From Clostridiales bacterium (lineage in GTDB: Bacteria > Bacillota > Clostridia > Christensenellales > Aristaeellaceae), in assembly GCA_012523405.1 (NCBI GenBank), contig JAAYIN010000077.1:1-58802 (forward strand): DNA of 58,802 bases, given 5' to 3'. Positions 1 to 58,802 of the stretch are shown here, piece by piece (the stretch's first letter is position 1; each line of letters begins with the position of its first letter). The notes under the pieces were generated by a model, which did not search any database, had not been told where the DNA came from, and saw only the letters and a list, made by a program, of their open reading frames with translations. The position numbers and the translations under genes are program-made.

Positions 1-198
1 ATGCTATCGTCGCCTGTGATGCTATCACCGCCCGTGATGCTATCACCGCCCGTGATGCTATCACCGCCCGTGATGCTATCGCTGCCCGTGATGCTATCGT
101 CGCCCGTGATGCTATCGTCGCCCGTGATGCTATCGTCGCCCGTGATGCTATCGTCGCCCGTGATGCTATCACCGCCCGTGATGCTATCACTGCCGGCG
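1..198. repeat. 18-bp tandem repeat, about 11 units
   Basis: Eleven consecutive units of the type atgctatcaccgcccgtg are present; the last is partial and diverged, and the array may extend beyond the left edge. The units fall into two main variants that differ by accg versus gtcg in the middle, and the variants are arranged in blocks. That is typical of expansion by slippage or unequal exchange. The array is coding on the minus strand, one hexapeptide per unit. Confidence 0.9.
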
Positions 199-374
199 GT
201 TTTTCCCGCAACGGTTATCATGGTCTTGTAAATGTCAAATACGTTTTCCCTGATTCGCTGAAAGGTCGCCTCATCTACGCGGTCATCCGCCGCCAGCTCC
301 GCGCGCTTCCTTTGACATGCTGCGATCTCGCCATCAAAGTATGCGTACGCCGCCGCTTGGTATTCCTTACTCAT
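1..374 (-). CDS. Partial protein with C-terminal hexapeptide repeats (runs off the left edge)
   Basis: I do not recognise this protein. From the ATG at 374-372 it reads about 60 residues of charged, probably helical sequence beginning MSKEYQAAAYAYFDGEIAAC, followed by at least ten tandem copies of a six-residue unit (GGDSIT / GDDSIT). The frame stays open to position 1, so the C-terminus is missing. No signal peptide or membrane segment is visible. The start codon overlaps the TGA of the upstream M29-like gene in an ATGA arrangement, so the two are probably translationally coupled. All repeat units keep the frame, and the nucleotide changes between units mostly swap Gly and Asp at one position, which supports real coding. 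The repeat could be a surface-exposed linker or low-complexity tail; its function is unknown. Confidence 0.6.
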   Translation of the reverse strand, partial: MSKEYQAAAYAYFDGEIAACQRKRAELAADDRVDEATFQRIRENVFDIYKTMITVAGKTAGSDSITGGDSITGDDSITGDDSITGDDSITGDDSITGSDSITGGDSITGGDSITGGDSITGDDS

Positions 375-907
375 GATCGTCCCTCCATATCAAGCTCACC
401 TGTGCCTACAAAGTCCATATGCATCCCAGCCGCATTCGCGCCGCCAAACATCGTGTTCGCACCAATGGCGATGTGGAATGTGCCCCCCATCTTTTCATCA
501 AGAAGCGTATAGCCGCACAGGCTCCCCACGTTGGGATTCATGCCGATGCCCAGCTCACAGATCGTCCGCTCAGCCTCCGCCAGCGATGCGAAAAACGTGC
601 TCACCTGCTCGTGATTGCTGCCTGTGACCTTGCCATCCTCCACCGTCAATACGATGTGCTCGTACTTGCCCACATCCTCAATGTAGAGCGTGTCAAAGCT
701 ACTCTCATCCGCCACAGAAAACACATCGCGGTTGACCGACCTCGCTTGCTGAAGCAGCATCGGCGTTGCGCCCATAGATGCAACCGACTTCACAAAGTCA
801 TTCGCGATTTCCTTCTCCGTATCCTCGCCCCAAAAATGGACGAGCACCACTTCACCCCTGCCTACCCCGCTTGCCTTCACGATCTTATCGATAATCTCTC
901 GATTCAT
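371..907 (-). CDS. Short M29 (aminopeptidase T)-like protein
   Basis: The 178-residue protein resembles the M29 metallo-aminopeptidase (AmpS/aminopeptidase T) family. The C-terminal half carries the family-like run ELGIGMNPNV, followed by LLDEKMGGTFHIAIG, an asparagine/glycine-rich GGANAAG stretch and HMDFVG. These sit where the family places its metal-ligand Glu, His and Asp residues. Family members are usually about 320-410 residues, so roughly half is missing; the N-terminal domain appears reduced. It is not frameshifted and has its own GAGGTG/GGAG site, so it may be a genuine mini-version and not debris. It overlaps the downstream repeat protein by ATGA. Peptidase activity is an inference from the family; a non-peptidase role is possible because several M29-like short proteins are uncharacterised. 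Confidence 0.6.
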   Translation of the reverse strand: MNREIIDKIVKASGVGRGEVVLVHFWGEDTEKEIANDFVKSVASMGATPMLLQQARSVNRDVFSVADESSFDTLYIEDVGKYEHIVLTVEDGKVTGSNHEQVSTFFASLAEAERTICELGIGMNPNVGSLCGYTLLDEKMGGTFHIAIGANTMFGGANAAGMHMDFVGTGELDMEGRS

Positions 908-926
908 TCTCCATCACCTCGCCGAG

Positions 927-955
927 ATTATATCACTATCGTTCTAGATTTGCAA
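927..955 (-). promoter_or_regulatory. Sigma-A promoter of the M29-like gene pair
   Basis: On the minus strand a TTGCAA -35 box (955-950) is followed by a 17-bp spacer and a consensus TATAAT -10 box (932-927), about 20 bp upstream of the M29-like start codon. Confidence 0.7.
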
Positions 956-995
956 TATCGTTTTGATATATATCTAATTGGATTGATTTCCATTT

Positions 996-1041
996 ACAAA
1001 AAACACCGCACAGCATTGCCCAAAAGCATGCTATGCGGTGT
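996..1041 (-). terminator. Rho-independent terminator after the VanW gene
   Basis: ACACCGCAcAGCAT pairs with ATGCTaTGCGGTGT around a short loop. On the minus strand the hairpin is followed by TTTTTTG. It lies just downstream of the VanW-family stop codon at 1054. Confidence 0.8.
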
Positions 1042-1053
1042 ATGTTCGTATGA

Positions 1054-2355
1054 TCAGCTCTCGCGGTATATCAACGCTGTGATCACGCCATCGCTCATCA
1101 CGACATGGTAGCGAACGGGATAGGGCAAAGTATTGGTCATGCGCAGGTTGATTTCGCCGCCGCCGACCGCCGCGTCAAAGCCCACAGGCGCATAGTAAAT
1201 GCCGACCTCCGCGTGCACCCTGCGGTGCGTCACCCGCAGCGGAACCTGAATCGTTGACATGTAGAACGTCGTATTCACCTGACATGTGCCGCCGCCGTAG
1301 CCCCACAGCGCGCTCTTGCTCATGATCGGTGCTTTATGGTAGCCCGTTGACTGCTTATACGGAGCAATCGTTCCGTTCATATCGTACTTCTCGCCAGGCT
1401 GCAAAACCGTGCCCGTGATCATGCTCGCAGACAGCCTGATGTTCCAGTTACGCCCTTGAATCTGGAGCGTGCTGATGCCCAGCGCATAGTACGTGCTCAT
1501 CGTGCTGATCAAATCGCCCGCCTGCGCTTCATCCCACGCGACAACAGGCACCGTATACGCTACGTCCTCAGCATTCACATAGCCAGTCGTGCGCCAATAG
1601 GGAAGCGTATAGCGACCCAATTCGTCCATTTCGTTGGTCGTCAGCGCCGCACCAGGATTCACCGAGTACAGCACCGAGTTATCCTCAACGCTATAAATAT
1701 TCGTGCTTTTATTCGTGTACACGATCTGCGGATACACCACAAGACCAGGGATCTCCCCGATATACGGGTTGATACGATCCCATTTGAACAGCTTATCCAC
1801 ACGCGTATAGCCATACTGACCCTTGTAGCAAAGATACGCCCAATTGCCTTGGATCTCGCTCACAACCGCCTGCTTATACGCAGGAAAATCAACCAGCACA
1901 TAGCTACGCTCATCGGGCGAGTCGTACACAACCGTATCCCAATTGGAATACGCATAGTAGTTTTCCTCGAATGTTTCTTTGCTGCCAAAGCCATCCAAAT
2001 CAACCACTACATCCTCCTGCGCAAGCTCGACCGTCGATGAAACGCCTTCTACAAAAGGATATTCTCTGATATCTATTAGGTATTTGGAGAGGATATAGCC
2101 CACTCTGCCCGATGTTTCCACCTTACAGAAATCATCGCCAAGCTCCAAAATGTACACATAAGCACCCTTTGGGATGCTATCAATGCCGCGTGCGTCCTGC
2201 TCAGGCTCCACCCGAACCTTCAGCGCGACCGTGGACGTGGCAATATGGGTAACTTCCTGCTGGGTTTCCTCCCCCATCGCAACCGTTAACAGCAGCTGCA
2301 TCGCAAGAATAGCCGTCAGCAGAAAAAGGGCAAGGCGGCGCATCGACAACTTCAT
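1054..2355 (-). CDS. VanW-family protein with N-terminal SH3b-like domains
   Basis: This is a secreted or membrane-anchored wall protein. The N-terminus has a hydrophobic signal segment (LALFLLTAILAMQLLLTVAMG). The first two thirds contain two to three bacterial-SH3-like blocks (for example VALKVRVEPEQDARG and a later GNWAYLCYKGQYGYTRV). The last about 130 residues are a VanW domain with the hallmark GGGTCQVNTTFY (about residues 354-365), the HAEVGIYYAPVGFDAAV stretch and the conserved LRMTN. VanW occurs in some vancomycin-resistance operons, but most VanW proteins are chromosomal and not resistance genes, and no van neighbours are here. I chose the ATG at 2355, with GGAGA upstream, over the ATG at 2373, which has no ribosome site. 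The likely role is peptidoglycan binding or remodelling. Confidence 0.85.
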   Translation of the reverse strand: MKLSMRRLALFLLTAILAMQLLLTVAMGEETQQEVTHIATSTVALKVRVEPEQDARGIDSIPKGAYVYILELGDDFCKVETSGRVGYILSKYLIDIREYPFVEGVSSTVELAQEDVVVDLDGFGSKETFEENYYAYSNWDTVVYDSPDERSYVLVDFPAYKQAVVSEIQGNWAYLCYKGQYGYTRVDKLFKWDRINPYIGEIPGLVVYPQIVYTNKSTNIYSVEDNSVLYSVNPGAALTTNEMDELGRYTLPYWRTTGYVNAEDVAYTVPVVAWDEAQAGDLISTMSTYYALGISTLQIQGRNWNIRLSASMITGTVLQPGEKYDMNGTIAPYKQSTGYHKAPIMSKSALWGYGGGTCQVNTTFYMSTIQVPLRVTHRRVHAEVGIYYAPVGFDAAVGGGEINLRMTNTLPYPVRYHVVMSDGVITALIYRES

Positions 2356-2499
2356 AAGCAAATCATTCTCCATTCATTACGTCATGTTTTTCCATGGGAC
2401 AAATCCCCATCTATTATAGGGGGTTGCGTTAGCTTCGTCAATACATGCACCCTATCCCTGCCAATGGTTTTACAAGAAATCCTGCGCAAACAAACAGCA

Positions 2500-2528
2500 T
2501 AGACAAACCGCCATATCTGTTGTATATT
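2500..2528 (+). promoter_or_regulatory. Probable promoter of the EamA transporter gene
   Basis: TAGACA (2500-2505), a 17-bp spacer and TATATT (2523-2528) lie about 70 bp upstream of the TTG start at 2600. Both boxes are one or two bases off consensus. Confidence 0.45.
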
Positions 2529-2599
2529 GGTACTATTCCGTTTTCTGCGGGGGATTTTGTCTCCCAGCGATCAATCCGCGAAAGGGGTTTTATCCTACC

Positions 2600-3565
2600 T
2601 TGAATAAATCAACGCGTGCTAATTTACTTCTTCTCCTGACCGCACTCATTTGGGGCGTCGCATTCGTCGCGCAGGACGTCGCCTCCGGCAGTCTCGATCC
2701 CTTTATTTTCAACGGCCTTCGCATGGCCCTCGCCGCCCTCGCCCTCCTCCCCGTCGTCTACTTCACCGACAAAAAGGCGCAGCAAAATCACACCGCCGAC
2801 ACCGCCGTCACAGGCAACGGCGTATCTTTTGCCAAAATGACCCCCGCTCAAAAGAAAACTTTGCTTCTGGGCAGTCTTTGCTGCGGCATCATGCTCACCC
2901 TTGGCAGCGTATTTCAGCAGACGGGCATCAACATGGGCACATCCGCCGGCAAAGCGGGCTTTATCACCGCCCTCTACATCGTTCTCGTCCCGCTTCTGGG
3001 GCTCCTTTGGGGCAAGCGCGTTCGCTGGCTCCTTTGGGTTGCCGTTGCCATCAGCGCCGTTGGGCTCTACCTCTTATGCATCAAAGAAGGTTTCACCATT
3101 GAGCCTGGCGACAGCATGCTCATCCTCTGCGCCTTCAGCTTTACAGGGCATATTCTGGTCGTTGACCACTTCAGCCCGCGCACCGACTGCATCAAAATGT
3201 CCTGCATTCAGTTCGCCATCACCGCCGTCCTATGCCTCATCCTTTCTGCCATCTTTGAAGTTACCACCCTCGCTGACGTCCGCGCCGCCCTCATCCCCCT
3301 CCTATACGCAGGCATCATGAGCGGCGCCGTTGGCTACACCCTCCAAATCGTTGCGCAAAAAGACACCAACCCCACCATCGCCTCCCTCATCATGTCCCTT
3401 GAAAGCGTCTTTGCCGTCCTCGCAGGCTGGGCTATCCTTGGCGATCAGCTCTCCACCCGCGAGTACCTCGGCTGCCTCGCCATGCTGGGCGGTATCATCC
3501 TCGCACAACAGGGGGCAAATAAGAGCGCGAAGCTCCCCCCTGCACCCCCGTCAATTGACCCTTGA
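2600..3565 (+). CDS. EamA/DMT-family transporter
   Basis: This is an inner-membrane protein of 321 residues with ten predicted hydrophobic segments in two homologous halves, the layout of the drug/metabolite transporter (EamA, RhaT-like) superfamily. The first half starts with the typical LLLLLTALIWGVAFVAQDVA and contains GKAGFITALYIVLVPLLGLL. The second half has YAGIMSGAVGYTLQIVAQK and ASLIMSLESVFAVLAGWAILG, the family's characteristic C-terminal repeat. Members export amino acids, nucleosides or other small metabolites; the substrate cannot be read from sequence. The start is TTG with AAAGGGG about 12 bp upstream. It stands alone between a divergent VanW gene and the NlpC/P60 gene. Confidence 0.88.
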   Translation: MNKSTRANLLLLLTALIWGVAFVAQDVASGSLDPFIFNGLRMALAALALLPVVYFTDKKAQQNHTADTAVTGNGVSFAKMTPAQKKTLLLGSLCCGIMLTLGSVFQQTGINMGTSAGKAGFITALYIVLVPLLGLLWGKRVRWLLWVAVAISAVGLYLLCIKEGFTIEPGDSMLILCAFSFTGHILVVDHFSPRTDCIKMSCIQFAITAVLCLILSAIFEVTTLADVRAALIPLLYAGIMSGAVGYTLQIVAQKDTNPTIASLIMSLESVFAVLAGWAILGDQLSTREYLGCLAMLGGIILAQQGANKSAKLPPAPPSIDP

Positions 3566-3682
3566 CCCGTTGATGGGCTTCGCCCATGTGTGCGGGCAGA
3601 GGGGTAGGGTGAATTGTTGGTTGTTGGGATAGATTCTTCTACTCTCATCCTTTGATTCTTTTATTTAGCTATTGATTACATT

Positions 3683-3725
3683 AAAACAGAGCCATGACAA
3701 TATGTCTTGGCTCTGTTTTGGTATT
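3683..3725 (+). terminator. Rho-independent terminator after the EamA gene
   Basis: AAAACAGAGCCATGACA (3683-3699) pairs, with one mismatch, with TGTCTTGGCTCTGTTTT (3703-3719). T-rich and A-rich flanks make it potentially active on both strands. Confidence 0.8.
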
Positions 3726-3793
3726 ATGAACATTCTTTTTGTGCCGTCATATCCTAATATTGTGCGCAGCTGTGCACGAAAGGAATGACTGCT

Positions 3794-4480
3794 ATGATTC
3801 AGGTCGATCCGTTAATCGCGGTCTTTCGCAATATTTTAGGGTGGCCGTATGTGTCGCCCGGTTCTAACGATTCTAGGGGCATTGACTGCTCTGGTGCGTT
3901 CGTCTATGCATACCGCAAGTTTGGGATGAGCATCTATCACGGCTCAAACCGAATGATCCGCGTGTATTGCAGGGGCATTGAACGAGTGACCACCACATCC
4001 GCCCTCAAAAAGGGCATGGCGATCTACAAGGCAAAGGAGAGCACCGCGGGCATGAGCTCCATTTACAAGCCCGGCGGCAAGTACTACGACCCCGCTTTGC
4101 CTCAGGATTTTTATCATGTAGGAATTGTGGCGAGCGTGAATCCGCTTCAAATTATCAATGCCACCAAGCCTTACGCACGCATTGACAACGATCTATCCAA
4201 ATGGCATTCCGTCGGGTATCTCAATGCCGTGGATTATGACGCTAGCAGCGACGGGGGCAGCGGCGAAGTCACTCAGCCCACCACCGCAACCGTGCACGCC
4301 CAAAGCGGCGGCACTGTGAACCTACGCAAACAGCCCGCCAAAACCGCCGTCGTGCTGGTTCGCGTCCCGCTGGGGCGGCGCGTGAATGTCCTCGAAAAAG
4401 AAAACGACATCTGGTGGCGCATCACCTATCAGCAATATACAGGCTATATGATGAGCGAGTTTTTGCAGGAAGACGCATGA
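3794..4480 (+). CDS. NlpC/P60 endopeptidase with C-terminal SH3b domain
   Basis: NlpC/P60 cysteine peptidases cut stem peptides of peptidoglycan. The catalytic Cys lies in GIDCSGAFVYAY (Cys about residue 32 from this start) and the catalytic His in DFYHVGIVASV. A C-terminal SH3b domain follows after a Ser/Gly/Thr linker (VNLRKQPAKTAVVLVRV to GYMMSEFL). No signal peptide is visible, which is unusual for a wall hydrolase; phage or spore-associated members can also lack one. I chose the ATG at 3794 over 3785 because AAAGGA abuts 3785 directly but is 9 bp upstream of 3794. The gene is followed by a terminator shared with the convergent amidohydrolase gene. Confidence 0.85.
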   Translation: MIQVDPLIAVFRNILGWPYVSPGSNDSRGIDCSGAFVYAYRKFGMSIYHGSNRMIRVYCRGIERVTTTSALKKGMAIYKAKESTAGMSSIYKPGGKYYDPALPQDFYHVGIVASVNPLQIINATKPYARIDNDLSKWHSVGYLNAVDYDASSDGGSGEVTQPTTATVHAQSGGTVNLRKQPAKTAVVLVRVPLGRRVNVLEKENDIWWRITYQQYTGYMMSEFLQEDA

Positions 4481-4483
4481 TGC

Positions 4484-4512
4484 AAAAAAGGGAGGCCCTG
4501 CTATGCAGAGCT
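4484..4512 (-). terminator. Terminator between convergent genes
   Basis: GGGAGGCCCTG pairs with CAGAGCTTCCC (one mismatch, one wobble). On the minus strand it is followed by TTTTTTG, which fits termination of the amidohydrolase gene whose stop is at 4526. Confidence 0.65.
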
Positions 4513-4525
4513 TCCCTCAGTATGA

Positions 4526-5326
4526 TCATTTTTCCAAATCAGCCATGAACTTCTCGAAATTCAGATGAAGGATTTTCTCGCGCTCTTCATCCGTGAGCGG
4601 AAGCGCCATGAAGCGTTCCAGCTCTTCCTTGGGCGTCCACATGGGGTAGTCCGTGCCAAAGAATACCCGATCTACGCCGTAGCGATGGATGATATCCGCG
4701 GCTTCCTGAGGCGAAATCGCATAGAGGCTGGAGGAGGTATCCACCCACAAGTTCTTGCGTCCAGCAAGGTGCTTCCAGCCCTCCGACCACACCGACCAGC
4801 CGCCAAGGTGCGCACAGATGACCTTTAGGTCAGGCACGATGTCCAGCACCTTCGCCATGCGTCTGGGCTCGGAGTAGGTCTGCCTAAAATCTCCCGTGTG
4901 AATCAGCGCTGGGAGTCCCATCTCAGCCATCGCTTGAAACAGAGCGATGGCGTTTTCATCGTCCAAATAAAAATGCTGAAAATCAGGGTGCATCTTCACC
5001 CCATGAAGTCCGCCGTCCTTGATGCGCTGTAGCTCTGCGCGGTGGTCAGGGAAATCGGGGTGCATCGTGCCAAAGCCGATTAGCTTTTCGCCATGCTCGG
5101 CGGCGGTATTCATCAGGTAGGTATTGATGGACTGCACGCGCTCGTGCGTGACCGCAACGCTATGCACCAAAAAGCGCGAAATCCCCGCTTCTCCCCCCCG
5201 CTCCAGCAGGCAGGAAAGCGTGCCATCCATGCACATGGGGATATCGTAAAATTCGCCGATGGACTTCGCCGCGCGAAGCGCAATAGCGTCGGGATAAATA
5301 TGTGCGTGTGTATCAATGATCATCAT
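4526..5326 (-). CDS. Amidohydrolase (PF04909-type TIM-barrel metal hydrolase)
   Basis: The protein has the metal-dependent amidohydrolase signature: HxH in IDTHAHIYPD, the Lys/His pair in GVKMHPDF, LIHTGDF, CAHLGGW and the closing Asp in FFGTDYPMW. The family includes decarboxylases and hydrolases of the ACMSD/4-oxalomesaconate type; the substrate is not predictable. It is a cytoplasmic enzyme of 266 residues. An upstream in-frame ATG at 5425 exists, but the extension is unlike the family, falls in an intergenic repeat and has no ribosome site. The ATG at 5326 has AAAGGAA 10 bp upstream and starts directly at the catalytic HxH. It is monocistronic and followed by a terminator. It is distantly related to the amidohydrolase at 22783-23895. 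Confidence 0.82.
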   Translation of the reverse strand: MMIIDTHAHIYPDAIALRAAKSIGEFYDIPMCMDGTLSCLLERGGEAGISRFLVHSVAVTHERVQSINTYLMNTAAEHGEKLIGFGTMHPDFPDHRAELQRIKDGGLHGVKMHPDFQHFYLDDENAIALFQAMAEMGLPALIHTGDFRQTYSEPRRMAKVLDIVPDLKVICAHLGGWSVWSEGWKHLAGRKNLWVDTSSSLYAISPQEAADIIHRYGVDRVFFGTDYPMWTPKEELERFMALPLTDEEREKILHLNFEKFMADLEK

Positions 5327-5767
5327 CAGGTATTCGTTCCTTTCGCGCTTGTGAGGAGGAGCTTCGCTCTTTTCATGAAATTTGCAGGGTTGTTGTGTAG
5401 TTTCTGAGCTGCGTAGGAGCTTCACTCATTTTATAAAAGCTTGGGGGAACTTCGCTCTCTTTATGAAGCCTACAGGGTTGTTGCATGGCTTCTGAGCACC
5501 GCTCACCTCTCCAAATATAAGGCGGAATAACCCCCGCTATATGATCTCATTCGCGATTCTCCTGCAAATCCCTGTACACAAAAACCATTGGTTTCGTACT
5601 TTCTATGCTTTTTTGAGAGCATAGCACCATATGCGTTTTACAAAAAACAGATAGCCCATCCCCCTGTCCGTGCTTTGCACGGACAGAACGGGGTCAAGGG
5701 GGCGAATAAGTGAGCGAAGCTCCCCTTGCGGGGGTGCAGGGGGCAAAGCCCCATGCATCGTCTCCCC
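5327..5767. repeat. Gene-free stretch with dispersed repeats and hairpins
   Basis: No gene is apparent here. The stretch holds three diverged copies of a motif that reads CATGAAAAGAGCGAAGCTCC on the minus strand (about 5359-5380, 5415-5438, 5446-5470). Two are followed by a second repeated part with the common core CAGGGTTGTTG (5388-5398, 5473-5483). It also has a perfect hairpin TGTCCGTGC/GCACGGACA near 5665-5685 and a GCGAAGCTCC core on the plus strand near 5713. The same core recurs in other intergenic regions and in the array at 36.1-36.5 kb. Confidence 0.6.
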
Positions 5768-7231
5768 CTACTCCGTATCCGTCCCCGTTAGTCCCTCCAC
5801 GAGCATCTCGCGTAGGCGCTCGGGATCGGCCTTGCCGCGCGTTTCTGCCATGGCTTTGCCCATGAGCGCCTTTTGGACGCCCAGCTTGCCGCCTCGGTAG
5901 CTGGCGACGAGGTCTGGGTTTTGGGCGAGAACTTTGGTGGCGGCAGCGCGGAGGACAGCTTCGTCGGTGACGGTGAAGAGATTGTGCGCTTCTGCGTAGG
6001 CGATAGGATCGCAGTCAGCGTCAAACATAATGGATAGGATTTTCTTGCCTGTGGAGCTGTTGACGCGCCCGCCTGAGAGTAGGTCGCTGAGGTTGGCAAG
6101 GTTTTGGGGCAAAATGGGTAGGCTTCGCTCGTCGCGCTCGCCTGTGTGCTCGGTGTCGCGCAAAGTGATCTGCGCAAAGACCTCGCCGATGATGAGGTTG
6201 GCAAGGGCGGCGGGGCTCTTTGCGAAGGGCGCGGCGGTTTCGAAGTACTCGGCGAGCCAGCGCTCGTCGGTGAGCTGCTCGGCAGCGTAGGCAGTGAGGC
6301 CAAAATCAGTCATGTATTGGTCGCGGCGCTCGTCTGGGAGGGCTGGGATCGAGGCTTTGATCTGCGCCATTTCAGCGTCGCTGAGATAGACCTCGGGGAG
6401 ATCGGGATCGGGGAAGTAGCGGTAATCCGCGCTGTCCTCTTTGCGGCGCATGCTGGAGGTTTTGCCTGTCTTTTGGTCGTAGCGGCGGGTCTCTTGGACG
6501 AGGGTCTCGCCCGCTTCGACGGCGGCGACTTGACGGACGTACTCGGCGGCGATGGCACGCTCAACGCTTTGGAAGGAGTTGAGGTTCTTCATCTCGGAGC
6601 GCGTGCCGAAGGGCTCGCCAGGCTTTCTGATGCTCAGGTTCACGTCGCAGCGCATGCTTCCCTCGTTCATTTTGCAATCGCTCACGCCTGTGTAGGTGAG
6701 GATGGCGCGGAGCTTGCGCAGGTAGGCGACGGCTTCCTCGGCGCTTCTGATGTCAGGCTCTGAAACGATCTCAATCAATGGAACACCGCAGCGGTTCATG
6801 TCAAGGCATGTGCCTAGCCTGTCATCGTGGATGAGCTTGCCCGCGTCCTCCTCGATGTGAATGCGAGTGATGCCGATTCTCTTTTCGCCTTGGCTGGTGT
6901 GTATGTTCAGATGCCCGTGCTCGCAAATGGGGCGGTAGAATTGGCTGATCTGATAGGCTTTGGGCAGATCAGGATAAAAATAATTCTTGCGGTCAAAACG
7001 GCTCTTGTGGTGGACGTAGCAGTTGGTCGCCATGCCCGCCATGGCCGCGTAGGTGAGCACCTGCTCGTTAAAAACGGGCAATGTGCCGGGAAGCGCCATG
7101 CAGACGGGGCATACATGGGTGTTTGGCTCTGCGCCGAACTCGTTTGTGCACGAGCAGAATATCTTGGTCTTTGTGCGAAGCTCGACATGGGTTTCAAGAC
7201 CGATTACCATCTCGTAAATGGGTTTGCTCAT
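5768..7231 (-). CDS. gatB: Asp-tRNA(Asn)/Glu-tRNA(Gln) amidotransferase subunit B
   Basis: GatB is the kinase and tRNA-binding subunit of the GatCAB amidotransferase. It activates the side-chain carboxylate of Asp-tRNA(Asn) or Glu-tRNA(Gln), which then accepts ammonia channelled from GatA. The 487-residue protein is full length and starts with the typical YEMVIGLETHVELRTKTKIFC, with HVCPVCMALPG (zinc/Cys region), FDRKNYFYPDLPKAYQISQ, HIEEDAGKL and DYRYFPDPDLP in order. The C-terminal YqeY-like tail domain ends with KANPE-like sequence GKADPERLREML. Its ATG overlaps the gatA stop (ATGA). It is the last gene of the T-box-controlled aspS::gatC-gatA-gatB operon. Confidence 0.98.
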   Translation of the reverse strand: MSKPIYEMVIGLETHVELRTKTKIFCSCTNEFGAEPNTHVCPVCMALPGTLPVFNEQVLTYAAMAGMATNCYVHHKSRFDRKNYFYPDLPKAYQISQFYRPICEHGHLNIHTSQGEKRIGITRIHIEEDAGKLIHDDRLGTCLDMNRCGVPLIEIVSEPDIRSAEEAVAYLRKLRAILTYTGVSDCKMNEGSMRCDVNLSIRKPGEPFGTRSEMKNLNSFQSVERAIAAEYVRQVAAVEAGETLVQETRRYDQKTGKTSSMRRKEDSADYRYFPDPDLPEVYLSDAEMAQIKASIPALPDERRDQYMTDFGLTAYAAEQLTDERWLAEYFETAAPFAKSPAALANLIIGEVFAQITLRDTEHTGERDERSLPILPQNLANLSDLLSGGRVNSSTGKKILSIMFDADCDPIAYAEAHNLFTVTDEAVLRAAATKVLAQNPDLVASYRGGKLGVQKALMGKAMAETRGKADPERLREMLVEGLTGTDTE

Positions 7232-8736
7232 TTTGCATCGCTCCCTTCCACGCTGTCATAGGGGTGCAGGTTTTCGTTGACATTTTGGGCGCGCTCGTAG
7301 GCTGCGCCGATGGCGAGCATGCGCGGGAGTGCGTCCTTTGCACCCATGAGGCTCATGCCGATGGGCAAGCCGTCCGCCGACATGCCGCAGGGCATGGAGA
7401 TTGCGGGGAGGCCTGCGATGTTGGCGGGAACGGAGTAAATATCGCCGAGGTACATCTCCATGGGGTCGGAGGATTTCTCGCCGAGCTTGTAGGCGGTGGT
7501 GGGCGTGACGGGGGTCAAAATAAAGTCACATTCCTCCAGCACTTCGCCAATCTCGTAGCGCAGGAGCTCGCGTACCTGCTGTGCCTTGAGGTAGAACTGA
7601 TCCTGATAGCCGCTGCTCAGGGCGAATGTGCCGAGCAAAATGCGGCGCTTGACCTCCATGCCAAAGGCCTCTTGGCGGCTCTTTCTGTAGAGCTCGTCGA
7701 GGTCTTCATACGCCTGTGCGCGGTAGCCGTAGCGAATGCCATCAAAGCGGGCGAGGTTGCTGGACGCTTCGGCGCTGGAGATGACGTAGTACGCAGACAG
7801 CGCGTAGGGGAAGTCGGGGATGCTGACCTCCTTGATGACCGCGCCCATGGTTTGCATGTGGTTTGCAGCGGCCTTGATGGCGGCGTCGACTTCGGGGCTC
7901 AGGCCTTCACCAAAGCATTCCTTGGGCATGCCGATGGTGATGCCCTTCATGCTGCCCTGATCGATATTTGCCGTATAATCCTGCGCGAGGGCTTGGTCGC
8001 TGGTCGCGTCGTGGATGTCATGCCCAGCGATGATCTGCATGATCAGCGCACTGTCCTCCACCGTCTTGGCGATGGGGCCGATCTGGTCAAGGCTGCTGGC
8101 GAACGCCACCGCACCATAGCGACTGACCGCGCCATAGGCGGGCTTCACGCCGACCACGCCGCAAAAGCTTGCGGGCTGGCGAATGCTTCCGCCTGTGTCC
8201 GTGCCGAGCGCGGCAGGGGTCATGCCCGCGGCAACTGCCGCCGCCGAGCCGCCTGACGAGCCGCCCGGAACATGGGCGGTGTTCCACGGGTTCTTGGTTG
8301 CTCCAAATGCGCTCCGCTCGGTCGTGCTACCCATGGCGAATTCGTCCATGTTCACGCGCCCGAGGATGGGCATGCCCGCTGCCTTGATTTTGGTGATCAC
8401 GGTTGCATCATAGGGCGATGTGAAGCTTTCCAGCATTTTGCTCGCGCATGAGCAGATTTTGCCGCGGATCACGATATTGTCCTTGATCGCAATCGGTACG
8501 CCATCAAGGCTGCTGAGGGGTTTGCCCTCTTTGCGGCGTTCATCTGAGGCGGCGGCAGATGCGAGCGCATCCTCCGCAAAGACCTCCAAAAAGGCATGGA
8601 TTTCATCGTTTCTCAGCTCGATGGCTTGTAGGCATGCGGCGACGATCTCCACAGATGTGATTTCCTTTGCTTCCAGCATTGCGCTCAGCTGAGTCACCGT
8701 CATGCGGCACAGCGCGGGCAATTTATATTCTTTCAT
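7228..8736 (-). CDS. gatA: Asp-tRNA(Asn)/Glu-tRNA(Gln) amidotransferase subunit A
   Basis: GatA is the glutaminase subunit of GatCAB and an amidase-signature enzyme. The catalytic triad is visible: Lys85 in PIAIKDNI, the cis-Ser160 in the GGSSGGSAAA motif and the nucleophile Ser184 in DTGGSIRQPAS. The length (502 residues) is normal for the family. It lies between the AspRS-GatC fusion and gatB, with an ATGA overlap to gatB and a 223-bp gap from the fusion gene. No separate gatC precedes it, as would be usual; the GatC part is fused to AspRS upstream. Confidence 0.98.
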   Translation of the reverse strand: MKEYKLPALCRMTVTQLSAMLEAKEITSVEIVAACLQAIELRNDEIHAFLEVFAEDALASAAASDERRKEGKPLSSLDGVPIAIKDNIVIRGKICSCASKMLESFTSPYDATVITKIKAAGMPILGRVNMDEFAMGSTTERSAFGATKNPWNTAHVPGGSSGGSAAAVAAGMTPAALGTDTGGSIRQPASFCGVVGVKPAYGAVSRYGAVAFASSLDQIGPIAKTVEDSALIMQIIAGHDIHDATSDQALAQDYTANIDQGSMKGITIGMPKECFGEGLSPEVDAAIKAAANHMQTMGAVIKEVSIPDFPYALSAYYVISSAEASSNLARFDGIRYGYRAQAYEDLDELYRKSRQEAFGMEVKRRILLGTFALSSGYQDQFYLKAQQVRELLRYEIGEVLEECDFILTPVTPTTAYKLGEKSSDPMEMYLGDIYSVPANIAGLPAISMPCGMSADGLPIGMSLMGAKDALPRMLAIGAAYERAQNVNENLHPYDSVEGSDAK

Positions 8737-8760
8737 TTACACTTCTCCTCACTCAGTCAC

Positions 8761-8798
8761 TCGTCAAAAAATATTGCTAAAGCAATCTTTTTTGACGA
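8761..8798. repeat. Inverted repeat between aspS::gatC and gatA
   Basis: A 17-bp stem (TCGTCAAAAAATATTGC pairing with GCAATCTTTTTTGACGA, one mismatch) has a 4-nt loop. It lies in the 223-bp intergenic region just upstream of gatA and next to a copy of the dispersed AAAAGAGCGAAGCT motif (8797-8818, minus strand). It might act as an internal attenuator or RNA-processing site; no further gene is seen in the gap. Confidence 0.55.
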
Positions 8799-8959
8799 AG
8801 CTTCGCTCTTTTAATGCACTCCGTCCCTGTTCGCTGACGCTCAGGGCCTAGACTACGCGTAGGGAACCCTTGCTACGCAAGGTCCCCAAAGCACCGCGCA
8901 TGTCGCTGCTTTCGGATTATAATCAGAGGGGTTCGCCCCTCCGATACCTCCTTGGGCTA

Positions 8960-11041
8960 TTATTCAAACGTCTTTGGCACGGTGATCAGCCGTCCGCTGA
9001 CCGTGTGTGCGTTTAGCAGCACATCAGCAATATCGAGGCTTTCGCCCGCTTTGTCCTGACGGATATTGATGTTTTCGTGCACCGTGCGGGGCTTTTTAGG
9101 GGCTTCCTTTTGGATGCCTGACAGCCCGCTCGCAAAGTCTACAATGGCGTGGAATTCAGTGTTCATCTGCTTTTGCTCGGCTTCGTCCAGCATGAGCATC
9201 GCAAGCTTGGTCGTGTTTTCCACAACCTCGCGTGCAATCGCCTTCGTGTGCTCCGCTTTGCTCTCCTCCGCCACCTTAATGCCGAGCTCCAGCACCTCAA
9301 GCTGGGATGCATCCACATAATCGGGCGCGCCCGTGAGCAGGCAGCCCGCATCCTTGGTCTTGGGGAACGCAATCACCTCACGCAGCGACGGCGCGCCCGT
9401 GAGCAGCATGCACAGGCGATCCACGCCAAACGCAAACCCTGCATGGGGCGGCGTGCCAAAGCGGAACGCATCCAGCAAGAAGCCGAAGCGATCCTTCGCC
9501 TCTTCCTTGCTAAAGCCAAGCGCCTCAAAGACCTTCGCCTGCACGTCGGGGCGGTGGATACGCACGCTTCCGCTGCCAAGCTCCACGCCGTTTAGCACAA
9601 CGTCATACGCCTGAGAGCGAACCTTTTGCTTGCCTTCGTCCGTTTGCATGAGGTCGATGTCCTCCATGAAGGGCATGGTGAAGGGGTGATGCATCGCGGC
9701 GTAGCGGTTTTCCTCTTTTTTGTATTCGAACATCGGGAAGTCGGTGACGAGCGCGAACTGAAAATCGGTCGGGTCAACAAGCCCCATGATCTCCGCGCAT
9801 TTGGCGCGAAGGCCGCTGAGCACGCGGCGCGTAACGTCCAGCTCATCCGCGCAAAACAGCAGGAAGTCGCCGTTTTCCACGTCCATTCTGCTTTCCAGGG
9901 TCGACCATACGTCCTCGTCAAAATATTTGGGCAAAATCGAGTTGATCTCTCCATTTTCCTTATACAGTATCCACGCCATGCCCTTCGCGCCAAGCTTGAT
10001 CGCATGGTTTGTGAGCGTGTCGATCGTGGAGCGGGTGAAAATATCATTCGCGCCCTTGACGTTGATGCAGCGCACCACGCCGCCATGCTCGCGAACCGCC
10101 TTGAATACCGAGAAGCTGCTCTGGTCTGCGATATCGCTCACCTCCACGATGGGCAGGTCATAGCGCAGATCGGGCTTATCGTTGCCGTAGGTATCCATCG
10201 CTGTCTGCCACGTGAGGCGTTTGAAGGGACGTGGCATTGGGCGACCCATCACGCGCTCAAAAAGCGTGGTGAACAGCTCCTGCAAAAACGAGAGCATATC
10301 ATCCTGATCCACGAAGCTGCGCTCGATATCCACCTGCGTGAACTCGGGCTGGCGGTCGGCGCGGAGGTCTTCATCGCGGAAGCACCTCGCCACCTGATAG
10401 TATTTATCAACGCCCGACACCATCAGTAGTTGCTTATAAATCTGCGGGCTTTGGGGTAGCGCGTAAAACGTCCCCGGGTGGGTGCGGCTTGGCACGAGGT
10501 AATCGCGCGCGCCCTCAGGCGTTGACTTGCAAAGGACAGGTGTTTCCACCTGCAAAAAACCATCGTCATCAAGGATGCGCTGCGCCTGCTGAATCAGCAT
10601 ATGGCGGAACTTCAGGTTGCTATACATCTGGGGGCGGCGAAGGTCGAGATAGCGATACTTGAGCCGCAAATCCTCGCGCACCGCCTCGACATCCGTCAGC
10701 GAAAAGGGCAGCGTATCGGACGCCGAGAGCACCTGCATCGTATGCGCGACCAGCTCCACCTCGCCCGTTGGGAGCGCGGCGTTATACGTGCTCTCGTCGC
10801 GCAGGCGAATTTCGCCCGTGATCTGCACCACGCTTTGGTTTCGCAGGCGCTCCGCCGCTGCAAAGCTATCCGCCTCTACTGTAGCGAGGTCAAAGACCGT
10901 TTGCAGCGTGCCTTCCCTATCCCGCACGTCCACAAAGATGATGCCGCCCATGTCCCTGCTAGTCGTGACCCATCCGCAGATCGTCGCCGTCTGCCCAATG
11001 TGCAGCCGCCTGAGTGAACCACAATAATCGGTTCGTTCCAT
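8960..11041 (-). CDS. aspS: Aspartyl-tRNA synthetase fused to GatC
   Basis: Residues 1 to about 590 are a bacterial-type class II AspRS: an N-terminal OB-fold anticodon-binding domain, motif 2 in FRDEDLRADRQPEFTQVDIE, the bacterial insertion domain, and motif 3 in GFAFGVDRLCMLL (Gly-Val-Asp-Arg from residue 539). The synthetase ends as usual at YVDASQLEVLELGI (588). From about 595 to 693 an extra domain matches GatC: EVVENTTKLAMLMLDEAE, a short helix pair, then the HENINIRQDK and ITVPKTFE segments that correspond to the GatC LRxD and VPRVLE ends. AspRS is typically about 590 residues, so the tail is additional. The fusion would tether a probably non-discriminating AspRS to GatAB, encoded next in the operon. 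AGGGAGG lies 6 bp before the ATG. Confidence 0.93.
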   Translation of the reverse strand: MERTDYCGSLRRLHIGQTATICGWVTTSRDMGGIIFVDVRDREGTLQTVFDLATVEADSFAAAERLRNQSVVQITGEIRLRDESTYNAALPTGEVELVAHTMQVLSASDTLPFSLTDVEAVREDLRLKYRYLDLRRPQMYSNLKFRHMLIQQAQRILDDDGFLQVETPVLCKSTPEGARDYLVPSRTHPGTFYALPQSPQIYKQLLMVSGVDKYYQVARCFRDEDLRADRQPEFTQVDIERSFVDQDDMLSFLQELFTTLFERVMGRPMPRPFKRLTWQTAMDTYGNDKPDLRYDLPIVEVSDIADQSSFSVFKAVREHGGVVRCINVKGANDIFTRSTIDTLTNHAIKLGAKGMAWILYKENGEINSILPKYFDEDVWSTLESRMDVENGDFLLFCADELDVTRRVLSGLRAKCAEIMGLVDPTDFQFALVTDFPMFEYKKEENRYAAMHHPFTMPFMEDIDLMQTDEGKQKVRSQAYDVVLNGVELGSGSVRIHRPDVQAKVFEALGFSKEEAKDRFGFLLDAFRFGTPPHAGFAFGVDRLCMLLTGAPSLREVIAFPKTKDAGCLLTGAPDYVDASQLEVLELGIKVAEESKAEHTKAIAREVVENTTKLAMLMLDEAEQKQMNTEFHAIVDFASGLSGIQKEAPKKPRTVHENINIRQDKAGESLDIADVLLNAHTVSGRLITVPKTFE

Positions 11042-11081
11042 GGTTATCCTCCCTTACTTTCCCTCGGGCAAAAGGATACAG

Positions 11082-11365
11082 AAAAACCCTTCGCCCCAAT
11101 TAGTCGGGGCGAAAGGTTGAATGCTTCTTTACCTTCCGCGGTACCACCCGCGTTGGACTACTCATAGTCCCACTCGATTTATGGAAACGGCTTTCGCGAT
11201 TTCCTTACGCTATATCGGGCGCTCCCGTCCGCATCTACTTTGGCTTTTGCCATTTCGGGCGGATGCTCAGGGATGTTCTTCGCTGCCCTGGATTTACCGA
11301 ACTCACACCATCGTCGGCTCTCTTTGAAATCCGCAAAAGCAAGCTACTCTTCCCATCATTGCCTT
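11082..11365 (-). promoter_or_regulatory. T-box riboswitch controlling aspS::gatC-gatA-gatB
   Basis: The leader has the diagnostic T-box GGGTGGTACCGCG (11149-11137), which pairs with the free CCA end of uncharged tRNA. The distal Stem I signature GAGAGCC...GATGGTGTGAG is present near 11320-11300. A strong terminator follows: AACCTTTCGCCCC (11118-11106) pairs with GGGGCGAAGGGTT (11097-11085), then a T run. The specifier region reads GCGAAGAACATCCCTGAG (about 11283-11266). It contains GAA (Glu) and AAC (Asn) overlapping in GAAC (11278-11275), so the sensed tRNA is probably tRNA-Asn, tRNA-Glu or both, which fits control of the transamidation pathway. Exact pairing limits are my estimate. Confidence 0.92.
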
Positions 11366-11371
11366 GGGCGA

Positions 11372-11400
11372 ATTATACTCATTGCGGCGGCGGATGTCAA
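11372..11400 (-). promoter_or_regulatory. Perfect consensus sigma-A promoter upstream of the T-box
   Basis: TTGACA (11400-11395), an exact 17-bp spacer and TATAAT (11377-11372) lie on the minus strand. This predicts strong constitutive initiation, with control left to the T-box. Confidence 0.92.
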
Positions 11401-11469
11401 GGGCACGAGGGGCGGAGTGCAGCAGAAAAACATTGGCGGGGGCGGGATCTGCGCGGTGCACACGCTCCC

Positions 11470-11781
11470 CTATTCCTCATTCACATTGCTGAAAACCTCG
11501 TCCACAATCTCCTGCGCCGCGCCCAGCTGCGGGTATGGCACATAGAAGCGATAGCTATCCTGATACGCGCCGACGCTCATCGTAATCCCCGCGCCAAGCA
11601 CGGGCTTGTAGTAGAAAGGAATCTCATGCTGACGCAGCAAATCCGCTAGCATTTCGCCCCAGAGCATTTCCTTTTGGATCAAGAAGCAGTCGTCATTTTC
11701 CGCCACCTCGCGAACGTGTTTGCCAACGCAGTTTGGGCATTGGCCGCCTTCAAACAGGGTCTTGCAATCCTCGCAATACAT
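11470..11781 (-). CDS. Small zinc-ribbon protein (DUF2007-like)
   Basis: The 103-residue protein starts with a zinc-ribbon-like CEDCKTLFEGGQCPNC (two CxxC pairs). It continues with a small alpha/beta segment (LLRQHEIPFYYKPVLGAG ... FYVPYPQLGAAQEIVDEV) that resembles the DUF2007 'putative signal transducing protein' fold, in which a short domain follows a metal site. No signal peptide or membrane segment is visible, so it is probably cytoplasmic. It sits upstream of the T-box promoter on the same strand, with its own start. The function is unknown; the family match is from pattern memory and moderate in certainty. Confidence 0.7.
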   Translation of the reverse strand: MYCEDCKTLFEGGQCPNCVGKHVREVAENDDCFLIQKEMLWGEMLADLLRQHEIPFYYKPVLGAGITMSVGAYQDSYRFYVPYPQLGAAQEIVDEVFSNVNEE

Positions 11782-11930
11782 AGGAAAACTCCTTTCTATC
11801 CCGCCACGTTGGCAGTATGTACAAATCGCATCGGCGTCATCAATCGTCTTGGCCTCAGTATATCACACCCACATCCTGCCCGCAATGATTTTGCTTTTCG
11901 GCGAAGTGATGGCTTGCGCTGTTTTAGGGC

Positions 11931-11962
11931 TTTACAAGCCTTTCAAAATATGATATTATAAT
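11931..11962 (+). promoter_or_regulatory. Promoter of the tRNA-Ala gene
   Basis: TTTACA (11931-11936), a 17-bp spacer and TATTAT (11954-11959), overlapping a TATAAT at 11957-11962, lie 14-20 bp before the mature tRNA 5' end. Confidence 0.65.
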
Positions 11963-11976
11963 CTACGCTGAAATGC

Positions 11977-12052
11977 GGGGCATCAGCGCAGTTGGTAGCG
12001 CACAACACTGGCAGTGTTGGGGTCAGGAGTTCGAGTCTCCTATGCTCCACCA
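11977..12052 (+). tRNA. tRNA-Ala (anticodon GGC)
   Basis: The full cloverleaf can be drawn. The acceptor stem is GGGGCAT with ATGCTCC (one G-U), the D arm GCGC-AGTTGGTA-GCGC, and the anticodon stem CAACA/TGTTG around the loop CTGGCAG, giving anticodon GGC. The T arm is AGGAG-TTCGAGT-CTCCT. The discriminator is A and the CCA end is encoded. It reads GCC/GCU Ala codons. Confidence 0.95.
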
Positions 12053-12054
12053 GC

Positions 12055-12090
12055 AACAAAACCGTTGTCAATCAACGGTTTTTTGTTGTC
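12055..12090 (+). terminator. Terminator of the tRNA-Ala gene
   Basis: AACAAAACCGTTG pairs with CAACGGTTTTTTGTT around TCAAT, immediately after the CCA end, followed by a T-rich stretch. Confidence 0.85.
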
Positions 12091-12272
12091 CTTTTTTAAG
12101 GGTTTGATTGTGCGTAGGGATTTAAACTCATTTCATGTAAAATAATATGTTTACGACTCACTTAAAATATGAATATGCCTTTTCATTAAATGCTCTCCTG
12201 TAATCGGTCACTTTCTGTTTTGACACGCTGCTCACCTCTGCCATGATTATACAGTAAGTTGACATTCACATC

Positions 12273-12346
12273 TAGCGTTAGATCGCGCAAGCATCCAACG
12301 CTAGCAAGCAAAGACGCTATCCTATTTTTAGGACAGCGTCTTTATT
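12273..12346. terminator. Inverted repeat and bidirectional terminator after the methyltransferase
   Basis: Two adjacent hairpins fill the otherwise gene-free 12091-12371 interval. One is CTAGCGTT (about 12277-12284) with AACGCTAG (12297-12304). The other is a strong terminator, AAAGACGCTaTCCTA with TAGGAcAGCGTCTTT (12310-12343). Its A-rich and T-rich flanks suit the minus-strand methyltransferase gene (stop at 12372). Nothing else is seen in the gap. Confidence 0.75.
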
Positions 12347-12371
12347 TTTAGTGGGAGAAACAGGGGTTATG

Positions 12372-12938
12372 CTATTTATCAAAGTTCCATATGCCGATGA
12401 TTCTTTCGCCTTTTGATACGCTTTCTCCCGTTCTCTCTATATAAATCCATTGATCGGGCTTTTCGCCGTTTGTCCAGCCAAGAATGGTGTCCTCATCAAC
12501 CATGTGATGCTCTGGGTAGTTCGCATTATCCACAGGACAATTCCACTTATACGGCAGGCTTAATATGGCAGATTTAGCAATGCGCTTCACTTCTTGAAAT
12601 GCTTCCGCCTGCTTGTCTACCAGATGCTCAAAGACCTGCAGGGCGATGAACAAATCATATTGTTGATCGTGGACGGGCCAAGGAAATTCAGTTGCATCGT
12701 GAACATAGGCAGTTGATTGGATGTCAGACGGGATACCCCAACGATCGAGTTCAGGCTTGTGCATAATATCGGAATTTTTAACGATCGTAAAAAGTGACGG
12801 ACCTAATTCCAGAACGCTTGAAGGCTTTAGCTCATTTACCAGACCGATGACTTCACTGAAGTAAGCCCATCTTCCCCGATAATATTCTTCGTGCGGCTTA
12901 CTGAGTTCACAAAAATCAGCATATGTAATGCATTCCAT
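12372..12938 (-). CDS. Class I SAM-dependent methyltransferase
   Basis: The 188-residue cytoplasmic protein has the Rossmann-fold methyltransferase motifs: motif I SSVLELGPSLFTIV (SAM binding, with the GxGxG loop reduced to GPS), the acidic TAYVHDATEF after strand 2, and motif IV/post-motif YDLFIALQVFEHLVDKQ, followed by AILSLPYKW. The EHL pattern is typical of methyltransferase type 11/23 families. The substrate is unknown. It is slightly shorter than most family members (200-250 residues). It is a single gene with a terminator downstream. No pathway link is visible from its neighbours, which are a tRNA and decayed genes. Confidence 0.8.
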   Translation of the reverse strand: MECITYADFCELSKPHEEYYRGRWAYFSEVIGLVNELKPSSVLELGPSLFTIVKNSDIMHKPELDRWGIPSDIQSTAYVHDATEFPWPVHDQQYDLFIALQVFEHLVDKQAEAFQEVKRIAKSAILSLPYKWNCPVDNANYPEHHMVDEDTILGWTNGEKPDQWIYIERTGESVSKGERIIGIWNFDK

Positions 12939-13194
12939 TGCAGCTTCCCCTCCTACTCGTTATATCCACTTTCCTGAGCCGTCAGTATAGCATGGAACCT
13001 TCCGTGCATGCAAATGACGGCTCTTTGGGGCAGCTTTGGGCTGCCTCTTATTGATAAGCCTAATGGTAGAATCGACATGATAAAAGCCGAGTGGTATAAC
13101 GCTTATTTAGCGGGCGCTAAGCACGGCGGAGAGCGCCTGTACAAAAGCGGCTGCTGCAAAGAGACGAAATGTGATTGGGCAAGGAGAGTCGCGG

Positions 13195-13394
13195 ATGAAT
13201 TGGATGATTGTGTTTTCTGTTTTAGGATTACTTGGAGGATTGCTTTGTGCCGCAGGAGATATTTTCTGGATTTAAAGGGCAAAGGAAATCAAAAGCTTGG
13301 AACTTCAGGAAATATAGACAGCAACTGGATATACATGCCCAGTTTAGGTTTTGGCATGAGCGGACTCATTGGAATCGTCAATCTGATGATGTAG
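13195..13394 (+). pseudogene. Frameshifted remnant of a DUF6796-like membrane protein
   Basis: A good ribosome site (AAGGAG) precedes ATG 13195. The first frame reads MNWMIVFSVLGLLGGLLCAA followed by GDIFW and then a stop. The next frame continues with LKGKGNQKLGTSGNIDSNWI, MPSLGFGMSGLIGIVN. Joined, they resemble the N-terminal third of the DUF6796 membrane-protein family (a GD...DLKGKGN motif after TM1). A one-base change near 13265-13275 breaks the frame, and the gene stops at 13394, far short of the family length (over 200 residues). It is therefore a truncated, frameshifted relic. Confidence 0.6.
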
Positions 13395-13785
13395 CTTTCC
13401 TATGCCTTGTCTGGCTGCTGCCCTGTCAAATAGTGACTTGGTAGGGGTCGTGCCACTGGTTTTGAGGGAAGAAACAAACCGCCGCAAACAAGCATCAGCG
13501 GTAGAGCCGATACTTGTTTTTTACTCACTTATTACCCCTAACCCCAGACATCAGGGCTCTTACATTCTTTTTTCTCTCGTATATTTGGAGAACTTGAAAG
13601 ATAATACTCGTAGGGATGACGAAACAATGGAATGTCCAGCAGTCAAAGAAGCTGGTGCGCGTTGGGGTATCTCGGGGCGCACGGAAGAAAGATACTTTAT
13701 GGTTTGTTCCCTCAGGCATAGGAAAAAACTACCGATGGACGATCGTAAGAAATCCGCGAATATGATGTTTTGTGAGGTGCTGATG

Positions 13786-14498
13786 ATGAACATGAATACA
13801 AGTAAACTATTGCTTGTTGACGATGAACGGGATATTTTAAACCTGCTGGAAGAAGTATTAAGGCAGGAGGGCTTTCATAATATCCTGAAAACAACGACAG
13901 GAGAAAGTGCCATAGCACTTTGCCGAAGCGAAAAACCCGATGCAATCGTTTTGGATATTATGCTGCCTGGGATTGATGGGATGGAAACGTGCCGACGCAT
14001 ACGGGAGTTTTCCTATTGCCCTATTTTGTTTTTATCCTCAAAAAAATGATGATATTGACAAGATTTTGGGGCTTGGTATCGGCGGGGACGATTTATGTGA
14101 CAAAGCCGTTCAGCCCTAAGGAAGTAGCCTTTCGCATCAAGGCACAGCTGCGTCGCAAATCATATGAGCAGCAGGATCGCCATTTACAATCAGTCATTGA
14201 AATTGATACAGTCAAAATCGATACTGAAAGCCAGCGGGTCTATAAAGGGGATACGGAAATCGCCTTGACGGCTCGCGAGTACGGACTGCTCGTCTATCTG
14301 GCGAACCACTGTGAAAAGATCATCAGCAAGGAACGGTTATATGAACAAGTGCGGGGAGAGGACAGCATTGGCATAGACAATACCATCATGGTGCATATTC
14401 GGCATTTGCGCGAGAAAATAGAGGACGAACCGTCAAATCCAAAGCTCATCATCACCGTAAAGGGACTGGGATATAAGCTGGTGAACAGAGATGCGTAA
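13786..14498 (+). pseudogene. OmpR-family response regulator with two frameshifts
   Basis: Read through two +1 insertions, this is a complete OmpR/PhoB response regulator: a receiver domain with the DDE acidic pair (LLLVDDERD), the phospho-acceptor Asp in AIVLDIMLPGIDG and Lys in VTKPFSPKE, then a winged-helix DNA-binding domain ending in TVKGLGYKLV. The first frameshift is in a run of seven A (14040-14046), where TCA-AAA-AAT-GAT would be expected. The second is an extra T near 14091 (GACGATTTATGTGAC for GAC-GAT-TAT-GTG-AC). The C-terminal half keeps an open frame. The start at 13786 has GAGGTG upstream. It originally paired with the kinase remnant that follows, with an 8-bp overlap. Confidence 0.85.
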
Positions 14499-14919
14499 AC
14501 TCTCCGGCATGAAAAGTGCCGTTTTTCTATATGGGGTTTTTGTGCTGCTTCTTGTTGGAATGATTCTTGTTGCGGCAGTGTATACGACTCATATTTCAAC
14601 GATTATTCGCCCAGACGGCGAGGTATCCGATAGCAGTTGGCCCCAGCAGTACGCGGAGAGCTTTAGCAAATATATCAGTGTAGAAAACAATGTCCCCAAA
14701 ATCTCTGCCAACGGCATGTCTTCCCTTGACCGAAATCAGCTGTGGGTTCAAATTTTGGATGAACAGGGTGCTCAAATAGCGCAGCACCATAAGCCGACAG
14801 ATATTCCAAACGAATACGCTATTTCCGCGCCTTTAGAATCAGCGGCATCTAGCCGTATGAATGAATATACGGTGTCGATCATTTCATTTGCAAAGAACGG
14901 GCGAAAGCTCAGGGTATAA
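14491..14919 (+). pseudogene. N-terminal remnant of a sensor histidine kinase
   Basis: The start overlaps the regulator stop by 8 bp, the usual regulator-kinase layout. It encodes a TM helix (about residues 9-30: VFLYGVFVLLLVGMILVAAV) and part of an extracellular sensor domain. It stops before the second TM helix, so HAMP, the His box and the ATPase domain are all absent. Directly after the stop the sequence turns into an ABC permease in another frame, which points to a deletion whose junction lies near 14905-14925. Confidence 0.75.
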
Positions 14920-15756
14920 CAAATTGCCAGACATGGACATGGAAAACGGAAGCGGCTTCTACTTGGCAAGGGACGCAAAGATTGAAATGCTGCTCAGTGC
15001 CCCTTCCCGCGAACTATCCAATGAGCAAAAAGAATACTGGCAAGGCGTCAATCGTGAAGTGAATACGCCCTTTACATTTGGATATTACGAAGGTTGGACG
15101 AATATTATCAGCGGTTTTGAACTTCTGACGTTTGCGCTTTTCGCGGTTTGTATTGTCATTGCCCTGTTTTTGCAGGCGAATATCAGGCGGGTACGGATGC
15201 CGTGATATTGGCTGGAAAGTACGGAAAAACAAAGCTAATAAGCGCGAAACTCTTCTCTTCTCTTTTGTTTGGGGTGATTGCGTTCACGCTTCATATGGCT
15301 GTGGCATTGGGGATACCGCTTTGGGCGTTCGGCGCGGACGGATGGAATCTCCCTGTGCAAATTGCCAATACTGCAATCCCCTATCCATTCACATTTTTAG
15401 GGGCAACGCTTATCAATTTTGGGGTTGTGTATTTGGTGCTGCTAGCCATGATTGGTCTGACGCTTCTATTGTCTGCAAATATGAAAAGCCCCTATTTAGT
15501 TTTGATTGTCCTTGTCCCCATGCTCTTCATCCCTTTGTTCCTATCCCCTAGCGGAACTACTGGGCTGTATAACCTGACGTTGTTTCTGTTTCCCTATAGA
15601 GCGACCATGCCAGAGGTGGGCAAGTATATATCCTACCAATTCGGCGCAGTGGTGCTGGATGCATTCACCATGCGCGCAATATGGTATGCATTGCTCACGG
15701 CGCTCACGCTGCCACTTGCACGAATGGGATTTAGGAAGCATCAGGTTTCAGGATAA
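14920..15756 (+). pseudogene. ABC-2 type permease remnant, 5'-truncated and frameshifted
   Basis: The reading begins mid-protein (NKLPDMDMENGSGFYLARDAK) and includes a TM helix around LLTFALFAVCIVIA. It continues, after loss of one C near 15163-15166, as VFAGEYQAGTDAVILAGKYG and five further hydrophobic segments to 15756. The FAGEYQAGTDA pattern is typical of the TM2 region of ABC-2 permeases encoded beside regulator-kinase pairs. The ATPase gene and the permease N-terminus are missing. Together with the kinase stump this suggests one deletion of about 2-3 kb. Confidence 0.75.
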
Positions 15757-15762
15757 CCGTTG

Positions 15763-15818
15763 CCAAAAAAATGTTGTCATGCAGAAACCTTGTTTCTAAG
15801 CAGTACAACATTTTTTGG
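15763..15818. terminator. Long hairpin after the permease remnant
   Basis: CCAAAAAAATGTTGT pairs with ACAACATTTTTTGG, and an inner GAAAC/GTTTC pair extends the stem. The T run on either strand makes it a plausible bidirectional terminator. Confidence 0.65.
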
Positions 15819-15848
15819 TATCGGGTGACCGATGGTAAAGCAGACCGC

Positions 15849-16289
15849 CTACTCAATTTTTTCGAAGTCCTCAAGGGTGAATGCAGCGTCCCGCCATTCC
15901 CCCAACTCGGCATGACCAACGGGCACAATCGAAATCGAGCTTAGTTCACCTGCTAACGGAATCATCCCCGTAAAGGCACTTGGGGCACTATAGCCCAAAT
16001 CGATTGTCTCGTTGAGATACAGCGGATATGCCTGCTGATCATTCAGATAAACGTTAAAATACTCAATAGCATGATGCGGGAAGGCTTCCGGATATGATAT
16101 GCGGATGGATAATGCCATGTATTCCGGATACGGATCGGCGATAATCAATGACACATCCATTTGAAATGCTTCAATCAAATTCTCAGCATAATAGTACGAA
16201 CATTCCGCGGGCTCTGCCAGCGCCCCGCAAGATGCAGCTGTGCACAATGCCATGAGTAAGATGATTGCTTGTACGCATATTTTCTTCAT
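15849..16289 (-). CDS. Small secreted protein of unknown function
   Basis: I do not recognise the 146-residue protein. It has a clear Sec signal peptide (MKKICVQAIILLMALCTAAS, probable cleavage after GALA), then a compact acidic domain with no cysteines after the signal region. No lipobox is convincing. The sequence has alternating beta-type segments (ALSIRISYPEAFPHHAIEYF, VYLNDQQAYPLYLNETIDLG), which suggests a small beta-sandwich. It sits next to the secreted SH3b protein on the same strand but has its own start. Function unknown. Confidence 0.7.
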   Translation of the reverse strand: MKKICVQAIILLMALCTAASCGALAEPAECSYYYAENLIEAFQMDVSLIIADPYPEYMALSIRISYPEAFPHHAIEYFNVYLNDQQAYPLYLNETIDLGYSAPSAFTGMIPLAGELSSISIVPVGHAELGEWRDAAFTLEDFEKIE

Positions 16290-16412
16290 ATTGATCCCAA
16301 CGCCAGTGCGGCAACCGACACAAATCGCGAGAAAACGGTGCCGCGAAATTACCCGTCATCTTCAGTTCCCATGCAAAATTTCATCCTTGTATCCCCCGTC
16401 CGGGGCGCCAGC

Positions 16413-17411
16413 TTACTTACCCTTATCGAACTCGGGAACAGGCAATAGGCTCTCCCTTAGCATGAATCCGACTTTTCCATCGGGTGCTTGGACATGGCAC
16501 CATGTCTCGCCAACGCCATATATCCAACCCGTATCACCATTGGAATAGAAGCCAAGTGAGTTTGATTTCGTGGACTGCGCTTCCCGCAGATTTAGACCCT
16601 TGCCTGCGGTGTTTTTGATGGTATAGGACGGCAATACTGAATTGATAAAATGGCTATCGTCAAGCTCTAAAAATTTAGCCTGCATATACCCAGTGAGCTT
16701 TCCAAACCTTACTTGTATCCAGCCGTTCTTTTCAGCACCTAGCAATTCAACACGAACGCCATTGTAATATTTCCCCAGTACAGGCGCGCTCGTATTGGGT
16801 GATGTCCTCAGGTTGAGCCTGTCTTCAGGATTTGGGTTGTTCACTTGCGCCGTTACCGTTTTCTTGCCCGTGCCTTTGTCAAATTCGAGTAAGGGCGAAA
16901 GCTTTTCCCGAAGCATGAATCCCATTTGTTCACCAGCTTGCACATGACACCAAGTTTTGCCCACGCCATATACCAAAACCGAATCCCCATTCTTACATAG
17001 ACCAAGCGAGGGCGAATTCGTTGATTGTTTCTCACGCAAATTCAAGCCCGTGCCGCTCGTATTCTTGATTGTCACGCTAGGGATTGCCGAGGTGACCTGA
17101 GGCTGCTCCTGACCGAACGCCAAATACTTTTTCTGCATGTATCCCACCAGATTGCAAAACCGAATTTTCACCCAGCCGCTTTTCTCCTCGCCAAGAACCT
17201 CCACAACGGTGCCGTTATAGTATTTCCCCAGCGTAGGCGAGTCCTCGCTAGCGCCTGTCCTCAGGTTAAGCCGATCGGCAGGATCAGGGTTATTGACTGT
17301 CGCGGAGCTTTCGGATGGTGTGGAATAATACCCGGCGTCTGCCGCTGCGCTTGATGCAAGCGATACTACAAGCATCACAGATAAAAGGATAGCAATGAAT
17401 CGAGTATGCAT
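16413..17411 (-). CDS. Secreted protein with four SH3b domains
   Basis: A signal peptide (FIAILLSVMLVVSLASSAAA, cleavage near AAADA) is followed by four bacterial SH3 (SH3b) domains. They are arranged as two tandem copies of a two-domain cassette: NNPDPADRLNLRTGASEDSP then IKNTSGTGLNLREKQSTNSP, repeated as NNPNPEDRLNLRTSPNTSAP then IKNTAGKGLNLREAQSTKSN. The cassettes are about 150 residues each and highly alike, so a recent internal duplication is likely. No catalytic domain is present; it probably binds peptidoglycan cross-bridges. The ribosome site is AAAGGAGG. Confidence 0.88.
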   Translation of the reverse strand: MHTRFIAILLSVMLVVSLASSAAADAGYYSTPSESSATVNNPDPADRLNLRTGASEDSPTLGKYYNGTVVEVLGEEKSGWVKIRFCNLVGYMQKKYLAFGQEQPQVTSAIPSVTIKNTSGTGLNLREKQSTNSPSLGLCKNGDSVLVYGVGKTWCHVQAGEQMGFMLREKLSPLLEFDKGTGKKTVTAQVNNPNPEDRLNLRTSPNTSAPVLGKYYNGVRVELLGAEKNGWIQVRFGKLTGYMQAKFLELDDSHFINSVLPSYTIKNTAGKGLNLREAQSTKSNSLGFYSNGDTGWIYGVGETWCHVQAPDGKVGFMLRESLLPVPEFDKGK

Positions 17412-17457
17412 AGGGGTTCCTCCTTTAGTAGATGAGTCAAATTGTCAGTTGTTCCAT

Positions 17458-17466
17458 ATTATAACA
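17458..17466 (-). promoter_or_regulatory. Extended -10 promoter of the four-SH3b gene
   Basis: TGTTATAAT (17466-17458, minus strand) is a TGn-extended -10 element about 50 bp upstream of the start; no good -35 is seen. Confidence 0.5.
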
Positions 17467-17504
17467 ACGTTTTTTACGCTGGTTTTGTTGCAGTTAAAAC
17501 AAAA

Positions 17505-17536
17505 CGATCCATCTTTTGCGCGCAAAAGATGGATCG
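17505..17536. terminator. Perfect 32-bp palindrome acting as terminator of the hydrolase gene
   Basis: CGATCCATCTTTTGCG is followed without any spacer by its exact reverse complement. On the minus strand TTTTGTTTT follows, so it can terminate transcription of the alpha/beta hydrolase gene (stop at 17594) before the SH3b gene promoter. Confidence 0.75.
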
Positions 17537-17593
17537 CCCAGCATTATAATCCGTTATATCATTCTCGTAAAGCAATGTATCCTTCGTCCGCTC

Positions 17594-18958
17594 TTATTCC
17601 TGCGCGGAATGAATCCATGCTGCGATATCGTCAAAGACTTCTGCGGGAATCTCAGCAGAAGCATAATATTCGTTCATGGCATCCACCATATTCGTCGCTT
17701 GCGATGGGAGGAACAGATGGCTTAGCCCTGCATATACCTTCATTTGGACGAAATCGGCATCGGACAATGCATTTTGATAGACCATAAAATCCTTATCCGC
17801 ATATACCTGATGGTCGTTATCGCCCTGAAGAATCAGCGTGGGCTTTGCTAGTTCCTGAATCAATTTCACCCCATCAATTTGATTCAGGCTATAGAGATAG
17901 TAAGCCGTAAAATTATAGATCGGATCAGCTTCCAGCGCCTCCTCGGCGGTGTAGTTGTCCACTTCTTCCTTGCGCGCAACAATGGTATCAATCACTTCCT
18001 GCTGCGCCGCCGCGACATCCGCCATACCTGCTGCATTGTAATAATCCATCACACTATTTGACTGATCCACGGAAATGTCCAGCATGTTGCGCGGCGTTCC
18101 CGCAAGCAAAATCATTCCAGCAAGTGCGGGGTCTGCCTCCATAAATGCAGGCGCAAGCATGCCGCCCTCACTATGTCCGAGCACGAAAATACGCTCGGGG
18201 TCAATGCCCGGCTCTTCCAGCAGCATCCCAACCGCCGCATGCACATCTTCCATATATTCCGTTTGAATGCTATAGTCCTTCTCGCTCATGATCTGCGGAT
18301 ATTGATTGGTGCGCTTATTGTAGCGAAGCGTTGCAAAGCCGCGTTGTGCCAGACCTCTGGCGAGCTTGCCAAAGATACGGTTGGCACCGACGATTTCGTC
18401 AAAATCCAGTGCACCAGAGCCCTGAATCAGCAATATACAGGGAACCAACTGTGAAGGATCGCTCGGTTTGACAATGCGGCCATCCAGCGGATAGCCGCCT
18501 CCTGCATCTACGGTAAACTCGGTTTCAGTAAAGCCTTCAGGCATAACAATGGCAGCTTCCACATCCTGAATGATTTGATATCCGGCAATCAAATTTTGCG
18601 AATCGACATACATCGTCGCAGTATGCCCGCCCAGCGTAGTCAGAATCTTTGCTTGATAAACTTGAAATCCCTGTGCTTCCCCTGCGAACATAGGCTCACT
18701 GGCAACCTCCATCAACTCGCCGATCACGGGATACAAATTGACCTCCACAAAAGCCTGCGTCCCCCCGCCTTGGCTGAGCTGCGCAAGCATCGTCTCATCA
18801 AGAAGCGCTTCGGATTCCTCATATTCTCCATCAATCAGCATTTGTAAATACGATTTGACCACTTCTGCAGAGTGATCAGCTTCCTCCGCCAAACCACCGC
18901 CTGTAATCAGCAATGCGATTGACAACAGTGTCGCCATAAAACAACGCATATTTTTCAT
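17594..18958 (-). CDS. Secreted alpha/beta hydrolase with N-terminal DUF3887-like domain
   Basis: A signal peptide (MRCFMATLLSIALLITGGGL) precedes a DUF3887-like domain (about residues 30-125, SAEVVKSYLQMLIDGEYEES), found in front of secreted hydrolases. A serine alpha/beta hydrolase domain follows: the oxyanion segment LLIQGSGALDFDE, the nucleophile elbow GHSEGGMLAP (Ser about residue 265), acidic residue in LQGDNDHQV and catalytic His in GLSHLFLP. The layout matches secreted 'BAAT/alpha-beta hydrolase' esterases of Firmicutes. The substrate is unknown. TAGGAGG lies 7 bp before the ATG, and an extended -10 (TGCTATAAT, 19010-19002) lies 44 bp upstream. Confidence 0.87.
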   Translation of the reverse strand: MKNMRCFMATLLSIALLITGGGLAEEADHSAEVVKSYLQMLIDGEYEESEALLDETMLAQLSQGGGTQAFVEVNLYPVIGELMEVASEPMFAGEAQGFQVYQAKILTTLGGHTATMYVDSQNLIAGYQIIQDVEAAIVMPEGFTETEFTVDAGGGYPLDGRIVKPSDPSQLVPCILLIQGSGALDFDEIVGANRIFGKLARGLAQRGFATLRYNKRTNQYPQIMSEKDYSIQTEYMEDVHAAVGMLLEEPGIDPERIFVLGHSEGGMLAPAFMEADPALAGMILLAGTPRNMLDISVDQSNSVMDYYNAAGMADVAAAQQEVIDTIVARKEEVDNYTAEEALEADPIYNFTAYYLYSLNQIDGVKLIQELAKPTLILQGDNDHQVYADKDFMVYQNALSDADFVQMKVYAGLSHLFLPSQATNMVDAMNEYYASAEIPAEVFDDIAAWIHSAQE

Positions 18959-19370
18959 ATTATCCTCCTACATAAAGTTAATAAGTCTTATCTCCGCATA
19001 CATTATAGCACAAACTGCGGGTGCGATAAAGCTAGTAACTTGTGGTAGGATGGTGCAGGGAAGCCCCTTTTTTTGTTTTTTTGGGGGAAGCATTTGGATG
19101 AACGCCGCCGCACCCCATAGACCGCTGTTCTCTCTCGCAAAGCGAGAATCCCGTTGTTTGCCGAATCAATCGATCGTCCGCTAGCGCCAAGATTGACCGT
19201 TCGCAAATCCATATGCCAAAATAATCAACAGGTTTAAGAATGCTCAGCGTGCAGCGTATGGTGCACAGAAAAAACGACGATGACGGTGCGGCAAAATACC
19301 TAGAGAAGCTTCTCTAGGTCAGGAAACTCCCCTTTAATGAATGATTATTCTGCTTGATATAAAATGCGTT
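18959..19370. other. Gene-free stretch with palindrome and direct-repeat copy
   Basis: No real gene is seen. It holds the extended -10 of the hydrolase gene (19002-19010, minus strand). A 23-bp sequence GATTGACCGTTCGCAAATCCATA (19192-19214) recurs with one change at 21305-21327. A perfect 22-bp palindrome ACCTAGAGAAGCTTCTCTAGGT lies at 19298-19319, downstream of the decayed gene at 19371-20512. Confidence 0.5.
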
Positions 19371-20512
19371 TCATCGCAGGTCATCCCAGCTCAAGATACT
19401 AGGCACATGCCTTCTGGTTGGGCTCATGTTCAGGAAATCGATGATTTTCCCGCTTTGCGCCTCGACTTCAAATACGGTGCTGGGCATTTCGTATTGAGCT
19501 TGCCCCTTTTCATCCACGAACCGCAGCGGCTGTACATCGGGGTCATAGTGCATGTCGCCGCGAACAATCCACATGGGAACAAGCCAGTTGATGTCGCGCG
19601 CCGCCGGGTCACAATAGAGATAGTAGCCTAGCCTCATATCTGTGATGCCTCTGATTTTGCCCTCATAGATCAGCCCCTCAAAGATCGACTTGATCTCCTG
19701 AAAGGATAAAATGGGAATGTCATCGTATAGGATGGTGTTTTCCAAAACGAAGCATGCCCCAAGATGAAATACATCGGGCGTTCGCACAGACGAGTCAACC
19801 CCTGCGGTGAATGTAAACACATCATTTTTAGATAATCGTAGTCCCCGCCTCCAACGCCGATGATTGGGATTCCATGCATCCCCTGATCAAATGTCATGGC
19901 ATAAAACCCGATATTGTCGGGTTGATCAACGGGATCATCGGACATCGCGGAGGAATTGTTCTTTTCCAAGTGATACGCTTTGGAAAACACGGTTGCGGCG
20001 GTTAATTGCATGGAGGACGCAAGGCTTTCTCCGTACAGTCTCGTCACTTCGTCTGTGACCATGTCAATGGCCTCTCCCAAAGATAGGCCGTTGTCATCCG
20101 CATGGTTCTCCAGCTCGATATGATCGGGGTGAAACGAAGCGCTCTGCCCATAATTCATTTTATTGCCGTTCCACCACTTGTTGATCGATAATTCGCCTGT
20201 GCTATATAGCAGCGCGTTCACAGCGTTGCCGCTAACCTGATAGCCGCTGAGCAATCTGTCATCCACCCGCGGCGCGGGGCTTACCGATAGGATGGGCAGT
20301 GCGCTAACATCAGGAACCGCAATGTGATCAATGTCAACCTTGATCACATCGCCGTTCACATCATAGGTTTCATGTCAACCGCTTTGTACCTCCTCATGCA
20401 GCTGATCGATGGAGCAATAGGCGGCTGCGTGAGCAGGAGATGAAAACAGCAGGATGACCAAGGCGGAAACAAGGCAACGCCTCCCCTTAGAAGTCTTGTT
20501 GTATGGCCTCAT
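19371..20512 (-). pseudogene. Secreted protein of unknown function (DUF6034-like?) with nonsense and frameshift
   Basis: A strong ribosome site (GAAGGAGG) and an ATG at 20512 begin a signal-peptide protein (KGRRCLVSALVILLFSSPAH...). After residue 45 the frame meets TGA (20377-20375), where the context EVQSG-stop-HETYDVNG suggests a lost Trp codon. The same frame then continues with VDIDHIAVPDVSALPILSVS and later HPDHIELENHADDNGLSLGE. Near 19823-19827 one A is missing from a run (CTAAAAATG for CTA-AAA-AAT-G), and the rest reads in another frame as VFTFTAGVDSSVR to ILSWDDLR. Restored, it is about 380 residues and resembles clostridial secreted proteins that I tentatively link to DUF6034. Function unknown. 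Confidence 0.75.
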
Positions 20513-20534
20513 ATGCTTCCTCCTTCACTTGATG

Positions 20535-21149
20535 TTACTGCGTTATGACCTTCACAAAGACCTTGAGGAAGGCGCGCATCACCAACGATCCTTTTGCATC
20601 CAGAAAGAAGCTTTTGATGAATGTATTCCAGTCTGAAATCATGACTGGCTTGCTTGACATCATCAGCATCACATTGCCAAATACGCGGATTTGCACACTG
20701 GGCACAACCGAGAATCCGTTTTGATTGTAAAAGCGAATTCGCCTTTCTCGCGCTTCTCTTTCGGCCTCATCTTTTGCATGCTCAGGATGCTCCACTTCCA
20801 GAATCATGGTATATTCAGGCAGCATTTCTGCCATGAGGCGCAGAAGGATACTGCCATAGCCCTTTGAACGGATATGGCTGAAAACGGCCAGGTACTGCAC
20901 ATAGATAATGCGCTCCTTTTGCAGGAGCCGCGCGATGAGATAGCCAAATTTTTCTGTGCCGTCTGTCAGGAAATAACCCTGTGTAGCTTTCGTTTTAAGC
21001 TGCTTTTTCAGCATGGAAAACGGCATGCGCTCCGACGGGGGAAAATCGTTTTTCATGGTTCTTTGAAGCAGCGATAAGTCCTCCCGCTCTTGCGTAATGG
21101 GCGCTAGGGTGAATTTCACCTCGGAATATGTCAATGATTTTTCCTCCAA
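20535..21149 (-). CDS. GNAT-family N-acetyltransferase
   Basis: The 204-residue cytoplasmic protein has the GNAT core: GYFLTDGTEKFGYLIARLL, then IIYVQYLAVFSHIRSKGYGS (motif A, with the acetyl-CoA pyrophosphate loop RSKGYG), ILEVEHPE, and IRFYNQNGFSVVP (motif B). It acetylates an amino group of an unknown substrate. The C-terminal about 40 residues (DWNTFIKSFFLDAKGSLVMR) are outside the core. It lies directly upstream of the decayed secreted gene on the same strand but appears intact itself. Confidence 0.85.
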   Translation of the reverse strand: MEEKSLTYSEVKFTLAPITQEREDLSLLQRTMKNDFPPSERMPFSMLKKQLKTKATQGYFLTDGTEKFGYLIARLLQKERIIYVQYLAVFSHIRSKGYGSILLRLMAEMLPEYTMILEVEHPEHAKDEAEREARERRIRFYNQNGFSVVPSVQIRVFGNVMLMMSSKPVMISDWNTFIKSFFLDAKGSLVMRAFLKVFVKVITQ

Positions 21150-21304
21150 ATGCTAAAGAGCCAATGCGCTCCATTGTTTTGATTGCATGCATAGCGTCTG
21201 CCCGTATCATGGGATCGCTTGACCGCACAACGATTAAGTCAATTATATCATGTATCCATGCAACAGAACAAGATCGCCCCTTTGGGGTTCATATCTTGCT
21301 CCGC

Positions 21305-21599
21305 GATTGACCGTTTGCAAATCCATAGGAAGACTCAAAAGATTACCTCGCCGCAAAATTGCCATTATCAGCCCCAAGACGATTATCTCTTTATCTTAGG
21401 CGATATGCTTGAAAAAGGCGAACAGAACCTCCCGATATTGCAATGCGTGAAGGCGCTTTGCCGTCACCCGAAAGCCATCTGCGAGCATATGGCTTTTAGC
21501 AGCGGCTATACCTATGATACCGTTTTTCAGCCGCTTGTTCCCCCGCGTAAGGTGAAGGCGGACAGCGCCCCGCACTTGCCTGCACACATCTAAATTATG
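21305..21599 (+). pseudogene. Remnant of a metallophosphoesterase gene
   Basis: Within a longer open frame the segment PQDDYLFILGDMLEKGEQNL PILQCVKALCRHPKAICEHM (about 21370-21490) matches the metal-binding GDxxEKG region of Ser/Thr-phosphatase-like metallophosphoesterases. There is no start with the first DxH motif upstream, and the following sequence does not resemble the family. It begins with a copy of the 23-bp repeat also present at 19192. It is a gene fragment, not a functional gene. Confidence 0.55.
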
Positions 21600-21859
21600 A
21601 TAGCAGCGATTTAGAAATGCTTAGGGATGAGGGCGATTTTCTACTGGTGAAGAACCGATTTGATGGCGCAATAGGCCTGATTCCCAGATGCTGCACAGGG
21701 GAGTGGGGCGGTCAATTGCATGGTTGGATCAACCTTGACTCATTTGTTTCCGTCAAATCAGGGGAAGATTTTTAGGTCTATGGAGACGTCAGAGCGTATT
21801 ATTTTGGCATTGCCGAGAATGGCAAGGCCGGACTTGTTTTGAAAAGCAGTGTCCAGTAG
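21593..21859 (+). pseudogene. Fragment of an unidentified gene with an in-frame TAG
   Basis: One frame reads SSDLEMLRDEGDFLLVKNRF, then GLIPRCCTGEWGGQLHGWIN and, after a TAG at about 21773-21775, VYGDVRAYYFGIAENGKAGL to the stop at 21857-21859. The conserved-looking protein text on both sides of the stop indicates decay of a real gene; the GWIN segment is SH3-like. No start or ribosome site is found. The interval 21860-21970 holds nothing that I recognise. Confidence 0.5.
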
Positions 21860-21970
21860 CCGTGCAGCCTAATATGGTTCATTTCCTTCCTCGATAATGC
21901 GTCCACGATCCATAAGCTATCGTACGAGCAGAATGCGAAAAACACTTACATGGTCATAGGCAAAAGAAGC

Positions 21971-22020
21971 AACAACCACTGGCTCTCATCATAAAAGCCA
22001 GTGGTTGTTTGTCTCTTTTT
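21971..22020. terminator. Terminator of the cluster A operon
   Basis: AACAACCACTGGCT (21971-21984) pairs perfectly with AGCCAGTGGTTGTT (21996-22009). It lies 25 bp past the last gene of the minus-strand operon and ends that long transcript. A T-rich tail on the plus side suggests bidirectional action. Confidence 0.85.
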
Positions 22021-22033
22021 ATGCAGCTGGCCG

Positions 22034-22786
22034 TCATTCCCTGCCCGTCAGCCAAAGGATTGCATTGCGGAAAAACTGTCCATTTCCTTCCCATGCGAGG
22101 AATTCTTCGGTCGCCCAATTGGGCGTGCAGTCTGAGGTGAACGCCATCGAGCGACCTTTGCCATAGTGAGCAGCCGTGATGAACGGATCGCCGCTTATGG
22201 TTGCAAGCGTCATTGCATCCGCCCTAGGCCCCACTTTGTTGTACCCGCAAAACGCAGGCCACACCTCGCCTACGCCCTCAAATACGCTATGCTCACTCTG
22301 GGTGATCACAGGCTTAATGCCCTGTGGGCACTCCACGCGGTCATCATAGTTGAGGATGTCCACAGGCAGCACAGCCGCCAAAGGCGTCATGCCATATCGA
22401 GCCACATTGCCAATCCCTGAAAAGCTGAAATAGCCGCCGCACATCAGCAGACCGCCGCCCAGCTCCACGTACTCACGGAGCAGCTCCAGCCGATTGACCG
22501 CATAGCCTGAGGCGGGTTTTTTGAGCATGGTATTGCTTCCCACGTCACTTAGAACCACAGCATCATAGGCCTGCAATGCCTCCATTGTTACAGGGAAATC
22601 CTCCGCGATTGCGTCCGTTGACATGAGCTGCGCGTCAATGCCGCGCCCGGAGAGCATATCGCAAAATCCCTCGCCCTTCACGCGGCTGCTATTTGGCAGC
22701 GTCACGTAATCACATCCGCGTATGTAGGTGAACATCGCTGTATAGGTTTCACCCACGAACAAAACCTTCGGCGTATACATCGTCAT
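22034..22786 (-). CDS. PF07090-type glutamine-amidotransferase-like protein
   Basis: The 250-residue protein has the class I GATase-like fold of the PF07090 family: KVLFVGETYTA at the N-terminus, YDAVVLSDVGSNT, then the signature GGGLLMCGGYFSFSGIGNVA with ARYGMTPLAAVLPVDI, and a C-terminal GRSMAFTSDC. Enzymes of this fold include ThuA-like and trimerisation-domain proteins of sugar operons; glutaminase activity is not implied. It is the last gene of the cluster A operon and overlaps the preceding amidohydrolase by ATGA. The role in the pathway is unknown; the fold often accompanies glycoside-degradation genes. Confidence 0.8.
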   Translation of the reverse strand: MTMYTPKVLFVGETYTAMFTYIRGCDYVTLPNSSRVKGEGFCDMLSGRGIDAQLMSTDAIAEDFPVTMEALQAYDAVVLSDVGSNTMLKKPASGYAVNRLELLREYVELGGGLLMCGGYFSFSGIGNVARYGMTPLAAVLPVDILNYDDRVECPQGIKPVITQSEHSVFEGVGEVWPAFCGYNKVGPRADAMTLATISGDPFITAAHYGKGRSMAFTSDCTPNWATEEFLAWEGNGQFFRNAILWLTGRE

Positions 22787-23895
22787 ATTACCTCCGTGAG
22801 CATTTGACTGATCTGCACAAGCAGCGGATAGGCGATATCGCCAAACGGCACGTCTTTGTTTTCATATAGTGCCGCCATGCCTCGCGCGTACTCATTTGCG
22901 CGTACCATGTCCACCTTCTTGGGCTGCGTCCCGACCATCTTTTCAAAGTTGAGATGATAGATTTTCTCCAGCGCTGATACGGGCAGGTCAATGCCCGCCA
23001 GATGCATGCCGTGTCCATCAAATCGGTCGGCCGTCTCCAAAAAGCGCCTCACCGTGCCCACGTTATGAATCGCATAGTCGATTTTTTCGGACATGGGCAT
23101 CATGCCGTCCGCACTCAAACCGCCATTGTCCGTACCCAGCATAATACGGTCCTGATATTTGATAAAGAAATCATGCCACGCTTCGGGTGTTTTGGTGAAG
23201 TTGCCATACATTTCAGTGCCCGGTGTCAGGTCAAAGCGCACATTGGGATATCGATCCATGATGCGCTGTGCACGCCCGATATCATCGGACAGGAAATAGA
23301 AATGAGCGAGGGACACCTGCAAATTGGGGTGACGATCCAGCATCGCTTCCGTGTCCTGATACAGCGCTTCCTTCTCTGGGTAGCCGCCATTTTCATACAG
23401 CCAGCCCTTTTTCAAAGCAAACTCGGGGCATTGCTCCTTGCTCCAAAAGGTTTCGGGGTCTGCCACATGCAGCAATAGCGGGATTTGCTTTTCTTCCATA
23501 TAGGAGAACACGGGATCATAGCAAGGGTCGCTGATCTTGACATGGAGGCGTTTTTGTACGGTTGGCTTTAGCTCCACCATCTTCACCCCGTCAAACCCCA
23601 TCGCCATCCCCTCTATCACCTGCTCCAAAAAGGGCTTGCTCACCGCGCCCTGAGGCGGGTATGAATCAAAGCCCATATAAGCAAATACCTTGGTAGGGTT
23701 TAGCGCCTTATACAATATGCCCAGTGGATTTTGCGTAATGTACTCATCATCCCATTGCGGTGCCATCGCAACGTTGACCATGTCAAGCTTCGCCTGCCCG
23801 GCCAAGCGATTGCTATCCTCCATAAAGGAAGCCAGTCCGCTGTAACCGCCATGCAAATGACAGTGGGAATCAATCACTTTACCATTGTATTTCAT
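22783..23895 (-). CDS. Amidohydrolase (PF04909-type)
   Basis: The metal-dependent hydrolase carries HxH in VIDSHCHLHGG, Lys in GFDGVKMVELKP, LLLHVADPE, LAHFYFLSDD and the closing Asp in IMLGTDNGG. The start at 23895 (ATG, AAAGGG upstream) begins right at the barrel. A longer frame to 24090 overlaps the kinase gene and is unlike the family. At 370 residues it is longer than most family members (about 280-330) because of a C-terminal segment (ALYENKDVPFGDIAYPLLVQ). Position between the kinase gene (4-bp gap) and the PF07090 gene (ATGA overlap) ties it to the same pathway. Substrate unknown. Confidence 0.82.
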   Translation of the reverse strand: MKYNGKVIDSHCHLHGGYSGLASFMEDSNRLAGQAKLDMVNVAMAPQWDDEYITQNPLGILYKALNPTKVFAYMGFDSYPPQGAVSKPFLEQVIEGMAMGFDGVKMVELKPTVQKRLHVKISDPCYDPVFSYMEEKQIPLLLHVADPETFWSKEQCPEFALKKGWLYENGGYPEKEALYQDTEAMLDRHPNLQVSLAHFYFLSDDIGRAQRIMDRYPNVRFDLTPGTEMYGNFTKTPEAWHDFFIKYQDRIMLGTDNGGLSADGMMPMSEKIDYAIHNVGTVRRFLETADRFDGHGMHLAGIDLPVSALEKIYHLNFEKMVGTQPKKVDMVRANEYARGMAALYENKDVPFGDIAYPLLVQISQMLTEVI

Positions 23896-23899
23896 CGTA

Positions 23900-24841
23900 T
23901 TAGCCCTTTCTACGCATATTTTGGGCGATGCGCAGCGCCATGTGCAATGCGTCTGTATCGGGAAACGCAGTAGACAAACCGAGCTGATCTTCAAGCAATG
24001 CCGCCAGATGCTGCGATACATAGCGATTTTGAACCAGCACGCTGCCCCACAGGAGCACAGGGGTACGTTCCTTGAGCATTCTCGCTGCATCTTGGGTCGG
24101 CATGGCCAGCATCAGGTCGCGTATCAGCGCATAGGCACTGGCGGCAGACCGATCAAGGATGCGCCTTGCTACAGGATCGCCCGCCTCCGCCGCCTTGGCG
24201 GCAACGACCGCAAAGCGCGCCACAGCAGGCTTATCGCTGATATGCTCGACCGCATATGCATTGAGGGAAAGCCCGTCCTTCACCGGGTAAACCTCTCGCA
24301 GCTCCCGCGTCAGCATCGGGCATTGCTCGCGCCCATCCAAGCTGTTTCCAACCGCACGCAGCACGTCCATGCCGATATCGTAGGCACTTCCTTCATCGCT
24401 GAGCAGCCAGCCCCAGCCGCCCTTGCGGTGCAGCTGTCCCGCGCTGTCCTTCGCCATGGCAATCGAGCCCGTTCCCACAATGACCATCGCCTGCGGCTTG
24501 TCCTCCGCCGCCAAGAAAACTTCGCAGTCATTAACGATGGATAGACTCTGCCAAGGAAAACCAATCTGCACAAACAGCTGATGGCATGCTGCGCGAAGTT
24601 CCTGCGAATCCACGCCGCTCACAGCAGCGCAAACACCCAAGAACGACTCAGGACTTGCGCCGAGCTCTCGAGTTGCTTGCGCCGCAAGGTCGCCATAGCG
24701 CTGGCGGCATACCTCCATCGGCACGGCATTGAGGGTACAACCCTCACCTTCAAAATGCCATGTTTGCTGCCGATCAGCGGTGGTGACCACCATGCGTGCA
24801 TGGGTTCCTCCGATGTCAAATCCTGCGAAATATTCTTGCAT
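23900..24841 (-). CDS. BadF/BcrA-type kinase (N-acetylglucosamine kinase-like)
   Basis: An ASKHA-fold kinase with phosphate-1 loop FAGFDIGGTHARMVV, the catalytic-base Asp in LSIVNDCEVFLAA, phosphate-2 MVIVGTGSIAMAKD and the family hallmark GGWGWLLSDEGSAYDIG. The same arrangement occurs in eukaryotic-type NagK and bacterial amino-sugar kinases, which phosphorylate GlcNAc, glucosamine or similar sugars at O6. It has 313 residues, the usual length. It follows the SIS gene by 6 bp in the cluster A operon, consistent with phosphorylation of the amino sugar freed by the GH9 enzyme. Substrate by inference. Confidence 0.83.
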   Translation of the reverse strand: MQEYFAGFDIGGTHARMVVTTADRQQTWHFEGEGCTLNAVPMEVCRQRYGDLAAQATRELGASPESFLGVCAAVSGVDSQELRAACHQLFVQIGFPWQSLSIVNDCEVFLAAEDKPQAMVIVGTGSIAMAKDSAGQLHRKGGWGWLLSDEGSAYDIGMDVLRAVGNSLDGREQCPMLTRELREVYPVKDGLSLNAYAVEHISDKPAVARFAVVAAKAAEAGDPVARRILDRSAASAYALIRDLMLAMPTQDAARMLKERTPVLLWGSVLVQNRYVSQHLAALLEDQLGLSTAFPDTDALHMALRIAQNMRRKG

Positions 24842-24847
24842 CCGATA

Positions 24848-25903
24848 TCACTCTTTCGTTTCCATCAATCTGATATACTCGGGAAACTGCGGTTTATTGC
24901 AGTTGATGCCCTTCGCCGCAGAGCCGTGCGCAGACAAGAGCTGTCCAAAAAACATCAGCTCAAAGGGGAGCGTCAGCGGATCGCCGCTGCCCAGCAAATG
25001 AAGCACATGCGGAGCGGGCGGGATGGCGGCTAGGGTGGTGACGACCATTTGCATGCAGCCCTTATCCATGGCAAACGCATCCAGACGCACCATGCGCTCT
25101 GCGTTTTGCTCCGTTGCTGCGAGCAAAATATTGCATTGCGTCTTGGCGATGGTATTTTGCACCCCATGCAGGTATTCTTCAAATTCATAGGCGTATGCGG
25201 GTACATAGAGCGTTTCAAGCACCTTCAGGGCGCTCTCCATGGCGGTCGGATAGCCGACATCCTCTGATATGAATGTGAAATGAGGTCTAGCTATCAGCGC
25301 ATCCAAATGGCGATGCACGAATGCCTCGCTGCGCCTGAGGTTTTCCTGCGCGTTGTCAAAGGACAGCGCCAATGCGGACATGACCGCGGTGATTTGCTCA
25401 TGGGTAGCGCTCTGCCACGACTGCGCCAAAGAAATGGCAAACAGGTACAGCGCAAGGATGGTACCCGTGACCCCCTTGGTCTTTGGTCCGATGGTCTCCT
25501 CCCCGCAGCCCACAAGCCAATGCAGCTTGCAGCAAGACGCGATGGGTGAATGCTCATCCGCCGTGACCGCGACCACTTGATACCCCGCCTGATGAAACGC
25601 CAGCGCGGACTTCATGGTGGACGTGCTGCATCCCGATTGCGAAATGACCATCACCAGCGTATGCGCGCCATCGGGCAAGCACTTCGGGATACGGGTGGGC
25701 ATGACGGCTGTGGTCTCGGCCTTGAGCAGTTTTTCAAACAACGGTGCAGCCGCAACCGCTGCATTATACGAGCTTCCTGTGCCAATGAGCAATATTCTCT
25801 CACAGCGGTTCACCGCAGCGGTAATCATCGCCTGCGGCGGCGCCGCGAGCATAGCGCGCCAAGTGCTCGGCTGCTCTGCGATATATTCCTTGATAGTATT
25901 CAT
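24848..25903 (-). CDS. SIS-domain sugar isomerase/deaminase-like protein
   Basis: Two SIS (sugar-phosphate isomerase) domains are visible: the first with LIGTGSSYNAAVAAAPLFEK and VISQSGCSTSTMKSAL, the second around YPTAMESALKVLETLYVPAY, matching the GlmS isomerase half, AgaS or FrlB type. These enzymes handle ketose or aldose amino-sugar phosphates or deglycate fructosamine phosphates. Start at 25903, with GGAGG upstream; the longer frame to 25945 overlaps the GH9 gene and lacks a site. ATGA overlap with the GH9 gene shows coupling. With the kinase downstream it suggests sugar-6-phosphate isomerisation with ammonia or amine release. Confidence 0.83.
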   Translation of the reverse strand: MNTIKEYIAEQPSTWRAMLAAPPQAMITAAVNRCERILLIGTGSSYNAAVAAAPLFEKLLKAETTAVMPTRIPKCLPDGAHTLVMVISQSGCSTSTMKSALAFHQAGYQVVAVTADEHSPIASCCKLHWLVGCGEETIGPKTKGVTGTILALYLFAISLAQSWQSATHEQITAVMSALALSFDNAQENLRRSEAFVHRHLDALIARPHFTFISEDVGYPTAMESALKVLETLYVPAYAYEFEEYLHGVQNTIAKTQCNILLAATEQNAERMVRLDAFAMDKGCMQMVVTTLAAIPPAPHVLHLLGSGDPLTLPFELMFFGQLLSAHGSAAKGINCNKPQFPEYIRLMETKE

Positions 25904-28284
25904 CCTTGATCCTCCTGCATTAAATCTCCCGCAATCCAAAGCCAACGACCCACAGGCGTCGTCCAGACCTCCCTGTATGTCGCGATATTCGCCTGCGGCC
26001 AGTAGGGCAGATCATCATCCCCCTGCGTCTGCACCCCAACGGGAATCTCGCCCACCGTCTCGCCCAGCAACGCGGTATACTGCTGACCGAACCGATCGCC
26101 TTCGCCATAGATCAGCGACTGACCAAACGGATTCTTGCCAAGCGTCCAGTACAGTTGCTCCCGAGCGATCTCGCGCAGCTCCTCGTCCCCAAAATAGCGC
26201 GCCAAAAGCGAGGCGGCTTTGCCCATGGACAGATGCATGGCAGAGTTGCCGCGGTATGAGAACCATACGGGGAAGCATTTGACGTAATAGCCATTGCCCA
26301 GCGCAATGCCCTGCTTGAGCTGTGCCTGGTAGTGCTGCTTCTCGCGGGCAAGGTCGACGCGGGGATGGACGCTGCCAAAGCTAAGCTCGTCCTGCGTCTC
26401 AGACTCATGGAACATGCCTGCTGGAATCATGCCGTAGGGCTTGGTGTAGTGCATCAGAGATTTGAGCCAATCGCCGTAAAGCCGCATGCTCTCCTCCCAC
26501 TGCACGCGCTGAGGGCATTCGGGCTGCGTGGTGCTGATCGCTTCCAGCGCCTGCATAAAGATCTGGTCTCGCCCTTGATGGGAGAAATGGACGATCACCT
26601 TCTGGGTTTCATCGCGGTAGAAGAAGCCCTGCATCGGCACGCCTTCCGTTCCTCTTTCTTGGCACAAAAGCATGAGCGAAATGAACTCGCGCGCAAATGC
26701 GCCGTACTGCTCATCGCCTGTGGCTGTATACAGTTTGGACGCTGCCCAAGAAGCCGCGGCATAATACTGGGACAGGCTTGCGCTGTTGGTATGCTCGCGC
26801 CAGTAGGGCTCCTCCAGCCCAACCTCACGGAAGCGTTCCAGCGCAAAGGCATAATCCGCCTTCGCTGCATCTCGGCATTTCCATGCCAGTGCGCTGTCAT
26901 TTCCCTCAAACGCCATGCCCGCAACCGCTTCCACGCCCGCCATCACAAAGTTATCAAAGGAGCGATTGTGCACGCGCGCTTCGCAGTCGTCCATATTGCC
27001 GCATTGTCCGTCCGTCCAGCGGCGAATGGTTGCGCCCGTTGCGCGGTAGCCGTCTCCAAAGCGCATGCGCAGCACGAAGTCAATCCCCCACGCCGCCTCT
27101 TCCAGCAAGCGCGCGTAAAGCAAAGCGTTCTTGCCTTTGCTCGCCTGCGCAACTTCCAAAATAGCCTCAGCGATTTCGGCGGTCTGTATGGTTTGCTGGG
27201 ACACATCAGCGGCATCATGCCACCCGCCCTGATAGGCGATGGTTACGCCATTGTGCGCGGCTAAAATATCCCCATGGCAAACGCCGTGTTTTTGCGCGAC
27301 AGGGTGGCCGCAGCGCTCGCAGTACAGGAAGTTAATCAGCTTCCAAACGGTGCTTTCCGCGATGCTGTGATCGATTCGGAATGTGCCGCTGGTATATTGA
27401 CCAAAGTGAAGCCTATACTCGCCCTCCTGCACCAACGGCGAGAAATCCAGCACTGCAAAATCACCCTGTACGCCTTGCACCTGCTTGATATCGCCTGCAT
27501 AGACCGCTTCTCCTTGAAGGTTTAGCACAGAAAACCGCTTTTGCTCCGTATTGGCCAGCGCTGTTTTCACGCCCTGCGGCCAGTAGCCCGTGGTTGGGTA
27601 CACCGCGGTTTCCCTCTCGCATTGCCAGCCATGCACCACATTGGGCGTTTCAACCGTTTGCAGGCAAATGTCCTTTAGCTCAAAGCGCAGCTCCTCTGCA
27701 CCGCTGAGCTCTTGCCCATAGCGGTGCACGTTGAACGAAATCTCTACCAAACGGTCGTGGGGAATGGAATCGATCTCCCACAGGCAGGTATTCCACTCAA
27801 AATTGTTCAGATTGATGGCATTGAATCCCTCGCGCGAATACTCATCGGGGATTTTTTGAACGCCGTCATTCACGAAGCCAACGCGTATGATCGGGCTGTG
27901 CAGGCCGCAGCACATCGGGCGAATTTGGAATGAAATGCGGTTGCCCTTGGGGGCGCTTAGCCCCGCGAGATTCAGCTTGGCGATATAAGAACCAAACGTT
28001 GCGTAATGCCCCTTTGGAGCGTCAACCGAGCGCGCCTCATTCTGTGGCCAGTGATCCCCGCGCGCGCCAGTTTTGAGCACGAGCACCCGCTCCTGCGTCA
28101 ATTCCGCCTCGCCTTCGCCCTCAAAGCTCCAGCATTCCATCCCGCCAACCTCAAACAAGTCGGTACTCGCCAGCACATCCTTTTGCGCATCGTATGCGGA
28201 CATCTCGCGGCTCGTATCCGCAGCCATAGGGCGGTGAACATAAAGCGAATCCATCAATTGCTTGTCCAGCTGATCGTTCTTCAT
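25900..28284 (-). CDS. GH9-family glycoside hydrolase, intracellular
   Basis: The 794-residue protein has three parts: an N-terminal beta-sandwich, possibly carbohydrate-binding (about 40-215); an Ig-like CelD_N-type domain (about 225-310, ending in the typical EGEYRLHFGQYTSGTFRI); and an (alpha/alpha)6 GH9 catalytic domain. The catalytic part starts with YQGGWHDAADVSQ (the DAGD-like Asp pair) and ends with LGKNPFGQSLIYGEG. The acid Glu probably lies near YREVW at the C-terminus. There is no signal peptide, so it acts on imported oligosaccharide. GH9 contains endoglucanases but also cytoplasmic exo-beta-glucosaminidases; the amino-sugar kinase and SIS neighbours favour the latter. Substrate by inference. 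Confidence 0.85.
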   Translation of the reverse strand: MKNDQLDKQLMDSLYVHRPMAADTSREMSAYDAQKDVLASTDLFEVGGMECWSFEGEGEAELTQERVLVLKTGARGDHWPQNEARSVDAPKGHYATFGSYIAKLNLAGLSAPKGNRISFQIRPMCCGLHSPIIRVGFVNDGVQKIPDEYSREGFNAINLNNFEWNTCLWEIDSIPHDRLVEISFNVHRYGQELSGAEELRFELKDICLQTVETPNVVHGWQCERETAVYPTTGYWPQGVKTALANTEQKRFSVLNLQGEAVYAGDIKQVQGVQGDFAVLDFSPLVQEGEYRLHFGQYTSGTFRIDHSIAESTVWKLINFLYCERCGHPVAQKHGVCHGDILAAHNGVTIAYQGGWHDAADVSQQTIQTAEIAEAILEVAQASKGKNALLYARLLEEAAWGIDFVLRMRFGDGYRATGATIRRWTDGQCGNMDDCEARVHNRSFDNFVMAGVEAVAGMAFEGNDSALAWKCRDAAKADYAFALERFREVGLEEPYWREHTNSASLSQYYAAASWAASKLYTATGDEQYGAFAREFISLMLLCQERGTEGVPMQGFFYRDETQKVIVHFSHQGRDQIFMQALEAISTTQPECPQRVQWEESMRLYGDWLKSLMHYTKPYGMIPAGMFHESETQDELSFGSVHPRVDLAREKQHYQAQLKQGIALGNGYYVKCFPVWFSYRGNSAMHLSMGKAASLLARYFGDEELREIAREQLYWTLGKNPFGQSLIYGEGDRFGQQYTALLGETVGEIPVGVQTQGDDDLPYWPQANIATYREVWTTPVGRWLWIAGDLMQEDQG

Positions 28285-28298
28285 CGTTCTTGATCTCC

Positions 28299-28760
28299 TT
28301 ATTCTGCAATCTCGAAAATAGCTTCCGTCTCAACGGGAATGCCGCCGGGCAGCGCGTACACGCCAATGGCGGAGCGCGCGGGCAGACCCACGGACGCGCC
28401 CAGCAGGTCAACAAGCAGCTGTGTGCCGCCGTTGGCTACCGAAGCTTGCTGCTCAAAATCCTCTGTGCATTGTACGAAAGTCAGTATCTTAGCGACGCTC
28501 TTGATCTTGCGCAGATCGCCAATGCCCGCCTGCAATACCGACAGCACGTTGAGCATGCAGTTTCTCGCATAGTCCTGCCCTGCCTCCACCGATACATCCT
28601 TGCCAAGGCGTCCGCGCACAGGCCCATCGATCACAGGACCGCAGCCCGAAACAAATACCGAGGTGCCGTTTAGGCGTTTGGTGGGAGAATACGTGCCCCC
28701 TTCAGGGGGCACAGGGGGGAGCGTGAGCTGCATTTGCTCCAGCTTTTCATAAATATCCAT
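28299..28760 (-). CDS. RidA-family (YjgF/UK114) protein
   Basis: The 153-residue protein belongs to the RidA/YjgF superfamily in its longer, YER057c-like form: VFVSGCGPVIDG, LGKDVSVEAGQDYARNCMLN, LRKIKSVAKILTFVQC and the C-terminal LVDLLGASVGLPARSAIGVYALPGGIPVETEAIFE. The Arg in PARSAIG is the family's imine-binding residue. RidA hydrolyses 2-aminoacrylate and related enamine/imine intermediates released by PLP enzymes. Here it lies two genes downstream of a D-serine dehydratase/D-threonine aldolase-like enzyme and after an N-acyl-D-amino-acid deacylase, which makes that role plausible. Spacing to GH9 is 14 bp. Confidence 0.87.
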   Translation of the reverse strand: MDIYEKLEQMQLTLPPVPPEGGTYSPTKRLNGTSVFVSGCGPVIDGPVRGRLGKDVSVEAGQDYARNCMLNVLSVLQAGIGDLRKIKSVAKILTFVQCTEDFEQQASVANGGTQLLVDLLGASVGLPARSAIGVYALPGGIPVETEAIFEIAE

Positions 28761-28803
28761 AGTGATGCCTCATTTCTTTCAAATCAAACTTGCCTTGCAA
28801 TGA

Positions 28804-30366
28804 TTATTTCACAAGCGCAACGCCTGCGCTCAAGCAATTCACGGTATCGTTTTGTGCCGCCTTCACGCCGTTTACGATCACGGTATGCATGCCCGTTGCC
28901 ATCTGGCGGGGCTGGGCGTATGTGGCCCTGTCGCGCAGCATCTTGGGATCAAAGACGAGGATGTCCGCGCGCTTGCCCGCCTGCAATCTGCCTCTGTCCC
29001 CCATGCCTACGCGGTCTGCAGGCATGCCGGTCATCTTCCAAATCATGGTTTCCAAGGGCATGCGCTTTTGCTCGTGCACCCATTCCCGTATCGCCTTGGG
29101 AAAAGCGCCGTAGAGCCGCGGGTGCGGGTTTTCGCCTCCGCCATACAGGGCATCCGAAATCAGCGCCGCGTATGGCAAATTTGCAATCGCATGAACATCG
29201 TCCCATGACATGCTCATCAGTATCACGCCCACCCGATTGCCCTCGGTGGCGAGCAATTCCGCCAACATATCCACTGGATGTGCCGACCCCGCAATCTCCT
29301 GTAGGTTTTTTCCCTGATATGCGCTATGGCTCGCCATGGATACGGAGCTGATGATAATCCGCTCCCAGCCAATGCTCTTTGCCATATTGTCCCATCCCTC
29401 ATGTTCACGCTCCAGCTCCGCTTTCAGCGCATCCCGCCCTAAATCCGTGGCAAAGAAGGCAGGATCTTGCTGCTGGAGCGACGGCGGAACGAGGGAGAGC
29501 AGCGTTGTTGCGCCGCCTGCATACGGGTAGAGGTCGACTGTGACCTCAGTGCCCTCAGCCCGCGCAGCGTTGATGCAGTCGATCGCCTCGTAAACGGCGC
29601 TATGCCAGTTGCTGATCCCCGTGGCTTTGAAATGGCTGATGTTGAGGCGCACATTCGCAGCGCGCGCGATCTGTATGACTTCCTTAACGGATTGAACCAA
29701 GCTGTTTCCCTCGCCGCGAATATGCGTGGAGAGCACACCGCCAAAGCGAGCGGCTTCCTCCGCCAGCGCGATATGTTCCGCCAGGCTCATATAGCACTCG
29801 GGCTTGTACATGATCCCAAGCGAAAGCCCTTTGGCACCGCATGCCATCGCCTGCGCTACCAGCGCTCGCTGCGCATTGATCTCATCCTCGCTGCATGGCG
29901 ATGGGTCAAACCCCTTCACCGCATAGCGCACAGCACCCGCCGCCGCCAAATAGCCCACGTTGATGGGCAGCTTTGCAGCTTTGAGTGCAGCGGTATAGCT
30001 GAGATAGTCCGTCAGTCCGCCAACCACCTCGCCTAGCACAGGTTCCATGTATTCGTCAAACGCCGCATCATTGCGGGTTGGGACGGGCGCAAGCCCGCAA
30101 TTGCCCACAATCGTGGACGTAATGCCCTGCCGCAGCTCCAGCTCGCCAAAATCAGGATCGCGCATCAGCGCCAAATCACAATGCCGATGGATGTCCACAA
30201 AGCCGGGCGTGACCGCAAGACCGCTTGCATCGATCACCTCGTCCGCATCGTCCGTCAGCCCTGCGCCAATCTTCGCAATGATGCCGCCGTCCGTCAAAAG
30301 ATCGGCCATCATGGGTGCATCGCCGCTGCCATCGTAGAGCCTTCCGTTTTTGATCAGTATCCTCAT
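28804..30366 (-). CDS. N-acyl-D-amino-acid deacylase (D-aminoacylase family)
   Basis: The 520-residue amidohydrolase starts with the short beta-domain ILIKNGRLYDGSG, then the metal site GFVDIHRHCDLALM (HxH-like) and the family-defining IVGNCGLAPVP (bridging Cys of D-aminoacylases). LSTHIRGEGNS, NISHFKATG and the C-terminal MPADRVGMGDRGRLQAGKRADILVFDP follow. D-aminoacylases remove the acyl group from N-acyl-D-amino acids. The neighbours, a D-amino-acid PLP enzyme upstream and RidA downstream, support action on an N-acylated D-amino acid. It is probably cytoplasmic, with no signal peptide. An alternative is hydrolysis of another N-acyl amine, for example on an amino sugar. Confidence 0.85.
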   Translation of the reverse strand: MRILIKNGRLYDGSGDAPMMADLLTDGGIIAKIGAGLTDDADEVIDASGLAVTPGFVDIHRHCDLALMRDPDFGELELRQGITSTIVGNCGLAPVPTRNDAAFDEYMEPVLGEVVGGLTDYLSYTAALKAAKLPINVGYLAAAGAVRYAVKGFDPSPCSEDEINAQRALVAQAMACGAKGLSLGIMYKPECYMSLAEHIALAEEAARFGGVLSTHIRGEGNSLVQSVKEVIQIARAANVRLNISHFKATGISNWHSAVYEAIDCINAARAEGTEVTVDLYPYAGGATTLLSLVPPSLQQQDPAFFATDLGRDALKAELEREHEGWDNMAKSIGWERIIISSVSMASHSAYQGKNLQEIAGSAHPVDMLAELLATEGNRVGVILMSMSWDDVHAIANLPYAALISDALYGGGENPHPRLYGAFPKAIREWVHEQKRMPLETMIWKMTGMPADRVGMGDRGRLQAGKRADILVFDPKMLRDRATYAQPRQMATGMHTVIVNGVKAAQNDTVNCLSAGVALVK

Positions 30367-30382
30367 TGGAGATTCCTCGTTT

Positions 30383-31510
30383 CTATACGGTCATCCCGCG
30401 AGCCAAAACCCGCTCCTTGGTCAGCATGCCGCCGCTTAGCAGGTAGACTTCATTTTGCTGATTGATGCAGGTGCACACATGGATGGGGATCAGCGTCAGA
30501 ACGTCACCGACCTTAAGCCCCGTGTGACCCTTGCGGGAGACCACTATGCCGTGCTCCTCGTTCATGCGCGCGAGCACGAGGTCATCGCTGTGCTCCACGG
30601 CTGCATATCCGTCAAAACAAAACGGCGGCTGATGCAGCGGGATATCGGTGCCAAAGGTCTTGGTACCGCCGTCAATCACGGCATAGCCCTCATGATTCGC
30701 GCTGACTACCGTCGCCGCATAGCGTACGGCGATATCAAGGGGCTGCGCGACATGCTCCCTGCACAGCAGCTGATCTTTGAATATATAGGTTCCCGGGCGC
30801 ACTTCATTCACAAGCCCTGTTTTGGCAACCGCTACGCCCGTTGGCGATGAGCCTGCGCTTATGTCCTGCAGCTCAATGCCGCATGCGCGGATCGCAGCTG
30901 CCGCAGCCGCCATCATTTCGCCTTCCTCCCGCGCTGCCAGATCGTTATCCTCCGTCAGCTCGCCTTGGTATACCAGCCCCTTGAATGTATATATGCCCGT
31001 GAGGTGCAAATTGGGCAATGCCGCAATTTCCTTGGCGAGCGCCGCCGCCCTGTCCATCTGTATGCCCGTGCGCCCCGCGCCCGTGTCGATTTCCATGCGA
31101 ACTTCAAACGCCGTATTCGCCTGCGCAGCCAACGCGCTTAGGCGGCACGCGCCCTCTGCGCTGTCAATCGCCAAAATCAGGCGCTTGATCTTCTTTTGCA
31201 GCGCTATTGCGCGCATGATGCGAAAATCCCCGATGATGGGGTACGCAATGAAGATATCGTCCAAGCCGCCGTCCGCCATCACCTCCGCCTCGCTGATCTT
31301 CGCGCAGGTGATGCCCGCCGCGCCCGCCGCTACCTGCATGCGGGCAAAGAGCGGCATTTTATGTGTTTTCACATGAGGCCGCAGACGGCAGTTGGTTTGA
31401 TCAATCTCCCGCTGCATCGCCTCTATATTTCTTTGTGCGGTATCCATATCCAGGACGACGCATGGCGTCTGTAATGATTCCAGCTGCTCCCGAGATAGAA
31501 ACATCCGCAT
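30383..31510 (-). CDS. D-serine dehydratase / D-threonine aldolase-like PLP enzyme
   Basis: The protein has an alanine-racemase-type TIM barrel with the PLP lysine in RPHVKTHKMP (about residue 50), preceded by the start motif LQTPCVVLDMDTAQRN. The C-terminal beta domain ends in a metal-binding HVCTCINQ (His and Cys about residues 345-347), as in the eukaryotic-type, zinc-dependent D-serine dehydratase (DSD1) and D-threonine aldolase. 375 residues is the normal length. Products would be pyruvate and ammonia from D-serine (via 2-aminoacrylate, the RidA substrate) or glycine and an aldehyde from D-threonine-like substrates. It sits between the permeases and the deacylase in the operon. Confidence 0.87.
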   Translation of the reverse strand: MRMFLSREQLESLQTPCVVLDMDTAQRNIEAMQREIDQTNCRLRPHVKTHKMPLFARMQVAAGAAGITCAKISEAEVMADGGLDDIFIAYPIIGDFRIMRAIALQKKIKRLILAIDSAEGACRLSALAAQANTAFEVRMEIDTGAGRTGIQMDRAAALAKEIAALPNLHLTGIYTFKGLVYQGELTEDNDLAAREEGEMMAAAAAAIRACGIELQDISAGSSPTGVAVAKTGLVNEVRPGTYIFKDQLLCREHVAQPLDIAVRYAATVVSANHEGYAVIDGGTKTFGTDIPLHQPPFCFDGYAAVEHSDDLVLARMNEEHGIVVSRKGHTGLKVGDVLTLIPIHVCTCINQQNEVYLLSGGMLTKERVLARGMTV

Positions 31511-31523
31511 CCACCTACCTTCC

Positions 31524-32372
31524 TTATGCCTTTAGTCCGCTGGTGGCGATTCCCTGAACAAAGTTACGTTGGAAAATGATAAAGAACACAACAACGGGTA
31601 GAACAAACATCGTCGCCGCCGCCATCAGCTCTGTCCAGCGGACGGTGTACTCGTTCATGTATTGCTGCAAGCCCAATGACAATGTCAGCATCTGCTGCTT
31701 GTTGATATAGATCATAGGTGCGAGATAATCGCTCCATGCATCAATGAAGGCATAGATCGCGACGGTTGTGAGAATCGGCTTACAAAGCGGCAATGCAATC
31801 CTGCTATAGCGCTGGAATTCATTTGCGCCGTCAATGCGCGCCGCTTCCATCAGCGAATTGGGCAGACCGTTGAAGAACTGTCTGGTGATGATGATGTAAA
31901 ACGGTTTTCCAAAGAAAGCCGGCAAAATCAGCGGTACATAGGTATTGGTCAGGTGCAGTGCAGAGTACAGGCGATATAGCGGGATCATGGTGACGGTATA
32001 GGGAATCATCATCACGCCCATGAGCAGCACGGAAATGACCTGCGAGCCCTTCCATTTGATTTTCGCGAGGGAGTAAGCGACCATTGGCGTCACCAGCACC
32101 TCACCGATTACGCTGAGGACGGTGATAAACACCGTGTTTTTCATGTATGACCAATAGGGAATGACGGATTGCGCGACTTGGTAGTTTTCAAATACGAATT
32201 TTCTGGGCAGCAGCTTCACCGGAATGGTGAATGCATCCGAGTTGGTTTTAAAAGAGGTGGATACCATGACGGCAAAGGGTGCTAGGAACACGCAGCACAG
32301 CGCGCATACGATCAAAGCAAAGACCGCCTTTGACAGGCGCTTGCTGAGGCGTCCTGATGTCATCTTCTTCAT
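31524..32372 (-). CDS. Carbohydrate ABC transporter permease, MalG/UgpE-type
   Basis: The 282-residue membrane protein has six predicted TM helices, a typical N-terminal LAPFAVMVSTSFKTNSDAFT and the EAA loop SLMEAARIDGANEFQRYSRI ALPLCKPIL, which docks to the ATPase. It closes with the common FFIIFQRNFVQGIATSGLKA. It is the second permease of the cluster A importer; its ATG follows the stop codon of the first permease directly (TAAATG). No ATPase gene is found in the cluster, so a shared MsmX-type ATPase elsewhere is likely. Confidence 0.92.
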   Translation of the reverse strand: MKKMTSGRLSKRLSKAVFALIVCALCCVFLAPFAVMVSTSFKTNSDAFTIPVKLLPRKFVFENYQVAQSVIPYWSYMKNTVFITVLSVIGEVLVTPMVAYSLAKIKWKGSQVISVLLMGVMMIPYTVTMIPLYRLYSALHLTNTYVPLILPAFFGKPFYIIITRQFFNGLPNSLMEAARIDGANEFQRYSRIALPLCKPILTTVAIYAFIDAWSDYLAPMIYINKQQMLTLSLGLQQYMNEYTVRWTELMAAATMFVLPVVVFFIIFQRNFVQGIATSGLKA

Positions 32373-33302
32373 TTACTCCACCCCCGCATTTTCAGTAGCA
32401 CGCCTTGACAGCTTTGTTGTGAGCAATGACATCAGCGATACCACGATGAACAGCAGCCACGCCATCGCAGACGCTTTGCCCATTTTCAGGTAGACGAAAG
32501 CATTTTGGAACAAGTACAGCGGATACATCAAAATAGAGTTTGCCGGTCCGCCGCTTGCCACGCTCGTGCCGTTGCCCGCGCTGGCGTTGATGATGACGTA
32601 TACCTGTTGGAAGTATTGAAAGGACTTGATCATATTGAGGATCATTTGGAAAACGAGCACATGGGCAATCGATGGAATGGTGATATAGACAAAGGACTTG
32701 AGCGCATTGGCACCGTCGATTTCCGCAGACTCATAATAGCTGGTGGGTACATCCTGCAATGCCGCCATGCAAATGAGCATCGTCGTGCCTGTATTCCATG
32801 TGCCCATCAGCAGCAGCGCCCATTTCGTCCATCTGGGATTAATCAGCCACGAAGGACCGTTGATGCCGAGCATCTCTAGGAAGCTGTTGATAAAGCCATA
32901 GGTGGGGTTGAACATCCAGATCCAAACCATGGTTGCCGCAACCATCGGGATGACCGACGGAAGAAAGAAAATGGTGCGAACCAAGCCTCTTCCCTTGAAA
33001 TTGCGTACAACAACCGATGCCAAAAGCAGTGCAATCAGCAGATTAACAGGAGTGGACACCAGCACCATAAATAACGTGTTTTTGAGCGACTTGAGCACCA
33101 GAGGGTCCTTGAAGATTTGGCGGAAGTTATCCAGACCGACCCATACAGGCGTGGTTACCGCATTAAACTCCGTAAAGCTGTAATACAGCGACGCAATGAG
33201 CGGGTACACGCTGAATATCAGAAAACCTAAGATCCAGGGCAGCGCAAATAAAAATCCATTGATATTGTCTCGGCTGCTCTGTCTTAAACGACGCGTTTGC
33301 AT
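32373..33302 (-). CDS. Sugar ABC transporter permease, MalF/UgpA-type
   Basis: The 309-residue protein has six TM helices, with the N-terminal GFLFALPWILGFLIFSVYPL and EAA loop SYYESAEIDGANALKSFVYI TIPSIAHVL. It pairs with the MalG-type permease encoded immediately downstream. Both accept the binding protein encoded upstream. Substrates of this class are oligosaccharides, glycerol phosphodiesters or amino sugars; here an amino-sugar conjugate is suggested by the operon content. Confidence 0.92.
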   Translation of the reverse strand: MQTRRLRQSSRDNINGFLFALPWILGFLIFSVYPLIASLYYSFTEFNAVTTPVWVGLDNFRQIFKDPLVLKSLKNTLFMVLVSTPVNLLIALLLASVVVRNFKGRGLVRTIFFLPSVIPMVAATMVWIWMFNPTYGFINSFLEMLGINGPSWLINPRWTKWALLLMGTWNTGTTMLICMAALQDVPTSYYESAEIDGANALKSFVYITIPSIAHVLVFQMILNMIKSFQYFQQVYVIINASAGNGTSVASGGPANSILMYPLYLFQNAFVYLKMGKASAMAWLLFIVVSLMSLLTTKLSRRATENAGVE

Positions 33303-33378
33303 TGACCGTGCCTCCTGTTACAAGCAATATTGAGTGCAAGCCGCAGTTTGTTAGAACCACGGCTTGCACATCATGAGA

Positions 33379-34650
33379 TTAGAATTCCGAGTTGACGCGG
33401 CTCTCCAGCTCATTGAGGCCTTCATCCACCGTCATGATACCGTTGTAGATATAATCCAAGTGCTCATCGATGAGGGAGGTATACTTGGAATAGTTGATGT
33501 TTGCGGGATACTGCACGGGCACGCCAACGCTGGTTGCGTCGATGAACTCCGCCATGCCCGGGATGGCCAGAATGTCAGCGTCATCAAAGAGCGTGACCAA
33601 TGCGGGGGGATAGCCGTTGCTGATATCAATCAGCTTAGCAGACTCTTCGTTGGACAAGAACTTGATGAAATCCCATGCGCCTTCCTTGTTGGGTGCATTG
33701 AGCGGGATGCAGGCACAGCCGCATTCCAGACGGCTGGAGCCAAGGTATTCGGGGTTGCTCTGGGTGCCCGGGATCAGGGTGATGCCGTAGTTGACGGTCG
33801 AGCCATAGCCCTGCATTTGGGTGGGCAGCCAGTTGCCGTCGATGCGGAAGAGCTGTTTGCCAACAAAGAACATATCCTGCTCTGTGTAGCGGTTGGTGTT
33901 TGCGGCTGCGATAAACTCCGCAACGCGCTCTATGCCGTACAGTTCACGGTACTGCATATTATAGGTGAGGCTGTCCTTTGCGCCCTGCGTATTGGGGGTA
34001 AAGTTGCCTTCTTCATCCCACCAGCGGCCGCCAAAGCCGTAAACGAGTTCCTGACGAGCGCTCGCGAGCGGGAACAGCGGATAACCCAGCACGTCGATAT
34101 TGCCCTTGTCATCCAGCGTTGTTGCTTTCACAGCCATTTCGTACATTTCTTCCATCGTCTTAGGCGGTTCGCTGTAGCCAATGGATTCAAGGATGTCCTT
34201 GTTGTAATACATCTGAATGGTGTAGCAGCTAAAGGGCAGTGCGTACATGTTGTCATCGATCTTCATAGCCGCTAGGGATGGCTCCATGAAGTTGGATGTG
34301 TCATAACCCTCTGCGTCCATATAGGGCTGAAGGCTATCGAGCAAACCATTTGTCTGGTACATATTGAGGCTGGAGGTAGAGGTCTTGACGATGTCGGGCG
34401 TTTCATTGCTTGCCATCGCAACGATGATCTTTTGCTGATCTGTAACGCTGAGTCCCTCTACAAAATAAGTGGATTGTGAATTGTTATAGTTTTCAACAAT
34501 CTGTTCAAAAGGAGCTGCCTCATCACCGCTGTTGTTATACCAGAAGGTGAGAACCGTGCGCCCGTCGCTGCTTGCGCCCGCGGCAGAGGCAACGCTTGTC
34601 AGGCTTAGGATCATCATGGTGACCAAAAGGATAGAAAGTAATTTTTTCAT
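33379..34650 (-). CDS. Extracellular solute-binding protein (family 1) of cluster A
   Basis: The 423-residue protein starts with a Sec signal peptide (KLLSILLVTMMILSLTSVAS, cleavage near ASAAG) and folds as a family 1 sugar-binding protein: LTFWYNNSGDEAAPFEQIVE, NETPDIVKTSTS, a KEGAWDFIKFLSNEESAKL segment (pattern NKEGAWDFIKF) and a ...GYPPALVTLF region. There is no cysteine at the signal cleavage point, so it is not a lipoprotein by sequence. It is the first gene of the operon, preceded by AGGAGG, a probable 19-codon leader ORF and a promoter at 34885-34913. Confidence 0.9.
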   Translation of the reverse strand: MKKLLSILLVTMMILSLTSVASAAGASSDGRTVLTFWYNNSGDEAAPFEQIVENYNNSQSTYFVEGLSVTDQQKIIVAMASNETPDIVKTSTSSLNMYQTNGLLDSLQPYMDAEGYDTSNFMEPSLAAMKIDDNMYALPFSCYTIQMYYNKDILESIGYSEPPKTMEEMYEMAVKATTLDDKGNIDVLGYPLFPLASARQELVYGFGGRWWDEEGNFTPNTQGAKDSLTYNMQYRELYGIERVAEFIAAANTNRYTEQDMFFVGKQLFRIDGNWLPTQMQGYGSTVNYGITLIPGTQSNPEYLGSSRLECGCACIPLNAPNKEGAWDFIKFLSNEESAKLIDISNGYPPALVTLFDDADILAIPGMAEFIDATSVGVPVQYPANINYSKYTSLIDEHLDYIYNGIMTVDEGLNELESRVNSEF

Positions 34651-34717
34651 GTTGTCCTCCTATTTTATCTACAGGTTTTTCACCCGTTGATTTCATTGGC
34701 ATATCATAATCTAACAA

Positions 34718-34777
34718 TTACTTAGGCTTTCGAGCTTTGCACCTGATAGAATGAAAGGCTGCGCTTTCCTTTTTCAT
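34718..34777 (-). CDS. Putative 19-residue leader peptide of the cluster A operon
   Basis: An ATG with a strong ribosome site (GAAGGAGGGTAGC) starts a 19-codon ORF, MKKESAAFHSIRCKARKPK, ending in TAA about 70 bp before the binding-protein gene. It lies downstream of the operon promoter, so it would be translated first. It has no recognisable repeated codon block. It may be an attenuation peptide or a small protein; it could also be the remnant of a gene start. Confidence 0.45.
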   Translation of the reverse strand: MKKESAAFHSIRCKARKPK

Positions 34778-34884
34778 GCTACCCTCCTTCGCTTTGCGTT
34801 TTCTGTGGTCATTGACTGCTCTTGTTTTCGTTTACCAAACATTTTATTTGATTTTCTAGCTTCGCTCTCGCCTTGAATGACATG

Positions 34885-34913
34885 AGTATATCATACTTAT
34901 TTTCAGATGTAAA
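34885..34913 (-). promoter_or_regulatory. Promoter of the cluster A operon
   Basis: TTTACA (34913-34908), a 17-bp spacer and TATACT (34890-34885) lie on the minus strand, about 235 bp before the binding-protein start. Confidence 0.65.
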
Positions 34914-35091
34914 TAGCCAATCTGAATATTTGTCATATTTATTTATAGGTCACAACGAGCGAATAATGCTGTAGTATATGTAATGTACGGCATTGCAATC
35001 GTTTCACGCCCAAATAATTTTATCGCATACCTTCCATATTGGATGATTTTGTGATACAATACTTTTAGTCAGAATATTAGGAGGCATATGC

Positions 35092-35754
35092 ATGAACCAT
35101 ATCGACGATGAAGAGAAGCTGCTAAAGCAGATTATGACATTAATCGAATACCAATTTGGCAGTAATTGTGAGGTCGTGCTTCACGATTTAACCGGCGATT
35201 ATGAACACACAATCGTCGATATCCGCAATGGACATATCACCAATCGGAAGGTCGGCGGATGCGGCAGCGATCTGGGGCTGGAGGTTTTGGGCGGCAACGT
35301 GATTGACGGCAACCGCTACAACTACATCACCACCTCCCCCGACGGGAAAATCCTGCGCTCATCCTCCATCTATTTCAACGACGATCAGGGGCATGTCATC
35401 GGGTCGCTATGCGTTAACCTCGACATTACTGAAACGTTGCGCTTCAACAGTTTCTTGCAAAACTACAACCGCTTTGACAACGTGCAAAACGAGTTCTTCG
35501 CCAAGGATGTCAACGGTCTGCTGGAGTATTTGATCCAGCAGGCAAAGCAGAACATCGGCAGAGAACCACAGGATATGGATAAAAAAGAACGCGTGGAATT
35601 CCTCAAATATCTGGATCAGCACGGCGCTTTTCAGATTTCAAAGTCAAGCGTGTACATCTGCGAGCTGCTCAGCATCAGCAAATTCACGCTCTACAACGAC
35701 CTAGAGCAAATCCGCGCGGAGGGCGGCAATGGGGACAAGGCGAGCAAGGCATAA
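35092..35754 (+). CDS. YheO/DauR-like transcriptional regulator (PAS_6 plus HTH_22)
   Basis: The 220-residue cytoplasmic regulator has a PAS_6-type domain (about residues 8-120: LHDLTGDYEHTIVDIRNGHI, GRYNYITTSP-like NRYNYITTS, LCVNLDIT) and a C-terminal HTH_22 domain (about 160-210: ERVEFLKYLDQHGAFQISKS, ELLSISKFTLYNDL). Pseudomonas DauR, a member of this family, controls D-arginine catabolism and is one of several family members tied to D-amino-acid or amino-acid metabolism. Divergent position to the cluster A operon makes it the likely regulator, which fits the D-amino-acid enzymes there. AGGAGG lies upstream of the ATG; a terminator follows at 36025. Confidence 0.87.
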   Translation: MNHIDDEEKLLKQIMTLIEYQFGSNCEVVLHDLTGDYEHTIVDIRNGHITNRKVGGCGSDLGLEVLGGNVIDGNRYNYITTSPDGKILRSSSIYFNDDQGHVIGSLCVNLDITETLRFNSFLQNYNRFDNVQNEFFAKDVNGLLEYLIQQAKQNIGREPQDMDKKERVEFLKYLDQHGAFQISKSSVYICELLSISKFTLYNDLEQIRAEGGNGDKASKA

Positions 35755-36024
35755 GCGCAGTGCATGACAAAAAGTCAGACACTACTTGACAAGTTGTCAG
35801 CCAATATCTGGGCGGTGAGTCAATAGATGACAGATGCCTGCGGATCGCTCCGCTCCAAAGCCATCGGGCAATATCGGCGCTTGATGCGCATCATATACGG
35901 TTTGTGCATTGTGAATATACATTCCAGCATAACAAACTGTCATATGATTACTGATTGGATAGATGATAAATAGCCTATCAGAAGATTCATTTCGATGCAT
36001 TCGTCATGATCTTGAGGCGGCGAG

Positions 36025-36068
36025 ACAGCCCCCGACTTTCGATTGGAAGTCGGGGGCTGTTTTTTATG
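36025..36068 (+). terminator. Terminator after the YheO-like regulator
   Basis: A perfect 14-bp stem ACAGCCCCCGACTT / AAGTCGGGGGCTGT with an 8-nt loop is followed by a T run. The interval 35755-36024 holds no gene that I can support. Confidence 0.92.
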
Positions 36069-36116
36069 AAGTTAATGCACTAAGCTTGGGCGATTAGGGG
36101 CGATGTACATGGCAAT

Positions 36117-36525
36117 AGAGCGATAGCCTAGTCATAGGGCGACAGCTCCGATAGCCCCATGAAAAGAGCGACAGCTCCGATAGCCCCGATAGCTCCATGA
36201 AAAGGGCGAAGCCTAGTCATAGGGCGATAGCCCCGATAGCTCCATGAAATGGGCGACAGCCTAGTCATAGGGCGATAGCCCCGACAGCCCCATGAAAAGA
36301 GCGATAGCTCTGATAGCCCCGATAGCCCCATGAAAAGAGCGATAGCTCTGATAGCCCCGATAGTCCCATGAAAAGAGCGATAGCCCCGATAGTCCCATGA
36401 AAAGAGCGATAGCCCCGATAGCCCCGATAGCCCCGATAGCTCCATGAAAAGGGCGATAGCCTAGTCATAGGGCGATAGCCCCGATAGCTCCATGAAAAGG
36501 GCGAAGCCCCATGAAAAGGGCGTGA
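36117..36525. repeat. Composite tandem array of 9-bp and about 20-bp modules
   Basis: About 410 bp consist of short modules in varying order: a 9-bp unit GATAGCCCC (up to four in a row), a module of the type ATGAAAAGAGCGATAGC, and TAGTCATAGGGCGATAGCC. The ATGAAAAGRGCGAAGC variant matches the core of the repeat family dispersed in the intergenic regions at 5.4, 8.8 and 34.9 kb. No spacers, coding signal or terminator stem repeat is present. It lies downstream of the anti-sigma gene and of the regulator terminator. Confidence 0.85.
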
Positions 36526-36550
36526 TGACGGTCGGCGCGCCGTAAAAGCC

Positions 36551-37675
36551 TTATTGCTCTACCGCGAGGGTGATGGTCGGCAGCGTTTCTGCTGGCGGGT
36601 TGTAGCTGATGTAGGGCTGGAAGGTGATGGAGGACGGGACGGATGGCAACGCGGCGAACACCTGAGACGTAACTTCCATGATGGGGTTGATATCATCGTT
36701 CCCCCCCTTGCTCCCGCCCGAAAATCTTGGTATGGGGTTGCCCGACTCGTCCAGCAGCTCAAACCACATATTGCTGTAGTGATTCTGCCACTCATCCGCC
36801 GCCTCAAAGATATCCGCGCCCTCTGCGTAGGGAAGCGTTTGATACGACAGGGTGACGTAGGTTGCCAGCGGGGTGAGGATGGCTTCCAGCGCGGTCGTCT
36901 TCATGCCCAGAAACTCGGCCTCCTGCGCAGAGGCGAGATGCACTTGTTTCATGCCCTTCGTGCTAAGCGTTACGGTGATTGGGGGCGCAGACTCTTTCTC
37001 TCCCTCATTCACATCCCCCATCCGATAGACCCGCGGCGTCCAGTTCACCTTGATTTCATCGGGCAAGTCATCAAAAGAGCGCAGATCAATGACGTATTTG
37101 ATCAGCAGGGTTTGTGGGTTTTCGTACTGATATTCGATGCCAAGATCCCCGGATTGACCATCAACGTCTGCCGTCATAGACCAGACGACCCATTTGTCTG
37201 TGCCGTCCTCAGCCGATTTTTCCTGCGGCTCGCTAATGGGTAGCCCGCTTTCGTCTCTGAATGCATCGTACTCCATCAATATCACATCGTTTGGATCGGT
37301 CACCTCATAGGCGACCACAGCATGCACCGCAATGCCGTCGCATACTGCATCTCGCACATGGGCGCGGACAGCGCCAAAATCGCCGCCCTCCTGCACAAAG
37401 CCCGATTGCACGGCATCGGTGATATCCTGCGTTACGTCTTTGCCCTCAAACATGAAATCCAGTACCCCCAGTTGATGCATGGCAAACGCTGTGCCGCATA
37501 ATAAGATGACCAATATCACTGCCAAAGCAATGCTGAAATGACTTTTCTTCACCATAGAATCCTCCTTTATAGAGGCCAGTGTATCGCGCATGCCTTCTTT
37601 GTAGGACTCGGGCGCTGCGCCAAAGGCGCTACGCATTTGATCCCTGAGCTTCATCTCTTGTTTCTTCATATTCAC
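36551..37675 (-). CDS. Anti-sigma-like membrane protein (DUF4179-type)
   Basis: The 374-residue protein has a cytoplasmic N-terminus of about 43 residues, one TM helix (SIALAVILVILLCGTAFAMH, about residues 47-66) and a large extracellular domain. Its beginning (GVLDFMFEGKDVTQDITDAV) resembles the DUF4179 region found in proteins encoded next to ECF sigma factors. The 4-bp overlap with the sigma gene (GTGA) supports function as its membrane anti-sigma factor or sensor. The start used is GTG at 37675; an ATG two codons later is equally possible. Signal and target unknown. Confidence 0.75.
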   Translation of the reverse strand: MNMKKQEMKLRDQMRSAFGAAPESYKEGMRDTLASIKEDSMVKKSHFSIALAVILVILLCGTAFAMHQLGVLDFMFEGKDVTQDITDAVQSGFVQEGGDFGAVRAHVRDAVCDGIAVHAVVAYEVTDPNDVILMEYDAFRDESGLPISEPQEKSAEDGTDKWVVWSMTADVDGQSGDLGIEYQYENPQTLLIKYVIDLRSFDDLPDEIKVNWTPRVYRMGDVNEGEKESAPPITVTLSTKGMKQVHLASAQEAEFLGMKTTALEAILTPLATYVTLSYQTLPYAEGADIFEAADEWQNHYSNMWFELLDESGNPIPRFSGGSKGGNDDINPIMEVTSQVFAALPSVPSSITFQPYISYNPPAETLPTITLAVEQ

Positions 37676-38142
37676 GCCTCCTCCTCTTCCAATATGCCGC
37701 GCAACAGCTGGCGTCCCCGACTGAGTCGGGACTTCACTGTGCCAGATGGTATGTGTAGAATTTGAGCGATTTCACTCACTTGCGCATTCTCCATATAATA
37801 CAGCGCTACCACCAGACGAATCTTTTCGGGCAGCTGCATCACCATATCCACCGCCGATGAATCGGTCGGCGAAACCGCGGTTTCGGGCATGGTTTCAGTG
37901 AGAATGAGCCGCCTATTCTTGCGCAGCAGCGTATGGCATTCGTTCACCAATATGCGCATGAGCCATGGGCGAAACAGCGACTCCTCCCTGAGGGTATTTC
38001 GTTTTTCCCATGCCTTAAGCAGGCAATTTTGCATCGCATCCTGCCGATCAACGGGTCGCCTCAGCAGCGTTGCGCTCACACGATGCATCGTGTCCGCAAG
38101 CAGGAACACCTGCTGCTCAAAGAATATTTTTGTCATATGCAT
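37672..38142 (-). CDS. ECF-type sigma-70 factor
   Basis: The 156-residue protein has sigma region 2 (LLRRPVDRQDAMQNCLLKAW, FRPWLMRILVNECHTLLRKN) and region 4 (LPEKIRLVVALYYMENAQVS EIAQILHIPSGTVKSRLSRG), with no region 1 or 3, as in ECF factors. The helix-turn-helix GTVKSRLSRGRQLL is typical. It is co-transcribed with the DUF4179-type protein (stop overlaps the next start). The regulon cannot be read from the window. Confidence 0.92.
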   Translation of the reverse strand: MHMTKIFFEQQVFLLADTMHRVSATLLRRPVDRQDAMQNCLLKAWEKRNTLREESLFRPWLMRILVNECHTLLRKNRRLILTETMPETAVSPTDSSAVDMVMQLPEKIRLVVALYYMENAQVSEIAQILHIPSGTVKSRLSRGRQLLRGILEEEEA

Positions 38143-38344
38143 ACGCCCTTTCTTGTAGCTACATCTCTATGACGCACAAATGGCTGCGATCGGTTCAGTA
38201 TGACTATTATATATTGTCAGGCGGGACATGGCTAGGGGGAATTGTACGCCAAATCCTTGATAGCACTGCCTTTGCACTGTATAATTCAAAAGGACAATCA
38301 ACCATGTCCGCCGCGGATGAGATCAGTTGGAGGAGGCAAGTGCT

Positions 38345-38569
38345 ATGGATGAACTTACGTTTACGACCAGCGAGCCCATGGAAGCCATCACGGACGAATA
38401 CCGTGCGCTATTGGAATCGCTGGGCGATGACGATGAATGCTGCTACCTGATATCCGAGTCCAAGGAAACGGGCGAGCGCATCGGGACATGCAGCTTCATC
38501 GCAGACGATAAGCGCAAGCGCGGCGCAGACGCGGCGGCTGTGGAATATCACTGCGAGCTGATGCTGTAG
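38345..38569 (+). CDS. Small protein, possibly a truncated GNAT acetyltransferase
   Basis: A 74-residue frame with a good ribosome site (AGGAGG, 8 bp before the ATG). The start LTFTTSEPMEAITDEYRALL and YLISESKETGERIGTCSFIA resemble the beginning of RimJ/RimL-like GNAT enzymes, which use a GERIG turn before the acetyl-CoA motif. The remaining C-terminal RKRGADAAAVEYHCELML does not match. Either the gene is a truncated remnant or it is an unrelated small acidic protein. Low certainty. Confidence 0.4.
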   Translation: MDELTFTTSEPMEAITDEYRALLESLGDDDECCYLISESKETGERIGTCSFIADDKRKRGADAAAVEYHCELML

Positions 38570-38624
38570 GGGATGGTTCAGCGCGGGGACTCCTTGATCA
38601 GATATCACGCTGATAGGAACATAA

Positions 38625-38670
38625 TCAAAAACAGCTGGGCTGCTTCATGCATCATCAGCTGTTTTTTCTT
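38625..38670 (+). terminator. Terminator
   Basis: AAAAACAGCTG pairs with CAGCTGTTTTTT around an 18-nt loop, followed by CTTT. It lies 56 bp after the small GNAT-like gene. Confidence 0.75.
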
Positions 38671-38780
38671 TACATTATTTGGATCATCGCGCTCGGCTTA
38701 TACCCATGCGCTCAGCATCGATTCTGCGGCATATCAGCAATGGCGTAGCAGTTTTACCAATAAAATCCGCCTCTCCCCAT

Positions 38781-38832
38781 TTGACAGGGAGACGAAATCA
38801 TAGTACAATACATTTAACGCTTTGGTTAAATG
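38781..38832 (+). promoter_or_regulatory. Promoter and SdpR-type operator of the sdpR-sdpI-like operon
   Basis: TTGACA (38781-38786), an exact 17-bp spacer and TACAAT (38804-38809) form a near-consensus promoter. The start region is covered by an inverted repeat CATTTAAC (38811-38818) ... GTTAAATG (38825-38832), well placed for autorepression by the ArsR-family protein encoded next. Confidence 0.82.
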
Positions 38833-38854
38833 AAGAATGATGGAGGACGCCAAC

Positions 38855-39133
38855 ATGCGCTTGCAGGACACGATGAAGGCTTTGGCTGATCCCACTCGCC
38901 GCAAGATTTTGCAGGTTTTAAAGCAGGGACGGCGGTCGGCAGGGGAAATCGGAGCTGAGTTTTCCATAAGCGGAGCGGCGGTTTCCCGTCATCTGGCACT
39001 GCTCAAGGAGGCGGACTTAATCCGCTGCCAGCGAGAGGGCAAGTTCATCTTTTACGAAATTAATCTAAGTGTGATACAGGAGGCGCTGGCGTGGCTGGCG
39101 CAGCTAGGGGAGGATACTCATGAAACAGACTAA
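38855..39133 (+). CDS. ArsR-family repressor, SdpR-like
   Basis: The 92-residue winged-helix protein starts with the family's MKALADPTRRKILQVLKQGR and contains the recognition helix region SISGAAVSRHLALLKEADLI and a beta wing CQREGKFIFYEIN. It lacks the metal-binding cysteine motif of ArsR/SmtB metal sensors, so it is the SdpR autorepressor type. Start at 38855 because GGAGG (38842-38846) lies 8 bp upstream; longer starts at 38837/38840 would overlap that site. It overlaps the SdpI-like gene by 14 bp. Confidence 0.88.
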   Translation: MRLQDTMKALADPTRRKILQVLKQGRRSAGEIGAEFSISGAAVSRHLALLKEADLIRCQREGKFIFYEINLSVIQEALAWLAQLGEDTHETD

Positions 39134-39767
39134 GATTTTCACCTTTTTTGTCACAGGCATCATGCTGATTGTGGCCGCGGTTTCCGTTTTTTACATGCCC
39201 GACAAGATTGCTGTACAGTGGAACGCAAACGGGGTCAGCAATACCATGAGCCGATACATGGTGTTTTTACTGCCTGCGCTGTGCTTGTTTGTGTTTTACA
39301 CCCGCACCCAACAAATGAATCGGCAGGAAGCTGCCGCCCAAACCGACTGGGTTGGTTTGCTGGTGCCATTGTTTTTGCTTTTAATCCTTGGGACCATCGT
39401 TGCCAACGCCTTGGGCTTTGTGGATGTCCTCAGCTTCAATTCCGCCTTGGCCGAAACAATTTCCATGCTGGTTTTAGGCTGCATTCTTGCGGTGATGGGC
39501 AACGCATTGCCCAAGCATTCAATAAACTTCGCGATTGGGGTCAAGGCCGTCCACGCATATGCCAGCAGCGATTTGTGGACCCAGACCCAGCGGTTTGCCG
39601 CAAAGCTATGGGTGATTGCAGGGCTTACGCTGATGCTGGCAGCGTTTCTGCCCTTCAAGGGCAAGGGGGTACTCATCCTGCCGACGATACTGCTACTGGC
39701 GTTGTTGCCGCGGCTGTATGCAAAGTATCGGTATGAGAAAAGTATCGGGGACAAAGCCTCGAAATAA
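39120..39767 (+). CDS. SdpI-family membrane immunity-like protein
   Basis: The 215-residue membrane protein has six hydrophobic segments. The first part is DUF1648-like (FYMPDKIAVQWNANGVSNTM), the second SdpI-like (GVKAVHAYASSDLWTQTQRF AAKLWVIAGL). In Bacillus subtilis SdpI gives immunity to the SdpC toxin and sequesters SdpR to induce its own operon. Here no sdpABC toxin genes are visible, so it may be immunity against neighbours' toxins or a stand-alone sensor. The overlap with the repressor gene and the operator support the same feedback. Confidence 0.88.
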   Translation: MKQTKIFTFFVTGIMLIVAAVSVFYMPDKIAVQWNANGVSNTMSRYMVFLLPALCLFVFYTRTQQMNRQEAAAQTDWVGLLVPLFLLLILGTIVANALGFVDVLSFNSALAETISMLVLGCILAVMGNALPKHSINFAIGVKAVHAYASSDLWTQTQRFAAKLWVIAGLTLMLAAFLPFKGKGVLILPTILLLALLPRLYAKYRYEKSIGDKASK

Positions 39768-39849
39768 AAACTTTCGGGCATATGTTAAGGGGTAATCAAG
39801 GGGCTGTTGCAAAACAGCTGTTATCTCACAAAGTAATAGTAAATACATA

Positions 39850-39898
39850 CAAAAATTCACCTGCGAATCAAGTAATTCACAGGTGAATTTTGTTGTAT
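39850..39898 (+). terminator. Terminator between convergent SdpI-like and glycosidase-like genes
   Basis: CAAAAATTCACCTG (39850-39863) pairs with CAGGTGAATTTTG (39880-39892), followed by TTGT. Suitable A/T flanks for use on both strands. Confidence 0.75.
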
Positions 39899-39937
39899 TG
39901 AGTTTTAGCTTTCGTGCTGCTGACAGACAATAGGATG

Positions 39938-41908
39938 CTACTTGAGCACTACCGCGGCATACAGCTCCAAATGTTCCACCGTCACAAGCGTGGATTCTCC
40001 CTTTATCTCCATATGGACTGCATTTCCATTGAGGCTGGTGATCTGCGCGGCGGCGAACGGGACTTCGATCACGACCTTCGCCATTGGGATCGGCTCTTCA
40101 ATCGTCGTGCCGTTAAAGCCTGACAAGTTCACGAGCTGCAATAGCGTGCCCTCGCCGCAGTCATCCAAAAACATCTCCACGCTTGGATGCGCATCGGTCT
40201 TGAGCGCGCGCGCCTTGGGGACGAAGTGGTCGATGGCATCGATGAGCAGCTGCTTGTGGTCTTGGAAGCCATGCTGATAGTAGAAATAGCCAAGCTGCCA
40301 CGGGATCACGAGCGTTTGCTGTGCCTCGCTGTAATACATGCAGCCCTTGTCCGTGATGGCAGAGCCATAGGCACGCTCGGCAGGGCCGAAGGTTCCCTTG
40401 CTCATATAGGGCAAAATGGCGCGGTAGGTCGGTGCATCCGCAAAGCCAATTGCGCCGCAGAGGCAAACCCAGTCCTTATCAGCAAACGAGCGAAAGATAT
40501 CCTTCTCTTGGGTATACATATATGCGCCCGCGTTGTCCGCCTCGGTCTGGGTGATTTGCAGCGCAAGCTCGCCCGCGATACCCTCGGGGAGAGGCGCATC
40601 GGCCGCGAGCACAAACAGCGGGATATTCGCCTTATGCACCGCTGCCACTGCCTCAGCCGATATGGTTTTGACATCGGGGACAATGACGAGCTGGTAGGGC
40701 GACAGGGTTTGGGGATGCTTGGCGGTATGCTCATCCAGCAGAATATCAAAGATGATATGCGCTTCCTTCAGCGCCTTAAACACACCTAGCATGTCCTTGT
40801 TGTTGTCGTGAATCGGGCTTGCGGATGCGCTTCGCATGATCGCAACGCGTGCTTTGGAGACCATGCTGCGATAATAGCGCTCGTTTTCCTCATGATAGTG
40901 GAAAACCTTTTGGGCACGCCTCAGGCTCGCGCGATCGGGATAGTCGGCAAAAATGCCGTTGATGCAAAAGTCCACACAGCCACCGCTCGCCATGTCCTCA
41001 TAGAGGCGGATTTCCGTCAAATTAGGCGAAACGCCCGCATAGCGCCAGCGCAAATCCGTCGCGTTGATCACGCAATTCGCCATCAGCTGATCAGGCCAGC
41101 TGTGCCGCGCGGACATCACATTGAGCGAGGCGCTCATCAATGGGAAGGGATACGCCCTGCCAATGCCTGTGTTTGACTCGTTGCGAATCATATCCACCTG
41201 ATCCACGCTATACGTGCACACGCAAAGACCCGGGTAATGCTGCTTGGTGAATGTGCAGATATTGGCCAGTGCGCCCGCAACGCTCCCGCGCTGGAACTCT
41301 TTATAGGCGGCATGTGCAGGCTCTGAGCTGTCCTCGGTATCGGGCAGTTCCATACCGTATTGCTCTTTGAATTTCTTTTGGCAGCAATCGCAGTGGCAGA
41401 CGCCATAGTTATTGCCATAGTAATCCCAGCCTGAGAAGCCAAAGGCGTTGAAGAATATGCCGTCCATGGACGGATAACGCTCGAGCGCTTCCCGAATGAT
41501 TTCCAGCGAGTATTCCTGCTGATACCAGCCGCTGATGCAGGTCGTCACCGTGTCCTCGCACCGCAAAATGCGGCCGTCCAGCGAGCGGTAATACCAATCC
41601 TTGTGCTCCTCATAAAACTTTTCATGAGTGCGCCCAAAGTCAAAGCGTCCGATTACACGGATGCCCTCCTTGTGGCATTTTTCCATGATCTCCTCGATCA
41701 GATCGCGCCCCTGCGGCAAATACGGGCTTTCGCATTGGAATTCCAGACCCGTTGGGAAAAAGGATGTAATCCCGCCCACACCGATCATCGCCACATTGCA
41801 GCCAAACTCCTTGAGCGTTTTGATCCAGTCATCCACATCCATGGCCGCGTCGATGTCGCGCATGTTATTTTGAATCATTCGAATCGGGTTTTCTTGCCAC
41901 CAAGCCAT
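39938..41908 (-). CDS. GHL6-like TIM-barrel glycoside-hydrolase-like protein (paralogue 1)
   Basis: The 656-residue cytoplasmic protein has a TIM-barrel N-terminal half (GVGGITSFFPTGLEFQCESP, EKCHKEGIRVIGRFDFGRTH, DGIFFNAFGF) with a Cys-rich VCHCDCCQKKFKE after the barrel strand, as in the hypothetical glycosidase family GHL6 and GH42-like enzymes. A Rossmann-like domain follows (about 390-540, LVIVPDVKTISAEAVAAVHK), comparable to the beta-galactosidase trimerisation domain, and a beta-sandwich. No signal peptide. It is the last gene of the cluster B minus arm and paralogous to 44298-46271. Likely a cytoplasmic glycoside hydrolase, substrate unknown. Confidence 0.75.
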   Translation of the reverse strand: MAWWQENPIRMIQNNMRDIDAAMDVDDWIKTLKEFGCNVAMIGVGGITSFFPTGLEFQCESPYLPQGRDLIEEIMEKCHKEGIRVIGRFDFGRTHEKFYEEHKDWYYRSLDGRILRCEDTVTTCISGWYQQEYSLEIIREALERYPSMDGIFFNAFGFSGWDYYGNNYGVCHCDCCQKKFKEQYGMELPDTEDSSEPAHAAYKEFQRGSVAGALANICTFTKQHYPGLCVCTYSVDQVDMIRNESNTGIGRAYPFPLMSASLNVMSARHSWPDQLMANCVINATDLRWRYAGVSPNLTEIRLYEDMASGGCVDFCINGIFADYPDRASLRRAQKVFHYHEENERYYRSMVSKARVAIMRSASASPIHDNNKDMLGVFKALKEAHIIFDILLDEHTAKHPQTLSPYQLVIVPDVKTISAEAVAAVHKANIPLFVLAADAPLPEGIAGELALQITQTEADNAGAYMYTQEKDIFRSFADKDWVCLCGAIGFADAPTYRAILPYMSKGTFGPAERAYGSAITDKGCMYYSEAQQTLVIPWQLGYFYYQHGFQDHKQLLIDAIDHFVPKARALKTDAHPSVEMFLDDCGEGTLLQLVNLSGFNGTTIEEPIPMAKVVIEVPFAAAQITSLNGNAVHMEIKGESTLVTVEHLELYAAVVLK

Positions 41909-41949
41909 TGAAAATAACCTCCCTTAGTGCTTTTGAAAGCCTTAGATGA

Positions 41950-43137
41950 TTAATGGGTAAAGGAATACGTCAGCTGCGCAATGCCCTTTTCCTCGTCGGT
42001 AGGGATCACCTGTACGGTAACGCCCGATGCCGCATCGGAAATAATGCCCTCGCCGCGCAATGCGTCGTTCTTTTCGCTGTCAAGCTTCACGCTCAGCACG
42101 CCCAGCTTGTCGCATACACCCTTTCGCACCACCGATGAATTCTCGCCGATCCCGCCCGTGAACACCAGCGTATCCAGACCGCCCATCTCCACGTAAAAGC
42201 TTCCGATATAGCGCACGATGCCATCGATGAATACATCCAGCGCCAGCTGTGCGCGCTCGTTGCCTTGAGCTGCGGCTTCCTCCACATATCGCAGGTCTCC
42301 GCTGATGCCCGATATGCCCAGCATGCCGCCCTTGTCGTGGATGCCCGCATCGATTTCCTCGTCCGATACACCAATCGCTTTGAGATACGGCGCAACCTCG
42401 CAATCCAAGTCGCCCGTGCGGTTTGCGTGCAGCAGTCCCGTTTGCAGCGACATGCCGAAGCTCGTGTCGATGCTATGCCCGTCCACCACCGCGCATACCG
42501 ATGACGAGCCGCCCAGATGGCAGGTGATCGCCTTGTAATGCGCGCCCCTCTGCTTTTCCAAGCAGGAAGCGATATAGCTGTTTGACGCGCTGTGATAGCC
42601 CAAGCGCTGCACGCCGTAGTTTTCGTACCATTCATAGGGCACGCCGTACAATCGGCGGCATAGCGGGATTTGGCGGTGAAAGGATGTTTCGAATACGCCT
42701 AGGAACAGGCTGCTTGGCAGCTGCTCACGCATGCAGGCAATGGTATCCAGATACGCCCTATTGTGCAGCGGCGCAATGGGCAGCCATTCCCTCATCCCTT
42801 CCAGCACATCCTCCGTGAGTTCATGGACATCCATATGCCCTTTGGATACCGTCGCCTTATACCCCACGCGGTCGATTTCGCCCACCGCGCCCAGCACGCC
42901 ATGTGCAAAGTCCGTGAGGTTTTGCAGGAAAAGGGCGATACCCGTCTTGTAGTCAGGGATTGACAGCTTCTCTGCCTGTACTTTCTTTGCGCTTACTTCA
43001 TTGACATATTCAAATAACGCGTCATCCAGACTGCCTACCCGCTCTAGCTTTGCGCGTGCCAATACGGTTCCCTTTGGCATGTCGTACAGTTTGAACTTGA
43101 GCGAGGTGCTTCCTGCGTTACATACGAGAATTTTCAT
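41950..43137 (-). CDS. Divergent acetate-kinase-family (acyl phosphate) kinase
   Basis: The protein has the ASKHA-fold acetate kinase layout: N7-x-x-S10-x-S12 in ILVCNAGSTSLKFKL, H125 in IAPLHNRAYL, H182 in GYHSASNSYI, the adenosine Arg region HANRTGDLDCEV, GIGENSSVVR and IPTDEEKGIA. It is 395 residues, as expected. Two active-site signatures are changed: the acetate-binding HRVVHGG loop reads YKATVSK (Arg to Lys94), and the FDTAFH Asp is Glu150 (FETSFH). A different acyl substrate or lower activity is likely. Start ATG 43137, with GGAGGG upstream; it overlaps the glycerate kinase gene by 20 bp. It may make ATP from an acyl phosphate formed by the FdrA/YlbE pair. Confidence 0.85.
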   Translation of the reverse strand: MKILVCNAGSTSLKFKLYDMPKGTVLARAKLERVGSLDDALFEYVNEVSAKKVQAEKLSIPDYKTGIALFLQNLTDFAHGVLGAVGEIDRVGYKATVSKGHMDVHELTEDVLEGMREWLPIAPLHNRAYLDTIACMREQLPSSLFLGVFETSFHRQIPLCRRLYGVPYEWYENYGVQRLGYHSASNSYIASCLEKQRGAHYKAITCHLGGSSSVCAVVDGHSIDTSFGMSLQTGLLHANRTGDLDCEVAPYLKAIGVSDEEIDAGIHDKGGMLGISGISGDLRYVEEAAAQGNERAQLALDVFIDGIVRYIGSFYVEMGGLDTLVFTGGIGENSSVVRKGVCDKLGVLSVKLDSEKNDALRGEGIISDAASGVTVQVIPTDEEKGIAQLTYSFTH

Positions 43138-44293
43138 TTGTTTCCCTCCTGTTTGCGCCTCCGGCAGCGACAATTGTGCGCGCCAATGCTTCGGAGGTCT
43201 GTTTGAGCAGCGCCTCTACATGCGCCACTGAGAATGCATAGGTCATGGGCTTATCTGCGATGCAGTACACCCCGTCGATCCCATGCTCATATACCGCTTC
43301 CGCGCCCGCGCCGATGCAGCCCACCAATGCGGTCACGAGCGGGCAGCCCTGCGCCTTCGCCCGCTGAGCCACCCCGACAGGCACTTTGCCGTACACGGTC
43401 TGTGCGTCCAGCTTGCCTTCGCCCGTCACGACCCAGTCCGCGTCCTTTGCCTGCGCGTCAAAGCCCAGCATATCCAATATCAAATGAATGCCGCCATGGA
43501 ACTTCGCGGGCAGCAATGCCAGCATGCCGCCGCCAAGTCCGCCTGCTGCACCTGCGCCAGGGGCGTCTTTCATATCCGTGCCCGTCTGCTCCGCAAGCTT
43601 TATCGCCCAGTTTGCCAAGCCCTGATCCAGCTGCTTTACCTGCTGGGGGCTAGCGCCCTTTTGAGGTCCGAATACGGCGGATGCGCCGATATCCCCGCAT
43701 AGCGGATTGCATACATCGCTCGCCAATAGGAAGCGGCAGTCCTTGAGGCGCGGGTCGAGGTTGGTAAGATCAACGGTATGAAGATCCCGCAGCGCACCTC
43801 CGCCAAAGGCGAGCTCCTTGCCCGCCTTGTCCCGAAGGGACGCGCCTAGCGCCTGTGCCATACCTGCGCCGCCGTCGTTGGTCGCCGAGCCGCCAAGCCC
43901 CATGATGATGGTCGTGCAGCCTTGATCCAGCGCGGAGAGAATCATCTCGCCCACGCCATACGTCGTTGTGTTCATCGCATCTAGCTTTTGGGTGGGGATG
44001 AGCAATATGCCCGAGGCGGCGCTCATTTCTATGACCGCCGCTCGATCCTTTGTGATGGCATAAACAGCCTCCGCCAAGTCGCCCAGCGGACCTGTGACAC
44101 GGCATGCGCGGCGCTCCGCGCCTTCAAGCCCTGCCAGCACCGCGTCCACCGTGCCTTCCCCGCCGTCAGCGACCGGCAGATTGACTGTTTTTGCCTGAGG
44201 GAAAGCCTTCAAAATGCCCGCACATACGGCCTCTCCTGCCTTCTGTGCACTGCAGCTCCCCTTGAATGAGTCCATGGAAACCAATACTTTCAT
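43118..44293 (-). CDS. Glycerate kinase (GarK/GlxK family)
   Basis: Class II-type glycerate 2-kinase with the conserved start VLVSMDSFKGSCSAQKAGEA, PVADGGEGTVDAVLAG, IEMSAASGI, the GLGGSATNDGGAGMAQALGA nucleotide loop and GAGAAGGLGGGMLALLPAK. It phosphorylates D-glycerate to 2-phosphoglycerate with ATP. 391 residues is normal. Start ATG 44293, with GGAAGGATGAGC upstream; the longer frame overlaps the preceding gene. Its partner in the tartronate-semialdehyde route is probably the reductase at 56453-57337. Confidence 0.93.
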   Translation of the reverse strand: MKVLVSMDSFKGSCSAQKAGEAVCAGILKAFPQAKTVNLPVADGGEGTVDAVLAGLEGAERRACRVTGPLGDLAEAVYAITKDRAAVIEMSAASGILLIPTQKLDAMNTTTYGVGEMILSALDQGCTTIIMGLGGSATNDGGAGMAQALGASLRDKAGKELAFGGGALRDLHTVDLTNLDPRLKDCRFLLASDVCNPLCGDIGASAVFGPQKGASPQQVKQLDQGLANWAIKLAEQTGTDMKDAPGAGAAGGLGGGMLALLPAKFHGGIHLILDMLGFDAQAKDADWVVTGEGKLDAQTVYGKVPVGVAQRAKAQGCPLVTALVGCIGAGAEAVYEHGIDGVYCIADKPMTYAFSVAHVEALLKQTSEALARTIVAAGGANRRETNENSRM

Positions 44294-44297
44294 ATGC

Positions 44298-46271
44298 TCA
44301 TCCTTCCGTGGCCTGAGGCGATTCATCAATCAGTATGGCTGCGTAATCGGTCAGCAGCGGCAATGTGATGGTGATGGTATCGCCATTGCGCACAATCGGC
44401 AGCGTCTCTCCGCTGCGCAGTTCCGTCGCTGACTTTGCCGCTAGGGCAGGGACGGTCACGTGGATTTCGCTGATGGGCAGGGGCTGAAATACGCTGCGCC
44501 CGTTATACCCCGTCAGGTTGACAAATTGAATCATACGCGCGTTTTCGCGTCCGTCATAGAATATCTCCACCATATCGGGCGCGTTGGTCACCAGCTGACG
44601 CTTCCCAAGTATATGGTCAATGAGGTCCAGTATGATGTCCCGATGCTCCAAGAATCCGTTCTTGAAATACAACCGCCCTGCTTCCCACGAGATCAGCGCA
44701 TTGCATCCGCTTTCCGTCTCCTTGAGTGCGCCTGTGCAATAGTCCGTGGGGCAGCCGTAATTGCTGATCTCCACAGGACCGTGAATGCCCGGCGCTACAT
44801 AGGGCAGGAGGGGATGCTCTGCCTTGAGCAAACCAGCCGTCCCGTTGATCAATATCAGGCGGCGGTTGGGCACGCGCCCAAACATCGCCTCATCCTCGCA
44901 GCGGATATAGGCGCCGCGGTTTTGAGTTGCGATTTTCTCCAGCTTGGCGCCAAATAGACGCTCCAGCGCTTCGGGGTCATTGCCAAACGCGCCGCCCGTT
45001 GCCAATACCGCGGTTCCTTTGGGGATCAGCGCTGCATCGACATGGCTTCCCGGGAAGATCATCAAGCGGTATGGATGCGCGCTCTTGCCGACATGGGGCT
45101 CGGTGATCTCGTCAAACTCGTAATGCCCTTCCTTGAGCATCTGAAACAGCCCGCGATATTCATCCGCCGATCCGTCTTCCTTAAAGAAGGCGATATCGGG
45201 GCGCACAAGCGCGATATCTGCCAAGGATTCCCGCACGCCCATGAGCGATTCGTGCTGCTCGTGAAAGCTGAATACATCGCGCACGCCCGCTTCATTGCAG
45301 TCCTCTGGATAATCCCTAGGCGTTCCGACGATGCACCATTCAGGCTGACCGCCCGATGCCAAGTTTTGCCACAGGCGCAGCTTGTTAAGCGCTGGCGATA
45401 CGCCCATGAAACGCCAGAAGATATCCGCTGCGTTGATCACGCAGTTTGCGCTGCGGGCTGTTGCATTGTTATCGTTTGTCAGGCGGCAGTTATCGGACGA
45501 GGAATAGAGCCAGTAGGGCAGCGCCCGACCCAGCGCGTAGTTTGATTCGGTATGGGTCATGTTCACATAGTCGCCCGTATCGTGGGTGCATATGGAGATA
45601 TCGGGGGAAATCTCCTTCACAGCGGAGGTCACGCGCTCCATGATGGCTTTGATGACCTCATCTTGGAACGCACGATAAGCCGCTATCGCAGGGTCATGCT
45701 CGTCCTTTGGCAGCTCAAGCCCCGTACGCTCCCCAAAGAGCCTTCGGCAGTTATCGCATTGACAGATGCCGTGCTCCACCCCGTCATAATCAAAGGTCGT
45801 GAAGCCGAACATATTGATGTACAGACCGTCCACAGGGTATTTGCCAAGGCATTCCCGCAGCATCGCAATCGCGTGCTCCTGCTGATATTCCCCGCAGATA
45901 CAGGCATGCACCATCCCGTGGTAATTCACGATCTCGCCTTGATCGCTTAGATAGAGCCAATCGGGGTGATCAAGCGCGATTGATTCATGCACCTTGCTGA
46001 AATCAAAGCGCGTGATGACGCGGATATTCGCCTGATGGCATTTCTCAATCACATCGCCCAGCATATCGCCGTCCCCAAGGTAGGGGCTGACATAGGCGAA
46101 GGGAAGTTGGCTGGGATAGTACGAGACAATGCCGCCCGCGCCGATCATAACCGTGTTTGCATGCATGCCCGCCAAGTACTCAACCAGTTCATCTGTATTC
46201 ACAGCCGCGTCATTTTGACGCAGGTTAAATTGCACCATGCGCATTTTGTTTTCCATCCACCATCCACCCAT
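44298..46271 (-). CDS. GHL6-like TIM-barrel glycoside-hydrolase-like protein (paralogue 2)
   Basis: The 657-residue paralogue of the protein at 39938-41908 has the same order of motifs: MIGAGGIVSYYPSQLPF, EKCHQANIRVITRFDFSKVH, DGLYINMFGF, ICQCDNCRRLFGE and ACICGEYQQEH. A Rossmann-like domain (RLMIFPGSHVDAALIPKGTA) and a C-terminal beta domain (VEIFYDGRENARMIQFVNLT) follow. The two copies flank the two kinase genes in the operon, which suggests they act on related substrates or form a mixed complex. GAAGGAGG lies 8 bp before the ATG. Probably a cytoplasmic glycosidase; substrate unknown. Confidence 0.75.
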   Translation of the reverse strand: MGGWWMENKMRMVQFNLRQNDAAVNTDELVEYLAGMHANTVMIGAGGIVSYYPSQLPFAYVSPYLGDGDMLGDVIEKCHQANIRVITRFDFSKVHESIALDHPDWLYLSDQGEIVNYHGMVHACICGEYQQEHAIAMLRECLGKYPVDGLYINMFGFTTFDYDGVEHGICQCDNCRRLFGERTGLELPKDEHDPAIAAYRAFQDEVIKAIMERVTSAVKEISPDISICTHDTGDYVNMTHTESNYALGRALPYWLYSSSDNCRLTNDNNATARSANCVINAADIFWRFMGVSPALNKLRLWQNLASGGQPEWCIVGTPRDYPEDCNEAGVRDVFSFHEQHESLMGVRESLADIALVRPDIAFFKEDGSADEYRGLFQMLKEGHYEFDEITEPHVGKSAHPYRLMIFPGSHVDAALIPKGTAVLATGGAFGNDPEALERLFGAKLEKIATQNRGAYIRCEDEAMFGRVPNRRLILINGTAGLLKAEHPLLPYVAPGIHGPVEISNYGCPTDYCTGALKETESGCNALISWEAGRLYFKNGFLEHRDIILDLIDHILGKRQLVTNAPDMVEIFYDGRENARMIQFVNLTGYNGRSVFQPLPISEIHVTVPALAAKSATELRSGETLPIVRNGDTITITLPLLTDYAAILIDESPQATEG

Positions 46272-46293
46272 GTCAGTCGCCTCCTTCTTTCTA

Positions 46294-46482
46294 CTACATT
46301 CCCATCATTTCAAGCAGCTTGAGCATCTCATCATCGCCGCCGGCCATGGGCTTCCAGTCAACCTGTATGACCTGCGCGCCCTGCTTTTGAATCGCCTCGC
46401 CAAAGGCGCTCACGCCGACATTGACAACGACCAATTCCTTCGCATCAAAAAGCTCTTGGAGCTTCTTTGTATCTGTTTTCAT
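46294..46482 (-). CDS. Small FdrA-associated protein
   Basis: The 62-residue protein overlaps the FdrA stop codon by ATGA. Its core KELVVVNVGVSAFGEAIQKQ, followed by VIQVDWKPMAGGD, resembles the short 'VNIG...F...VxHxxWxPPAGG' segment found as a terminal domain in E. coli FdrA/YlbE-region proteins and as a stand-alone small protein in Firmicutes. It is probably a structural subunit of the FdrA/YlbE complex. Its conservation of the WxPxAGG motif argues that it is a real gene despite its length. Confidence 0.72.
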   Translation of the reverse strand: MKTDTKKLQELFDAKELVVVNVGVSAFGEAIQKQGAQVIQVDWKPMAGGDDEMLKLLEMMGM

Positions 46483-48026
46483 TGTTTGCCTCCATTCCTC
46501 AGCGCCACGATTTTACCTGCCAACCGTGCAGCCAGATAGTTGGTTTGACATACCAAAACGCCCGCTTCCTCAAGCTTCGCACGCTGCTCTCCCAGGCTCT
46601 GGAAATCGCTGTCCGTGCCGCAAATGGATGCCACAACCGCCAACTTCCTGCCGTCGGCCGCCGCTGCTGCCATGCCCTGCTTGATGTCCTCAATCACAAC
46701 GCCCACAGGGTCCATATGGGCGGACACCGCGAATATGAAGTCAAGCAGCAGCACGCATACCTCGGGGTCGCTCGCTTCTTTGGTGATGAAGGGGCGGCGC
46801 ACGCTCGGTTCCATGGTGGGGTGGGGCTTGCCTGCCGTGAATTCGTCCTCGCCGCAGTCAACACAGCTGTTTTGGCAGCTGACAAGGGAGTCTTTGAGGC
46901 GCAGGGATTCGCGCAGAGGCGCATTGGAATACACATCGCCCGCCAAGGCAGTGAACGCATTCATCGCTTCCTCGCAGTATGTGCCGCCTGTGAACAGGCC
47001 GCGGACGTACTTTTGCTCGGGCTTCATGCCGACAACCGCCGCCGCTGCCATTTCGTCCAGCTCTGATTCGCTTTGCAGCATCGCCTTCTTGCCCACGAGC
47101 TCCAGCGCCTTCACCGCCACCTCATCAAGCGTTGCGGCATAGATCGCGCCTGAGCTTTCCACAACCTTGCGCTCACAGCCCATGAAGCATGCGACAACCA
47201 CCTTGGAGCAATCCTTAATCCTTGCGAGGATTTTCGCCAGTATTTCCTCATTGGGCTTGCGGGAAACCAGCAGTATGTACTCGGTCGCGGGATCGTTTTC
47301 CAGCGCATCAATGCCCATGAGCATCGATATGCCGCCCACAGGCTGCTTCAAGTCGCCGCCGCCCGTGCCGATGATTTGAGACGCGCCGCTGCCCGCCGCC
47401 TGCAGCAAGGCACCCACATGCTGGATGCCAACGCCCGTTGCGCCGCACAGACCAAAGGGTCCGCGGTCTGTGACGCTGCCCAGTAGGAACGCAACGCCCG
47501 CCAGATTCACAACGCCGCAGTCAGGTCCCATCACCAAAAGCCCGCGGGACTGCGCGAACAGCTTGAGCTCCAGCTCGTCCTCGGGGGAGATATGGCTGCT
47601 GAATAATATGACGTGAAGCCCTGCTTCCAGCGCCTTCATCGCCTCCGCCTTGGCATATTCGCCCGGCACGGAAATGACGCAGAGCTGCGCGTCAGGATAC
47701 GCGCGAACAGCGTCCTGTGTGGTATCAAAATGCTTGGACGGATTGCTTTCCTTCTTGCCGCGCATCTGCTCAAAGGTCGCTTCAACCGCTTCGGTGAATG
47801 CTTCCTCGCTCTGCGCCTCCGCCACGATGATCACATCCATGATCCCCGCCTGCTCTGCGAGCGGATTGCTTAACCCAAGGCTATCAAACAGCGCTTTGCT
47901 CGCTGCGTTACCCATCGCGATATTTCCCTTGCCGATGCCGTCCTTTTCGCAAAGAATGCTGGTCGCCAGCAGCAGCTCTAGGGAATCATGGTATTCGTTT
48001 TTTCTGATTTGAGCGTATTGTTTCAT
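46479..48026 (-). CDS. fdrA: FdrA (AllF)-family acyl-CoA-synthetase-fold protein
   Basis: The 515-residue protein has the FdrA layout, related to succinyl-CoA synthetase alpha/beta subunits: an N-terminal ACT/ligand region (KNEYHDSLELLLATSILCEK), a CoA-binding-like Rossmann domain (LFAQSRGLLVMGPDCGVVNL, GLCGATGVGIQHVGALLQAA, GTGGGDLKQPVGGISMLMGI) and a C-terminal ligase-like domain (GGTYCEEAMNAF). In E. coli FdrA (AllF), YlbE (AllG) and YlbF (AllH) form oxamate carbamoyltransferase in anaerobic allantoin use. Here the YlbE-like gene is directly upstream (ATGA overlap), but no YlbF (DUF2877) is present, so the acyl substrate may differ. Confidence 0.87.
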   Translation of the reverse strand: MKQYAQIRKNEYHDSLELLLATSILCEKDGIGKGNIAMGNAASKALFDSLGLSNPLAEQAGIMDVIIVAEAQSEEAFTEAVEATFEQMRGKKESNPSKHFDTTQDAVRAYPDAQLCVISVPGEYAKAEAMKALEAGLHVILFSSHISPEDELELKLFAQSRGLLVMGPDCGVVNLAGVAFLLGSVTDRGPFGLCGATGVGIQHVGALLQAAGSGASQIIGTGGGDLKQPVGGISMLMGIDALENDPATEYILLVSRKPNEEILAKILARIKDCSKVVVACFMGCERKVVESSGAIYAATLDEVAVKALELVGKKAMLQSESELDEMAAAAVVGMKPEQKYVRGLFTGGTYCEEAMNAFTALAGDVYSNAPLRESLRLKDSLVSCQNSCVDCGEDEFTAGKPHPTMEPSVRRPFITKEASDPEVCVLLLDFIFAVSAHMDPVGVVIEDIKQGMAAAAADGRKLAVVASICGTDSDFQSLGEQRAKLEEAGVLVCQTNYLAARLAGKIVALRNGGKQ

Positions 48027-49282
48027 TCCGCATTGTCCTCCATTGCCTTTTGTCCAAGCGCAGCGAGTGCTCCCTTGAACATCTCCATGGGCAGCACCGC
48101 GCAGCCAGAGCCGCCCTGTCCGCCGTCCTTGAGCGTGGAGCCGCCGTGGCTGATGGGCGTTTTATTCAGCGCTACCACGCGGCGAACGTCAATGCCCACG
48201 GGCAGTCCCTTGCCCTCATCCCACGGGACGGGCGCGAAGCGATGCTCGCCAAGGCTGAGCGAACGCGCGCAATCACTGCGGCGGCGAGCCTCTTCAAACG
48301 TACCGCCTGTCATCAGCACATACGCAGGACCCGCAATCGCCGAGAAGCCGCCAAGGCCGTAAACCTCCGTCACGCAGCTGTCGCCAAGGAAGCCCAAAAT
48401 ATCGTCCTCAGTCCATGTGGGGTTGATAAACATGCCCAGAATCTTAGGGGCGGGGGCTGTGAACCATTGATTGCCCATGCCCGAAACCTGAATGCCCAGC
48501 TCCACGCCGTTGCCGCCAAGACCTGCAAGGACTGTGGAATAGGGAACCTGCTTCATCGCCATGGTGCAGCTTTGCACGCCAGCCATCATGATATGAAGGA
48601 AGAAGCGGTCATTGGCGGCGAGCACGCGGATCACTTCGTCGCGCTGGGGCACGTCCACCTCTGTCAGGGCTGAGATGAGCAGCATATTGCACGCCATGGA
48701 GGATGCGGGCTGACGCGTGTGATTTTCGTCTCCCATACCCGCCGTGCGCGCCAGAATTTCCTTGAGGTTGATGCCGCCTTGATGGCGAACCGCCGCGCCG
48801 AGTGCAGGGCAGAAAACATCCCTAAACCAGCAAAGATCCGCTTCGATCGTATCATCATAGTATCCCCAGCGAAGCACTTCGCGCTTTCCGCCCGGATGAG
48901 GCGTGCAAAAACCGCATGCCCCTGTGAGCGTGTCGCGCACGACAATCACAGGCATGGAGGCACTCACAGCCATCGCCGCGCCGCAGGCACAGCCGTAGTT
49001 CTGTCCAGAATCAATCACGATTTCGCCCGCAAGTACCTTCTGCCATGCTTCCTGCATATCCTTTGCCAAACCGTCATGCACAGCCGCGCCGCTGATCGCT
49101 ACGCGTACGGGCTTTACGATTTGATCCGCCGCAATGACAGGACCTGCGTACAGAATCATATTTTTTTGCATATTGGGAATAACGTCGCCTGCAGGCTGCA
49201 CATCCACCCATGTGGGTTGACCTTCAAGCATAATTTTCATCACTTCTTGGTTGGCTTGTTCGATTTTTTCCCGAATGTTCAT
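48023..49282 (-). CDS. ylbE: YlbE (AllG)-family protein, DUF1116
   Basis: The 419-residue protein matches the DUF1116 family: NPxW-like QPTWVDVQPAGDVIPNMQKN, the RTAGMGDENHTRQPASS motif, GLGGNGVELGIQVSGMGNQW FTAPAP and AIAGPAYVLMTGG. In E. coli YlbE (AllG) works with FdrA and YlbF in oxamate carbamoyl transfer. The start ATG 49282 has AGAGGAG 8 bp upstream; the longer frame to 49336 lacks one. It is the first gene of the minus arm of cluster B, driven by a probable promoter at 49366-49395. It overlaps fdrA by 4 bp. Confidence 0.88.
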   Translation of the reverse strand: MNIREKIEQANQEVMKIMLEGQPTWVDVQPAGDVIPNMQKNMILYAGPVIAADQIVKPVRVAISGAAVHDGLAKDMQEAWQKVLAGEIVIDSGQNYGCACGAAMAVSASMPVIVVRDTLTGACGFCTPHPGGKREVLRWGYYDDTIEADLCWFRDVFCPALGAAVRHQGGINLKEILARTAGMGDENHTRQPASSMACNMLLISALTEVDVPQRDEVIRVLAANDRFFLHIMMAGVQSCTMAMKQVPYSTVLAGLGGNGVELGIQVSGMGNQWFTAPAPKILGMFINPTWTEDDILGFLGDSCVTEVYGLGGFSAIAGPAYVLMTGGTFEEARRRSDCARSLSLGEHRFAPVPWDEGKGLPVGIDVRRVVALNKTPISHGGSTLKDGGQGGSGCAVLPMEMFKGALAALGQKAMEDNAE

Positions 49283-49365
49283 TAACCCAGCTCCTCTTTC
49301 AGGCGCGACGGCGATCGGGGCAGGGTGATTGCCCATCTATCACAATCACGCATCTATTTATATTC

Positions 49366-49395
49366 AGTATAGGAGGTGGCTTAGCAAAAAGTAAA
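49366..49395 (-). promoter_or_regulatory. Probable promoter of the ylbE-fdrA operon
   Basis: TTTACT (49395-49390), an 18-bp spacer and TATACT (49371-49366) lie on the minus strand, 84 bp before the ylbE start. It may need activation by the AraC-type regulator encoded upstream. Confidence 0.5.
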
Positions 49396-49445
49396 CTCTC
49401 AGTTTTTGAGCTATGCTATGAAATTTGCAAAAATAGGCGAACAGA

Positions 49446-49481
49446 CAAAAAAGCATCATCAGTTTTTGCACTGATGATGCT
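49446..49481 (-). terminator. Terminator of the AraC-type regulator gene
   Basis: AGCATCATCAGT (49452-49463) pairs perfectly with ACTGATGATGCT (49470-49481). On the minus strand it is followed by TTTTTTG, 74 bp past the regulator stop. Confidence 0.85.
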
Positions 49482-49554
49482 AAAAAGTCCGATTTGACAG
49501 CGAAAATTGATGTAATGGGAGATTTTTACTGCAAATATGCCATATGAAGCCGCA

Positions 49555-51888
49555 TTATGTGCTGTGAATGGTTCGGTACTCGCTGGGGAGGATTCCCTCG
49601 TAGCGGCGGAAGCAGCGGGACATGGTCAGGCAGCTGATATAGCCCACCTGCGCCGCGATATCCTTGATCGTCATGCGGGGATCGTCCAAAAGGCGTTTGG
49701 CATCGTTGATGCGCAGCTTATGAATATAGTCAAGCAGACCAATACCATACGTGTGTTTGAACTGCCTTGAGATGTAGGAGATGCTGATATTGTACTCGGA
49801 CGCGATGTTGCCAATGCTGATATCGGGGGATTTGTAGTTCTTTTGCACGTATGCGAGCACGTCGTCAATGACGGTTGTGGTGGGCGTTGCGGCCTGCGCG
49901 GACATCGTCTCGATCAGGTCGAAGGTCTTGCGGGCGGTCTCCTTGAAGCTGCGGATGCTGCGCACCGAGTCCAGCGCTTCCAAATTCACCAAGAATTCAT
50001 GCGCAAACTGCGGATCGTTGATGATTCGATTGCTGCTGATGGCATGGGTGATGAGCCCCGATATGGATTTCATTTGCAGCTGGAAGCTGGACAGGTTTTG
50101 GCTGCATCCGTCCTTCACCGTATCCACAAGCTCCACGAGCGTGCGGTATGCCGCCTTGTAGTCCTCGATCAGCATTTGGTTGGTAAAGCTGGTTTTGAGC
50201 TGAATTTGCTTTTCATAGTGCAGGTCGCTATGGGGAAGCCCTGAGAGGTTCTCATAGTACAGGCAGCTATTGCTTCTGCCCGTCATCTGCGCATATTCCA
50301 AGCAGACCTTTGCGTCATGATAGGACTCGGACAGACCGCTTAGATCATCCTGCACCGAGCCGACTGAAAACGTGACCACCACGGTGAGCGAATTGCTGAT
50401 AAAATCAAAAGCTTCCTTTATACAGTTCTTTAGCGCAGGCTCGCGCAGCTCCTGCGCATGGGCATTGATGATGCACACAAAGCTTCTGGAGTTAACGGCG
50501 AACGTGCTTCTGTATTTGGGGCTGAGGCAGGACTTGAGCGTGGTCATGATCAGGTTATTGGCCGTTTGCTCCACGCGGTCGCTGTCCCTGTCATCCACCG
50601 TAAGTTCATTGCGGTCGAAATTCTCGCACGATACCAGCACCACCGCAAAGCCGCCCTCCAAGAACGGAATCCCATAGTCCTTGCAGGTTTGATACAGACC
50701 CGCCTCGCTCGCGCCCCGCTCGTTGAGAATCTTCAATATGACGTGGGAGCGGATTTCGTATTGCTTGGTGATCAGCTCAAAATTGCTGTCCTCCAAGCGG
50801 CTGACCATTTGGTTGATGTTTTCCTCGATCAGCTTATACTCGTTGGTCGGTTTATGTACCTTTGGGTCTGTGGTTTGGATGAGCTGTTTGCATATTTGCT
50901 CAATGGGGGCATACTGGCGCTTTGCGAGCAGCACCGCCAGCAATACGCTGAGCCCTACGCTGATGAAAAGGCAGCCCCAAAGCAAAATGCGCTGGGGGGT
51001 ATACAGGTCATTGAGTGCAGCCTTTGGGGTGAATGACATGTAGGAGAAGCCGTCCACATACCCAGAGGGCGTGGCTGCTACCATATAGCCGTCCGTCTCC
51101 CATGTCCCCGCCTTGCCTAGCTGGCTTACCATCGATTCCTGCTTCATCGGTATTTCTTCAACGCCAAAAAAGACCTCACCCGTTGCCTCATCCACCAAGG
51201 CAATTTCTGTTTCATTCATAAAACGAACCGTTGTGAGCAGTTCGGCGAAGTTTTTTTCATTCAGCGATATGCTGATGATTACGTTTTGACTATGATCTAG
51301 CTGAGGATAGTAGCGGCAAAAGATCATCAGATGATTTTCCCCGCTCTCATCTTGGCGTACATAATAATGATAGTTTCCTTCATGATGGAGCATGTCCTCC
51401 CATGCGTCATACCCAAAACCAAAGAGCGTTTGTCCTGCATCGGCGAAGCTGCCCTCACGGTACAAACCAAGGTCTGATATCACCATATCCTGATCGGGAT
51501 AGTATAAACAGATCGTTTCAATCAAATCATTCATGGCGAGTTGGGACATGATTTTTTTCTGTGCATGCCAGCATTGAAGCAAAAACGCGGAGGATTGCAC
51601 GTCTTTTTGCCCGCAGATGGTCATGACATCACTATCCATAAACAACCCGAGCGTCGTTTTTTGGATATGCTGCAAATTACTGTCTCCAAATTGAGCCGCT
51701 CTTCCGCCCAGATTGTCAATATCTTCCATGACATTGTCATCAAGCTTCCCAGAGAGAAAAACAGAGGCTGAAATCGTCACCGTAGCAAGGATTAAAAAGG
51801 CCAATAAATAGGTAAGGATGATGGATGCAAAAACCGACTTCTTCTCCTGCGCACCCTGCTGTTGTTCAATTTTCAATGCTTTGATCAT
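49555..51888 (-). CDS. Membrane-anchored AraC-type regulator
   Basis: The 777-residue protein is a one-component membrane regulator of the type encoded beside LplABC-like importers. It has a TM helix near residues 22-46 (IILTYLLAFLILATVTISAS), a Cache-like extracellular sensor (about 50-290), a second TM helix (ILLWGCLFISVGLSVLLAVL, about 300-322), a HAMP/coiled segment and a central domain. The C-terminal AraC DNA-binding domain (about 670-775) carries ISYISRQFKHTYGIGLLDYI and DIAAQVGYISCLTMSRCFRR as its two helix-turn-helices. It lies between the two arms of cluster B and probably activates both. A TATAAT/TTGTGA promoter lies at 51918-51945. Confidence 0.9.
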   Translation of the reverse strand: MIKALKIEQQQGAQEKKSVFASIILTYLLAFLILATVTISASVFLSGKLDDNVMEDIDNLGGRAAQFGDSNLQHIQKTTLGLFMDSDVMTICGQKDVQSSAFLLQCWHAQKKIMSQLAMNDLIETICLYYPDQDMVISDLGLYREGSFADAGQTLFGFGYDAWEDMLHHEGNYHYYVRQDESGENHLMIFCRYYPQLDHSQNVIISISLNEKNFAELLTTVRFMNETEIALVDEATGEVFFGVEEIPMKQESMVSQLGKAGTWETDGYMVAATPSGYVDGFSYMSFTPKAALNDLYTPQRILLWGCLFISVGLSVLLAVLLAKRQYAPIEQICKQLIQTTDPKVHKPTNEYKLIEENINQMVSRLEDSNFELITKQYEIRSHVILKILNERGASEAGLYQTCKDYGIPFLEGGFAVVLVSCENFDRNELTVDDRDSDRVEQTANNLIMTTLKSCLSPKYRSTFAVNSRSFVCIINAHAQELREPALKNCIKEAFDFISNSLTVVVTFSVGSVQDDLSGLSESYHDAKVCLEYAQMTGRSNSCLYYENLSGLPHSDLHYEKQIQLKTSFTNQMLIEDYKAAYRTLVELVDTVKDGCSQNLSSFQLQMKSISGLITHAISSNRIINDPQFAHEFLVNLEALDSVRSIRSFKETARKTFDLIETMSAQAATPTTTVIDDVLAYVQKNYKSPDISIGNIASEYNISISYISRQFKHTYGIGLLDYIHKLRINDAKRLLDDPRMTIKDIAAQVGYISCLTMSRCFRRYEGILPSEYRTIHST

Positions 51889-51917
51889 GTCGTATCCCTC
51901 CCATGATTCCTAAGATC

Positions 51918-51945
51918 ATTATACATCAAAGGCGAAAAATCACAA
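51918..51945 (-). promoter_or_regulatory. Promoter of the AraC-type regulator gene
   Basis: TTGTGA (51945-51940), a 16-bp spacer and TATAAT (51923-51918) lie on the minus strand, about 30 bp before the start. Confidence 0.6.
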
Positions 51946-51974
51946 GATGCACGCCTTACCCAAAACTAGGTAAC

Positions 51975-52041
51975 AGTGCAAAAACCGACGCTTCCACCAC
52001 GCTATCAGATGCACAAAACGGTCACCAGACGACGATATAAT
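51975..52041 (+). promoter_or_regulatory. Putative activated promoter of the plus arm of cluster B
   Basis: A consensus TATAAT (52036-52041) has no recognisable -35. Upstream lie two imperfect copies of a GTGCAAAAACCGACG-type sequence (about 51976-51990 and 52010-52024: TGCACAAAACGG), spaced about 34 bp. They are candidate binding sites for the AraC-type regulator. A poor -35 with direct repeats fits an activator-dependent promoter. Confidence 0.45.
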
Positions 52042-52145
52042 ACAAAAACTGATAGCACGAAAAATTGAGCTCTTTACAATTTCACCTCATTTCCTCTATC
52101 ATAAATTTAAATAACAGGCAAATGGTCACATCGCGAGTGAACCAT

Positions 52146-53162
52146 ATGCCAAGAGACAAAAAAATTCAAATTGGATGTGACTTGACCATGAAGGGAACTG
52201 TGGAATTGGCACCTCGCTACAACTTGAGAGGATCGCTGACATTTGCGGAAAAGCTCAGGAATCACTTTCGCCGTTATAAACTGCTGCATCTGATGGCGCT
52301 GCCATGCGTGATATGGCTAATCGTATTTAAGTATGCGCCTATGACGGGTTTGATCATGGCATTTAAGAACTATCGCGGCGCAGCGCAGGGATTTGCAGGT
52401 ATTTTTTCTGCCAAGTGGATCGGTTTGAAGAACTTCGAAACCTTCTTTAACTCCATCTACTTTGGAAGGCTGCTATCAAATACGCTGCTGATTAGTTTTC
52501 TTCGTTTGATCTTCGCCTTCCCCATTTCCATTATCTTTGCATTATTGCTCAACGAACTCGCTAACCCCCACTTCAAGAAGATCGTGCAAACCGTTTCCTA
52601 TATGCCCCACTTCCTATCCTGGGTCGTCATCGCAACCCTTGCCAAGACGCTCCTATCAACGGACGGCGGCGTCATCAACCAGCTCATCACCGCATTTGGC
52701 GGAAAGCCGATCTACTTTATGGCTGATGAAAAATGGTTTAGGTGGGTGCTGGTCATCACGGGCATATGGCAAAGCATGGGCTGGAGCAGCATCGTATACA
52801 TCGCTGCCATCAGCGGCTTGCCCCAAGAGCAGTACGAATCGGCAACGCTGGATGGTGCCAACAAGCTTCAGCAAATTTGGCATATCACATTGCCCGGCAT
52901 CAAGAGCATTATCGCCATCATGCTGATCATGCAGGTCGGCAGGGCGATGACGGATAATTTCGAACAGGTCTTTAACATGTACAGCCCTGCCGTATACAAG
53001 GTGGGCGACATCTTTGACACCTATGTCTACCGCGCAGGTATCACCGATGCGAACTTCTCCTACTCCACGGCCGTCGGGCTATTCAAGTCCGTGTGTTCCC
53101 TGATATTGGTATTGACTACAAACAAGATAACAAATAAGCTCGATGCGGGCGGATTATGGTAA
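52146..53162 (+). CDS. ABC transporter permease, LplB-type
   Basis: The membrane protein has six TM helices. The first runs through LMALPCVIWLIVFKYAPMTG, typical of LplB/YtcP-group permeases, followed by LIMAFKNYRGAAQG. The EAA loop is QYESATLDGANKLQQIWHIT LPGIKSII. The C-terminus DTYVYRAGITDANFSYSTAV GLFKSVCS is the family's end. The start is uncertain: ATG 52146, ATG 52188 and an ATG at 52065 are in frame and none has a strong ribosome site. It is followed immediately by the LplC-type gene. Confidence 0.9.
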   Translation: MPRDKKIQIGCDLTMKGTVELAPRYNLRGSLTFAEKLRNHFRRYKLLHLMALPCVIWLIVFKYAPMTGLIMAFKNYRGAAQGFAGIFSAKWIGLKNFETFFNSIYFGRLLSNTLLISFLRLIFAFPISIIFALLLNELANPHFKKIVQTVSYMPHFLSWVVIATLAKTLLSTDGGVINQLITAFGGKPIYFMADEKWFRWVLVITGIWQSMGWSSIVYIAAISGLPQEQYESATLDGANKLQQIWHITLPGIKSIIAIMLIMQVGRAMTDNFEQVFNMYSPAVYKVGDIFDTYVYRAGITDANFSYSTAVGLFKSVCSLILVLTTNKITNKLDAGGLW

Positions 53163-53176
53163 AGGAGGGCAAGACA

Positions 53177-54085
53177 ATGACAGCAATGGCTTCTCGCAGG
53201 AAGATATCGCTTAAGCGCACTCGCGGCGATAAGGTTTTCAACGTGATCAACATCCTACTCATGCTCCTGATTTGCTTCTTATTTCTATACCCCATCCTCT
53301 ACGTGGTAAGCCGCTCTGTGATGACCGATGCTGAGCGCGTAGCGCGCCCGCTGGCGATGCTGCCGCGGACGATTGATTGGGCTGGATACAAGATGGTATT
53401 TGCGCCTAACTCCAACATCGTCGTCACCTACTGGACCACCATCAAGCGTACATTAGTCGGCACCAGCTGCAACCTCGTCATGAGCACGCTCATGGCCTAC
53501 GTCCTCGCCAAGCGCGATTATCCGCCAAGGCTGCTGCTCACCGCGCTCCTCGTGTTCACCATGTGGTTTGACGCGGGACTCATTCCAAACTTCCTGATGA
53601 TGCAGTCCCTTGGGCTCAGCAACAACTTCTGGGTCTATATACTGCCTGCCGCCATCAGTCCATGGAACTGCATTATCTTGCGGAACTTCATCATGGCACT
53701 GCCTGCGGAGCTGGAAGAATCCGCTAAGATTGACGGCGCGAACGAAGGCAGACTGCTCATATCCATCGTGCTGCCTCTATGCAAAGCATCGCTGGCAACC
53801 GTTGGTCTATTCTACGCAGTAGGTCATTGGAACTCTTGGTTTGACTCGATGCTCTACATGACCGACCGCCACGATTGGTGCCTGCAATACGTGCTGCGCC
53901 AGATCATTTCCAGCGCTAACATGAGCGACCTGATGGAGCAGAGCGCAGACGCAACCGTCAACCCGCCCACCGAAATGGTGCGCATGGCGTGCACAGTCGC
54001 CGCTACCGTCCCCATCCTCTGCGTCTACCCCTTTCTGCAAAAATACTTCGTCAAGGGCGTATTGGTCGGCTCTGTCAAGGGCTGA
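53177..54085 (+). CDS. ABC transporter permease, LplC-type
   Basis: A six-TM permease of the LplC/YtcP group: VINILLMLLICFLFLYPILY, RTIDWAGYKMVFAPNSNIVV, DAGLIPNFLMMQSLGLSNNF and the EAA loop ELEESAKIDGANEGRLLISI VLPLCKASL. The conserved GHWNSWFDSMLYM and the end YFVKGVLVGSVKG also match. Start at ATG 53177, because AAAGGAGG lies 9 bp upstream; the longer frame to 53156 overlaps the LplB gene. It works with the LplB-type permease and the binding protein that follows. No ATPase is encoded. Confidence 0.92.
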   Translation: MTAMASRRKISLKRTRGDKVFNVINILLMLLICFLFLYPILYVVSRSVMTDAERVARPLAMLPRTIDWAGYKMVFAPNSNIVVTYWTTIKRTLVGTSCNLVMSTLMAYVLAKRDYPPRLLLTALLVFTMWFDAGLIPNFLMMQSLGLSNNFWVYILPAAISPWNCIILRNFIMALPAELEESAKIDGANEGRLLISIVLPLCKASLATVGLFYAVGHWNSWFDSMLYMTDRHDWCLQYVLRQIISSANMSDLMEQSADATVNPPTEMVRMACTVAATVPILCVYPFLQKYFVKGVLVGSVKG

Positions 54086-54134
54086 CAACCATGTATCTTA
54101 TCGCAATGCGATAAAAATAGAGAGGAGATTCATC

Positions 54135-55733
54135 ATGAAAAAGGTACTGTCCATTCTACTGGTATTGTCCCTGCTGGTTTCTCTGCCCCTCCTAACCGCG
54201 GTCGCCGCCGAGGAGCCCATCCCACTGTTCGGCACAGGCTCAAGCCCCGAGGACCCGTTGTTTGATCCCGCACTAGGCCTCACGCTCACAGTTTACACCA
54301 CCAACGGCTGGGGCGAGGATAGCAAGCCCGACAACACATTGGTCAAGGAATATATCGAAGCTCACACAGGTCTCACGCTGAACTTCGTCTATACCGCCAT
54401 AGATAACTTCGTGGAAAAAATGAACCTCGTATTCGTCTCGGGCGAGGCCTATGATGTCGTCTCGGACGGCAGTGGCTTGATCGTGGCAACCCGTCCTCTC
54501 CAGTCCCTATATGATGACGGCCTGATCATTGACCTGACCCCCTATATGGACACCTATGGCAAGAACGTCACAAAGTACTTGGGCGAAGGCTATGACTACA
54601 CCAGAGGTACAAATGGTGAGCTCCTGTCCATCGCAAAGCGCGTATCAAACAACCGCGGCAACACGCCCACCATCCGCGCTGACTGGGTCGAGCAGGCAGG
54701 TTTATCCGGACTGCCTACCACCATCAAAGAGCTAGAAACTTACTTTGAGTACGTCAAGAACAACGACTGCAACGGCAACGGTGACGCTACTGACGAAATC
54801 CCCTATCTGCCATCCAACTGGCTCAACCTAGGCAACTGCATGGAAGGTATCTTCCTAGGCAAGGACGGCATTGGTAAAAACTACTTGGGCGAGGATGGCA
54901 ATGTATACCGCGACATCAACCACCCCCTCTACATGTCCTTCCTTGATACCCTACGCTCTTGGTATGAGAAGGGCTATCTATACCCTGAATTCTTCACCGT
55001 CACCAGTTCACAGGTGAACGATCTGGTCTCAGCTGACCGCGCTGGTCTGCTCAACCAATGGTACTCCGGACAAGTTCGTCCCTTCCAAGCGGTGGAAGAA
55101 GCAGATACTACCAAGCATTATGAATTGCTGCCCAATATCGAGTCCCCCAACGAAGGCGTACAGACCACATACAGCGAAGGCACGCCTTACCAGCCAAGCG
55201 TTTTGGTATCCACCACCAGCGAGCACCCCGAAGTGGGCATTGCTTACTTTGACTGGATGCTTTCCGATCCTACCATCAACGCCAGCATTTGGAACGGCAT
55301 TGAAGGCTTGCACTGGGAATGGTTTGACGAGGAAGAGCTTACCTTCACCACATTACCCGGCGGCGAAGAGCGCTATTTCAAAGGCTTCCAGGCTGTGTGC
55401 CAATGGGATGCCAAGGATCAATTCATCTATGCAAACCCCGCTGACTATATCTCCATTAAGTATGATCATTACCTCAACATCCTCAACAGCGGCGAAACCG
55501 ATTACTACGAAGCATTCGACCTGAAGGTTCCGTATGTGAAGGTTGGCACCGATCTTGAGTTCATGAGCAATGACGCTGAAACCCTGCTTGAAGAAAGCAT
55601 CATCAGCTACATCATCGGCACCATTGACCGCGACGCCATGACCTCCGCCGTCACCGAATACAACGCTATCTACGGCGATGTCTACTCCAAGGTCTATACC
55701 GAGCAGTACAACACCTGGCTCGCAAATCGTTAA
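54135..55733 (+). CDS. Extracellular solute-binding protein, LplA-type
   Basis: The 532-residue binding protein has a Sec signal peptide (VLSILLVLSLLVSLPLLTAV, cleavage near AVAAEE) and the LplA-group pattern LTLTVYTTNGWGEDSKPDNT, RGNTPTIRADWVEQAGLSGL PTTIKEL, a D-rich Ca-like segment (NDCNGNGDATDEIPYLPSNW), and GTIDRDAMTSAVTEYN. No cysteine follows the signal peptide, so it is not a lipoprotein by sequence, although most Gram-positive binding proteins are. Substrates of this group are complex glycans or oligosaccharides such as uronides. It belongs to the cluster B importer. Confidence 0.9.
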   Translation: MKKVLSILLVLSLLVSLPLLTAVAAEEPIPLFGTGSSPEDPLFDPALGLTLTVYTTNGWGEDSKPDNTLVKEYIEAHTGLTLNFVYTAIDNFVEKMNLVFVSGEAYDVVSDGSGLIVATRPLQSLYDDGLIIDLTPYMDTYGKNVTKYLGEGYDYTRGTNGELLSIAKRVSNNRGNTPTIRADWVEQAGLSGLPTTIKELETYFEYVKNNDCNGNGDATDEIPYLPSNWLNLGNCMEGIFLGKDGIGKNYLGEDGNVYRDINHPLYMSFLDTLRSWYEKGYLYPEFFTVTSSQVNDLVSADRAGLLNQWYSGQVRPFQAVEEADTTKHYELLPNIESPNEGVQTTYSEGTPYQPSVLVSTTSEHPEVGIAYFDWMLSDPTINASIWNGIEGLHWEWFDEEELTFTTLPGGEERYFKGFQAVCQWDAKDQFIYANPADYISIKYDHYLNILNSGETDYYEAFDLKVPYVKVGTDLEFMSNDAETLLEESIISYIIGTIDRDAMTSAVTEYNAIYGDVYSKVYTEQYNTWLANR

Positions 55734-55759
55734 CTACAAACAATTGGGGAGGTTACAAC

Positions 55760-56410
55760 GTGTTTGAATGGACTATTTTGACCGTTGGGCATCTCTCCCG
55801 CAATAAGTTCTGGGGGGAAGACGAAGAGACCGCGTATCGTCTTCCTCTGGCAACTTGCATCTTACTTCGCGGCGAAGGCGAGACGATCATTATCGATCCC
55901 TCCCTTCCCGCCAAGGAGATGGCGGAAGCCCTGCTCAATAACAGCGGACTCCATTTGGAGGACGTTACGCGCGTGTACAGCACGCATTTTCACTATGATC
56001 ACCATGTGGATCTGGATTCATTTCCCAATGCACGCAAGTTTATGCCCAAGATCGATGTCGATTATCTCAAGTCCCACAGGGATGAAGTGATGGGCATGTG
56101 GACCATGCTGAGGTCTGAAAACGTTGATGTGCTTGAATATGCCGAGGATCACCTCGTAAGCGGCATGTCCATGGTGCCCATGCCCGGACATACGGCGGGT
56201 ATCTCTGCCTATGTATTTGATACCCCCGAGGGCAAAGCCATGGCGACAGGCGATGCCGTGATGACCAGAGAGTTTTATCAGCACAACGAATCGTATTTCT
56301 ATTGCTGGAATATGCAGCAAGCGATCGACAGCATTCATCATATCAAGGGCATGGCTGATTTGATCATCCCCGGTCACGGACAGCCCTTCCTTGAAAAGAC
56401 ATATGCTTGA
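55760..56410 (+). CDS. Metallo-beta-lactamase-fold hydrolase (lactonase-like)
   Basis: The 216-residue protein has the metallo-beta-lactamase signature STHFHYDHHVDL (HxHxDH), MPGHTAGISAY, the bridging Asp in MATGDAVMT and the last His in IPGHGQPF. It resembles the N-acyl-homoserine-lactonase-like subgroup, which includes lactonases and general hydrolases. It starts with GTG (55760), with GGGGAGG 7 bp upstream. Position between the binding protein and the reductase suggests opening of a sugar lactone or removal of an ester in the catabolic route. Substrate inferred only. Confidence 0.82.
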   Translation: MFEWTILTVGHLSRNKFWGEDEETAYRLPLATCILLRGEGETIIIDPSLPAKEMAEALLNNSGLHLEDVTRVYSTHFHYDHHVDLDSFPNARKFMPKIDVDYLKSHRDEVMGMWTMLRSENVDVLEYAEDHLVSGMSMVPMPGHTAGISAYVFDTPEGKAMATGDAVMTREFYQHNESYFYCWNMQQAIDSIHHIKGMADLIIPGHGQPFLEKTYA

Positions 56411-56452
56411 TCACCACTGTCACAATTTTGCTGCTTGAAAGGATGGCGTAAC

Positions 56453-57337
56453 ATGAAGATCGGAATGATCGGTTTAGGAATTATGGGAAAGCCCATGGCA
56501 AAGAATCTACTAAAGGCTGGCTATGAGCTGACCGTTTTTGATTTAAATGCCGAAACAGTAGCGGAGGTTGTCGCTTGCGGCGCGAAATCAGCACCCAGCG
56601 GTATCGCGGCCGCCGCAGGCGCAGAGCTGGTACTGACCATGCTGCCCAATAGTCCCCATGTGAAAAGCGTTATGCTCGGTGATGAAGGCGTCGGGCAGGC
56701 GATGGACAAGGGCGCTACATTCATCGACATGTCCTCCATTAATCCCATGGCGAGTCGCGAGATAGCGGCAGAGCTGGAAAAGCTTGGCGTTGAGATGCTG
56801 GATGCACCCGTTAGCGGCGGCGAACCCAAGGCGATTGATGGCACGCTCTCCTTTATGGTCGGCGGCAAGCAAGAGGTTTTTGATCGATATCACGAGGTGC
56901 TTTGCACCATGGGCAGCTCGGTTGTGCTATGCGGCGATATCGGCGCGGGCAATGTCACCAAGCTATGCAACCAGATCGTTGTAGCGGTCAATATCGCAGC
57001 GGTCAGCGAGGCGCTGATGCTGGGACAAAAGGCAGGCGTAAAGCCCGACGCGATTTATCAAGCCATTCGCGGCGGCTTGGCAGGCTCGACCGTCATGGAT
57101 GCCAAAGCGCCTATGATGATGGATCGCAATTTTAAGCCCGGCTTTCGCATTGACCTGCACATCAAGGACCTAAACAATGTGCTGGATACAGCCAAAGCCG
57201 TGGACAGCCCCATGCTGCTGACCAACCAAGTGATGGAAATGATGAAGGTACTCCACAGCGACGGCAAGGGTATCTATGACCACAGCGCCATCTGTCAGTT
57301 CTACGAGAAGCTCACCAACATGGACATCCAGCGCTGA
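56453..57337 (+). CDS. 2-hydroxy-3-oxopropionate (tartronate semialdehyde) reductase-type dehydrogenase
   Basis: The 294-residue protein belongs to the 3-hydroxyacid dehydrogenase (GarR/GlxR/MmsB) family. It has a Rossmann loop GMIGLGIMGKPMAKNLLKAG, substrate-binding DAPVSGGEPKAIDGTLSFMV GG, the catalytic Lys in GNVTKLCNQIV and LHIKDLNNVLDTAKA. GarR-type reductases convert tartronate semialdehyde to D-glycerate with NADH. The glycerate kinase in the same cluster supports this over hydroxyisobutyrate dehydrogenase. Start ATG 56453, with GAAAGGATGG upstream. Confidence 0.87.
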   Translation: MKIGMIGLGIMGKPMAKNLLKAGYELTVFDLNAETVAEVVACGAKSAPSGIAAAAGAELVLTMLPNSPHVKSVMLGDEGVGQAMDKGATFIDMSSINPMASREIAAELEKLGVEMLDAPVSGGEPKAIDGTLSFMVGGKQEVFDRYHEVLCTMGSSVVLCGDIGAGNVTKLCNQIVVAVNIAAVSEALMLGQKAGVKPDAIYQAIRGGLAGSTVMDAKAPMMMDRNFKPGFRIDLHIKDLNNVLDTAKAVDSPMLLTNQVMEMMKVLHSDGKGIYDHSAICQFYEKLTNMDIQR

Positions 57338-57369
57338 CAGCCGCAAGGCGCTACTCAATCAGCTCATGC

Positions 57370-57408
57370 AAAGCAGGAATCGCCATACGCGATTCCTGCT
57401 TTTTTTGC
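57370..57408 (+). terminator. Terminator of the cluster B plus arm
   Basis: AAAGCAGGAATCGC (57370-57383) pairs perfectly with GCGATTCCTGCTTT (57389-57402), followed by a T run. Confidence 0.93.
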
Positions 57409-57532
57409 CTATAACTGGATAGCTGGGCAGGGGCGGGGAATAAATCCAGGGCTTCATTCGTTTCTATCAGTGAACGAAATCGAGCCTTATCTTGCGCTCG
57501 ATACCTTTTGCTTGAGAAAAGAAGGGTGTTTT

Positions 57533-58636
57533 ATGAAAAAGAGAATCATCTTTGGGGCGATATTATGCATATTGGTGCTTTGCGCGAGCGGGGCGATGGC
57601 CCGCGCTGTGAACATGTCCTTTGGCACAGCTGTGATTGACGGGCAGACCGCCGATCGGGTGCATTTGCGGGAGGAGCCGCGCGAGGATTCTGTATCCCGC
57701 GGGCTTTATTTCACGGGCACGCAGGTCCTCTATGAGTATGCGACCGCGCAGGATGACTGGGTTTGGGTCGTGATCGGGGATGAGGCGGGCTATATCAATG
57801 CACAATACCTGTCCAGCGCTGCTGATATTCCGTCAAAGCAGCCTATTGGCATAGTGATCACAACGGACGAAGAGCTTGATCTGCGCACGCTTCCCGCGTT
57901 CAACGCCCCCTGCCTCGTCCAGCTATTTGGCGGCATGCAGATGACGGTGCTGGGCGAAACGGCTTCGGGCTGGTACTATGCGCAGCTGGATGACGGCACC
58001 GCGGGCTATCTCAAGTCGGAGTATTTGCAGGTAAATGGCGAGGGCAAAGCGCTTGTTCCAAACAGCATCAACAAGGTGAACATCGACATCAAAAACTGCG
58101 CCGTGACCATCGTCCCTGCAGATGACGATCAGATCAGGTGCATCTATGACGGCGGCGTGATCGCGTTTGAGCAGGTGATCAATGGCGGCATGCATGCGAT
58201 TACCATCAAGAGCCGCGGGCTATCTCAGGCCGATCAAAGCTCCCCCGTCATGCTGTATCTGCCTGCAGGCATATACCAAGCGATGTATGTAAGCACCACT
58301 GGCTCCACCTTGTCCATCGCGGCAGGTATTAACAGCGTATACGAGCTGAATGCCTATACGTCCTTTGTTTCGCTTGCCTACGACGGCGGGCTGCCTGCAA
58401 CCTACAACCTGTCACTGGCACATTCGCAGTGCACATTCGGGGTGAAGGAGAGCGTGAGCGATTTTGCGGTGCACGCGTCCCGCATCACGGGCAGCAGCAT
58501 CCGAAACGGTCTCATCGGCGCGCTGCCTTACGAGCCCGGCGCTGACAGCTACGAATACACCACAGGGCATCAGAGCTCAGAGCTCAACGTCTCCTTGATG
58601 GAGGAGAGTTTATTGGAAATCTTCGTTGTGCAGTAG
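57533..58636 (+). CDS. Secreted SH3b protein with adhesin-like beta domain
   Basis: A signal peptide (IIFGAILCILVLCASGAMAR) is followed by two SH3b domains: DRVHLREEPREDSVSRGLYF to GYINAQYLS and LDLRTLPAFNAPCLVQLFGG to GYLKSEYLQV. A C-terminal beta-rich domain of about 190 residues (VNIDIKNCAVTIVPADDDQI ...) resembles DUF4097-type beta-helix/adhesin domains. 367 residues. The start at ATG 57533 has GAAGGGTG upstream; an in-frame ATG at 57470 would put charged sequence before the signal peptide. It is a wall-associated protein with no catalytic residues. It is not part of cluster B, since a terminator lies between. Confidence 0.82.
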   Translation: MKKRIIFGAILCILVLCASGAMARAVNMSFGTAVIDGQTADRVHLREEPREDSVSRGLYFTGTQVLYEYATAQDDWVWVVIGDEAGYINAQYLSSAADIPSKQPIGIVITTDEELDLRTLPAFNAPCLVQLFGGMQMTVLGETASGWYYAQLDDGTAGYLKSEYLQVNGEGKALVPNSINKVNIDIKNCAVTIVPADDDQIRCIYDGGVIAFEQVINGGMHAITIKSRGLSQADQSSPVMLYLPAGIYQAMYVSTTGSTLSIAAGINSVYELNAYTSFVSLAYDGGLPATYNLSLAHSQCTFGVKESVSDFAVHASRITGSSIRNGLIGALPYEPGADSYEYTTGHQSSELNVSLMEESLLEIFVVQ

Positions 58637-58680
58637 ATGGGGGTTGGGGGGAGGTGGAGGGGCGACAGAGGGGTGACGGC
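58637..58680 (+). other. G-rich tract after the SH3b gene
   Basis: The sequence has runs of 5, 6, 4 and 4 G with short breaks (GGGGGTTGGGGGGAGGTGG followed by AGGGGCG and AGGGG). It could form a G-quadruplex in DNA or RNA. No other feature is seen before the IS30-like edge. Confidence 0.5.
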
Positions 58681-58684
58681 AGAT

Positions 58685-58802
58685 TATAATAGCAAGTGCA
58701 ACAAAAAAGAGACTGCAAAGAGAAACTAGTGTAAAATAGAGTTACCACACAAAATCAACACTAGGAGGTTCACCATGCAGTCCTACACTCATTTTACACT
58801 TG
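58685..58802 (+). mobile_element. Left edge of an IS30-family insertion sequence (cut by the window)
   Basis: The last about 115 bp look like the 5' end of an IS30-family element. It has an A-rich end region (AGCAAGTGCAACAAAAAAGA), about 80 bp of untranslated sequence, a strong AGGAGG site at 58763-58768 and the transposase start MQSYTHFTL at 58775, typical of IS30 N-termini (M.. Y.HLT..ER). The exact terminal inverted repeat and target duplication cannot be set without the other end. Confidence 0.7.
58775..58802 (+). CDS. IS30-family transposase, first nine codons (partial)
   Basis: ATG 58775 begins MQSYTHFTL, the usual N-terminal start of IS30-type transposases, whose helix-turn-helix follows directly. 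The remaining sequence lies outside the window. The ribosome site AGGAGG is 6 bp upstream. Confidence 0.65.

Follow-up and report, generated by a model that had tools for sequence, protein, structure and literature searches.

The window, namely the whole stretch of 58,802 nucleotides analysed here (contig JAAYIN010000077.1 of a Clostridiales bacterium), contains a tight operon on the minus strand encoding a homologue of AllG (YlbE, DUF1116; 48023..49282), a homologue of FdrA (46479..48026), a 62 aa protein (46294..46482), a GHL6 protein (protein a; 44298..46271), glycerate kinase of the GlxK family (43118..44293), a relative of acetate kinase (41950..43137), and a second GHL6 protein (protein b; 39938..41908, PF14871 74.1 bits). 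The allG and fdrA genes overlap by 4 nt, as do those of FdrA and the small protein, and the likely starts are Met19 of the longest ORF (48023-49336) for AllG and Met13 of the longest ORFs for glycerate kinase (43118-44329) and the acetate-kinase relative (41950-43173). The gene of an AraC-type regulator (HTH_18 and GGDEF_2; 49555..51888, minus strand) is located upstream of allG, and a plus-strand set of genes divergent from the operon encodes two ABC permeases with BPD_transp_1 domains (putatively LplB-like, 52065..53162; putatively LplC-like, 53156..54085), a solute-binding protein (SBP_bac_1; 54135..55733), a hydrolase of the metallo-beta-lactamase fold that is possibly a lactonase (55760..56410, PF00753 71.6 bits), and tartronate-semialdehyde reductase (56435..57337). 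Domain and profile matches located these genes where the preliminary description of this DNA had placed them; that description had termed the importer LplABC-type and the AraC regulator a membrane protein. The three longest terminator-like hairpins are positioned 3' of the minus operon (39852..39891, minus strand, 18 pairs), of the AraC gene (49452..49481, minus strand, 12 pairs, before allG), and of the plus operon (57370..57402, plus strand, 14 pairs); in total, 24 terminator-like sites were observed against 16.5 +/- 3.8 in shuffles, while promoter-like sites were not in excess (12 observed, 14.5 by chance).

AllG in the window scored 208.9 bits against PF06545 (cut-off 27) and was 60% identical to AllG of another locus (L043). 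As in the AllFGH/AllK system of E. coli, AllG and FdrA are encoded together, with identities of 31% to YlbE and 32% to E. coli FdrA, respectively. FdrA has the CoA_binding and Ligase_CoA domains and resembles the alpha subunit of succinyl-CoA synthetase; its score against the NCBIfam FdrA model PRK06091 was 377.6 bits, below the cut-off of 433, and the column of the SucD phospho-histidine is occupied by His in only 1 of 101 rows of the FdrA alignment. The small protein had been described as FdrA-associated and is the detached C-terminal tail of FdrA, matching residues 509-554 of the E. coli protein (BLASTP E 3e-9), and the same tail domain is hence shared with the E. coli system. The possibility that AllG adopts some different known fold was rejected, as only the 3CLQ chains matched at E <= 0.001, and a search of phage families with AllG and the small protein gave no match.

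The genes for the AllFGH oxamic transcarbamylase were assigned only in 2024, the enzyme is known for one nitrogen compound, and in E. coli it requires AllH as a third subunit (PMC11326118). In the genome from which the window derives (96% complete), PF11392 found no AllH/YlbF, and the best match to the carbamate kinase model TIGR00746 was 28.2 bits (cut-off 358.25). A YlbF/carbamate kinase pair serving FdrA from elsewhere would have spoken against the initial proposal, and the genome was found to have neither a YlbF nor a carbamate kinase over the cut-off. An allantoin pathway was considered as well and rejected, its best allantoinase match in this genome reaching 232.2 against a cut-off of 357.85. 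Unlike the AllFGH/AllK system, the window genome is without AllH, has an acetate-kinase-family enzyme in the place of AllK, and surrounds AllG and FdrA with sugar and glycerate genes but not allantoin genes.

Altered residues in the kinase and AllG

The kinase in the window belongs to the acetate kinase family (PF00871, 319.7 bits; TIGR00016, 314.2 over the cut-off of 293.4), and an ordinary acetate kinase is encoded separately in the same genome. The residues Lys91, Glu148, Gly211, and Ser212 were present in all 61 kinases linked to AllG, including that of the window, whereas canonical acetate kinases had Arg, Asp, Asn, and Gly at these four columns in 22/22 and the altered set in 0/22, the 20 sampled acetate kinases being hand-picked from the high-scoring part of the PF00871 list. 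In acetate kinase, the first three of these columns correspond to the functional residues Arg91, Asp148, and Asn211. In one genome (G445), a kinase with the identical signature adjoins PduL and subunits of the 2-hydroxyacyl-CoA-dehydratase type, which suggests that this kinase clade serves acyl-phosphates elsewhere.

Ten genes of the kinase clade were found in 100 relatives, four of which adjoin AllG and one of which follows the tail gene at the start of a contig; the remaining five are in genomes without an AllG match, two of them at contig edges. The matches listed for PF00871 over 398 genomes of the phylum comprised only the strongest acetate kinases. Genes of the clade were therefore sought by matching the motif FET[AG]FH at the DNA level, and seven more were found in this sample with no AllG in the stretch retrieved. 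This DNA pattern misses FETSFH of the window kinase itself and also matches other proteins or by chance, with 5/15 and 23/30 of the places not being labelled as kinase. The occurrence of the clade outside AllG loci counts against the explanation we prefer below.

AllG is altered, too. In E. coli numbering, M101, R258, and D298 are fixed in 30 canonical rows and T381 is invariant there, the invariance being a criterion set in the present analysis and not a published one. When 49 rows of class A and 30 rows of class B (the two architectures described below) were compared with those 30, M101 was found to be replaced by Ala or Gly, R258 by Gly in every row, D298 in most rows by Tyr or Trp but in the window AllG by Phe, and T381 by Gly.

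Recurrence of the module in two architectures

The module of AllG, FdrA, and the altered kinase recurs in two architectures. Class A, to which the window belongs, combines it with GHL6 proteins and glycerate-forming enzymes, and class B with a lactonase, an SDR, an IlvD-type dehydratase, and an FrdA-like flavoprotein; only a single architecture had been recognized in the preliminary description, which missed class B. Relatives were found with an alignment of five kinase-linked AllG proteins (the window AllG alone found none in the contig scan), the locus gene maps were built homology-first, and Pfam/NCBIfam names of partner genes were confirmed on one to three representatives each, the other labels being from BLAST. 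The kinase was present in 42/53 class A and 19/32 class B loci but in 0/31 canonical AllG loci, and carbamate kinase in 0/53, 1/32, and 18/31, respectively; these raw counts are inflated by identical contigs that occur twice (L040/L128, L041/L114, and L042/L132), and the canonical set was drawn from the window's phylum sample only. Some of the loci without the kinase (11/53 in class A and 13/32 in class B) are cut by contig ends.

The dereplicated counts (80% identity, >= 6 kb on either side of AllG) are unaffected by the duplicates. In these, the kinase was found in 12/13 class A, 7/10 class B, and 0/25 canonical loci, with 1/13 and 3/10 lacking it despite good flanks, and carbamate kinase was found in 0/13, 0/10, and 16/25, respectively; L073, a class A locus in which no AllG ORF had been called, was left out, and two loci first assigned to class B (L133 and L138), which group with canonical ones in the tree, were counted as canonical here and in the residue comparison. 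Co-occurrence of these genes in other genomes, on which the initial proposal depended, is thus clear: 19/23 loci of class A and B have the kinase versus 0/25 canonical loci (Fisher p 7.7e-10). In the AllG tree, furthermore, all 58 kinase-linked proteins fall in one clade of 81 rows (SH-aLRT 99), and all 18 AllK-linked proteins fall outside. The kinase-linked AllG proteins of this clade are from Bacillota, Spirochaetota, and Lentisphaerota, and additional members are from Chloroflexota and Verrucomicrobiota.

As for the partners, a reductase labelled TSR/HPR (TSR, tartronate-semialdehyde reductase) was present in 11/13 class A and 0/10 class B dereplicated loci and glycerate kinase in 7/13 and 0/10, while class B had the lactonase-type hydrolase, the SDR, and IlvD each in 9/10 and the flavoprotein in 10/10. 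AllH was labelled in 1/53 class A, 15/32 class B, and 6/31 canonical loci, which are lower bounds because the labelling was by BLAST. Class B loci also carry KDPG-aldolase-like (11/32) and PfkB (9/32) genes. Conventional cleavage of a 2-keto-3-deoxy acid could proceed through these, which counts against the phosphorolytic C-C cleavage considered below.

In the window, glycerate kinase (TIGR00045, 434.8 over 168.45) and tartronate-semialdehyde reductase (PRK11559, 469.8 over 397; a second equivalog model, 401.3 over 340.75; best PDB match 1VPD) were well above their cut-offs. Two unrelated families of glycerate kinase (GlxK in 2 and the GckA/MOFRL type in 16) and two families of reductase (tartronate-semialdehyde reductase in 31 and D-2-hydroxyacid dehydrogenase in 27) recur in the 53 class A loci, which bears out the earlier idea that one product goes to glycerate. 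Glyoxylate carboligase was considered as a source of tartronate semialdehyde and rejected, since the best match scored 501.7 bits and the cut-off is 711.2. The hydrolase of the window was far under the cut-off of the lactonase models AiiA and AidB.

The two GHL6 proteins had been described as glycosidases. The predicted structure (pLDDT 88.7) does match the three-domain fold of the GH151 alpha-L-fucosidase 6TVK along its length (Foldseek TM 0.80, E 4.8e-38) at 17% identity, but the column of the nucleophile Asp, which a passage of PMC10154630 gives as D154 at the end of strand 4, is Asn (Asn153 in protein a) in all 24 aligned sequences (out of 35 found, namely 33 from a search and the two in the window). 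The fold of GH151 is therefore retained, but plain glycosidase action is doubtful. Such a fold suggests fucose-like sugars; we do not claim fucose, since a 6-deoxy sugar would be at odds with a pathway ending in glycerate.

Predicted chemistry and its alternatives

Some anaerobic bacteria appear to have turned an enzyme of allantoin breakdown and an altered acetate kinase into a small ATP-making step of sugar-breakdown operons, with a chemistry that is predicted from the genes. It had been suggested that an acyl group passes through FdrA and YlbE to an acyl-phosphate used by the kinase for ATP, with the other product going to glycerate; this fits the comparative evidence, and we regard it as quite possible that the window operon imports and degrades an oxidised sugar derivative in this way. 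AllG, FdrA, and the detached tail would split an acyl donor with inorganic phosphate to give a free acyl-phosphate, a step that we consider probable, and the divergent kinase would then move the phosphate to ADP, because FdrA does not have the phospho-histidine through which phosphate is handed on in succinyl-CoA synthetase. The second product would be a C3 keto or semialdehyde acid, which tartronate-semialdehyde reductase or, in sister loci, also 2-hydroxyacid dehydrogenase may reduce to glycerate for phosphorylation by glycerate kinase; the order of these steps is what we infer. As in AllFGH/AllK, the paired kinase could make ATP from a mixed anhydride. Acetate-kinase-family enzymes likewise make ATP from acyl-phosphate in Pta-AckA and PduL-kinase pairs, but the acyl-phosphate would here come from AllG/FdrA, the window kinase differs in its four signature residues, and an ordinary acetate kinase is encoded separately in the genome.

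By general chemical reasoning, oxalurate (H2N-CO-NH-CO-COO-) is shaped like a 1,3-dicarbonyl acid, oxamate corresponding to pyruvate and carbamoyl phosphate to acyl-phosphate. Given the resemblance of oxalurate to 2,4-dioxo acids, we propose that oxidised sugar acids are cleaved by phosphorolysis at a C-C bond. The likeliest donor would be a 1,3-dicarbonyl sugar acid, R-CO-CHX-CO-COO-, where the dehydratase of class B (X = H) would lead to pyruvate and acyl-phosphate and class A (X = OH) to hydroxypyruvate or tartronate semialdehyde and acyl-phosphate. A donor cleaved at a C-C bond is suggested only tentatively. It is more doubtful, but worth considering, that AllG/FdrA throughout the clade is a phosphorolytic C-C lyase converting 2,4-dioxo sugar acids, the donors to which the architecture of class B points, to a C3 keto acid and hydroxyacyl-phosphate, from which the Lys91/Glu148 kinase would make ATP.

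A hydrolytic 2,4-diketo-3-deoxy sugar acid pathway is known (PMC13406643; PMC6336799). It serves L-fucose, L-rhamnose, and pentoses and ends with an FAH-family hydrolase (EC 3.7.1.26). Its upstream part resembles class B in the types of lactonase, SDR, and sugar-acid dehydratase (IlvD-type in class B, unlike that pathway), and class B would also end in pyruvate and a hydroxy acid. When the window and 85 loci were searched by tblastn for FAH proteins, with E. coli YcgM as the only query (which could miss a distant one), matches were confined to L133 and L138, both of the canonical type, and none came from the other, class A/B loci. Unlike hydrolysis, phosphorolysis would keep the bond energy as ATP.

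Cleavage of a C-N or C-O acyl bond in an N-acyl or ester derivative of a sugar acid, with the rest as proposed, would accord with oxalurate being cut at its C-N bond and with the recurring esterase/lactonase-type neighbours; we nonetheless think it unlikely, as the labelled recurring partners include no amidase or amino-sugar gene and the complementarity of class A and B (glycerate enzymes versus dehydratase) is better explained by C-C cleavage. The domains of FdrA and its resemblance to succinyl-CoA synthetase, together with the PduL-paired kinase in G445, would also allow AllG/FdrA to be a phosphotransacylase that supplies the kinase with acyl-phosphate from acyl-CoA and phosphate, like Pta-AckA or PduL-kinase. 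This is decidedly unlikely: no acyl-CoA-forming enzyme type was recognized by eye among the eight neighbour groups present in >= 3 loci (drawn from 158 unlabelled ORFs that are no shorter than 150 aa and no more than 7 kb away from AllG), AllG would be left unexplained, and the E. coli homologue uses oxalurate and carbamoyl phosphate (PMC11326118).

It is improbable, furthermore, that AllG/FdrA is still a transcarbamylase that phosphorolyses an oxalurate-related ureido compound, with the acetate-kinase relative replacing carbamate kinase. The homology to AllFG speaks for this, as do the AllW/AllB/AllC-like genes adjoining a class B locus (L040 = L128) on the opposite strand and a passage of PMC9843812, according to which acetate kinase can add to the measured activity of carbamate kinase in an assay that could not separate them; the changed positions of AllG, the lack of AllH and of carbamate kinase or allantoinase over the cut-off in the genome, the sugar-acid or glycerate genes around the module, and the same-signature kinase with PduL all speak against it. 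That an acetate-kinase paralogue and FdrA/AllG merely share an operon with no joint pathway is highly improbable in view of the linkage in the dereplicated loci, the uniform signature of the linked kinases, and the conservation over several phyla, even though the kinase clade occurs without AllG and some AllG of the clade without the kinase.

Returning to the preferred phosphorolysis of sugar acids, we note that further observations count against it: AllH, a subunit that the E. coli enzyme requires, is missing here, some class A and B loci are without the kinase even where the flanks are good, and for a C-C-cleaved donor, no gene forming a 1,3-dicarbonyl was identified in class A. A search of the open-access literature found no description of such substrate-level phosphorylation by phosphorolytic C-C cleavage in sugar-acid fermentation. 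If it takes place, oxidised sugars would provide anaerobes with ATP at a step that yields none in the known FAH-hydrolase route, and to annotate these genes as "acetate kinase" and "acyl-CoA synthetase FdrA" would be misleading; if sister clades use carbon compounds, the AllFGH family would be a general acyl-phosphate-forming module with whichever kinase fits. Oligosphaera ethanolica DSM 24202, a culture-collection strain, has two class B loci (L116 and L134, the latter with the set AllG-FdrA-tail-AllH), one of them with the kinase, and the class B module is directly testable in this strain.

The AllG/FdrA gene run and its recurrence

On the minus strand of the window, from 49282 to 39938, seven genes form a single tight run: namely, allG (the YlbE/DUF1116 homologue), fdrA, a gene for a 62 aa protein, GHL6, glycerate kinase, an acetate-kinase-family protein (hereafter the kinase), and a second GHL6. 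Four-base overlaps join allG to fdrA and fdrA to the 62 aa gene, and the preliminary description of AllG, FdrA, a small FdrA-associated protein, and the kinase as one run is confirmed. The 62 aa protein matches residues 509–554 of E. coli FdrA (E 3e-9) and, on the strength of this match, represents the C-terminal FdrA tail of E. coli encoded on its own; the AllG of locus L042 carries this stretch as a fusion (E 4e-7). A diverging plus-strand run encodes two permeases, a binding protein, a metallo-hydrolase, and a tartronate-semialdehyde reductase (TSR). Both runs are closed by terminator-like hairpins, a terminator-like hairpin also lies between the seven-gene run and the upstream AraC gene, and promoter-like sites in the window were not commoner than in shuffles.

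The host genome (3.56 Mb, 130 contigs, 96% complete) contains a single AllG. In this genome, no AllH (YlbF) was found, nor was any carbamate kinase, glyoxylate carboligase, or allantoinase over the cut-off, and the host AllG/FdrA is therefore without any E. coli partner; these results agree with the earlier claim that neither YlbF nor carbamate kinase accompanies FdrA. A second acetate kinase is also encoded (513.1 bits vs 319.5 for the window protein) beside a gene resembling phosphotransacetylase (pta identity by eye), and the window kinase is hence not the sole acetate kinase of the cell.

AllG occurs in 7/100 relatives and in 60/398 genomes of the phylum sample. When genome contigs were scanned with five kinase-linked AllG proteins, 259 stretches were obtained; 159 of these were relatives, the best 80 of which were retained. 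Gene maps, made by BLAST against window, sister-locus, and E. coli proteins and including 20 further canonical loci, can be categorized into three sets: namely, window-type class A (53 loci; the window, L043 with L139, and L059–L109), class B with a second architecture (32 loci; L040–L042 and L110–L138), and canonical loci of the oxalurate type (31 loci). In raw counts, which include many near-copy loci, three loci entered twice, and some truncated at contig edges, the numbers for A, B, and canonical loci were 42, 19, and 0 for the kinase, 0, 1, and 18 for carbamate kinase, 1, 15, and 6 for AllH, 31, 1, and 0 for TSR, and 1, 23, and 2 for SDR; found only in class A were GHL6 (35), an alpha/beta hydrolase (34), a D-2-hydroxyacid dehydrogenase (“HPR”, models below cut-off; 27), GckA-type kinase (glycerate 2-kinase models below cut-off; 16), and GlxK (2), and only in class B a FrdA-like flavoprotein (25), IlvD (24), the class B metallo-hydrolase (17), and KDPG-aldolase-like (11) and PfkB (9) genes.

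After dereplication (AllG at 80% identity, flanks of 6 kb or more in both directions, L133/L138 reassigned to canonical), 13 A, 10 B, and 25 canonical loci were left. The co-occurrence of AllG/FdrA with the kinase implied by the preliminary description was recovered in 12/13 A and 7/10 B loci vs 0/25 canonical ones (Fisher p 7.7e-10 for A+B vs canonical, a guide only as the rows are still related). In the same order, carbamate kinase was present in 0/13, 0/10, and 16/25, AllH in 1/13, 4/10, and 4/25, IlvD in 0/13, 9/10, and 0/25, the flavoprotein in 0/13, 10/10, and 0/25, GHL6 in 11/13, 0/10, and 0/25, TSR or HPR in 11/13, 0/10, and 1/25, glycerate kinase in 7/13, 0/10, and 0/25, and a lactonase-type hydrolase in 9/13, 9/10, and 0/25. 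L043/L139 (genome G040) carry the same set, with AllG, FdrA, the tail, kinase, TSR, AraC, two permeases, binding protein, metallo-hydrolase, GHL6, and HPR, with a second GHL6 further along. A mixed locus, L061 of Herbinix sp. (6639-16527), combines the class A gene set with AllH; on the substrate side, the residues of its kinase look partly class B-like. Seven class B loci from Verrucomicrobiota and Lentisphaerota (L111, L113, L115, L116, L117, L120, and L122) have AllG/FdrA but no gene labelled as the kinase; in Oligosphaera ethanolica, the kinase is present at another locus, L134.

Residues of AllG, FdrA, and the kinase

Among the 116 rows of an AllG tree, built by a quick method and with long branches including L045, L046, and E. 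coli, all 58 kinase-linked rows fall in one 81-row clade (SH-aLRT 99) composed of class A (50 rows, support 100) and class B (31 rows, support 98), and all 18 carbamate-kinase-linked rows fall outside it; 23 rows inside have no kinase label, and the rows nearest to the window are L059 and L043. Compared with 30 canonical rows, the A (49) and B (30) rows differ at four positions invariant in the former (E. coli numbers): R258 is Gly throughout, M101 is Ala in A and Gly in B, D298 is Tyr in 92% of A, Trp in B, and Phe in the window, and T381 is Gly. Positions 90–93% conserved in canonical rows are also changed (N380 to His, N296 to Leu, M315 to Ala). We infer that the changed positions may line the carbamoyl/acyl site; the AllG model (pLDDT 92.2) has 3CLQ chains as its sole structural matches at E <= 0.001. 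In FdrA, furthermore, the CoA-binding region resembles succinyl-CoA synthetase alpha, but His occupies the SucD phospho-histidine column in only 1/101 rows; acyl-phosphate should therefore be released, requiring a separate kinase, as AllK is described to serve AllFGH in E. coli (PMC11326118).

Kinase columns were located via E. coli AckA. In M. thermophila acetate kinase numbering, Arg91, Asp148, Asn211, and Gly212 are replaced by Lys, Glu, Gly, and Ser in 61/61 linked kinases, with Asn7, His180, His208, and Arg241 retained. The original four residues are present in 22/22 acetate kinases (20 sampled, E. coli AckA, and the host's second copy), which are set apart from the others by a branch with support 100.

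The kinase clade extends beyond AllG loci. A DNA pattern for FET[AG]FH gave 15 places in 14/100 relatives: four kinases beside AllG, five kinases in genomes without an AllG hit, five non-kinases, and one kinase after a tail gene at a contig start. The FdrA tail and kinase genes are the first on this last contig (L182:3-1410, G003), whose AllG/FdrA was probably lost in an assembly gap rather than truly absent. The five same-type kinases without an AllG hit (L181, L184, L186, L187, and L189) belong to five genomes of the window's family, L186 and L187 being at contig edges. In the phylum sample, the pattern occurred at 30 places in 28/398 genomes and yielded seven kinases, with Lys91 and Glu148 in 7/7, Gly211 in 6/7, and Ser212 in 5/7; no AllG was near them in the stretches fetched, and three of their genomes carry AllG elsewhere. 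One of the seven, the G445 kinase, adjoins PduL (PF06130, 257.5 bits) and 2-hydroxyglutaryl-CoA-dehydratase-type genes. We read the clade as an acyl-kinase subfamily for a substrate other than acetyl phosphate, with an acyl-phosphate coming from PduL in G445; in the window, AllG/FdrA would be its source. This Lys91/Glu148/Gly211/Ser212 kinase (L255:9135-10936), with no AllG in the 19.5 kb fetched, represents another use of the clade. In G144, a same-type kinase (L256:9386-14325) lies near altronate/galactarate-dehydratase-like, LarA-like, and 2-hydroxyacid dehydrogenase genes.

Possible phosphorolysis of a C–C bond

Oxalurate, H2N-CO-NH-CO-COO-, and 2,4-dioxo acids, R-CO-CHX-CO-COO-, are alike in shape; classical analogues of pyruvate and of acyl phosphates are oxamate and carbamoyl phosphate, respectively. 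Phosphorolysis of a 2,4-dioxo acid by AllG/FdrA would yield acyl-phosphate together with pyruvate when X is H, or with hydroxypyruvate/tartronate semialdehyde when X is OH. Class B holds the enzymes needed for X = H, namely, a lactonase-type hydrolase, an SDR, an IlvD-type dehydratase (scoring below the ilvD cut-off), and a FrdA/NadB-like flavoprotein. Class A, with the dehydratase and flavoprotein in 0/53 loci, instead carries glycerate reductases and kinases, as would be required for X = OH. It is chiefly because of this complementarity that we prefer cleavage of a 2,4-dioxo acid over carbamoyl or acyl-CoA donors for AllG/FdrA. Weighing against our preference are the KDPG-aldolase-like and PfkB genes in class B, the fact that no class A gene could be assigned to the dicarbonyl-making step, and the occurrence of AllG loci without the kinase and of kinases without AllG. 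A hydrolytic pathway for 2,4-diketo-3-deoxy sugar acids with FAH hydrolases is established (PMC13406643; PMC6336799), and tblastn with E. coli YcgM found no FAH hydrolase in class A/B loci except the canonical outliers L133/L138.

The window module would work in like manner to AllFGH-AllK and to Pta-AckA, but it differs from the former in AllH, carbamate kinase, and the fixed AllG residues, and its kinase differs from AckA at Arg91, Asp148, and Asn211. The genes fdrA, ylbE, and ylbF have been proposed as candidates for the oxalurate step (PMC3364942). Our searches of open-access papers brought up no account of AllG/FdrA paired with an acetate-kinase-type enzyme, nor of acylpyruvate cleavage by phosphorolysis; if it is real, C–C phosphorolysis would form a new category.

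GHL6 proteins and other genes of the window

The AlphaFold model of GHL6 (pLDDT 88.7, 24 sequences) best matches the GH151 alpha-L-fucosidase 6TVK (E 4.8e-38, TM 0.80, 17% identity), followed by GH42 enzymes. In GH151, Asp154 is the nucleophile and Glu235 the acid/base (PMC10154630). By profile alignment, Asn153 of the window protein falls on an Asp of 6TVK, at position 183 of a chain of 689 residues. This Asp would correspond to Asp154 provided that the 29 residues by which the chain exceeds the 660-residue numbering form an N-terminal tag. Asn occupies this column in 24/24 GHL6 sequences, and GHL6 proteins thus have the GH151 fold without the GH151 nucleophile; in terms of the proposed glycosidase role, therefore, the fold agrees but the nucleophile does not. 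Another invariant residue, Glu242, lies where a later strand ends and might, as a guess, be the acid/base. GHL6 proteins may thus act by substrate-assisted cleavage or catalyse another reaction.

Elsewhere in the window, an aspartyl-tRNA synthetase (8960-11041) carries a C-terminal stretch resembling GatC (20.8 bits, below the cut-off of 23), with gatA and gatB adjoining its gene. A second importer-linked catabolic run with a binding protein (22034-34650) contains GATase1-like, amidohydrolase, BadF-type kinase, SIS, GH9, Amidohydro_3, and D-serine-dehydratase/alanine-racemase-like genes.
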